Origin: a virus
Strand: one strand, 5' to 3'
Virus record (IMG/VR): IMGVR_UViG_3300008448_000554
Coordinates: 1-25,900 of that record
DNA: 25,900 bases
Below are positions 1-25,900 of the stretch, piece after piece. The first letter of the stretch is position 1; each line of letters begins with the position of its first letter. Position numbers and translations under genes: made by a program. The notes below the pieces were generated by a model. The model was given only the letters and a program-made list of their open reading frames with translations, was not told where the DNA came from and searched no databases.

Positions 1-3000
1 TATTAGTTGGTATCCAGAAGCTGCTGAGCTGGTAAGATATACCCCTAAAGCAAAAGAATAAGTACAGGGTGCATTTGATGTTGTGAAACTCAATTGAATA
101 CCAGCACTAAAGGTATGATTCCCTGTTTCTTGAGCAGTATACGTTGGATAAAAAGTAGGGGAAGATCCTGTTGTTAAGTAAGCAGCTCCATCTGTTATAT
201 TATTGAATATGCGAGTTATAATACTATTAGATATAGGATACCCTAAAGGAGTACTACCAGAAATATAATAAGATGAAGATAAAAAATTAGCTCTGGAAAA
301 ATAAGCAGAGGCATCTGTTCCTATATTTTCAAAATAAACATTATCTTGGTCTCTAAGAGAATACAGTATAGGGGCATAGTTGTAACCACTATTAAAAATA
401 TATTTATCTCCGTTTACATATTTTTGATTAGAATATTTTTGATTATCAAATAAAGATACATTAACATACTCATATGGTTTAAAAGTATTTTGTACTTCAA
501 ACCAGTTTTTATTATTTTCATTTAATTCTGTTAGATTGCCATCTTTATCTACAAGATATTTTAAAACTACACTGTTTCTTTTAGTTAGTGTTGTATTTTT
601 TATTTGAGTAAATAATCCTATTTTATTGACATATCTATCTAAAGCAGCTGTAGTTCCATATGAGCTATCCCCCTCATAAGTTCCAGAGGGTGGAGTATAT
701 ATGTTATATAGTAAACTATTTGTTTTAGATCCCTCATATCGCGAACGATTGTATGATTGTAATGATAAATAACTATCTTGTAGTTCAGCAGGAACTAGTA
801 TACTACTTGTTGGGCGAAAATCTTCACCAATATATTCTATTTTTTGTCTAACAATTGATTGTACACTTTTAGAAACATTATTTAGTAATACATTCCAATC
901 AGAATGTTGAAATATATTTTGGTCTATTGTTCCTGTTGGTTGTAAATATGGATTATAGTTATCTTCAAAGTATTGATTAACATCTACAATACTACCACTT
1001 AATTCACCATCAAACCACCCCATAGTATTATTGGATGATGATAATGCATTATAGAAAGTACCATATTGAGTTGATATTGCAGTTGTTGGTATTTCTCCCT
1101 CATACACACTTTGTGTTGTAGTAGCAGTTGGGTTAGCATATACAACTTTATTACGCTCTAATACAGGTGAATTTATTGTAACGCCTGTAGATAAGCTTGC
1201 TCTCTCAGGAACAAAATCTTCAAGCATTTTAAATAATGAATTATCAAAATACTCTACTAAACGAATAAATCCATTATAGTCTAATAATGATGATGTAAAT
1301 GGAGCATATCCACTTACACCAGTTTCAAAATATAATTTGCGTTGAGCGTCTAAATCAATATAGGATGAACTATATTGTTGTCTAGGATCACCAATATAAT
1401 CATCTAAGCTCCATGTTGGGTTATTAGATGCTATTGCTCCTGATATATAATTGTCTATTTGATTTTGAGGTGAAAATGATATGTCAATGTAGTGTGAATC
1501 ATTTTCTCTAAAATCATTAGCGTCTGTAGGAAATGTTTGTAAGCTTAATATTGGTGATAATACGCTGCCTGTGATTGTATTTTGTACAATACGTACTTTA
1601 TCATTATTATAGCCTTGTATTAGACTTGTTTTAAGCCCACCACCATATTCTTTAACATTTAGTATACTAGCGGTAGCTGCACTACCGGTAGGAGTATAAA
1701 ATGAGCTACTACCTATTGTATAATATGTTTGGTTTGGTATACCAAAAATAGTCATTAATGTATCTAAACCAGCAACAGTACCTTTTTGTTTTAACAATAA
1801 TGGTAAGTTATGATAGATACGCTTATATAATTCTGCTACTAAATCTTTACGTGGTATGTTATTTAAATAACTACCTGTAACTGTAATATTATTGTCCCAT
1901 GTACTGCTACCAGTATTAGCTCCTATTAAAAATTGGTTAACATTTTCACCTGCTTGACTATTATATAATTTAAGACCTAATGATTTTAAACGCTCATATA
2001 CTAAATCTTTAGATATACCTTCAGTTAAACTATTATTAGCTAAATTAATATCAGTTATTGCTTTAAGATAAATCCAAATATTGTCAAAATAATGACCAAC
2101 CATATTTAGGAAAGTAAGGAATGGTTGGTTATTTGTATCGTCTTTTAAATAAACAGGAACAGCATACTCTAAATTATTGTAATTAGTAGCATCATAACTT
2201 TGAGCAGTACTTATATTAGTATTATACCAAGTTATAGCTTGTGATGATGTTACTGAATAAAGTGTAAATGGTTTAGTTGCTGATATTTTAGGCCAAGCGT
2301 ATGAACTTGATTCAAAATATAAATAACGCTCATATCCATCAAATTTAGAAATAATATCATTAATGCTAGCTGAGTACCTATTTAATTCGGATGATAAGTT
2401 AGGTGTAGTTGTAGCTAGTGATGAGCTAGTATTTATATAATTTGTGTAGAATTCAATATCTAATAATTTGTTGCGAAAATTTGCTAGGCGTTGATTTGCC
2501 GATCCAAAAAATACAAAATTATTATAATTAGCATAATCAACATTTATATTAATACTCTGAGTTGCTAGTAAGTTTAATATTTGATGATATGAATTTTGCT
2601 GTAGTGATTGTATATTATTTACTAAGGCATCATATGTTTGGTATGTAGAAGATACAGTTCCTTGGTTTTCACTAATAGGAATATCAAAATTAGGGCCGCG
2701 TAATGTTGGAGGCGGTGGAGGAGTAATTAATTTATCTAGATTAATATCAAAAATATATGGCTCAACTTTTTCTTCAACAAGCCATAATGTTTGTTTTTCC
2801 TGTACTTCTAGGGGTAATGGTTCGTATAATTTAAATAATACCTCGTATCCTTCAGGAGCTTTATTTAATGCTGTATTAACAGTAACATATTGTTTATTAT
2901 CCCCAAAATTAAGTAAATAACTTACATAATAAGGTGAAGTATTTATTTCATCTATAAGAGATAAAGTAACAGACTCAATTTCATCATTTGTTAAAGTAGT

Positions 3001-3486
3001 AGATGCTAATCGTATTTCTGTTCTATCTTGTGATATTTCTTTAACAAATAGAGCAGAATCAATATAGTTAGATAATTTGGTTTGAAATAAATTATATCTA
3101 ACTTTAAACTCACCAGATGAATATCCTAAATCTTGTAAATCTTGAACAGGATCTATTTCAATGATAGGATATAATGAACTTGTTGGTGTAGCTAAAGTTG
3201 AGTCAATACCAATATTTTCTGTCTGAATTTCTCCGGTTGTATTAGGGAGAGTAGTTACTCCTGGTTTGAGAGAAACAGTAGATGGTAATTTATATTTTAA
3301 ATAATTATAATTGGTATTAAGTAGGTTATCTGCTACATCATATATATGATATTCTATATAGTCATTTTCTCCACCAAAATCTTCTTGTATTCTTTGTGAT
3401 GCAATTAATTTAAGATCATCCTCAGAATAACGCGAAACTTGGGTAGTACTTAATATATTACCTACTATTTTTATATTACTTGCCAT
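1..3486 (-). CDS. Large baseplate wedge-type structural protein, gp7/gpI-like (partial)
   Basis: The frame is open from an ATG at 3484-3486 to the left edge, more than 1160 codons, so the C-terminus lies outside the window. The start overlaps the stop of the upstream gene (TAATG), implying coupled translation. The protein is rich in Asn, Ser, Thr and Tyr, as phage structural proteins often are, with a Pro run (PPPPPTLRGP) near residue 260. Around residues 500-580 a segment with YKRIYHNLPLLLKQKGT followed by an IFGIPNQ motif resembles the core of tail protein I (P2 gpI), the fold thought to correspond to T4 gp7. Its place directly after gp25- and gp6-like genes fits a gp7-type wedge role. The family call is by motif and synteny only; a fibre-connector protein is the alternative. 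Confidence 0.6.
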   Translation of the reverse strand, partial: MASNIKIVGNILSTTQVSRYSEDDLKLIASQRIQEDFGGENDYIEYHIYDVADNLLNTNYNYLKYKLPSTVSLKPGVTTLPNTTGEIQTENIGIDSTLATPTSSLYPIIEIDPVQDLQDLGYSSGEFKVRYNLFQTKLSNYIDSALFVKEISQDRTEIRLASTTLTNDEIESVTLSLIDEINTSPYYVSYLLNFGDNKQYVTVNTALNKAPEGYEVLFKLYEPLPLEVQEKQTLWLVEEKVEPYIFDINLDKLITPPPPPTLRGPNFDIPISENQGTVSSTYQTYDALVNNIQSLQQNSYHQILNLLATQSININVDYANYNNFVFFGSANQRLANFRNKLLDIEFYTNYINTSSSLATTTPNLSSELNRYSASINDIISKFDGYERYLYFESSSYAWPKISATKPFTLYSVTSSQAITWYNTNISTAQSYDATNYNNLEYAVPVYLKDDTNNQPFLTFLNMVGHYFDNIWIYLKAITDINLANNSLTEGISKDLVYERLKSLGLKLYNSQAGENVNQFLIGANTGSSTWDNNITVTGSYLNNIPRKDLVAELYKRIYHNLPLLLKQKGTVAGLDTLMTIFGIPNQTYYTIGSSSFYTPTGSAATASILNVKEYGGGLKTSLIQGYNNDKVRIVQNTITGSVLSPILSLQTFPTDANDFRENDSHYIDISFSPQNQIDNYISGAIASNNPTWSLDDYIGDPRQQYSSSYIDLDAQRKLYFETGVSGYAPFTSSLLDYNGFIRLVEYFDNSLFKMLEDFVPERASLSTGVTINSPVLERNKVVYANPTATTTQSVYEGEIPTTAISTQYGTFYNALSSSNNTMGWFDGELSGSIVDVNQYFEDNYNPYLQPTGTIDQNIFQHSDWNVLLNNVSKSVQSIVRQKIEYIGEDFRPTSSILVPAELQDSYLSLQSYNRSRYEGSKTNSLLYNIYTPPSGTYEGDSSYGTTAALDRYVNKIGLFTQIKNTTLTKRNSVVLKYLVDKDGNLTELNENNKNWFEVQNTFKPYEYVNVSLFDNQKYSNQKYVNGDKYIFNSGYNYAPILYSLRDQDNVYFENIGTDASAYFSRANFLSSSYYISGSTPLGYPISNSIITRIFNNITDGAAYLTTGSSPTFYPTYTAQETGNHTFSAGIQLSFTTSNAPCTYSFALGVYLTSSAASGYQLI

Positions 3487-3833
3487 TATCTATTTGTTGT
3501 TGCTTTACTTAGTTCATCAAGAGCAGTTTGTGTATCTAATACTTGTTGTCTTAGATTAGTGATTTCATCTAATAATGCCTGAATATCGTCCTGGCTTATG
3601 ATTATTCCTAAATATTCTGCTTCTTTTTCTAAAATATACCTATGTGAATCGGTGTCACCTTCTTTTGGAATTTGATAAAATAAATCTTCATATAGTTGAA
3701 AAAAATCCTCTAACGTAAAGGTAGGTGTTTCCCCTTCACCTTCATTATTAAGTAATTGACTAAATTGAGTATTAATTACTCTACCAAATTGATTTTTATC
3801 AAATACTGTTTTTTCTATAGGAATTTGCGACAT
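3486..3833 (-). CDS. Small conserved tail-region protein (115 aa)
   Basis: Protein of 115 aa between two structural genes, joined to the next gene by a TAATG overlap and 1 nt from the previous one. The middle (about residues 38-80) is acidic and aromatic, with LEDFFQLYEDLFYQIPKEG, and the C-terminal third (about 80-112) reads as a coiled coil (DDIQALLDEITNLRQQVL). There is no signal peptide or membrane segment. I do not recognise a named family. The position between wedge genes suggests a small baseplate or tail assembly protein, which is inference. Confidence 0.7.
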   Translation of the reverse strand: MSQIPIEKTVFDKNQFGRVINTQFSQLLNNEGEGETPTFTLEDFFQLYEDLFYQIPKEGDTDSHRYILEKEAEYLGIIISQDDIQALLDEITNLRQQVLDTQTALDELSKATTNR

Positions 3834-3834
3834 A

Positions 3835-4935
3835 TTATCTTATAACTTTAAAATAATAATTATCATCTAATACTAATGTTGTACCACTTATAGTTACTTT
3901 AATTAATATTTTATAATAACGTTCAGGTTCTAATCCATTCATGTAAACATCGAAGTAATTACCTGTTGGATCAGCACATACTCTAGTATAAGTTGAGTCA
4001 TAATCTACGACAATTTCTTCGGTATCCAAATCTTTTATTTGATAAAGTGGAACATCTGTTCTAAGAAATACTTTATTATTTAAATATACAGATGTAGACG
4101 AAAATGCCCTAGCAGGAAATCTATCGCGAATATTTACTCTAAATCGTTGTACAGAATTTTGTTGGTATTCGGATTTGTTATTAGCTAATGTAGCTACTAT
4201 ATTAGGTGATGTAACAAATTGTAAAGATCCTGTAGAGTATATAAAATCATCCCACCTTATTTCTAAACATGGAGGATATATGGTATGTGTTTCTCCTGAA
4301 AAATATTTGGTTTCAAATTTAGAAGCAGATGTAAATTCTAATGAACTGCTGTGTTTTAATATGAAACCATAATTTGAAAATACACTACCTGTCCATGCCC
4401 CTACAGTATTAGTTACATTTAAATTAATATCAAACGAATCAACATGATTAAATGATTGACTAGCTATATATGATGAACCAGTCCACCATAAACCACCTCC
4501 TGTGTTGCCTGTTGGATTATATGATCCCGTAGTACCAGTAGGAATTGTGTCTAACCATCCGCTTCCGCTTAATTGATCTTTAAATTGCCAACTTACGCCA
4601 TCTGTAGTAGCAGGTGAATTTCCAAATCGGCCACTACCTACGTTCCAATCAGCGGCTAATGGATGGCAAAATATAGTGTAATCTAAAGGTACTTGAGATG
4701 CATTAGCTAATGATAATTTTAAATAAGCATTCCATGTAGAACCACTAGCTTTATTATTAATTATATCTAGTATTTCGGCTTGCGGAAATTTAATAATAGG
4801 ACGAGCTACTTCGTACGTACTTTCGATAGTTTCGAATGTACTAAGTTCTAGTATTTCATCTAACCCAGCATTAGTTGTTGGGTAGTATGAATAAAGAGTT
4901 GCGGATTTTTCCGGGAATATTTTGTAAATTGCCAT
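3835..4935 (-). CDS. Phage structural protein with DNRLRE-like beta domain
   Basis: Protein of 366 aa. The N-terminus (MAIYKIFPEKSATLYSYYP) followed by a region with NYGFILKHSSSLEF, a KYFSGETHTIYPPCLEIRWDD-type ending near residues 190-232 and many Gly/Ser/Thr turns resembles DNRLRE-type jelly-roll domains used by phages and secreted proteins for surface contacts. The last 100 residues look like a separate beta domain. It sits between gp6-like and gp7-like genes, so a baseplate periphery role (the position of T4 gp8 to gp10) is reasonable, but no sequence match to those proteins is visible. The 42-nt gap before its start holds an ATATTTATAT motif. Confidence 0.65.
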   Translation of the reverse strand: MAIYKIFPEKSATLYSYYPTTNAGLDEILELSTFETIESTYEVARPIIKFPQAEILDIINNKASGSTWNAYLKLSLANASQVPLDYTIFCHPLAADWNVGSGRFGNSPATTDGVSWQFKDQLSGSGWLDTIPTGTTGSYNPTGNTGGGLWWTGSSYIASQSFNHVDSFDINLNVTNTVGAWTGSVFSNYGFILKHSSSLEFTSASKFETKYFSGETHTIYPPCLEIRWDDFIYSTGSLQFVTSPNIVATLANNKSEYQQNSVQRFRVNIRDRFPARAFSSTSVYLNNKVFLRTDVPLYQIKDLDTEEIVVDYDSTYTRVCADPTGNYFDVYMNGLEPERYYKILIKVTISGTTLVLDDNYYFKVIR

Positions 4936-4977
4936 AATTACATGATTACTACATATAAATATGGTAGCTTATAGCTT

Positions 4978-6807
4978 TTAGATACTAAAAGGTACTACTC
5001 TACCTTGTATGTCTGTGTTAGGGTATCTAACTTCAAATACACTTGGGTCTAGTGAGGGATATATAGTACCTTGCTTTGTTGCACCTGGTATATCATACGC
5101 GTACTGGGAATAGTCTCCTCCTTGTTTATTAATAATTTCAAGTTTAGACACTGTTTGGACTCCCTTAATTTGTAATAATTTATATGTAATATCAGATAAT
5201 ATAATAGGTTGATTGATAGTCCACTTTTCTATACTAAAATGATCTTTTAAAGTATTTATACAATTAGTTACAACATCATTGTTGTTATATCCACTAGCTA
5301 CTACTATATCAAAATTAACACCAATATTAATATAAAACGCATCTTTAATATTGATAGCATCAGTAACCATTCTATATTGATTAAGATAAGCAGCTAAATT
5401 TTCTTTTAATGTAGTTGCTGCTGTTATTAACTGCTTATTAGTATTATAAGCTAATATGTACATGTCTAATGATAATGGATTACGTTCCTCAGTAGTTGCT
5501 ACTGTTGGTGTAGCTAACATTTCACTAGCTACATCTTGTGTAACATATACTTTAGCTATTGAACCATAATCAGTTGGTAGTGATAAAGCACGAACCATAT
5601 AGTCTTCTCTAGTTACAGCACGTAATTGGGATTGGTAGGCATATAATGCATTTTGTCTAATTTCTTCAATTTGATCACCACTTCTACCACCAGCTGCTGG
5701 GGTAGGGTTATTAGAAGCTACTGTGTTATTTTTAATATAATCTGCTATAGGACCAGTAACTCCACTAGGAAAATAGGCAGCATTGACATCTATTGTAGTT
5801 AGGTCATTAGATGATATATTAGATGTAACTCCTCCTCCTACAAGGTATCTTATAGTAATATCACTATTTGGAGCTAAACCATATTCTTGAGTAAAAAATG
5901 GAGTAGCTTTATTAAAATTATTTAATATATTACTTACACCAGGAACTAATCCAAGTTGAATATTATCAGGATTAGGTAATATTGTTGTATCTGATGAGTT
6001 TGATAATCCTGCCCCAAATTCTAACTGTAATGTACCATCTGATAGGAAACGAGACACATAACGGCGCGGTACTCTTTGATAATTTACTAAATAAGGTACA
6101 CCATCTGATTGATAATTTGGGTTTGTTGCTGATTGTAAAATAGAAGATTGGGCTAAATAAGGTACCTCATACCAGCGATTCCCATTAGTGTCAGTAGCAT
6201 CTAATATTTGTAATATATTAGTATCAGAAATAGTAAAAGTTTGAAATTTTTGCCCTATTGAAGGAGATATAGTAGTAGATTTAATTTCAGCAGATATAGC
6301 TTTTACTTGTTTTTTAAGTAAAAAATAATTGACATTTAAAAATGTTACTTCAGTATTATTAGAATCGGTGAAATCTACTCTATCAGTAGTTAAAAATTTA
6401 GTTCCTGTACTAGCTGAAGTTAGTACAGTATTTTCAGGTATTACTAGACCATAACTATAATCGGGGATAGTTTGAGCCCCGTTAATTATAGAAGGAATTT
6501 GTTGGTATATATCTACGGTAACAGTAGAAGCATAGGATACTTTGGGACGATATCCTAGCATATATGATAAAGCATATAAATTTTCTTTTTCCTTAGCATA
6601 CAATAAAAAGTTTTCTTGTACTTGAGTATCTAAATAAAATGAAGAAACGTCACCTAAATATGATGCTAAGTCTATAAATATAGCTCCTGGGTTAGCGTCT
6701 GAAAAATCACTATAACTGTTGGGGAAATAAGTTTTAGCATAATCTATAAGATTAGTCTTAAAGTCATTAAAAGTTTTATTCAAAAAAGATACACTATTTT
6801 CTGCCAT
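4978..6807 (-). CDS. 6: Baseplate wedge protein, gp6 / baseplate J-like
   Basis: Protein of 609 aa, close to the 660 aa of T4 gp6. The N-terminus has the typical layout of this family: a helix (FNDFKTNLIDYAKTYFP), then DANPGAIFIDLASYLGDV, then a long helix naming the ring-forming region (TQVQENFLLYAKEKENLYAL). Further on, NALYAYQSQLRAVTREDY near residues 388-405 matches the conserved baseplate-J motif where the chain enters its alpha/beta C-terminal domain. In T4, gp6 dimers form the inner iris ring of the baseplate around the hub. The gene lies immediately after the gp25-like gene, the usual order. Start and stop are 1-2 nt from the neighbours on the upstream side. Confidence 0.88.
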   Translation of the reverse strand: MAENSVSFLNKTFNDFKTNLIDYAKTYFPNSYSDFSDANPGAIFIDLASYLGDVSSFYLDTQVQENFLLYAKEKENLYALSYMLGYRPKVSYASTVTVDIYQQIPSIINGAQTIPDYSYGLVIPENTVLTSASTGTKFLTTDRVDFTDSNNTEVTFLNVNYFLLKKQVKAISAEIKSTTISPSIGQKFQTFTISDTNILQILDATDTNGNRWYEVPYLAQSSILQSATNPNYQSDGVPYLVNYQRVPRRYVSRFLSDGTLQLEFGAGLSNSSDTTILPNPDNIQLGLVPGVSNILNNFNKATPFFTQEYGLAPNSDITIRYLVGGGVTSNISSNDLTTIDVNAAYFPSGVTGPIADYIKNNTVASNNPTPAAGGRSGDQIEEIRQNALYAYQSQLRAVTREDYMVRALSLPTDYGSIAKVYVTQDVASEMLATPTVATTEERNPLSLDMYILAYNTNKQLITAATTLKENLAAYLNQYRMVTDAINIKDAFYINIGVNFDIVVASGYNNNDVVTNCINTLKDHFSIEKWTINQPIILSDITYKLLQIKGVQTVSKLEIINKQGGDYSQYAYDIPGATKQGTIYPSLDPSVFEVRYPNTDIQGRVVPFSI

Positions 6808-6808
6808 T

Positions 6809-7222
6809 TTATATAAATTGTACTGTTATTTGATTTGCTTCTCCAGATATGTTTATTCTATACTGAACTGTAACTGATATAGTATTAGTATCTTCTTTTT
6901 TTACTACATCTACATTTACAATTGTTACTTCAGGAATAAAAATAGAAACATTACTTCTAATTAGGTTACTAATTATTTCCGTTATATCATCAGTTATTCC
7001 TTCAAATAATACTCTTTTTAAATCGGCACCAAATTCTGGATTATACATCCTTTCCCCTTTATTAGTAAGTAATAAATTGACTAAATTAGATTTAATTTGA
7101 TCTTTAGTACTATATGTTTTATTAAAGGGTCCTGATGGGCCATTAAAAGGTAAAGATATTCCAACTGCAACATTACCTTGCAGATCTAGTGGGTTAACTT
7201 GTGTTGTTAATGGAATAGGCAT
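6809..7222 (-). CDS. 25: gp25-like baseplate wedge protein
   Basis: Protein of 137 aa, against 132 in T4 gp25. The segment at residues 38-75 (IKSNLVNLLLTNKGERMYNP, then EFGADLKRVLFE) is the hallmark of the GPW/gp25 family: a helix, the GERxxxPxFG turn, then the hydrophobic strand. It is followed by a beta-rich C-terminus (VSVTVQYRINISGEANQITVQF). In T4 the protein joins the wedge core to the sheath initiation surface. Despite the family's lysozyme-like label, these proteins are structural. It is packed 1 nt from both neighbours within the late operon. Confidence 0.9.
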   Translation of the reverse strand: MPIPLTTQVNPLDLQGNVAVGISLPFNGPSGPFNKTYSTKDQIKSNLVNLLLTNKGERMYNPEFGADLKRVLFEGITDDITEIISNLIRSNVSIFIPEVTIVNVDVVKKEDTNTISVTVQYRINISGEANQITVQFI

Positions 7223-7223
7223 A

Positions 7224-7589
7224 TTATTCTAAGTTTCTTAGTCCTGATTTATCCATTGGTGTCATATTAGCCGCTGCGTCCGCAATAAAATTTAAGTATG
7301 GGTTTATTTTTTCACCTGTTGATTCATCAACTTTATCAATAACTTTTAAATCATTGCGTTGTGGTTGTTGAAAACCAAATTCAGCACCCATTTTAGCCAT
7401 TAATGATTCACGTACATTTCCTGGAGGAAATGACGGTACATCAGCACTAGTAAAATTAAATGTTCTATTTTCATTAATAGATTGTTTATTTTGTCTAGCT
7501 AATGTCTCATTAATAATATCAGGCAATTCTTCATGAAGTGCCTCGATTACTGCTTCTCTAATTAATTTTTTAAATAATTTTACGTTCAT
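7224..7589 (-). CDS. Small late-operon protein (121 aa), function unknown
   Basis: Protein of 121 aa. The N-terminus (MNVKLFKKLIREAVIEALHE) is an amphipathic basic helix with a KLIREAV core like many small structural proteins of T4-like marine phages. The middle has an FNFTSADVPSF segment, and the C-terminus ends in a helix and MTPMDKSGLRNLE. No enzyme motif, signal or membrane segment is visible. It lies between the coiled-coil tail protein and gp25, so a tail or baseplate assembly role is likely by position only. The 13 nt before its ATG contain ATATTTATT, a motif also seen before other late genes. Confidence 0.7.
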   Translation of the reverse strand: MNVKLFKKLIREAVIEALHEELPDIINETLARQNKQSINENRTFNFTSADVPSFPPGNVRESLMAKMGAEFGFQQPQRNDLKVIDKVDESTGEKINPYLNFIADAAANMTPMDKSGLRNLE

Positions 7590-7602
7590 ATGAATAAATA
7601 TT

Positions 7603-9252
7603 TTAAACTGTTGTATTTGCGCTGCCTGCTATACGTCTTTGATATTTTTTATAATCAGATTGCCATTTTGTATCGGCCGCTATTATAAAAGCAACATCTA
7701 TTTTAGGTGCTGGGTTAGGGCCGGACGCTGCTGCTAAAGCCACAAGTCTTGCTTTTTCTACTACTCCTAATGGAATTTTAGCTGTTGTTCCACCAGCGGG
7801 ACCTACTATTACTTTAGGTTGGGGTGGTTTTTCTTTTGATCGTGATAATTGTGATATAACTGAAGATGATGGTATTCCACTAATAGCAGTTGGTGGCTGA
7901 TTAGTCTGCTGTGGGGAAGTTGAAGTAGTACTTGATGGATTAGGATTACCCTTGGGAGAAGATAATCCATTTCCTGTTGTTAATCCTTGATTATCTATTG
8001 CTAATTTTAATTGTTCTATCAGGTCATTTGGATCTAACGTGAATGAATATTCACTTTTTAATACTTCTACATTACTAGCATCAATAGCTACAGCATAATG
8101 GCGTTTAAATCCTCTTACATTAAATCTAGGATTATTTTCTTCTCTTAATGCAAATTTATATCCTTTATAAGTTTCACTTGTAGCTCCAAATAAGTCAGGA
8201 CTACTTAAAAGAGAAGCAGCTCCTAAAGTATTATCAGTAGCAGATTTATCTAATTGTCTATTAATATCTAATAATTGTGATTTTAAATCCTGTAGTGTTG
8301 CTATAGCTTTATCTAAAGAAGATAATAAGATGGGAATTAAGGCACTTAATGATAATAATATTTTATTTGCTTTTTCTAATATTTTAACAAATTTAATTAT
8401 TACACTGGTTGGGATACCTACACCGGGAGGAACAGAAGTAGGAAGCGGTATAGCAGATATTATATTTATAATGACATTAAATATATTAATGTAAGTTGAT
8501 ATTCTTTGAATTTGGCTTCTTATTGCATTAATTTTTTCTTCATTATTTTGTATTATTCGTATAGCACTATTTCTAGCATTTTTAGCAGCATTTAGTTTTG
8601 TTTGATCTCCAGATTCATTTGCATCTGTTATTATAGCATTAGTATCATCTACTAGTTTTTGTATCTTTCCATTTTGTGCTACAACTTCAGCTATTTTATT
8701 TGTTAAAAGTAAAGCTAAAATAGATGGTAAATTTTTCTTAGAATTTTTTAATACAGCATTAGATGCTTGTTTTTTAGCTTTATTTTGTTCTTCTCTATTT
8801 TTCTTTTTTCTATTTTTTAGTCTATTTTTTAAATTTTTATTTCCGTTTTTTTGTTTCTTAAAAGGATCTTTTAAAATATCATCAATACTTTTTTGAATTT
8901 GATCTTTTTGAGTTTGAATAGTTTTTTTCTCTATGTCGTAATTGACTTTTAATTTTTCTAACTCAATTTGATTATTTTTATTTTTTTCTTGGAGTTGTTT
9001 ATAATCTTCATCTAATTGTTTTTCTCTTTTTATTAACTCTTCTTGTTCTTTTTTTAATTTATCTAAAGTAGAATTTCCTGTAGTAGCTTTAACAACTTGA
9101 CCTGGTGTTTTAGTTTGGTCTCCAAATGTAGTAGGAGATTTAACATTATTTAAAGTATTAATAGTATCTTTATTCGCTAAAGAAGATATATCACCTTTAG
9201 CAGGAAGAGAAGGTGGGTTATTAAAATTAATAGGTAATATTGGACTAGACAT
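7603..9252 (-). CDS. Coiled-coil tail/baseplate structural protein (549 aa)
   Basis: Residues 60-130 are a heptad-rich Lys/Glu/Gln coiled coil. Residues about 130-170 are strongly basic (KNLKNRLKNRKKKNREEQ). Residues about 180-255 are helical, and about 255-325 are very hydrophobic (INIFNVIINIISAIPLP, then KILLSLSALIPILLS). A conserved-looking segment YKGYKFALREENNPRFNVRG lies near 365. A Ser/Pro/Thr/Gln linker (about 425-460) precedes the C-terminal helix. The mix of coiled coil and hydrophobic stretch recalls short tape-measure proteins such as T4 gp29 (590 aa), but the position between spike and gp25 also suits a hub component. The start overlaps the previous stop (TAATG). Confidence 0.65.
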   Translation of the reverse strand: MSSPILPINFNNPPSLPAKGDISSLANKDTINTLNNVKSPTTFGDQTKTPGQVVKATTGNSTLDKLKKEQEELIKREKQLDEDYKQLQEKNKNNQIELEKLKVNYDIEKKTIQTQKDQIQKSIDDILKDPFKKQKNGNKNLKNRLKNRKKKNREEQNKAKKQASNAVLKNSKKNLPSILALLLTNKIAEVVAQNGKIQKLVDDTNAIITDANESGDQTKLNAAKNARNSAIRIIQNNEEKINAIRSQIQRISTYINIFNVIINIISAIPLPTSVPPGVGIPTSVIIKFVKILEKANKILLSLSALIPILLSSLDKAIATLQDLKSQLLDINRQLDKSATDNTLGAASLLSSPDLFGATSETYKGYKFALREENNPRFNVRGFKRHYAVAIDASNVEVLKSEYSFTLDPNDLIEQLKLAIDNQGLTTGNGLSSPKGNPNPSSTTSTSPQQTNQPPTAISGIPSSSVISQLSRSKEKPPQPKVIVGPAGGTTAKIPLGVVEKARLVALAAASGPNPAPKIDVAFIIAADTKWQSDYKKYQRRIAGSANTTV

Positions 9253-10430
9253 TATGCTGTGTATACTTTAGTTGAAGTGCATTTTTCTACTTGGTCACAT
9301 AAACGTGATAAATCTGCAAATAATTGAGTTCCTGCATCTTTACAAGCAGGGATCGCTATTCCTCCTTCTGTAGTAGGTACAGCGGCTGATGTTAGACTTG
9401 ATGCCAATTTTGATAAAGCTCCTATTAATATATCAAAAGCATATACTAATTGACCTCCTAATACTGCAGGCTCAGTTGGATAAGAGCCATCTGGTTTAGT
9501 TCCTAAATTAATAGAAGGTGAGTTAATATGAGTTACTCTACCAGCATTTATATTAATTATATTATCTGTATTTAATTCAATATTACCTTTGGCAAATAAC
9601 AATACTTCATCTTTCTTAGCATTAAGAGTAATTCTATCGCTATTCATTATTATTTGAGATGAATAATAATTATTTGGTTTAATAGTATTAACCCGAGGAT
9701 TTACTATACTAGCTCCTGGTTGTAGTGGGAGTTTTTGTGTGGCTGTTAAATAAATAGAGGATTTTTCTTTATTTATTTCTTCAACATGAGGAGATGAAGA
9801 ATCTGTAGTTGCATATCCATTTGCTAATATAGTAATAGGATCTCCATCATTACCAACACTACTCCATTCATTTAAATCAGAATTTAACTTAACTGTGGTG
9901 CCAAATCTTATTCCATTTCCTTTTCTACCTTGATATATTCTATCTCCTTCAAATGATAATAAAGATTTAATATCTTTACTTTGAATAAAAGTTTTCCATT
10001 TATCATTTACAGGAGAATTATGTTGAGGACTATTCCATAAATTAACTGGAGGGAGATAATATGTTGGGGCAACAGTAGGAGAATTTTGAGAATCAGGAGA
10101 GGGAGCATTAAATAATATTACAATTTCTCCTTCTAAAGGATAATCATTAACAAATGGAAAAAGAGGTTTTGCTGGAAGGCAAGTATTTAAAGCAACATCT
10201 TCTGGTTTTTTATTTTTATTAATATTATTGTATTCTAAATAAAAAATAGTTCCTATACCAGCACTACCTCCATTTTTTTCGTATATTTCTGGGGTAGGAG
10301 TATTTGGAGTAGTAATAACTCCAAAAACAACCCCTATAGACATATTAGCGGATTGGTTACCACCTATACTACCATAAGCATTAGATATACCTGTTGAAAA
10401 TCTAGATAAACCTTGTCTTACTACTGTCAT
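9252..10430 (-). CDS. 5: Baseplate hub/spike protein, gp5-like
   Basis: Protein of 392 aa. The N-terminal half (residues about 25-150) reads as the OB-fold of gp5/VgrG-type spikes, with the motif CLPAKPLFPFVNDYPLEGEI, then VILFNAP and PPVNLWNSPQHN. The C-terminal half has alternating hydrophobic strands (RITLNAKKDEVLLFAKGNIE, then LNTDNIININAG), the short repeats expected of a trimeric beta-helix needle. No lysozyme domain like that inserted in T4 gp5 (575 aa) is visible, so cell-wall cleavage must come from elsewhere. The ATG overlaps the preceding stop (ATGA). It would form the central puncturing device of the baseplate. Confidence 0.8.
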   Translation of the reverse strand: MTVVRQGLSRFSTGISNAYGSIGGNQSANMSIGVVFGVITTPNTPTPEIYEKNGGSAGIGTIFYLEYNNINKNKKPEDVALNTCLPAKPLFPFVNDYPLEGEIVILFNAPSPDSQNSPTVAPTYYLPPVNLWNSPQHNSPVNDKWKTFIQSKDIKSLLSFEGDRIYQGRKGNGIRFGTTVKLNSDLNEWSSVGNDGDPITILANGYATTDSSSPHVEEINKEKSSIYLTATQKLPLQPGASIVNPRVNTIKPNNYYSSQIIMNSDRITLNAKKDEVLLFAKGNIELNTDNIININAGRVTHINSPSINLGTKPDGSYPTEPAVLGGQLVYAFDILIGALSKLASSLTSAAVPTTEGGIAIPACKDAGTQLFADLSRLCDQVEKCTSTKVYTA

Positions 10431-10822
10431 TTATTCTCAATTTGGTGTTGGATAGTCTCGGTTGTTTGTAATAATTTTTGACCCTCAACTTGCACAGCAC
10501 GTTGTTCTTCCAATAACTGTTGTATTTCAGCTGGATCGAAAAAATCAGCTGGTGTAGAAGGTCCGTTATTAGTAGCTGCTCTTTGAGCAATACCTGCCAT
10601 TTTAATTAATTGTTCGTTATTTTTTACATTAACATCAATTAAATCTTTGACAGTAGGCATTAACATTACTGCAGAGCCTGCATTAGATGATGCAAGTGGT
10701 TTAAGAGCATCAATTAATTCATTAATCTGTTTGTCAGTATCCTTATTATTACGATGTATTTGTTTAAATATATCAGATAGTGATGTACTACCAAATAGGG
10801 TTATATCGTCGAAATTAGCCAT
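10427..10822 (-). CDS. Small late structural-operon protein (131 aa)
   Basis: First gene of the structural block. The N-terminus has TLFGSTSLSDIFKQIHRNN followed by a helix (DKQINELIDALKPL), an Ala/Met-rich segment (about residues 45-60) and a C-terminal coiled coil rich in Gln and Glu (about 95-130). No catalytic motif is seen. The stop overlaps the start of the spike gene (ATGA), so the two are probably translated together, and a hub-assembly or chaperone role is conceivable. That is inference; the family is not recognised. Confidence 0.7.
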   Translation of the reverse strand: MANFDDITLFGSTSLSDIFKQIHRNNKDTDKQINELIDALKPLASSNAGSAVMLMPTVKDLIDVNVKNNEQLIKMAGIAQRAATNNGPSTPADFFDPAEIQQLLEEQRAVQVEGQKLLQTTETIQHQIENK

Positions 10823-10833
10823 AAATCGCGTTT

Positions 10834-10845
10834 ACCAATAAATAT
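10834..10845 (-). promoter_or_regulatory. Candidate late-gene promoter or leader motif (ATATTTATTGGT)
   Basis: The transcribed strand reads ATATTTATTGGT, 11 nt before the ATG of the first structural gene. An identical 12-mer lies just before the 88-aa gene at 12534-12545. Related ATATTTAT strings occur at 4953-4962, 7593-7601 and 12179-12189. It fits the AT-only hexamers of T4-type late promoters loosely and is placed where gp55-dependent transcription would start. Weak because two copies lie so near the ATG that the RNA would be leaderless. Confidence 0.35.
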
Positions 10846-10852
10846 AATATAC

Positions 10853-11635
10853 TTAGATTCTTATATACCCGTGCTCGTAATATTCATTATATAAACGAGT
10901 ACGTAACGTATCTAACTTTTTAGTTACCCTGGTAATGTGAGGAGTAGTAGTGTCTGTAATTTCGCGAATGTAGATATATAATGCTTTTTTATTAAATATT
11001 TCTAATGATTCGCGTTTACGAAATAATTCAACAATAGCATCAGCCGTTTTAGCATCCTGTGTTTTGGGAAATAATTGATAGAGATGCTTGTCTATATAAC
11101 GAACATATTGATCGATAAAACTATCAGAATCTTCATTATTTTCATTATCCTGGAGGGTTTTATGTAGAAATTCTCTGTCTTCATCTAGCTCATCTACATC
11201 AGCACGCTCTTGTAATTTCTTATAGTTGTTGTTATTATAAACAATAAGATAGCGTTTAGCAATAGTACCAAAATAAGAATATGCTTTACCTTTATCCTGG
11301 TTATATAAATGGAGTTTTTCAAGTAGAAATGTTACAACCTCATGCTTTAACTCCTCAATTGTGTCAGTATCGGTGTAATAAAACTTAAATGTATGAATAA
11401 TATTTTCAGCTAACTTATAGAAAGCATATTCGATACGATCACTATATAATCTGTTACGTTGATCTTGATCAGTGAGGGAAAGATACTCAACAATAGCATT
11501 TTCAGTATCTTCAGTAAAATATATGCGGGGCTCTTTAGGTTTGCGTTTACGGGGTTGACCTCGTTTATTTAAAGCGACTTTGTCGCTATCATCTAAAAAT
11601 AGATCTAAATTATCTTCTTCGTAGTATGTTGTCAT
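10853..11635 (-). CDS. 55: gp55-like RNA polymerase sigma factor for late transcription
   Basis: Protein of 260 aa (T4 gp55 is 185). Residues 62-140 show the sigma region 2 pattern: LYSDRIEYAFYKLAENIIHT, then ELKHEVVTFLLEKLHLYNQD, then GKAYSYFGTIAKRYLI, which is the core-binding and promoter-melting helix bundle. A basic N-terminal segment (RGQPRKRKPKEPR) and an acidic insert near residue 150-170 are extra. No clear region 4 is seen, as expected for gp55, which relies on a sliding-clamp-bound coactivator. It lies just upstream of the structural genes it would control, and its own promoter is of a different, host-like type, as needed for a switch from middle to late expression. Confidence 0.8.
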   Translation of the reverse strand: MTTYYEEDNLDLFLDDSDKVALNKRGQPRKRKPKEPRIYFTEDTENAIVEYLSLTDQDQRNRLYSDRIEYAFYKLAENIIHTFKFYYTDTDTIEELKHEVVTFLLEKLHLYNQDKGKAYSYFGTIAKRYLIVYNNNNYKKLQERADVDELDEDREFLHKTLQDNENNEDSDSFIDQYVRYIDKHLYQLFPKTQDAKTADAIVELFRKRESLEIFNKKALYIYIREITDTTTPHITRVTKKLDTLRTRLYNEYYEHGYIRI

Positions 11636-11652
11636 GTATTTTTGTTTTTATA

Positions 11653-11683
11653 CAATGTATGAACAAAAAATACCGTAACCAAA
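11653..11683 (-). promoter_or_regulatory. Host-type (Bacteroidetes) promoter of the sigma-factor gene
   Basis: The transcribed strand has TTTG (11680-11683), 20 nt, then TACATTG (11653-11659), followed by an A-rich leader to the ATG. This matches the Bacteroidetes -33 TTTG / -7 TANNTTTG layout closely and lacks the GGCAAA box used by the early genes. Confidence 0.5.
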
Positions 11684-11962
11684 CTAGTTTTTGCGAGTAT
11701 TAAATTGATTTAGAACGTTTTGAATTTCTTTTAAATTTCTAAAGAAAGTACCAACTTCATCATCGGCTTCAAAAGCACCACGATTATCTAATTCTTTAAT
11801 AGTTTCATTAGAATCATCAATAATAATACTAATAGCATCAATGTATTGTTGTTGATCGGCTATTACTTTTTCTAACTTATTATTTTTTCTAACTAAAAGA
11901 TATCCGCCTAATAAGGCTAGTTCAATAATATGAACTAATATAACCCACAAAACTATATTCAT
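11684..11962 (-). CDS. Single-pass membrane protein with coiled coil (92 aa)
   Basis: Residues 2-24 form a membrane helix (IVLWVILVHIIELALLGGYL) followed by basic residues RKNNK, then a helical region (about 28-60) and an acidic part with GAFEADDEVGTFFRNLKEI. The layout N-out helix, cytoplasmic coiled coil is likely. The gene sits 2 nt after the 66-aa gene and before the sigma-factor promoter. No named family is recognised; it could be a membrane-bound accessory protein of the phage. Confidence 0.7.
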   Translation of the reverse strand: MNIVLWVILVHIIELALLGGYLLVRKNNKLEKVIADQQQYIDAISIIIDDSNETIKELDNRGAFEADDEVGTFFRNLKEIQNVLNQFNTRKN

Positions 11963-11964
11963 AA

Positions 11965-12165
11965 TTATCTTGGTCTAAATTGCTGTTCAAATTCATCAGA
12001 TTCAATAGAAATCATTTCGCGAGTAGATTCGATTTGTTCTTTCAACATTGTTAATGTTTCCATAACCTCATCTCTATTTACATTCCTATTTATTTGAACC
12101 GCCAAACGATTAACTAAAGAATCGGTTTGATTTAACTTATCTAATACATTGTTTTTGTATCTCAT
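11965..12165 (-). CDS. Small coiled-coil protein (66 aa)
   Basis: The sequence is helical throughout (NNVLDKLNQTDSLVNRLAVQ, then EVMETLTMLKEQIESTREMI) and ends in an acidic FEQQFRPR tail. It is soluble, with no cysteines. It forms a pair with the downstream 92-aa membrane protein (2-nt gap), whose cytoplasmic part is also helical, so the two may interact; that is inference. The start is preceded by an AT-rich stretch with TATATTTATAT. Confidence 0.65.
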   Translation of the reverse strand: MRYKNNVLDKLNQTDSLVNRLAVQINRNVNRDEVMETLTMLKEQIESTREMISIESDEFEQQFRPR

Positions 12166-12178
12166 AATATATATTTAC

Positions 12179-12189
12179 ATATAAATATA
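12179..12189 (-). promoter_or_regulatory. Candidate AT-rich promoter motif before the 66-aa gene
   Basis: The transcribed strand reads TATATTTATAT, 13 nt upstream of the ATG. It lies directly 3' of a purine-rich untranslated tract and resembles the motif ahead of the structural block. Confidence 0.3.
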
Positions 12190-12266
12190 CGCACCTTCAT
12201 GTTCCCTCATTCCCCTTATCCTTTCTCTCTTTCCCCCTAACCTTTCAAACCGCGCGTAGGTTGAAG
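12190..12266 (-). other. Purine-rich noncoding stretch
   Basis: Gene-free spacer whose transcribed strand is almost all A and G over about 55 nt (12194-12247), with short G runs (GGGGG, GGGG, GGG). Next to it a small hairpin, CGTAG/CTACG with a 7-nt loop, lies at about 12256-12272. No T run follows, so it is not an obvious terminator. No open frame longer than about 12 codons is present. Confidence 0.5.
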
Positions 12267-12533
12267 CTACGAAAGATTTTTTACACCTCCAAATTTTCTT
12301 TTAACTTCGGCACGTATAATTTTGCGTAATACTTCCTTTAGCTGATCAATACCACTATGAGTTTTCAAAATATCTTTAGCCATTTCTTCGTCTTGAGGGC
12401 TATTAAAGGTCACCTCAAAGTAACCATCCAATAAATTATCAGTTATACTGTAGCTACCTACACCGATATCAATCTTTTTTAAAGCATTTATCAATGCTGC
12501 TTTATCTTCTAATTTTATTTTGTATGTTTTCAT
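12267..12533 (-). CDS. Small alpha/beta protein (88 aa), unknown
   Basis: The start is set at the ATG at 12531-12533 (MKTYKIKLEDKAALINALKK), because the longer reading frame would overlap the preceding 160-aa gene by over 120 nt and has an unnatural N-terminus. The protein opens with a beta strand, has a GYFEVTFNSPQDEEMAKDIL segment near residues 37-58 and a basic C-terminal helix (RKIIRAEVKRKFGG). This layout resembles small nucleic-acid or regulatory proteins, but no family is recognised. It is the last gene of the operon that begins at 14209. Confidence 0.7.
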   Translation of the reverse strand: MKTYKIKLEDKAALINALKKIDIGVGSYSITDNLLDGYFEVTFNSPQDEEMAKDILKTHSGIDQLKEVLRKIIRAEVKRKFGGVKNLS

Positions 12534-12545
12534 ACCAATAAATAT
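12534..12545 (-). promoter_or_regulatory. Second exact copy of ATATTTATTGGT
   Basis: Identical to the 12-mer at 10834-10845 and directly against the ATG of the 88-aa gene. At this distance a promoter would give a leaderless RNA; a translation-initiation role is the alternative. Confidence 0.3.
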
Positions 12546-12546
12546 A

Positions 12547-13029
12547 TTATTCCCGATGCCCATTATGATCCCACATCGCAGTAGAATACTTATATCCAAG
12601 CTCTTCAATAACACGTTGCGCAGTATGCGAGTCAATCGCAAACATTTCACGATGCTTACTAACACGATATTCATGTAAATGAATATGCACTTCCTCCTCT
12701 AATAGATCGGAGCGATAGCATTGGAATGAGTAAACGGGAATCCATGGCGTAGCGACACCAGTTGCAGTAGATATTTGGCGAGCACGTTCGTCGGGTGTAT
12801 TAGTAGTCATACCAATTTTAACCATATTTGGTACGCTTTTGTTGACGAGCACGTACACATACTCAGGCGCGCGAACAGCGCCTGAAGGGTCTAAAACAGC
12901 GTTGGCTAAATAAATCACGCGCTCCCATCCGTCTTCTTCTTTAATTAAAGTAAACGCATCTGCTTTGCGAATTTTACCTGGAGATAATTTGATGTAATAA
13001 TGTGCTTCTTCTGGTGTTACACGTTTCAT
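12547..13029 (-). CDS. T5orf172 / GIY-YIG-superfamily protein
   Basis: Protein of 160 aa. After an N-terminal 50 residues of unknown nature, residues 56-143 carry the T5orf172 (Mug113) pattern: EYVYVLVNKSVPNMVKIGMT with the YVYV and KIG elements equivalent to GIY and YIG, an Arg (R83), a helix with EEEVHIHLHEYRV (112-123) and a terminal REMF whose Glu (E128) matches the metal-binding Glu. The superfamily includes nucleases, but T5orf172 proteins are poorly characterised; DNA cleavage or repair is plausible. The gene is slightly less AT-rich than its neighbours. It is internal to the operon 14209 to 12267. Confidence 0.8.
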   Translation of the reverse strand: MKRVTPEEAHYYIKLSPGKIRKADAFTLIKEEDGWERVIYLANAVLDPSGAVRAPEYVYVLVNKSVPNMVKIGMTTNTPDERARQISTATGVATPWIPVYSFQCYRSDLLEEEVHIHLHEYRVSKHREMFAIDSHTAQRVIEELGYKYSTAMWDHNGHRE

Positions 13030-13050
13030 AACCTGATTATTTTTATATTA

Positions 13051-13233
13051 TTATATACTGCCACTAGGGGGAGCAGATTGCTGGGTATTAGGGCTAACTA
13101 CTTGTCCACTCAGTACTGCAGCGTCCCACTCTTCCAGTGTCATTCCATATTCGCGAGCTTTTTCTTCGCGTAAGCGTATAGCATACTGTTCGAACGCCTC
13201 TTTAGTTAGGAATATGTCTGTTACTTTATGCAT
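13051..13233 (-). CDS. Small protein (60 aa), unknown
   Basis: One charged helix (FEQYAIRLREEKAREYGM, then TLEEWDAAVLSGQ) and a Ser/Pro/Gln tail (NTQQSAPPSGSI). There are no cysteines and no signal peptide. The start overlaps the end of the 125-aa membrane protein by 8 nt, so it is almost certainly co-expressed with it. Function unknown. Confidence 0.6.
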   Translation of the reverse strand: MHKVTDIFLTKEAFEQYAIRLREEKAREYGMTLEEWDAAVLSGQVVSPNTQQSAPPSGSI

Positions 13234-13603
13234 ATTGTAAACATAATAGGGTGAATACTACCCACAACATAATAAAGCAATAGTTAAAATAGCCTACTTT
13301 TTCTACTATTTTATTAGTAAAATATTGATCAATAATAGATGTTGTGGTTTTACTTGTATAGTCGTATGGTAATCCACGAAATAAATTAAGTGATGTATTA
13401 AAAACAGGAATACGTAATACTAGCATAGCTGGTATTACCCATAGATCTGGTACAAATACATATCCAATTATACATAATAATCCATAAATAGCTCCATTTA
13501 TTCCGTGATAGATGTGCTTTCCTTGTTTAATACGCCTAGCATCAATATATGCTAATATAATATTAATTACAATAAATGTAAGTGATAAATAAAGTTTTTC
13601 CAT
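13226..13603 (-). CDS. Polytopic membrane protein (125 aa)
   Basis: Four hydrophobic segments are visible, at about residues 4-20, 34-51, 53-69 and 106-123, separated by a basic loop (DARRIKQGKHIYHG) and a polar stretch (DYTSKTTTSIIDQYFTNK). It would sit in the host inner membrane. The ATG overlaps the stop of the 51-aa Cys protein (TAATG). No transporter or holin signature is recognised; a superinfection-exclusion or holin-like role cannot be excluded. Confidence 0.7.
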   Translation of the reverse strand: MEKLYLSLTFIVINIILAYIDARRIKQGKHIYHGINGAIYGLLCIIGYVFVPDLWVIPAMLVLRIPVFNTSLNLFRGLPYDYTSKTTTSIIDQYFTNKIVEKVGYFNYCFIMLWVVFTLLCLQYA

Positions 13604-13758
13604 TAGTTTTTGTTTTTAAAGTTTTTACAAGTGTGTTGTGACGATGGTATTTGGAATGTTGCTTTCATATCGTAGCCACATCTTAATCCTTGGCCTATAC
13701 CTATCATCCATAATAGATATTTACAATTTTTACAAATCTTGGTTTGTTCTGGTATCAT
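13603..13758 (-). CDS. Cysteine-rich microprotein (51 aa), zinc-binding-like
   Basis: A short gene found by reading the gap between two larger genes. It starts at ATG 13756-13758, overlaps the 3' end of the FlbD-like gene by 29 nt and ends in a TAATG overlap with the membrane-protein gene. The cysteines C9, C12 (ICKNCKYLLW), C27 (LRCGYD) and C44 (QHTCKNF) form a plausible four-Cys metal site. The Cys pattern begins at residue 9, so a later start would lose it. No family is named. Confidence 0.6.
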   Translation of the reverse strand: MIPEQTKICKNCKYLLWMIGIGQGLRCGYDMKATFQIPSSQHTCKNFKNKN

Positions 13759-13945
13759 TTTCTATTAGTTTTATAATTTCTTTCTGTTGCTCTCTAACTC
13801 TAAAGTAATCGTTTCTGCCAAAGACGTATACATATGTATCTTTACTTTCGGGATAAGTTGAAGGGGTTAGTGCTGTAATACTAATTGGGTTGATGTATAT
13901 ATTAGCTCCGTCAAATCTTGTTAGTGTTATGAATTTAGGTGTCAT
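13730..13945 (-). CDS. FlbD-like small protein (71 aa)
   Basis: The sequence FITLTRFDGANIYINPISIT (residues 5-24), then a beta hairpin (DTYVYVFGRNDYFRVRE) and a helix (QKEIIKLIEN), matches the FlbD family: LTR-x-G-x-x-x-x-(I/L)NP followed by a strand and V(R/K)E. In flagellated bacteria FlbD is a motility regulator; phage and Bacteroidetes members have no known role and probably share only the fold. The start overlaps the upstream stop (ATGA). Confidence 0.7.
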   Translation of the reverse strand: MTPKFITLTRFDGANIYINPISITALTPSTYPESKDTYVYVFGRNDYFRVREQQKEIIKLIENDTRTNQDL

Positions 13946-14130
13946 ATTGTGTTGGCTTTAGTTAAAAATTCTTTGAATAATCTATATACTTCACCGGCGT
14001 CTTCAATAAGCTCTCCTTTATATTTAAACCCTTTCTCGTTAATAACAATGATAGGTTCATTATCTTTTAGAGAGAATGTGAATGAGTTGGGTGGTAGACT
14101 GGCTATTATTTTATTTGTATTATTTTTCAT
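13942..14130 (-). CDS. Small protein (62 aa), unknown
   Basis: The protein has a beta-rich N-terminal half (IIASLPPNSFTFSLKDNEPI, then IVINEKGFKYKGELI) and a C-terminal helix (DAGEVYRLFKEFLTKA). Its start lies inside the 3' end of the 29-aa gene and its stop overlaps the next start, so it is the second cistron of this operon. Family unknown. Confidence 0.65.
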   Translation of the reverse strand: MKNNTNKIIASLPPNSFTFSLKDNEPIIVINEKGFKYKGELIEDAGEVYRLFKEFLTKANTI

Positions 14131-14209
14131 TTCGCTTACCTATTTTATATCCAACAATAAACCATAGGATAAATCCTATGCACATAATGATATAATTTAA
14201 AAGAGTCAT
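14120..14209 (-). CDS. Membrane microprotein (29 aa)
   Basis: The reading MTLLNYIIMCIGFILWFIVG followed by YKIGKRNEK is one membrane helix (about residues 3-21) with a positive cytoplasmic tail. A consensus early promoter ends 6 nt before the ATG, so the RNA probably begins at or next to the start codon. It overlaps the next gene by 11 nt and opens the eight-gene operon. The precise placement of promoter and overlap is the main support; similarity was not assessed. Confidence 0.55.
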   Translation of the reverse strand: MTLLNYIIMCIGFILWFIVGYKIGKRNEK

Positions 14210-14215
14210 GTAGTG

Positions 14216-14237
14216 AATATAACGTATATACTTTGCC
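14216..14237 (-). promoter_or_regulatory. Early promoter P1 (29-aa gene and operon to 12267)
   Basis: Box GGCAAA, 10 nt, hexamer TATATT. Only 6 nt separate the hexamer from the ATG, so initiation is probably leaderless. Confidence 0.65.
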
Positions 14238-14560
14238 TATACAAAAAAGACGTGTCGAGAGGAGATTTTGGGATTTTGCAATTTGTACGCAAAAGGGTTA
14301 AGTCGAAAAACGAAGTCGCGTTTTGGAGCCAAGTATATTAGTATATACTGTCGATGGGTAAAGGTTGTGTTTGCGTTGAGAATACATCCAGCTTTTTTTG
14401 TGCCGACCACGCCCTGTCGATGGACCGCAATTAGCGTGGGAGCACCCCGCGATCAATCCGCGCACGGGCCGCTATCAAACGCTATCGGTCCGATATCGAC
14501 GCAGAAGGACCGTCTTTCGACGGCCCCTACACTTACCAGTAAATCGTTGGTTTAATTCAC
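14238..14560 (-). ncRNA. Gene-free structured region with a candidate pseudoknotted RNA
   Basis: No credible protein gene lies here. The core (14400-14527) is much more GC-rich than its surroundings. Three strong pairings are visible. Stem A pairs 14416-14427 with 14486-14500 (12 bp with a 3-nt bulge). Stem B pairs 14400-14412 with 14434-14445 (4 + 6 bp around a small internal loop). Stem H1 at 14507-14526 has 8 bp closed by a GAAA tetraloop on the minus strand. Stems A and B cross, giving an H-type pseudoknot. A further hairpin at 14445-14468 (CGCG/CGCG plus CCC/GGG) fills the long loop. On the minus strand a run of A residues follows stem B. AT-type hairpins lie at 14274-14294, 14307-14324 and 14332-14349. 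Orientation is inferred from the surrounding genes. Confidence 0.55.
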
Positions 14561-14767
14561 TCAACACTCGTACTCCTCGTACTCGCCATCGGAAACGGCA
14601 TCCTCGTACATGAGGTTGGACAGCGCTGAGATCTCAGCGTCGGTTAGTTGATCACCCAGCTGATCCAGCTCGTCGGCTAATTGCTCGTCGGCTTGACCGT
14701 ACTGATCGATTTGGTTGTTGATTGCGGTTTGGAGTTCGATGAAGCGCTCTACGTTTGTTGTAATCAT
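14561..14767 (-). CDS. Acidic small protein (68 aa)
   Basis: The sequence is helical and acidic (FIELQTAINNQIDQYGQADE, then QLADELDQLGDQLTDAEISA) and ends in EYEEYEC. There is a single Cys, at the terminus. The gene is clearly more GC-rich than most neighbours and directly precedes the structured noncoding region, which may be its 3' untranslated part. Such very acidic small phage proteins can mimic nucleic acid, but nothing specific supports that here. Confidence 0.65.
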   Translation of the reverse strand: MITTNVERFIELQTAINNQIDQYGQADEQLADELDQLGDQLTDAEISALSNLMYEDAVSDGEYEEYEC

Positions 14768-14795
14768 GTGTTTATGGTTTTAATTGGTTGATGTA

Positions 14796-14817
14796 AATAT
14801 AAGGACGGGGTTTTGCC
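14796..14817 (-). promoter_or_regulatory. Early promoter P2 (68-aa gene)
   Basis: Box GGCAAA, 10 nt, hexamer TATATT. The box lies across the loop of the hairpin at 14803-14823. Confidence 0.65.
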
Positions 14818-14823
14818 CCGTCC
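14803..14823 (-). terminator. Hairpin fused to promoter P2
   Basis: Perfect 8-bp stem GGACGGGG/CCCCGTCC with a 5-nt loop, 13 nt after the 81-aa gene. It is followed by TTATATTT rather than a clean U run, so termination is likely but partial. Confidence 0.45.
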
Positions 14824-14836
14824 TATTTTATTTTAA

Positions 14837-15082
14837 TTATTCAAATGATAATTCTGCTTCATGCCACCATAATTTTTCTCCTATATTATTAGGTCCATCT
14901 ATAACTCTAATTACTTCAACATAATACCATTCTCCTTCAGTATACTCAGGATCATCTATATCTAATCCCTGATACATATTCCAATTACTTTCCATTTCAT
15001 TCCTAATTTCATCATTAAATTCCATAGGACCTTTAAGGATAATACCTTCATTACCTTCAGGAGTCATTACTTTTTTGTTCAT
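14837..15082 (-). CDS. Small protein (81 aa), SH3-like, unknown
   Basis: The opening NKKVMTPEGNEGIILKGPME and the later GEWYYVEVIRVIDGPNNIGE followed by LWWHEAELSF suggest a small beta-barrel resembling KOW/SH3-like domains that adjust RNA or protein contacts: a GxEGxI turn, then a conserved W near the C-terminus. This is by pattern only. It has its own promoter and an A-rich leader. Confidence 0.65.
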   Translation of the reverse strand: MNKKVMTPEGNEGIILKGPMEFNDEIRNEMESNWNMYQGLDIDDPEYTEGEWYYVEVIRVIDGPNNIGEKLWWHEAELSFE

Positions 15083-15123
15083 AGTTTTAATTTTTAGTTT
15101 TTATTTATCATTTCAACACGATG

Positions 15124-15145
15124 AATGTACGAGTGAGGTTTTGCC
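15124..15145 (-). promoter_or_regulatory. Early promoter P3 (81-aa gene)
   Basis: Box GGCAAA, 10 nt, hexamer TACATT. The box forms the loop side of the hairpin at 15133-15149. Confidence 0.65.
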
Positions 15146-15149
15146 TCAC
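15133..15149 (-). terminator. Hairpin fused to promoter P3
   Basis: Stem GTGAGG/CCTCAC with loop CAAAA, following the 80-aa gene. No U run. Confidence 0.4.
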
Positions 15150-15160
15150 CCGTTTTCATT

Positions 15161-15403
15161 TTAACTGATTGGTTCCATTATATTAGGATCAGTGTTGGAA
15201 TACATCGTATCCGCTTTATACCGTACTAGGCATTCTGGACAGCCTACCGTTTTCACTCCCTCGATCCGAGCCCAATTATTACTTAGAGCCGGTGTTCCAC
15301 ACAGGTTACCTTCACCCGACTTATAGATGTGGGCTGTGTTTGACCATACGTTACCTTTGTTTCCGAAGATCGAGTAGTTGGGTTTTAATTCTGTTACGTT
15401 CAT
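15161..15403 (-). CDS. Small putative metal-binding protein (80 aa)
   Basis: A His and three Cys residues are arranged as H25 (AHIYKSG), C35 (GNLCGTP) and C55/C58 (GCPECLV), which looks like a small zinc ribbon; the pattern H...LCG...C-x2-C occurs in many phage and actinobacterial small proteins of unknown role. The N-terminus is polar with no signal. It is single-cistron under its own promoter. Confidence 0.65.
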   Translation of the reverse strand: MNVTELKPNYSIFGNKGNVWSNTAHIYKSGEGNLCGTPALSNNWARIEGVKTVGCPECLVRYKADTMYSNTDPNIMEPIS

Positions 15404-15427
15404 ATGTTTTAATTTTTGGTTAATGTG

Positions 15428-15449
15428 AATTTATTGTTTCTGTTTTGCC
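15428..15449 (-). promoter_or_regulatory. Early promoter P4 (80-aa gene)
   Basis: Box GGCAAA, 10 nt, hexamer TAAATT. The box and spacer are read as the final codons (AKQKQ) of the 63-aa gene, and its TAA stop is the first half of the hexamer. Confidence 0.65.
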
Positions 15450-15622
15450 TCGTCAAATGCACTTATGATTTCAGCAGCAATGTAAGCTATAGCCATCATT
15501 ACTGTTAACATCATCCCAAATAACCCTATTACATTATCGGCTTCATGGAAAGCCATAAATGAGAGGATCAGGAAGAATGCCATTATAATTCTGAATAGGC
15601 GGAGAAGTGATTTACTTGTCAT
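15431..15622 (-). CDS. Two-pass membrane protein (63 aa)
   Basis: The start is set at ATG 15620-15622 because the frame further upstream runs through the promoter P5. Membrane segments lie at about residues 9-25 (LFRIIMAFFLILSFMAF) and 31-53 (VIGLFGMMLTVMMAIAYIAA). The C-terminal DEAKQKQ is encoded by the downstream promoter, a clear case of dual-use sequence. Possible roles include a holin-like or exclusion protein; nothing decides between them. Confidence 0.65.
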   Translation of the reverse strand: MTSKSLLRLFRIIMAFFLILSFMAFHEADNVIGLFGMMLTVMMAIAYIAAEIISAFDEAKQKQ

Positions 15623-15646
15623 GTTTTTTAATTTTTGGTTAATGTG

Positions 15647-15668
15647 AATGTATGGTTGGTATTTTGAC
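15647..15668 (-). promoter_or_regulatory. Early promoter P5 (63-aa gene)
   Basis: Box variant GTCAAA, 10 nt, hexamer TACATT. It abuts the TAA stop of the 53-aa lipoprotein gene. Confidence 0.6.
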
Positions 15669-15830
15669 TTACCTAAGTGATTGTCCACAGCGCGCTCTAC
15701 CGTTTGCTGCGTCTTCGACTGATACGTAACGGCTACAGCTGGTCATACTGGACATTAGAGCGAGCATCAGTATTATTCCGATTATCGTTAGTGATATTTT
15801 TTCTGATTGGCTTAATGGTTGTTGTTTCAT
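15669..15830 (-). CDS. Small lipoprotein (53 aa)
   Basis: After a polar N-terminus (MKQQPLSQSEKIS) a hydrophobic segment (LTIIGIILMLALMSS) leads to a lipobox MTSC with Cys at residue 32. The mature part is only about 22 residues (CSRYVSVEDAANGRARCGQS). The CxRYV...C pattern is shared with the 54-aa lipoprotein two genes on, so these are probably paralogues. No acidic run follows the Cys, so surface export by the Bacteroidetes signal is not indicated. A role in blocking superinfection is possible. Confidence 0.65.
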   Translation of the reverse strand: MKQQPLSQSEKISLTIIGIILMLALMSSMTSCSRYVSVEDAANGRARCGQSLR

Positions 15831-15850
15831 GTGTTTATTTTTATGGGGTG

Positions 15851-15872
15851 AATGTACGAGTGGGGTTTCGCC
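15851..15872 (-). promoter_or_regulatory. Early promoter P6 (53-aa lipoprotein)
   Basis: Box variant GGCGAA, 10 nt, hexamer TACATT, in hairpin 15860-15876. Confidence 0.6.
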
Positions 15873-15876
15873 CCAC
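15860..15876 (-). terminator. Hairpin fused to promoter P6
   Basis: Stem GTGGGG/CCCCAC, loop CGAAA, between the 97-aa and 53-aa genes. No U run. Confidence 0.4.
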
Positions 15877-15891
15877 CCGTTTCACTTTATC

Positions 15892-16185
15892 TTACTCAAC
15901 CTCACTCACATCATAACCCCACTCTCTCAACTTATCAATCACTGGGATCGGTAAACTAAATACCCCATCGTAACCAGTAATCGCTTTATCTTCGATCTGT
16001 AAACTGCCTTCAGCGTACCAATCATCACCACCTGACTCTACATCGTACAACTCGAACCAACCGTAATCATCTGAATTGATCCCTACGGTTACATCTAATA
16101 ATACACCGTCTTCTTCTTTAAGTACACCGAATGAATTTTCAAGTGTTAGGAACTGTGTTGCTTGGAATGTTTCTTTTCTGATCAT
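15892..16185 (-). CDS. Small acidic protein (97 aa), unknown
   Basis: The start is ATG 16183-16185 (MIRKETFQATQFLTLENSFG), with the typical A-rich leader directly before it. The protein is beta-rich and acidic (VLLDVTVGINSDDYGWFELY, then DVESGGDDWYAEGSLQIED) and ends in a short helix (VIDKLREWGYDVSEVE). It has no cysteines or membrane segment. Family not recognised. Confidence 0.65.
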   Translation of the reverse strand: MIRKETFQATQFLTLENSFGVLKEEDGVLLDVTVGINSDDYGWFELYDVESGGDDWYAEGSLQIEDKAITGYDGVFSLPIPVIDKLREWGYDVSEVE

Positions 16186-16210
16186 AATTTTTAATTTTTT
16201 GGTTAACGTG

Positions 16211-16232
16211 AAGGTAAGGGTGGGGTTGTGCC
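16211..16232 (-). promoter_or_regulatory. Early promoter P7 (97-aa gene)
   Basis: Box variant GGCACA, 10 nt, hexamer TACCTT, in hairpin 16218-16238. Confidence 0.55.
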
Positions 16233-16238
16233 CCACCC
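16218..16238 (-). terminator. Hairpin fused to promoter P7
   Basis: Perfect 8-bp stem GGGTGGGG/CCCCACCC with loop CACAA, 9 nt after the 54-aa lipoprotein gene. No U run follows. Confidence 0.45.
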
Positions 16239-16247
16239 GGTTTTATT

Positions 16248-16412
16248 TTACCAATTCTTAGTTCCGATTTTACACTTCTTAGGATACCAAACACCACACT
16301 CTCCGTTATTACTTTCTCTTACATAACGGTTACAACTTGTTAGTGTTGATAACACCATACAAATTCCAAACCCAATAACCATTCCTAATAAAAACTTTTC
16401 TACTTTTTTCAT
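16248..16412 (-). CDS. Small lipoprotein (54 aa), paralogue of the 53-aa one
   Basis: The signal MKKVEKFLLGMVIGFGICMV leads to the lipobox LTSC, Cys at residue 27. The mature peptide begins CNRYVRESNNGECGVWYPKK and carries two more cysteines (C39, C47) that could form a disulfide. Compared with the lipoprotein at 15669-15830 it keeps C-x-RYV and a Cys about 12 residues on. It is expressed from its own promoter. Envelope location is inferred. Confidence 0.7.
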   Translation of the reverse strand: MKKVEKFLLGMVIGFGICMVLSTLTSCNRYVRESNNGECGVWYPKKCKIGTKNW

Positions 16413-16447
16413 AACTTTTAATTTTTGGTTTTAATAATTGTGATGTG

Positions 16448-16469
16448 AATCTACTTAATCGTTCTTGCC
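16448..16469 (-). promoter_or_regulatory. Early promoter P8 (54-aa lipoprotein)
   Basis: Box GGCAAG, 10 nt, hexamer TAGATT. Box and spacer encode the last residues (ARTIK) of the 58-aa gene; its TAG stop is the start of the hexamer. Confidence 0.6.
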
Positions 16470-16627
16470 CAACCCGTTACTTCGGACTTCTGGGATGCTT
16501 GTTTCCACCCGTCTCCCACTCGATAAACAACTTTTTGGGTTGAACAGCTGGTTAGGTAAGCGATCAGGAACATTAGCGCTACTAGGATCAACGTGTAATC
16601 CCATTCTTTGTAGTTTTTGATTTTCAT
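16451..16627 (-). CDS. Small lipoprotein (58 aa)
   Basis: The start is ATG 16625-16627; the longer frame reads through the promoter. A membrane or signal segment (YTLILVALMFLIAYLTSC) ends in the lipobox LTSC, Cys at residue 28. The mature part begins CSTQKVVYRVGDGWKQASQK. It lies directly upstream of the 54-aa lipoprotein, making three lipoprotein genes in a 1-kb stretch. The residues past the Cys differ from the CxRYV pair, so it may be only distantly related. Confidence 0.68.
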   Translation of the reverse strand: MKIKNYKEWDYTLILVALMFLIAYLTSCSTQKVVYRVGDGWKQASQKSEVTGWARTIK

Positions 16628-16649
16628 ACGTTTTAATTTTTGTGAGATG

Positions 16650-16671
16650 AAGATAGGTGGGCCGTTGTGCC
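16650..16671 (-). promoter_or_regulatory. Early promoter P9 (58-aa lipoprotein)
   Basis: Box GGCACA, 10 nt, hexamer TATCTT, in hairpin 16656-16675. Confidence 0.55.
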
Positions 16672-16675
16672 CACC
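16656..16675 (-). terminator. Hairpin fused to promoter P9
   Basis: Stem GGTGGGC/GCCCACC with a 6-nt loop between the 73-aa and 58-aa genes. No U run. Confidence 0.4.
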
Positions 16676-16698
16676 CACTTCAATCAACCGATTTAGAA

Positions 16699-16920
16699 TT
16701 ACATGATCGAGTTCAAACGTACACTTCTAAACCCTTTCACTTTCAAATCGTACACCCTAAGGATGTCTTCGTTTGATTGTTTTAATTCCCTATTACCAGG
16801 AATCAGTTCAGGGTTTAGAGTTGCCGTCATTTCTCTTACGGTACCATCTTTCTTGGTAAACGAAAATGTTGCTTCTCCTTGGTTCAATTTGGTCTTCAGG
16901 CCGTCGATTTTTGTTTTCAT
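16699..16920 (-). CDS. SH3-like barrel protein, DUF2693-type (73 aa)
   Basis: The layout, a short N-terminal helix then GEATFSFTKKDGTVREMTAT followed by LNPELIP, a Lys/Asn loop and VYDLKVKGFRSVRLNSIM, matches DUF2693, a small SH3-like beta-barrel family common in Bacteroidetes and their phages: (V/F)xFxKKDGTxRxMxATLNPELIP and a terminal F/W-RS-F/V-R. Function of the family is unknown. The gene is monocistronic. The family match was made by eye. Confidence 0.72.
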   Translation of the reverse strand: MKTKIDGLKTKLNQGEATFSFTKKDGTVREMTATLNPELIPGNRELKQSNEDILRVYDLKVKGFRSVRLNSIM

Positions 16921-16958
16921 AACTTATTTATTTTGGTTTTTTAATTATTTACAGTGGA

Positions 16959-16980
16959 AAGGTAAGGGTGGGGCTTTGCC
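16959..16980 (-). promoter_or_regulatory. Early promoter P10 (73-aa gene)
   Basis: Box GGCAAA, 10 nt, hexamer TACCTT, in hairpin 16967-16985. Confidence 0.58.
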
Positions 16981-16985
16981 CCACC
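16967..16985 (-). terminator. Hairpin fused to promoter P10
   Basis: Perfect 8-bp stem GGTGGGGC/GCCCCACC with a 3-nt loop, directly after the 26-aa gene. Confidence 0.45.
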
Positions 16986-16988
16986 ACT

Positions 16989-17069
16989 TTAATTCAAAAT
17001 AATAATGTTGATTGGTTCTGGTAATCCAATAATTGCTTGACAAATTCCGATTTGTGGTGTAATAAACAT
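16989..17069 (-). CDS. Microprotein (26 aa)
   Basis: The frame MFITPQIGICQAIIGLPEPI followed by NIIILN has a full early promoter, the usual A-rich leader ending AAAAAGT before the ATG, and a stop followed at once by the next hairpin-promoter. It is hydrophobic enough to touch membranes but lacks charged flanks. The gene-sized slot between two hairpin-promoters argues that this tiny frame is used. It is too short for homology claims. Confidence 0.45.
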   Translation of the reverse strand: MFITPQIGICQAIIGLPEPINIIILN

Positions 17070-17092
17070 ACTTTTTATTTTTGGTTAACGTG

Positions 17093-17114
17093 AAGATAAG
17101 TGGTGGGTTTTGAC
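17093..17114 (-). promoter_or_regulatory. Early promoter P11 (26-aa gene)
   Basis: Box GTCAAA, 10 nt, hexamer TATCTT, in hairpin 17100-17121. Confidence 0.55.
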
Positions 17115-17121
17115 CCACCAC
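17100..17121 (-). terminator. Hairpin fused to promoter P11
   Basis: Perfect 9-bp stem GTGGTGGGT/ACCCACCAC with a 4-nt loop after the 67-aa gene. No U run. Confidence 0.45.
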
Positions 17122-17124
17122 GTT

Positions 17125-17328
17125 TTAGTACTTTAATTGTATTATACAATACTCTTTTTCATCTTCATCACCTTCACCATCCCAACTATCATCAAAACCA
17201 TCACCTTTGTACACTTTCTTAACGTCGACTTTCACCATAAAATCGTCACCGTCAGAATCAAACTCACCTAACACTTTCATTTTGGGATCAAACTTACTTA
17301 GTTTTTCAATCAATTGTTCTACTGTCAT
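17125..17328 (-). CDS. Small acidic phage protein (67 aa)
   Basis: The start is ATG 17326-17328. The N-terminus TVEQLIEKLSKFDPKMKV is a pattern seen widely in small phage proteins (xLIExLxKFDPxxxV) of unknown role. The rest is very acidic (EFDSDGDDFMVKVDV, then DDSWDGEGDEDEKE) with a final beta strand (YCIIQLKY). The upstream in-frame Met (M-Y-I-H-V-N) is translated promoter and was not used. Confidence 0.7.
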   Translation of the reverse strand: MTVEQLIEKLSKFDPKMKVLGEFDSDGDDFMVKVDVKKVYKGDGFDDSWDGEGDEDEKEYCIIQLKY

Positions 17329-17384
17329 AGTTTTAATTTTTTGGTTAACATGAATGTACATAACTAATTCTGACTAACAAATTT
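17325..17384. repeat. 60-nt exact direct repeat, copy 1
   Basis: Identical to 17595-17654, 270 nt away. It spans a start codon, its leader, promoter P12 and the end of the preceding gene. Confidence 0.9.
17353..17374 (-). promoter_or_regulatory. Early promoter P12 (67-aa gene)
   Basis: Box GTCAGA, 10 nt, hexamer TACATT. It abuts the TAG stop of the 74-aa gene and lies in the 60-nt repeat. Confidence 0.58.
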
Positions 17385-17598
17385 CATAATCATAGTTCTC
17401 ATAAAACTGTAAGTCATTTACTTTATATTTTTTAATATACTCTTCTTCACTTAAATCTGTATTACAATTATCATAATCAATTTGGTAATGATGTTTTATA
17501 ATCTCTAACTCACATTCTTCTTGAGTTTTACACTCAACAACATCTACATCTAATAATTTGAATGACGAACAATCATAATGATAAATCTTAACAATCAT
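17374..17598 (-). CDS. Small acidic protein (74 aa), unknown
   Basis: The start is ATG 17596-17598. The sequence MIVKIYHYDCSSFKLLDVDV, then VECKTQEECELEIIKHHYQI, is a beta strand pair followed by a helix, with four Cys residues in the N-terminal half and at the end. The C-terminus (YENYDYEIC) is encoded partly by repeat DNA. Family not recognised. Confidence 0.6.
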   Translation of the reverse strand: MIVKIYHYDCSSFKLLDVDVVECKTQEECELEIIKHHYQIDYDNCNTDLSEEEYIKKYKVNDLQFYENYDYEIC

Positions 17599-17654
17599 AG
17601 TTTTAATTTTTTGGTTAACATGAATGTACATAACTAATTCTGACTAACAAATTT
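17595..17654. repeat. 60-nt exact direct repeat, copy 2
   Basis: Same sequence as 17325-17384. Here it lies between the 86-aa gene and the 74-aa gene and ends before the 86-aa stop. Confidence 0.9.
17623..17644 (-). promoter_or_regulatory. Early promoter P13 (74-aa gene)
   Basis: Box GTCAGA, 10 nt, hexamer TACATT, inside the 60-nt repeat. Confidence 0.58.
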
Positions 17655-17659
17655 AATTT

Positions 17660-17920
17660 TTACACTAATATTCCTGTTCTAACATCATTCCATGTTTCTT
17701 CAAAATATTCAGAATCAGCTCCTGTATCACCTACTCCCCATTCCATAACAAATTCATTCCAAATAAATTTAAAATCCTTTTTCATTACTTTACCTTTATC
17801 TCTAAAGTAATCATCAATAAATTTATTCCACTTATCTATTTCTTTTTCATTCATTCCTTCATCTAAAGCATACCAAATCCATTCTTTAATTACTTCGATC
17901 ATTTGTTCTTTTGTTACCAT
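17660..17920 (-). CDS. Small Trp-rich protein (86 aa)
   Basis: The start is ATG 17918-17920 (MVTKEQMIEVIKEWIWYALD), since the longer frame crosses promoter P14. It is helical and rich in Trp and acidic residues (KWNKFIDDYFRDKGKV, then FIWNEFVMEWGVGDTGADSE). The composition resembles small regulators or inhibitors that pack against host proteins, but no family is recognised. Confidence 0.65.
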   Translation of the reverse strand: MVTKEQMIEVIKEWIWYALDEGMNEKEIDKWNKFIDDYFRDKGKVMKKDFKFIWNEFVMEWGVGDTGADSEYFEETWNDVRTGILV

Positions 17921-17948
17921 AGTTTTAATTTTATTTTTATTATACATA

Positions 17949-17970
17949 AATGTACGTAAATAATTTTGAC
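17949..17970 (-). promoter_or_regulatory. Early promoter P14 (86-aa gene)
   Basis: Box GTCAAA, 10 nt, hexamer TACATT, directly after the U run of the terminator at 17976-18007. Confidence 0.58.
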
Positions 17971-17975
17971 TAACA

Positions 17976-18007
17976 AAAAACAAGGCCCGGTGTAGAAACA
18001 CCAGGCC
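17976..18007 (-). terminator. Intrinsic terminator after the 136-aa gene
   Basis: On the minus strand a stem GGCC-U-GGTGT / ACACC-G-GGCC (one G-U pair, loop TTCT) is followed by TTGTTTTTTG. This is a classical terminator, 34 nt after the stop, and promoter P14 follows at once. Confidence 0.75.
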
Positions 18008-18041
18008 GCATTAACCATTAAAATTAAAAGTATGACCGAGT

Positions 18042-18452
18042 TTAAATTTCTATTTGTTTTAAAACGTTATTTAATTCTGTCCAATAATTTGTTCCGTACG
18101 CTCTCATTTTCCATCCTTCTCCTGGTGTAAACAGGTAAACATACTCTTCAAAATATTCTTTGGTGTAGTCTGCATATGAACAGGTACGTGCTGAGAAATT
18201 TGTTTCACCCCTATCCCTACCATACGCTAAACAACATCCCTTAACGCGATTATTAAAATCCTGTTTTTCACCAATATCCTCTCCCAGGATACTCAAATCA
18301 CCCAACCCAATCAGCATACGCACTTTACCCTCTGTGGTGTAATGTTCATTCAAAATAGCCCCGTTGTGTTCTGGGTAGCCATCAAAGTGACAATAAATGT
18401 AATCAACTGTTCCGTCTGAGTTTAGAATTCCAATGTTTGATCTTGTTGCCAT
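18042..18452 (-). CDS. Conserved phage protein (136 aa), IYCHFDGYP type
   Basis: The N-terminus MATRSNIGILNSDGTVDYIY followed by CHFDGYPEHNGAIL, KVRMLIGLGDLS near residues 43-54 and AYGRDRGE near 76-83 form a pattern found in many phages and plasmids of diverse hosts. No biochemical role is known to me. There are no signal or membrane segments. Its length agrees with the family, and it is followed by a true terminator, so it is its own unit. Confidence 0.78.
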   Translation of the reverse strand: MATRSNIGILNSDGTVDYIYCHFDGYPEHNGAILNEHYTTEGKVRMLIGLGDLSILGEDIGEKQDFNNRVKGCCLAYGRDRGETNFSARTCSYADYTKEYFEEYVYLFTPGEGWKMRAYGTNYWTELNNVLKQIEI

Positions 18453-18478
18453 AATTTTTATTATTTTTGGTTAATGGG

Positions 18479-18500
18479 AATGTACGAAAAAAGTTGTGCC
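18479..18500 (-). promoter_or_regulatory. Early promoter P15 (136-aa gene)
   Basis: Box GGCACA, 10 nt, hexamer TACATT. It abuts the TAG stop of the 74-aa gene. Confidence 0.6.
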
Positions 18501-18724
18501 TACTTTATAGTAACTTTCATTTCAGTTGCGTATCCATTAACACAAGTACCCATATGATCTGCTGTTATTGGAAACAACTTACTTACTAATTCACCATATG
18601 TTGTAGCTTTTACTTTACCTAAATCGTTACAACACCAAGGACAAACACCTTCGTATACGTTACGTTTAATTTGAATAAAAGAAAGCGGAGCTGGTACATA
18701 CAAAATGTCAGATACTTTTTTCAT
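18500..18724 (-). CDS. Small Cys-rich protein (74 aa), putative zinc site
   Basis: A C28-P-W-C31-C32 knuckle (EGVCPWCCND) and a later H57/C61 (DHMGTCVNG) could bind zinc. The N-terminus is hydrophobic but not a signal peptide (KKVSDILYVPAPLSFIQIK). It stands alone under promoter P16. Function unknown. Confidence 0.65.
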   Translation of the reverse strand: MKKVSDILYVPAPLSFIQIKRNVYEGVCPWCCNDLGKVKATTYGELVSKLFPITADHMGTCVNGYATEMKVTIK

Positions 18725-18747
18725 GTTTTAATTTTTTGGTTAACGTG

Positions 18748-18769
18748 AATATAGGTGATGGGTTTTGAC
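18748..18769 (-). promoter_or_regulatory. Early promoter P16 (74-aa gene)
   Basis: Box GTCAAA, 10 nt, hexamer TATATT, in the hairpin at 18755-18776. Confidence 0.58.
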
Positions 18770-18776
18770 CCACCAC
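18755..18776 (-). terminator. Hairpin fused to promoter P16
   Basis: Stem of nine positions with one mismatch (GTGGTGGGT against ACCCATCAC), loop CAAA, after the 65-aa gene. No U run. Confidence 0.4.
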
Positions 18777-18790
18777 ATTTTATTTTAACA

Positions 18791-18988
18791 TTACAAATAT
18801 TTACTCCTGATTTTGTCTGCTAATTCAGGATCAAGTTCCTCTAAATTTAATACTTCATCAGCAACAAATTCCTCAAAACTCTCAAACCCATCAGCTAGCT
18901 CTAATAATTCATCTAATTCACCTACCAATTCATCTGCTCCTTCTTGTTGTTGAAGAAAATTATAATAATCTTTTACTTGTTTTTTCAT
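18791..18988 (-). CDS. Acidic helical protein (65 aa)
   Basis: The start is ATG 18986-18988 (MKKQVKDYYNFLQQQEGADE). The sequence is almost entirely helical and very acidic (LVGELDELLELADGFESFEE, then FVADEVLNLEELDPELADKI). Strong negative charge without cysteines is typical of DNA-mimic or partner-binding phage proteins, but this is only composition. The frame beginning further upstream crosses promoter P17. Confidence 0.62.
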   Translation of the reverse strand: MKKQVKDYYNFLQQQEGADELVGELDELLELADGFESFEEFVADEVLNLEELDPELADKIRSKYL

Positions 18989-19012
18989 TTTATTAATTTT
19001 TGGTTCGTAATA

Positions 19013-19034
19013 AATGTACACAAAAAGCAGTGCC
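19013..19034 (-). promoter_or_regulatory. Early promoter P17 (65-aa gene)
   Basis: Box GGCACT, 10 nt, hexamer TACATT. It abuts the TAG stop of the 57-aa gene. Confidence 0.55.
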
Positions 19035-19207
19035 TACCTACTTTGATAAAAAGTACCTCTGTGCCCGTAACGGGATCCGAACTTCACCTCCTGAGCCCAC
19101 TGACTCTCATCTGGGCGATCAGCCGGAAAAGTGGATCGAAAAGTTGGTTGTGGAATTGATTCTCCTTGGGCGCGTACGCCAAAAACAAATTCAATGATGT
19201 GTTTCAT
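19034..19207 (-). CDS. Small protein (57 aa), unknown
   Basis: Two in-frame ATGs are possible, at 19216 and 19207. The second is preferred because it leaves a leader of the usual length after GTTAACC. The protein (MKHIIEFVFGVRAQGESIPQ, then PTFRSTFPADRPDESQWAQE) is mixed in character, with an Arg/Gly/Tyr-rich end. The gene is more GC-rich than the neighbours. No family is recognised. Confidence 0.55.
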   Translation of the reverse strand: MKHIIEFVFGVRAQGESIPQPTFRSTFPADRPDESQWAQEVKFGSRYGHRGTFYQSR

Positions 19208-19229
19208 AATTTTCATTTTGGTTAACGTA

Positions 19230-19252
19230 AAGATACAAAAAAGAACCTTGCC
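19230..19252 (-). promoter_or_regulatory. Early promoter P18 (57-aa gene), 11-nt spacer
   Basis: Box GGCAAG, 11 nt, hexamer TATCTT. The box overlaps the 3' arm of the terminator at 19237-19269. Confidence 0.5.
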
Positions 19253-19269
19253 TTACGGGACAAGGTTCT
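19237..19269 (-). terminator. Intrinsic terminator after the 81-aa AT-hook gene
   Basis: Perfect 9-bp stem AGAACCTTG/CAAGGTTCT with a 10-nt loop and a following T run. Promoter P18 shares its 3' arm, so one transcript ends where the next is started. Confidence 0.75.
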
Positions 19270-19282
19270 GAATTGTGCTTAA

Positions 19283-19528
19283 TTAAGCAGCTACAGTTTC
19301 AGCTTTAACTGCTTTAGGACGTCCAACTTTGATTTCAACACCTGATGCCTTACGAGCTTCTTGAGCTGCAATCTTAGCTTGACGAGCGCTGTTTGGATTT
19401 GATGGACGGCCTCTACCGACTGAACCACCATTCTCAATACGCTCTGCGCGTGCTGTTAACTTTGCCTGACGAGCTGAATTAGCTACTACTGGACGACCTC
19501 TCTTTGTTGTTTTGTTTTCTGTTGACAT
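19283..19528 (-). CDS. AT-hook DNA-binding protein (81 aa)
   Basis: Three AT-hook-like cores are visible: RGRP at residues 10-13, RGRP at 39-42 and VGRPK at 68-72. The first two head an internal repeat of about 30 residues (RGRPVVANSARQAK against RGRPSNPNSARQAK) in which the linker is also conserved. AT-hooks insert Arg-Gly-Arg into the minor groove of AT-rich DNA. In an AT-rich phage genome it could coat or bend its own DNA, or compete with host silencers. It has its own promoter and a strong terminator, suggesting high expression. Confidence 0.82.
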   Translation of the reverse strand: MSTENKTTKRGRPVVANSARQAKLTARAERIENGGSVGRGRPSNPNSARQAKIAAQEARKASGVEIKVGRPKAVKAETVAA

Positions 19529-19567
19529 AACCTTTGTTTTTGTTTTTTAATTTTTATTAACAATGTG

Positions 19568-19588
19568 AATCTACAATTTTGTTTTGCC
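19568..19588 (-). promoter_or_regulatory. Early promoter P19 (81-aa AT-hook gene), 9-nt spacer
   Basis: Box GGCAAA with 9 nt, or GGGCAA with 10 nt, before hexamer TAGATT. Confidence 0.5.
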
Positions 19589-19598
19589 CGAACCAAAT

Positions 19599-20243
19599 TT
19601 ATTTACGTTTTGGTCTTCCTCTTTTACCACCGGATCTCGCTCTACGAGCGGCTGCTTCGCGCGCGCGAGCCTCTTTGATCGCCGGATCTAGGGGCTGACG
19701 TCCACGTTTTCCACCAGTTGGAACATACACTTTGGGCGTTGCTACTGTAGCTCCTTTCGGACGTCCTCTTCGTCCACCGGATTTAACCGCTCGAGCCGCC
19801 TTCTCTTCCTCGCGGCGAGCTCGCTCTTCCGGCGATAAAGCCTTACGTCCGCGCTTACCGGCTCCTTTCTCCGCTCGACGCTGAGCTCGCTCGTACGCTT
19901 TATCACGCTTAGCTTGTTCCTTCTCGGCTTTGAGTTTCATTCGCTCCATTCGCTTGGCGTGTTGAATAACGTCTGGATGAACAATTACCTGATCAAGCTC
20001 AAAGTAACGTCGGCCTCCGTCTTCAACCCACACTTCGAAGCCGCCATTCGCCATTAAGTGGTACTCGCCCGGCTCGTAACGCTTCATCAGCTCGCACCGT
20101 ACCTTCTTCTCGTAGTAGTAAGCGGCAGGTAAAACACGGGTGCCGGGTTCCGTTGCGACCAATTCTGGTTCAACTTCGCTATAAAAAAGCTGGGTGCCTA
20201 TTTTATGACCACCCACTAACCAATCTCGTTCGTTTATTTTCAT
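19599..20243 (-). CDS. Large AT-hook protein (214 aa)
   Basis: The start is ATG 20241-20243 (MKINERDWLVGGHKIGTQLF); an upstream in-frame Met would include promoter P20. Residues 1-95 are a mixed alpha/beta domain of unknown family. Residues 96-125 form a basic helix. The tail carries four Arg-Gly-Arg blocks: KRGRK (130-134), RRGRPKG (158-164), KRGRQ (179-183) and KRGRPKRK (207-214). Two of the four have the RGRP core. The gene is noticeably richer in GC than its surroundings, partly because of Arg, Gly and Ala codons. It lies upstream of the other AT-hook gene, and together they may organise phage DNA. Confidence 0.8.
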   Translation of the reverse strand: MKINERDWLVGGHKIGTQLFYSEVEPELVATEPGTRVLPAAYYYEKKVRCELMKRYEPGEYHLMANGGFEVWVEDGGRRYFELDQVIVHPDVIQHAKRMERMKLKAEKEQAKRDKAYERAQRRAEKGAGKRGRKALSPEERARREEEKAARAVKSGGRRGRPKGATVATPKVYVPTGGKRGRQPLDPAIKEARAREAAARRARSGGKRGRPKRK

Positions 20244-20259
20244 ACTTTTTGTTTTAATA

Positions 20260-20281
20260 AATGTACAAACAAAACGTTGCC
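20260..20281 (-). promoter_or_regulatory. Early promoter P20 (214-aa AT-hook gene)
   Basis: Box GGCAAC, 10 nt, hexamer TACATT. It is divergent to the plus-strand promoter 27 nt away. Confidence 0.6.
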
Positions 20282-20307
20282 CAACACAAAAATAAAAGCG
20301 GTTGGTG

Positions 20308-20329
20308 GGCAAAGAAAAAAACTTAAATT
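20308..20329 (+). promoter_or_regulatory. Plus-strand early promoter (only one found)
   Basis: Box GGCAAA (20308-20313), 10 nt, hexamer TAAATT (20324-20329), then CACATTG. This is the full consensus, facing away from all genes, and would start transcription near 20336. Confidence 0.55.
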
Positions 20330-20335
20330 CACATT

Positions 20336-20455
20336 GTCAGTTGACGGGCGGGTGTTAGCAGCACCTGGAGGGATCAGAGGTAGGTTGCTTGTGCCTGCTC
20401 ACAATGGTACATAGCAAAAAAACACCACCACCCATTACGGGTGATGGTGTATCAT
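20336..20455 (+). ncRNA. Candidate small plus-strand RNA
   Basis: A roughly 120-nt transcript is predicted between the plus-strand promoter and the bidirectional hairpin. It contains small stems (GGTG/CACC around 20351-20365, TTGTG/CACAA around 20389-20404) and GGTGTT, which could pair with AACACC in the terminator arm as an alternative fold. No gene on the plus strand follows, so it would be a stand-alone RNA. The only frame inside is a 22-codon ORF without a leader. Support is promoter, structure and absence of other content; expression is unproven. Confidence 0.4.
20414..20450 (-). terminator. Strong terminator after the 78-aa gene (bidirectional hairpin)
   Basis: A 12-bp stem ACACCATCACCC/GGGTGGTGGTGT (one G-U pair, loop GTAAT) is followed on the minus strand by seven T. 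On the plus strand the same hairpin has one mismatch and is followed by ATCATTATT, so it would also stop the small RNA, less strongly. Confidence 0.78.
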
Positions 20456-20472
20456 TATTAACCAAAAAATAA

Positions 20473-20709
20473 CTATTTAACTGGATTCAGCGCTATGAAA
20501 TGTTCCGTAAATTTCTTTGACAAAATCGCTTTGTTGTAGCCACGTCCTGATACGTGTTTCATTACATATACTCCTCCATCAAAATCAAAGCTTCCGTCAT
20601 ACACTAGTCGTTGTCCCTTACGAGCCCTATCACCCCATTTATCGGTGAAGCTCTTAACACATTTGTACGTTACGCCGCGTTGTGGTTTGTTGTTGTTTGT
20701 TTTTTTCAT
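20473..20709 (-). CDS. Small basic protein (78 aa), SH3-like
   Basis: Beginning MKKTNNNKPQRGVTYKCVKS, the sequence has GQRLVYDGSFDFDGGVYVMK and a C-terminal KKFTEHFIALNPVK. The run of short strands with Gly turns suggests a small beta-barrel. It ends in a strong terminator and is driven by its own promoter. Family not recognised. Confidence 0.65.
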   Translation of the reverse strand: MKKTNNNKPQRGVTYKCVKSFTDKWGDRARKGQRLVYDGSFDFDGGVYVMKHVSGRGYNKAILSKKFTEHFIALNPVK

Positions 20710-20731
20710 TTTTTTATTTTTGGTTTAAGTA

Positions 20732-20753
20732 AATGTACGAACTTATTCTTGCC
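20732..20753 (-). promoter_or_regulatory. Early promoter P22 (78-aa gene)
   Basis: Box GGCAAG, 10 nt, hexamer TACATT. The box is read as codons of the WWQE end of the 69-aa gene, and the TAA stop lies in the spacer. Confidence 0.6.
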
Positions 20754-20952
20754 ACCAATCTTTTATGCTTTTCTTAATACCACCAATTAGTAACGTGGCG
20801 AATAGTATTATCAGAAACCACTTGTATATTTGCCATAAAAATCCTAGCGGTGTGTTACGCAACAAATATAAAACTAGCGTTATCACTAACACTACTATAG
20901 TATTAGTTATTTCTGCATTAGAATATGTTTCGTCAAGGTACAATAACGTCAT
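20743..20952 (-). CDS. Two-pass membrane protein (69 aa)
   Basis: Hydrophobic segments lie at about residues 16-32 (TNTIVVLVITLVLYLLR) and 38-58 (FLWQIYKWFLIILFATLLIG), with a basic amphipathic tail KKSIKDWWQE. It would lie in the host inner membrane with both ends on the same side. Small two-pass phage proteins include holins, but no specific match is visible and the location among early genes argues against lysis. Confidence 0.68.
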   Translation of the reverse strand: MTLLYLDETYSNAEITNTIVVLVITLVLYLLRNTPLGFLWQIYKWFLIILFATLLIGGIKKSIKDWWQE

Positions 20953-20971
20953 AACTTATTTATTTAGTGTA

Positions 20972-20993
20972 AATTTACGTATAAAATTTTGCC
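20972..20993 (-). promoter_or_regulatory. Early promoter P23 (69-aa gene)
   Basis: Box GGCAAA, 10 nt, hexamer TAAATT, preceded by a T run and two direct copies of GCGACAA (plus strand). Confidence 0.6.
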
Positions 20994-21110
20994 AAAAAAA
21001 GCGACAAGTTGTATATACCTTTTGCGACAAAAAAGTAGGTGGTTAGGCAGGAAAAAAGTTGGAATTAAACACAACATCACATGTCACCTACTATCACATC
21101 ATTCCACATA
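20994..21110. other. Noncoding spacer between the 45-aa and 69-aa genes
   Basis: No frame is credible here. It holds GCGACAA twice (near 21000 and 21024), a GTATATAC palindrome and a degenerate plus-strand copy of the early box (GGCAGG near 21046) with a run of A before AATT. Confidence 0.5.
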
Positions 21111-21248
21111 CTATCTACGTTCCGCTTCGCTATAACAATAATCAAAGAACATTGCCGTTACACATTCACTACGTTTGACACATGTTACGTATAATATTAG
21201 CACAAAAAACAACGCGTAAAAACGCATAAAAAGCGCGTAAAAACGCAT
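21111..21248 (-). CDS. Membrane microprotein with MRFYALF repeat (45 aa)
   Basis: The ATG overlaps the stop of the 61-aa membrane protein (TAATG), a coupling signal used often in this genome. The N-terminus duplicates MRFYALF (residues 1-7 and 8-14) and continues as one membrane helix to about residue 24 (FFVLILYVTC), followed by a Cys-containing polar tail. The duplication comes from a 21-nt tandem unit in the DNA. The coupling and hydrophobic layout support it, but composition is odd. Confidence 0.45.
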   Translation of the reverse strand: MRFYALFMRFYALFFVLILYVTCVKRSECVTAMFFDYCYSEAERR

Positions 21249-21433
21249 TACTTCATCGCACTAACTACTAACGCGCTTGCAAAAAAACCTAAAGCAATCG
21301 CTCCAAATAACATTCCTACCAAATGCTTATTCGCATTCATCGATTCGCTTTTACGTTTCATAAAAACAGGCGCTACCCAACTTACCATCAAGCAAGCCCA
21401 TCCAATTACATTTAATACTGTTGTTACGTTCAT
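21248..21433 (-). CDS. Two-pass membrane protein (61 aa)
   Basis: Segments at about residues 5-24 (TVLNVIGWACLMVSWVAPVF) and 38-58 (LVGMLFGAIALGFFASALVV) flank a basic loop MKRKSESMNANKH. The positive loop predicts that it faces the cytoplasm. It is the first gene of a two-gene unit with the 45-aa microprotein. No family is recognised. Confidence 0.68.
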   Translation of the reverse strand: MNVTTVLNVIGWACLMVSWVAPVFMKRKSESMNANKHLVGMLFGAIALGFFASALVVSAMK

Positions 21434-21459
21434 ATGTTTATTATTTTGTTTATTTTTAC

Positions 21460-21630
21460 TTATTTATTTTCTTCGTTAACATGAATATACGATTGTTGTT
21501 TTGCCTCCCTGGATTTATTATCTATTATCTCCATCGCCTTATCCAATCTATCATTCATCTTATCCAATTTCTCTATTATCCTATCCATCGTCGCTATTAT
21601 GTCCTTTAGTTCTGTGTTGTTATTATTCAT
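21460..21630 (-). CDS. Coiled-coil microprotein running through the next promoter (56 aa)
   Basis: Heptad-rich sequence ELKDIIATMDRIIEKLDKMN, then DRLDKAMEIIDNK, forms a probable coiled coil. The C-terminal EAKQQSYIHVNEENK is entirely encoded by promoter P24 (box, spacer, hexamer and leader), so the frame continues right across the next gene's promoter before stopping. Similar KMNDRLDKA helices occur in many small phage proteins of unknown role. Confidence 0.62.
   Translation of the reverse strand: MNNNNTELKDIIATMDRIIEKLDKMNDRLDKAMEIIDNKSREAKQQSYIHVNEENK
21484..21505 (-). promoter_or_regulatory. Early promoter P24 (61-aa gene)
   Basis: Box GGCAAA, 10 nt, hexamer TATATT, wholly inside the 56-aa coding frame. 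Confidence 0.6.
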
Positions 21631-21650
21631 ATATTATTTTTGTTGATGTA

Positions 21651-21672
21651 AATGTACGCTTGTTACTTTGCC
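21651..21672 (-). promoter_or_regulatory. Early promoter P25 (56-aa coiled-coil gene)
   Basis: Box GGCAAA, 10 nt, hexamer TACATT. It abuts the TAG stop of the interrupted gene. Confidence 0.62.
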
Positions 21673-21812
21673 TACCAACGATTATCTTGTAATGATTCTA
21701 TTAGTTCTTCTATACCTTTAATCGCTTGATAAATAGTTAGATTACCTTCGTGGTATTGGTTAATTTCGTCTTGTATTGCGGTTAATATTTATTCTAATAT
21801 TAAATTTTGCAT
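21672..21812 (-). pseudogene. Small gene interrupted by an in-frame TAA
   Basis: A promoter, leader and ATG (21810-21812) start MQNLILE, then TAA at 21789-21791, then the same frame continues for 38 codons (ILTAIQDEINQYHEGNLTIY, then QAIKGIEELIESLQDNRW) to a TAG that touches the next promoter. The downstream part looks like a genuine small phage protein and has no internal Met. Either a recent nonsense mutation, a sequencing error, or suppression. I see no other in-frame TAA in supported genes, so general recoding is unlikely. Confidence 0.6.
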
Positions 21813-21837
21813 AACTTATTATTTTTTGGTTAACGTA

Positions 21838-21859
21838 AAGGTAGTGGCTTTATTTTGCC
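21838..21859 (-). promoter_or_regulatory. Early promoter P26 (interrupted gene)
   Basis: Box GGCAAA, 10 nt, hexamer TACCTT, in the hairpin at 21841-21864. The box is read as the last codons (VVAK) of the 97-aa gene. Confidence 0.58.
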
Positions 21860-21864
21860 ACTAC
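21841..21864 (-). terminator. Hairpin fused to promoter P26
   Basis: Perfect 8-bp stem GTAGTGGC/GCCACTAC with an 8-nt A-rich loop at the 3' end of the 97-aa gene. No U run. Confidence 0.42.
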
Positions 21865-22143
21865 CACTATTCCTTCCTGAATCATTCTGTTTACCTTATC
21901 TAATACTACTGTAGGATTCTTCTTCAAGTAATCAGGATTGTACTCTAATTCGCCTGCTAATGTACACCACTCTTCTAAATTATCAAATTCATTTTCTCCA
22001 TAAGCACCATTGATGTACAGATCTGCATCCGTTATTAGTAGTTCCTTCTTGTTTAGACGATCGTATGCTGATTCGTCTTCGATAATACGTGCGTTGATCA
22101 TTTCGAGTTCAATCTCGAATTCTTTTGTCATTTCTAAATGCAT
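21850..22143 (-). CDS. Acidic protein (97 aa), unknown
   Basis: The start at 22143 leaves a leader of normal length. Helical N-terminus (MTKEFEIELEMINARIIEDE), Tyr/Leu-rich acidic middle (ADLYINGAYGENEFDNLEEW) and a C-terminal YNPDYLKKNPTVVLDKVNRM. No cysteine pairs or membrane segments. The last residues VVAK come from the promoter box. Family not recognised. Confidence 0.65.
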   Translation of the reverse strand: MHLEMTKEFEIELEMINARIIEDESAYDRLNKKELLITDADLYINGAYGENEFDNLEEWCTLAGELEYNPDYLKKNPTVVLDKVNRMIQEGIVVVAK

Positions 22144-22167
22144 ATTGTTTAATTTTTGGTTAACGTA

Positions 22168-22189
22168 AATATACGACTATTACTCTGCC
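22168..22189 (-). promoter_or_regulatory. Early promoter P27 (97-aa gene)
   Basis: Box GGCAGA, 10 nt, hexamer TATATT. Box codons give the EEAE end of the 69-aa gene; its TAA is in the spacer. Confidence 0.58.
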
Positions 22190-22389
22190 TCTTCCATACT
22201 ATCAACGAATTCTTCTACTCGCTCAAGTAATTCTGCATCATCGATTTGATAACCGTCTCTATCCATTAGAATAGCATCAATCACTTTACCCTCAGATAAC
22301 CATTCTTTGTAATAGAATACTCCATCTTCATCTTGAATTGTGTACATGTGTTGTGTTACTACGTTTTCTGTTTTGTTTAATAATTCCAT
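22180..22389 (-). CDS. Acidic protein (69 aa), unknown
   Basis: The start is ATG 22387-22389 (MELLNKTENVVTQHMYTIQD), after an unusually long leader holding a palindrome. It continues EDGVFYYKEWLSEGKVIDAI, then DDAELLERVEEFVDSMEEAE: a small beta part followed by an acidic helix. No family is recognised. The C-terminal AE is written by the next promoter box. Confidence 0.65.
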   Translation of the reverse strand: MELLNKTENVVTQHMYTIQDEDGVFYYKEWLSEGKVIDAILMDRDGYQIDDAELLERVEEFVDSMEEAE

Positions 22390-22419
22390 ATTTTTGTTTT
22401 TTTGGTTTTGATACACATC

Positions 22420-22434
22420 ATTGCATTATGCAAT
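22420..22434 (-). promoter_or_regulatory. Inverted repeat in a 5' leader
   Basis: Perfect 15-nt inverted repeat ATTGCATTATGCAAT between promoter P28 and the 69-aa gene: 6-bp arms, 3-nt centre. Could be a repressor site or a leader hairpin; other leaders here lack it. Confidence 0.4.
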
Positions 22435-22445
22435 CGTGCGTAATA

Positions 22446-22467
22446 AATGTACGACTATTACTTTGCC
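22446..22467 (-). promoter_or_regulatory. Early promoter P28 (69-aa gene)
   Basis: Box GGCAAA, 10 nt, hexamer TACATT, sharing one base with the TAG stop of the 152-aa gene. Confidence 0.62.
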
Positions 22468-22925
22468 TACTCGTCTTCTAATCCGTCCATTAGTGTATTA
22501 TCCCAATCTCTATCTTCTTCGCTATAACCCGCTCCGTCATATTTAGGTCCATTATCAATGACGTGTATAACACCTATTTTTCCATTAACTAATTTACTAA
22601 CAGTAAATGATTCTAAATTATCTATTTCTCTTACATTCGCTAATAACTCGACAAATTGCTCTTCATTCTCCAATGAACCACATTGATACGCAACTGTATC
22701 ATAACATTTAATTCGATATGCACCGTATGGTTCTTTTATCTCACTTATTTTCCAATCATCATCTGTTAATTCTGTTAACAGTTTATCTCTGTTGATAATT
22801 TCTGCTGAATAATGATAACCACAATGTTGACAGTTAACATATTCTTCTCCTGTCTTGTAGTAAAAATCGCTGTATGCTTCGTTGCCGCAATTTGGACAAT
22901 CGATGTGGTCAATTACTGATCCCAT
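22467..22925 (-). CDS. Zinc-ribbon protein (152 aa)
   Basis: The N-terminus holds a four-Cys ribbon, C10-P-N-C13 (HIDCPNCGNEAYSD) and C32-Q-H-C35 (VNCQHCGYHYS), the usual spacing of small zinc ribbons. The remainder is acidic with alternating strands (GAYRIKCYDTVAYQCGSLEN, then KIGVIHVIDNGPKYDGAGYS). Such ribbons often contact nucleic acids or RNA polymerase, but no particular role is visible. One of the largest genes in this region; monocistronic. Confidence 0.72.
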   Translation of the reverse strand: MGSVIDHIDCPNCGNEAYSDFYYKTGEEYVNCQHCGYHYSAEIINRDKLLTELTDDDWKISEIKEPYGAYRIKCYDTVAYQCGSLENEEQFVELLANVREIDNLESFTVSKLVNGKIGVIHVIDNGPKYDGAGYSEEDRDWDNTLMDGLEDE

Positions 22926-22949
22926 GTTTTATTATTTTTTGGTTAATTG

Positions 22950-22971
22950 AATGTACGCTTGTTATTTTGCC
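22950..22971 (-). promoter_or_regulatory. Early promoter P29 (152-aa gene)
   Basis: Box GGCAAA, 10 nt, hexamer TACATT, 3 nt after the 63-aa gene's stop. Confidence 0.62.
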
Positions 22972-22974
22972 TGA

Positions 22975-23166
22975 TCACAACCAAGTTTTTTTACCTAAAA
23001 ATAAGTTTGATGTTGATACTTTCTCTGTCTCTCCATTCTCAAATAATATAACCAATGCAGTTACTAAGGGAAATTCAATACCTTCTCTTCGTTCAAATTC
23101 CATCTCAATAATTTCTACGTTTTCACCTTTGTAAGGAAAAGCTAAATACTGGATTTTGTTAGTCAT
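22975..23166 (-). CDS. Small beta-rich protein (63 aa)
   Basis: Strands IQYLAFPYKGENVEIIEMEF, then FPLVTALVILFENGETEKVS, suggest a small barrel, followed by TSNLFLGKKTWL. This order is reminiscent of phage proteins of the SH3/Tudor-like type, though no motif decides. It has no cysteine. Own promoter and A-rich leader. Confidence 0.65.
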   Translation of the reverse strand: MTNKIQYLAFPYKGENVEIIEMEFERREGIEFPLVTALVILFENGETEKVSTSNLFLGKKTWL

Positions 23167-23190
23167 ATTTTATTGTTTTTGGTTAATGTG

Positions 23191-23212
23191 AATCTACAAC
23201 TATTGTTTTGCC
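23191..23212 (-). promoter_or_regulatory. Early promoter P30 (63-aa gene)
   Basis: Box GGCAAA, 10 nt, hexamer TAGATT, touching the TAG stop of the 48-aa gene. Confidence 0.62.
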
Positions 23213-23358
23213 TACTCACTATCTTCTTTTAGTGGTTTGCATATTGTAATGTACATATTTCCATCCATAATATCACTATCATCTATTACAAAACCATTAC
23301 CTTTAATTAGTTCTACTACTAATTTAATCGCTTCTCTAAGTTGTTGTTCGTGTGTCAT
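23212..23358 (-). CDS. Microprotein (48 aa), unknown
   Basis: Helix MTHEQQLREAIKLVVELIKG followed by two strands (GFVIDDSDIMDGNMYITICK) and an acidic end PLKEDSE. The gene has a promoter, a leader and a stop that meets the next promoter, so it fills its slot exactly. Its opening THEQQLRE resembles the HPQQLKE helix of the next gene upstream, suggesting a shared origin. Confidence 0.6.
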   Translation of the reverse strand: MTHEQQLREAIKLVVELIKGNGFVIDDSDIMDGNMYITICKPLKEDSE

Positions 23359-23379
23359 ATTTAATTATTTGGTTAATGG

Positions 23380-23401
23380 AATTTACGATTGTTGCTTTGC
23401 C
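23380..23401 (-). promoter_or_regulatory. Early promoter P31 (48-aa gene)
   Basis: Box GGCAAA, 10 nt, hexamer TAAATT. Box and spacer are the last codons (AKQQS) of the 56-aa gene; its TAA is the hexamer start. Confidence 0.65.
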
Positions 23402-23553
23402 AATTCACTCTCAATTGCTTGTTCTATTTTATCTATACCCTCAAATACACCATCTATTGTGTATATGTTTGGGTGAAATTCGTCTGTGAGTATTCTTAGT
23501 TGGCGAATGAATTCCTTAAGTTGTTGTGGGTGATTTTCTTCGAATTGTGTCAT
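23383..23553 (-). CDS. Microprotein ending in promoter-encoded AKQQS (56 aa)
   Basis: The frame MTQFEENHPQQLKEFIRQLR, then ILTDEFHPNIYTIDGVFEGI, then DKIEQAIESELAKQQS, is mostly helical. The segment TIDGVFEGIDKIEQAIES resembles the TIYQAIKGIEELIES segment of the interrupted gene at 21672-21812, so the two probably descend from one gene. Function unknown. Confidence 0.62.
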   Translation of the reverse strand: MTQFEENHPQQLKEFIRQLRILTDEFHPNIYTIDGVFEGIDKIEQAIESELAKQQS

Positions 23554-23578
23554 AACTTGTTATTTTTTGGTTAACATG

Positions 23579-23600
23579 AAGATAGTGGCCTTATTCTGCC
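23579..23600 (-). promoter_or_regulatory. Early promoter P32 (56-aa gene)
   Basis: Box GGCAGA, 10 nt, hexamer TATCTT. The box gives the VAE end of the 64-aa gene; a short GTGGC/GCCAC stem surrounds it. Confidence 0.56.
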
Positions 23601-23785
23601 ACTTCAACTGATTCGAGTACTTCTTCAAAGTTGATTTTACCTTTATTCTTCACAATGTTGTCATATATTGCTTTAGCTTCATCCTGTTTGAATGATAAAC
23701 TACCATCAATAAACCTACCATCAACACGGGTGAAATAAAAGATTCTACTGTCAACTTTTGTTTCTTTAATAAATTCAATTTTCAT
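23591..23785 (-). CDS. Small protein (64 aa), unknown
   Basis: The N-terminal half is two or three strands (MKIEFIKETKVDSRIFYFTR, then VDGRFIDGSLSFKQDE) and the rest a helix (AKAIYDNIVKNKGKINFEEV). Compact and soluble, with no cysteine. The C-terminal residues are encoded in the next promoter. Family not recognised. Confidence 0.65.
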   Translation of the reverse strand: MKIEFIKETKVDSRIFYFTRVDGRFIDGSLSFKQDEAKAIYDNIVKNKGKINFEEVLESVEVAE

Positions 23786-23810
23786 AACTATTTTATTTTT
23801 GGTTTAATTA

Positions 23811-23832
23811 AATCTACGACTGCTATTTTGCC
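23811..23832 (-). promoter_or_regulatory. Early promoter P33 (64-aa gene)
   Basis: Box GGCAAA, 10 nt, hexamer TAGATT, touching the TAG stop of the 77-aa gene. Confidence 0.62.
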
Positions 23833-24065
23833 TACCAACCATTTCTTCCTCCTGGTTGAACTCTGTCTAGTAGAGATACTTCTACTGTATCGCCTTTATG
23901 TATATTGTTGTTTGGGTAATGATACCAATAATCACTGCCTTTAGGATGAATAGTAGATGTTTTCTTGTGGTAATGTACATCTTCTACTACTACACAAAAT
24001 CTACTTGGTATGCGTGTTGTTGTACATGACGTTAACGCTAATACTATTACTACTATTTTTTTCAT
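23832..24065 (-). CDS. Small lipoprotein (77 aa)
   Basis: The signal MKKIVVIVLALTSCTTTRIP ends in lipobox LTSC with Cys at residue 14. The mature part is mostly beta with His, Tyr and Trp (VVEDVHYHKKTSTIHPKGSD, then YWYHYPNNNIHKGDTVEVSL). The promoter hexamer ends 6 nt before the ATG, so initiation is probably leaderless. Location at the inner face of the envelope is inferred from the lack of an acidic run after the Cys. Confidence 0.72.
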   Translation of the reverse strand: MKKIVVIVLALTSCTTTRIPSRFCVVVEDVHYHKKTSTIHPKGSDYWYHYPNNNIHKGDTVEVSLLDRVQPGGRNGW

Positions 24066-24071
24066 AACCTT

Positions 24072-24093
24072 AATTTACGACTATTGTTTTGCC
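24072..24093 (-). promoter_or_regulatory. Early promoter P34 (77-aa lipoprotein)
   Basis: Box GGCAAA, 10 nt, hexamer TAAATT. Box codons supply the AKQ end of the 83-aa gene. Leaderless arrangement. Confidence 0.63.
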
Positions 24094-24332
24094 TTCAAAT
24101 ACATTTCATCAAAGTTAATCCACCTACCTTTCTCAGGATTATCATAATCATCCATAAACACCATCACTTCATCACCTGTCTCTTTCTTACCAATTGCATT
24201 AAATCCAAATCCCTCACAAATATAAGAAACAGCATACCCCGGTTGTAGTTTAGACCATTCTTCATATATATCAAAGTCACCATCAAACCCCATATCGTTT
24301 ATTTCACAATATTGTTTACTGAATTCTGCCAT
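24081..24332 (-). CDS. Acidic protein (83 aa), unknown
   Basis: Begins MAEFSKQYCEINDMGFDGDF and has beta segments (PGYAVSYICEGFGFNAIGKK, then GDEVMVFMDDYDNPEKGRWI) with a short C-terminal helix ending KAKQ. The start lies inside the 3' end of the lipoprotein gene upstream (17-nt overlap), so it is the last of a four-gene unit beginning at 24814. Two cysteines only; no recognised family. Confidence 0.65.
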   Translation of the reverse strand: MAEFSKQYCEINDMGFDGDFDIYEEWSKLQPGYAVSYICEGFGFNAIGKKETGDEVMVFMDDYDNPEKGRWINFDEMYLKAKQ

Positions 24333-24513
24333 TGTTGTTTGTTTTATAGAAGTTAATTGAATCTTGTTGCGTTGGAATATGATTGTATGTTTTTATTACA
24401 TGTGTTTCATTTCCTACTGAGTCATAAACATATTTAACTAATGTATATGATTGTTTTGGTGATGTAGAACAGCTACTAAGTATAAGTCCTATTCCTGCTA
24501 TTACTTTTTTCAT
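24316..24513 (-). CDS. Small lipoprotein (65 aa)
   Basis: The signal MKKVIAGIGLILSSCSTSPK contains lipobox LSSC with Cys at residue 15. The mature chain (YTLVKYVYDSVGNETHVIKT, then YNHIPTQQDSINFYK) is polar and Tyr-rich. It is co-transcribed with the 61-aa gene (2-nt gap) and the 83-aa gene (17-nt overlap). It is the fifth small lipoprotein in the window. Possible exclusion protein, by analogy only. Confidence 0.7.
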   Translation of the reverse strand: MKKVIAGIGLILSSCSTSPKQSYTLVKYVYDSVGNETHVIKTYNHIPTQQDSINFYKTNNNGRIQ

Positions 24514-24515
24514 GT

Positions 24516-24701
24516 TTATAGGTTTTCTTCTAAATAAGTAACTATTTCGTTTTCTAATTCATCTTCAACTAAATCACCATTTTCATCAAATACATCATAG
24601 CTGATATAACCAGAGTTTATGTCTTCTAGACGTGTAACTGAGTAGCTATGGTTGTATAGTTCTACTGTATATGTAGATTCTGTTTGTGTTAGTTCGATCA
24701 T
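24516..24701 (-). CDS. Small acidic protein (61 aa)
   Basis: Strands MIELTQTESTYTVELYNHSY, then SVTRLEDINSGYISYDVFDE, are followed by an acidic helix (DLVEDELENEIVTYLEENL). The start overlaps the stop of the 38-aa membrane peptide (ATGA), so it depends on promoter P35. No cysteine. Family not recognised. Confidence 0.65.
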   Translation of the reverse strand: MIELTQTESTYTVELYNHSYSVTRLEDINSGYISYDVFDENGDLVEDELENEIVTYLEENL

Positions 24702-24814
24702 TTGTGTAGTTTTGATATTGCGTTAATTATTATTCCGATTAGTCCAAGTACAAATACTGATGTACAGAACCAAACCACAAAGAAATAAATAATGTTTTCG
24801 ATTTTTTGTTTCAT
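24698..24814 (-). CDS. Membrane microprotein (38 aa)
   Basis: MKQKIENIIYFFVVWFCTSV followed by FVLGLIGIIINAISKLHK is one long hydrophobic helix (about 8-33) between basic ends. It has a promoter, a short A-rich leader and an ATGA overlap with the next gene, which together make it likely to be translated. Heads the four-gene unit 24814 to 24081. Confidence 0.6.
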   Translation of the reverse strand: MKQKIENIIYFFVVWFCTSVFVLGLIGIIINAISKLHK

Positions 24815-24831
24815 AACTTTTTATTTAGGTA

Positions 24832-24853
24832 AAATTAAGAAAGAAGCAGTGCC
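24832..24853 (-). promoter_or_regulatory. Early promoter P35 (38-aa gene and three followers)
   Basis: Box GGCACT, 10 nt, hexamer TAATTT. It abuts the TAG stop of the 114-aa gene; a GAAGCA/TGCTTC stem spans it. Confidence 0.52.
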
Positions 24854-25197
24854 TAAGTACTTGCTTCTTCTTTAAGATTTTCTATGAAAGTGTATACAGC
24901 ATCTTTTACAGCCGCCTTGATTTTATTTCCATTCAAATCAATACTATCTAATTCTACTTCTCTACCATAATTCATAGTTAACGTATAATCATCTACTATA
25001 TCACATCCTTCATTATTTAGAGTATCAGTAATTTCACTACTCAAATCATCAATAGCAGAATCATCTATTTCTATTTTACCAGTATTTACTTCAAGACAAT
25101 CCAATAAATGTAACACATCTTCACGTGTTAAAATTGAACTGTACCCTTCCATAATTTGTTGTTTCGCTTGCTCGATTGTTACTTTGTTGTTGTTCAT
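24853..25197 (-). CDS. Acidic protein (114 aa), unknown
   Basis: Helical N-terminus (VTIEQAKQQIMEGYSSILTR, then EDVLHLLDCLEV), an acidic middle (EIDDSAIDDLSSEITDTLNN) and a C-terminal helix (KIKAAVKDAVYTFIENLKEE). Soluble, with two Cys. Larger than most neighbours and alone under promoter P36. Family not recognised. Confidence 0.68.
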   Translation of the reverse strand: MNNNKVTIEQAKQQIMEGYSSILTREDVLHLLDCLEVNTGKIEIDDSAIDDLSSEITDTLNNEGCDIVDDYTLTMNYGREVELDSIDLNGNKIKAAVKDAVYTFIENLKEEAST

Positions 25198-25230
25198 GAT
25201 TTTTGGTTTTTGGTTTAATTTTATAGTGTG

Positions 25231-25252
25231 AATGTACGACTGTTACTTTGCC
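25231..25252 (-). promoter_or_regulatory. Early promoter P36 (114-aa gene)
   Basis: Box GGCAAA, 10 nt, hexamer TACATT; 4 nt after the 104-aa gene's stop. Confidence 0.62.
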
Positions 25253-25256
25253 TTCC

Positions 25257-25571
25257 TTAGAACTTCAAATTCAATGCTTTGATTTGTTTGCGAATGGCTT
25301 CTTTAGTAAATATCTTCTTAAATTCGTCATCAAGTAGCTTATCAAAGTCGATTCCCATATCAGCATGGAATTTCTTGAATTTTCTCCAATTATCATATCC
25401 TTCAATTGCATGCCCGTGGTATGTAATTCTATCAATATCTACAAACTCAATATCAAACTCCTTATCATCAGCATGATTTAGATATGTTTGAGCATGTAAT
25501 GTTGCTTTAAGTTCTCCGATTTGAACGTCTTGCTCGAATGTGAGCATCATTGTTGTGCGTGTGTGCTTCAT
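25257..25571 (-). CDS. Small alpha/beta protein (104 aa)
   Basis: Two long strands (TMMLTFEQDVQIGELKATLH, then FDIEFVDIDRITYHGHAIEG) are followed by helices (DNWRKFKKFHADMGIDFDKL, then DDEFKKIFTKEAIRKQIKAL). No cysteines or membrane segments. The mixed fold resembles small phage proteins of unknown role. Own promoter and a leader with two TTTTTGG-type complements. Confidence 0.66.
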   Translation of the reverse strand: MKHTRTTMMLTFEQDVQIGELKATLHAQTYLNHADDKEFDIEFVDIDRITYHGHAIEGYDNWRKFKKFHADMGIDFDKLLDDEFKKIFTKEAIRKQIKALNLKF

Positions 25572-25602
25572 AACTTATTGTTTTTGGTTTTTGGTTTAAG
25601 TG

Positions 25603-25624
25603 AATTTACGACTACTACTCTGCC
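25603..25624 (-). promoter_or_regulatory. Early promoter P37 (104-aa gene)
   Basis: Box GGCAGA, 10 nt, hexamer TAAATT. Box codons give the MAE end of the 61-aa gene; its TAG is in the spacer. Confidence 0.58.
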
Positions 25625-25800
25625 ATCCAATCTCTATAGTCTTCCCATATCGCTTCGTCTGTTACACCAACGTAATCTTCTAATGAACTATAAGTGAATA
25701 TACAGTCGATATATTCATCTATGAAGTTATCTCCTTCACCACCAGCACGTAGTAGATTTCTGATGTATTGTTCTAATGATTCTTGATTTTCAAATTCCAT
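25615..25800 (-). CDS. Acidic helical protein (61 aa)
   Basis: MEFENQESLEQYIRNLLRAG, then EGDNFIDEYIDCIFTYSSLE, then DYVGVTDEAIWEDYRDWMAE: three or four short helices, very acidic, with a Trp-rich end. The last residues are written by promoter P37. Function unknown. Confidence 0.65.
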   Translation of the reverse strand: MEFENQESLEQYIRNLLRAGGEGDNFIDEYIDCIFTYSSLEDYVGVTDEAIWEDYRDWMAE

Positions 25801-25820
25801 AATTATTTATTTATAGAGTG

Positions 25821-25842
25821 AATGTACGAAAGAAGTAGTGCC
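25821..25842 (-). promoter_or_regulatory. Early promoter P38 (61-aa gene)
   Basis: Box GGCACT, 10 nt, hexamer TACATT. It touches the TAG stop of the gene at the right edge; a GAAGTAG/CTACTTC stem spans it. Confidence 0.55.
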
Positions 25843-25900
25843 TAAACGGCATCTACTTCTTCATTCATTACATAATATGATATTGTACCTTGTTCTAAAC
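25842..25900 (-). CDS. C-terminal end of a gene entering from the right (partial)
   Basis: The open frame LEQGTISYYVMNEEVDAV ends at TAG 25842-25844, directly against promoter P38, as in the neighbouring slots. Only 18 codons are inside the window, so nothing can be said of function. Minus strand like all the others. Confidence 0.5.
   Translation of the reverse strand, partial: LEQGTISYYVMNEEVDAV

Follow-up and report, generated by a model that had tools for sequence, protein, structure and literature searches.

In bacteriophage T4, replication genes, 44, 45 and 32 among them, are expressed from middle promoters. These promoters operate by sigma appropriation, the MotA box TGCTT lying at -35 to -26 and being separated from the -10 element by 12 ± 1 nt (PMC2988021). 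In the Bacteroidetes, sigma-A promoters are described as a -33 TTTG combined with a -7 TAnnTTTG (PMC9723704; PMC7366714), and the text of the F. psychrophilum study places the sigma-A -7 box at -12 to -5 (PMC9723704). A further repeated phage element is the start-associated sequence (SAS) of cluster K mycobacteriophages, a 13-mer proximal to translation starts, the repeats of which are conserved in sequence (PMC3203893). The RNA polymerase of the Bacteroidetes is unusual, and outside a few model systems little is known of the ways in which phages redirect it.

Here we analyse a viral DNA stretch of 25,900 nt (the window). It comes from the genome of a T4-like myophage, a relative of Flavobacterium phage immuto, and covers part of it. 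No DNA similarity to annotated phages was found for it, and Rfam and tRNA searches gave no matches.

A two-part motif with a rigid gap

Pattern scans of the minus strand from 14237 to 25842 recovered 36 sites at which a G(G/T)CA box precedes TANNTT, with a gap of 10 nt at 34 of them and of 9 and 11 nt at one each. Permitting a GGCG box adds the site ending at 15872, giving 37 G(G/T)C(A/G) sites between 14.2 and 25.8 kb, of which 35 have a gap of 10, one of 9 (19588) and one of 11 (19252). The first-pass annotation had reported 38 copies, 36 with a gap of 10; the array stands, with its numbers corrected. That the box and TANNTT form a real array is confirmed by a position weight matrix, which matches 36 times in the window and 0-1 times in shuffled sequence, and by a reversed-pattern control with 0 matches. 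Furthermore, GGCA at -16 relative to TANMTT was counted 27 times, where chance would give 0.3.

The sites lie on the coding strand, and at 34 of the 37 an ATG open reading frame of at least 35 aa begins within the next 75 nt. The distance from TANNTT to ATG is most commonly 20-26 nt, typically about 24 nt; at 24072..24093 (minus) the predicted promoter is near leaderless, with the ATG 6 nt past TANNTT, and the GGCA-N10-TANNTT site at 14216..14237 (minus) has no such reading frame within 75 nt. TANNTT is almost invariant and is followed by (C/T)A rather than the TG of the TANNTTTG -7 element, the motif continuing into a conserved YAC and an A-rich leader. The stop codon of the upstream gene frequently falls within the motif itself, and at 23811..23832 (minus) the G of the box is the G of the upstream stop TAG. 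The YAC extension and the embedded stops, like the -33 TTG remnants and spacer hairpins described below, had been overlooked in the earlier annotation.

Further predicted promoters of the GGCA-N10-TANNTT form, all on the minus strand and found by pattern scan, are at 25603..25624, 25231..25252, 23380..23401, 23191..23212, 22950..22971, 22446..22467, 22168..22189, 21651..21672, 21484..21505, 20972..20993, 20732..20753, 19013..19034, 18479..18500, 16448..16469 and 15428..15449, with a GTCA form at 15647..15668. The gap variants, also predicted by pattern scan on this strand, are GGCA-N9-TANNTT at 19568..19588 and GGCA-N11-TANNTT at 19230..19252. On the plus strand, a divergent GGCA-N10-TANNTT site (20308..20329, pattern scan) stands back to back with the minus-strand site ending at 20281. 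Opposite-strand sites resembling it are also present in relatives.

Hairpins and -33 remnants

A strong hairpin fills the promoter spacer at about 11 window sites and at 15% of sites across relatives, a proportion too low for N4-type DNA-hairpin promoters, a reading we rejected. In the window these predicted promoters, all on the minus strand, are at 25821..25842, 24832..24853, 21838..21859 (arms GGTAGTGGC/GCCACTACC), 18748..18769 (GTCA box), 17093..17114 (GTCA box; a perfect 9-bp stem, GTGGTGGGT/ACCCACCAC), 16959..16980, 16650..16671, 16211..16232, 15124..15145 and 14796..14817 (9 bp, AGGACGGGG/CCCCGTCCT), all from the pattern scan, together with the GGCG variant at 15851..15872 from the GGCG-permitting scan. 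A short inverted repeat, AGTGGC/GCCACT, occurs in the predicted GGCA-N10-TANNTT promoter at 23579..23600 (minus). The arms vary in sequence between sites, and stems reach -21 kcal/mol. The tract following the stem is TATCTT or TATATT, not the clean U run of an intrinsic terminator. Forty of 42 hairpins are located after the stop of the upstream gene. The hairpins are probably terminators and, since they occur mainly where that gene ends before the box, terminator and promoter would overlap.

A canonical -33 TTG, at -23/-22 from the TA, is found at about 25% of sites in a typical genome (15-55% by genome), which is above chance. In the window, predicted GTCA-N10-TANNTT promoters with a canonical -33 TTTG lie at 17949..17970, 17623..17644 and 17353..17374 (minus, pattern scan). 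The Bacteroidetes -33 TTTG about 19 nt upstream is not a general feature of GGCA sites. Where a true -33 is present it lies 6-8 nt further upstream than the box, so GGCA is not an ordinary -33, in line with the original proposal. Given that TTG is kept in 15-55% of sites, sigma-A region 4 may still contact the DNA. The companion proposal, that TANNTT is the host -7/-10 element, agrees with the F. psychrophilum sigma-A -7 box and with immuto, which pairs the -7 with a canonical -33.

One clade, one upstream box

An unbiased gap scan over 11 related phage contigs returned 263 sites at a gap of 10, 9 at a gap of 9, 5 at a gap of 11 and about 2 elsewhere; the motif, which the first-pass annotation suggested looking for in related phages, recurs in them. 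The GGCA array is confined to a single clade, monophyletic with 99/99 support (28 rows), in which it is derived. In sister lineages the -7 box is retained, and GTTG or TTTGG at the classic -33, or TGACC near -18, stands in place of GGCA. In immuto (MW353175), GTTG-N20-TATATTTAG lies ahead of syntenic short genes, and this sharing of the downstream half at syntenic genes marks that half as a promoter element, only the upstream half being different. A search of genome contigs with the motif pattern including its leader gave no matches.

In complete relatives GGCA sites also precede homologues of T4 44 (gp44), 45 (gp45-like) and 32 (gp32). The description of the array as a dense single-gene regulon is therefore too narrow. 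Structural genes carry a separate late-type motif, ATATTTATA, not GGCA, and this motif is common to the GGCA clade and immuto. From gene content, on which the word early rests, we infer that the GGCA class is early/middle.

As related viruses share the second half of the motif and differ in the first, it seems that in one lineage the early programme was rewired as a whole. We tentatively suggest, as a possibility somewhat short of even, that 25-50 sites per genome switched their upstream box in concert between lineages (GTTG/TTTGG, GGCA, TGACC), with no change in the -7 element or the late promoters; the factor implied by such a switch would be one of sigma appropriation, so far unrecognised and not related to MotA/AsiA, and terminators would be set within the spacers.

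What reads the GGCA box?

On balance, the sequence evidence leads us to favour true promoters of an early/middle regulon, read by host sigma-A at TANNTT and by a second factor, not unmodified sigma-A, at GGCA. Host RNA polymerase with primary sigma-A would recognise TANNTT as the -7 element (-12 to -7), and transcription would start some 6-7 nt past it. The second factor would contact G(G/T)CANA at -28 to -23, largely substituting for the host -33 TTTG contact that is still present at about a quarter of sites. Units would be about 200-400 bp each, with the promoter overlapping the preceding stop codon or holding a spacer hairpin as a probable terminator. We infer that the GGCA reader is a separate, phage-encoded factor, most likely an activator or sigma-remodelling protein that acts like T4 MotA/AsiA and is non-homologous to them; an altered sigma would be the alternative to a second factor.

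A host-read immediate-early class, in which sigma-A itself, or else an activator or sigma variant of this clade's particular host, contacts GGCA directly with no need of a phage factor and the clade difference records a host shift, is a serious though unlikely alternative. The dense single-gene layout fits immediate-early expression, TTG -33 remnants remain, and in the other lineages a different box may go with a different host. However, across 15 Bacteroidota genomes picked by GroEL similarity, which may not include the true host, and with the -7 scored in strict TANNTTTG form, GGCA-N12-TANNTTTG showed no excess (199 versus 170 in the control), whereas the standard promoter TTTG-N19-TANNTTTG did (1096 versus 700). 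GGCA is thus rejected as an element of these host-type genomes. In addition, the six F. psychrophilum sigma motifs (SM1-3, sigma-A; SM4, sigma-54; SM5; SM6, ECF) lack this architecture as they are described in the text of the source (PMC9723704).

The rigid gap would also suit a single protein reading GGCA-N10-TANNTT as a unit, be it a host ECF factor, sigma-54 or a phage sigma. A sigma-factor-like protein, used as a phylogeny marker, is encoded at 10853..11635 (minus). Such an alternative sigma is nonetheless improbable: TANNTT is the sigma-A -7 box, and the same gene is conserved in immuto, which has no GGCA, both having the late-type ATATTTATA; the protein is possibly a gp55-type late sigma. 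The sigma-54 spacing (GG to GC, 10 bp) is incompatible with GGCA sites. Near-identical sites repeated beside promoters, including the divergent pair 20281/20308, might instead be operators that overlap ordinary promoters and are bound by a phage-encoded repressor or silencer, but operators tolerate shifts, and a rigid gap to the -7 with a degraded -33 is as expected of activator contact, which makes this idea very improbable. An RNA-level or translation-start element, like the cluster K sequences, would explain the constant distance to ATG and conserved A-rich leader, but is scarcely credible for a box about 45 nt from the ATG that overlaps upstream stop codons, has a host -7 box as its partner and has sister phages of equal layout with a canonical -33.

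For the preferred second factor, the likeness to MotA seen in the first-pass annotation extends to the geometry and gene set of T4 middle promoters and not to homology, since searches of seven genomes with PF09158, PF09114 and PF09010 gave no MotA/AsiA match at E<=10, a result that remote analogues could have escaped. A candidate of low confidence is a 214-aa protein with AT-hook (KRGRP) repeats (19599..20243, minus), with its own predicted GGCA-N10-TANNTT promoter at 20260..20281 (minus, pattern scan); it is present in the window and all six larger GGCA contigs, and no homologue was found in immuto. The single small HTH protein in the core set of the clade (G009:149505-149741) was rejected as GGCA binder because its recognition helix varies and the box does not.

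Since one clade has a rigid, countable code (at most about 50 sites per genome), its sisters have others and late promoters are constant, the evolution of regulator-box pairs becomes testable. GGCA-N10-TANNTT also offers an annotation rule for promoters in many uncharacterised viral contigs, and its sites are candidate short, strong promoters for Bacteroidetes genetics.

Comparison with known systems

A search of the open-access literature found no published description of GGCA-N10-TANNTT, and the view that no described class matches it held up. Cluster K SAS/ESAS (PMC3203893) likewise occur in many copies before small genes, and inverted repeats accompany about half of the copies; in contrast, hairpin arms vary at GGCA sites, and the element is read as a promoter. 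Bacteroidetes sigma-A promoters share the position of TANNTT and, at a quarter of GGCA sites, the -33 TTG, whereas GGCA sites have TT(C/T)A in place of the TTTG end of the -7, add a box in the spacer and mostly lack the -33. The putative early promoters of immuto, as described in this analysis, share the syntenic short-gene region, the TTCNTATATTTA core, the A-rich leader and hairpins in some spacers, but have GTTGC at N20, the canonical -33, and no GGCA box. The role of T4 late promoters (gp55 class, with only a TATAAATA-like -10, at structural genes) is filled by ATATTTATA rather than by GGCA sites. T4 middle promoters differ in having TGCTT at N12 ± 1 (-35 to -26) where the GGCA clade has G(G/T)CANA at N10 (-28 to -23), in their MotA/AsiA, of which the seven genomes gave no homologue at E<=10, and in the clade's mostly single tiny genes and hairpins within the spacer. 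In both, however, the host -10/-7 hexamer is kept and the upstream element is swapped for a box at fixed distance near -30, as seen for GGCA in the gap of 10 at 263 sites and the loss of most -33 elements.

A promoter array in the short-gene region

The left half of the 25.9-kb window carries baseplate genes (gp6-like and gp25-like) and a large structural ORF, and the right half a series of small genes, all on one strand. A protein encoded next to the short-gene array (12547-13029, minus strand) matches homing-endonuclease-type PHROG families. No DNA similarity of the window to annotated phages was found; the nearest isolate is Flavobacterium phage immuto (MW353175), in which the gp6 homologue shares 47% amino acid identity and a short-gene cluster directly precedes the equivalent baseplate module.

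Pattern scans of the 14.2-25.8 kb region place 37 sites with the architecture G(G/T)C(A/G) box-N10-TANNTT on the minus strand; the gap is 9 nt at one, 11 nt at another and exactly 10 nt at all the others. The first-pass annotation, which described 38 copies with a nearly fixed gap, was essentially right on both counts. An ATG-initiated ORF of at least 35 aa lies within 75 nt downstream of 34 of the 37 sites, the ATG typically falling 20-26 nt past TANNTT. Scored with a matrix derived from the sites, the window has 36 matches, 35 of which share a strand, against 0-1 for shuffled sequence; the reversed pattern, scanned as a control, has none in the window. Ten IMG/VR contigs also carry the motif, the highest number of pattern matches being 47, in a contig of 160 kb, and nearly all sites in the related contigs are on the coding strand. 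We regard the GGCA array as a real promoter class, present clade-wide.

Promoter anatomy

The logo from 325 sites reads G(G/T)CA(A/C)A(A/G)(T/C)-N-TCG-TA(T/C)ATT-(C/T)AC-N-TTAACCAAAAA, and an unbiased gap-length scan gives 263 sites at gap 10, nine at gap 9, five at gap 11 and a background of about 2 elsewhere. In Flavobacterium psychrophilum the sigma-A -7 box has been mapped to positions -12 to -5 (PMC9723704); with TANNTT aligned to this box, GGCANA spans -28 to -23. About one site in four (15-55% depending on the genome, in the larger samples) has a canonical -33 TTG, which lies 6-8 nt upstream of the GGCA box. The stop codon of the upstream gene is often inside the motif, as TA|GGC or GGCAAARTAA.

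Folding at or below -10 kcal/mol is seen at 15% of sites versus 0.8% of shuffled segments, with the stem ending 1-2 nt upstream of TANNTT and the GGCA/GTCA letters in or next to the loop. The arms vary between sites, with 29 different innermost 6-mers in 42 sites. The upstream ORF stop precedes the box at 40 of 42 hairpin sites and at 58 of the 210 sites that lack a hairpin (p=4e-17), a contrast partly expected because coding sequence restricts palindromes. We read the hairpins as putative terminators of the preceding unit, set within the next promoter; the T-run after them is imperfect. Some spacers in immuto, judged by eye, are hairpin-like too.

A divergent, back-to-back promoter pair (20308-20329, plus strand; 20260-20281, minus strand) precedes an AT-hook gene, and no gene was identified on the plus-strand side of this pair. 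Opposite-strand sites occur in the corresponding area of four related contigs (G006 512-535, G007 54542-54565, G026 7814-7837 and G027 7423-7446). The AT-hook motif KRGRP is repeated in two proteins encoded at 19283-19528 and 19599-20243 (minus strand) in the window. Both proteins are found across the GGCA phages; no homologues of either were found in immuto.

Putative early and late genes

G009 is a near-complete relative in which GGCA sites stand immediately upstream of replication genes. These encode homologues of the clamp-loader subunit gp44 and of the ssDNA-binding protein gp32, the latter matching Pfam gp32 at E=2.6e-10, and a clamp-like protein that matches the PHROG family DNA polymerase processivity factor at E=1e-4. 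The GGCA phages carry an apparent family B DNA polymerase (assigned by eye) and T4-like clamp-loader genes (in G009, 154761-157343, 2435-3358 and 3874-4251). In immuto no homologues of these polymerase and clamp-loader genes were found, and the polymerase annotated in its record is of family A; the replication machinery thus seems to differ between the GGCA phages and immuto, along with the promoter class. A conserved early protein of about 180 aa with GHGSP and WCNAD motifs (G009 37434-37976, and orthologues) has no Pfam match.

Structural genes are preceded not by GGCA but by ATATTTATA, in 17 of 32 upstream regions versus 0.9 expected, and also in immuto. With TATTTATA, likewise seen upstream of structural genes in G009, G006 and immuto, it forms a candidate late promoter common to both groups. 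The sigma-like protein at 10853-11635 has weak sigma matches only: a Sigma70_r2 match below the cut-off and a PHROG sigma factor match (E=0.002-0.01), with Foldseek matches that are mostly sigma factors but at E>=0.15. It is a plausible candidate for a gp55-type late sigma.

Evolution of the upstream box

The short genes of immuto are preceded by GTTG-N20-TATATTTAGGTAT, and no GGCA was found before them. Among 80 collected loci with the sigma-like gene, in which 4-mers were tested motif-free at every offset, GGCA or GTCA at -16 from TA is seen in one group. TTTGG/GTTG at -24 from TA is found in immuto and L141 and more weakly in L139, L145, L147 and L148, and TGACC at -18 marks L130 and, at lower strength, L128; in this sister lineage TGACC lies about 18 nt upstream of TATATT in a similar short-gene cluster. 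All loci with multiple GGCA sites fall in one 28-row clade of the sigma-like protein tree (support 99/99); GGCA sites are missing from a few loci of this clade whose upstream regions are short. Some members (L089, L093 and L107) have both TTTGG and GGCA, as would be expected of an intermediate state. Because the tree was midpoint-rooted and the immuto branch is long, the direction of box change is one that we infer.

Mechanism and comparison with known systems

The host -7 is kept, the host -33 is eroded and a new box stands at rigid spacing, in a set that takes in replication genes and leaves out late genes. This is the pattern expected of an activator or of a sigma-remodelling mechanism resembling T4 MotA/AsiA (PMC2988021). 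GGCA shows no excess in fifteen Bacteroidota genomes (199 vs 170), whereas the standard promoter stands out there (1096 vs 700). This result speaks against an element general to such hosts; GGCA may still be an element particular to the phages' true host.

For a phage activator or sigma-remodelling factor, the AT-hook protein at 19599-20243, which is clade-core and in most relatives has a GGCA promoter of its own, may be considered, though as a weak candidate. A small HTH protein, also clade-core and absent from immuto, has a variable recognition helix and is therefore an improbable one. The factor may also be common to immuto, its specificity having changed. The evidence suggests, without proving, that a new sigma-appropriation factor exists and that the box was replaced in concert; if true, this would make the array remarkable. 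GGCA promoters differ from those of T4 MotA/AsiA in both box and distance, and no MotA or AsiA homologue was found in six relatives and immuto; on the features tested, the GGCA system therefore lies outside the MotA/AsiA family.
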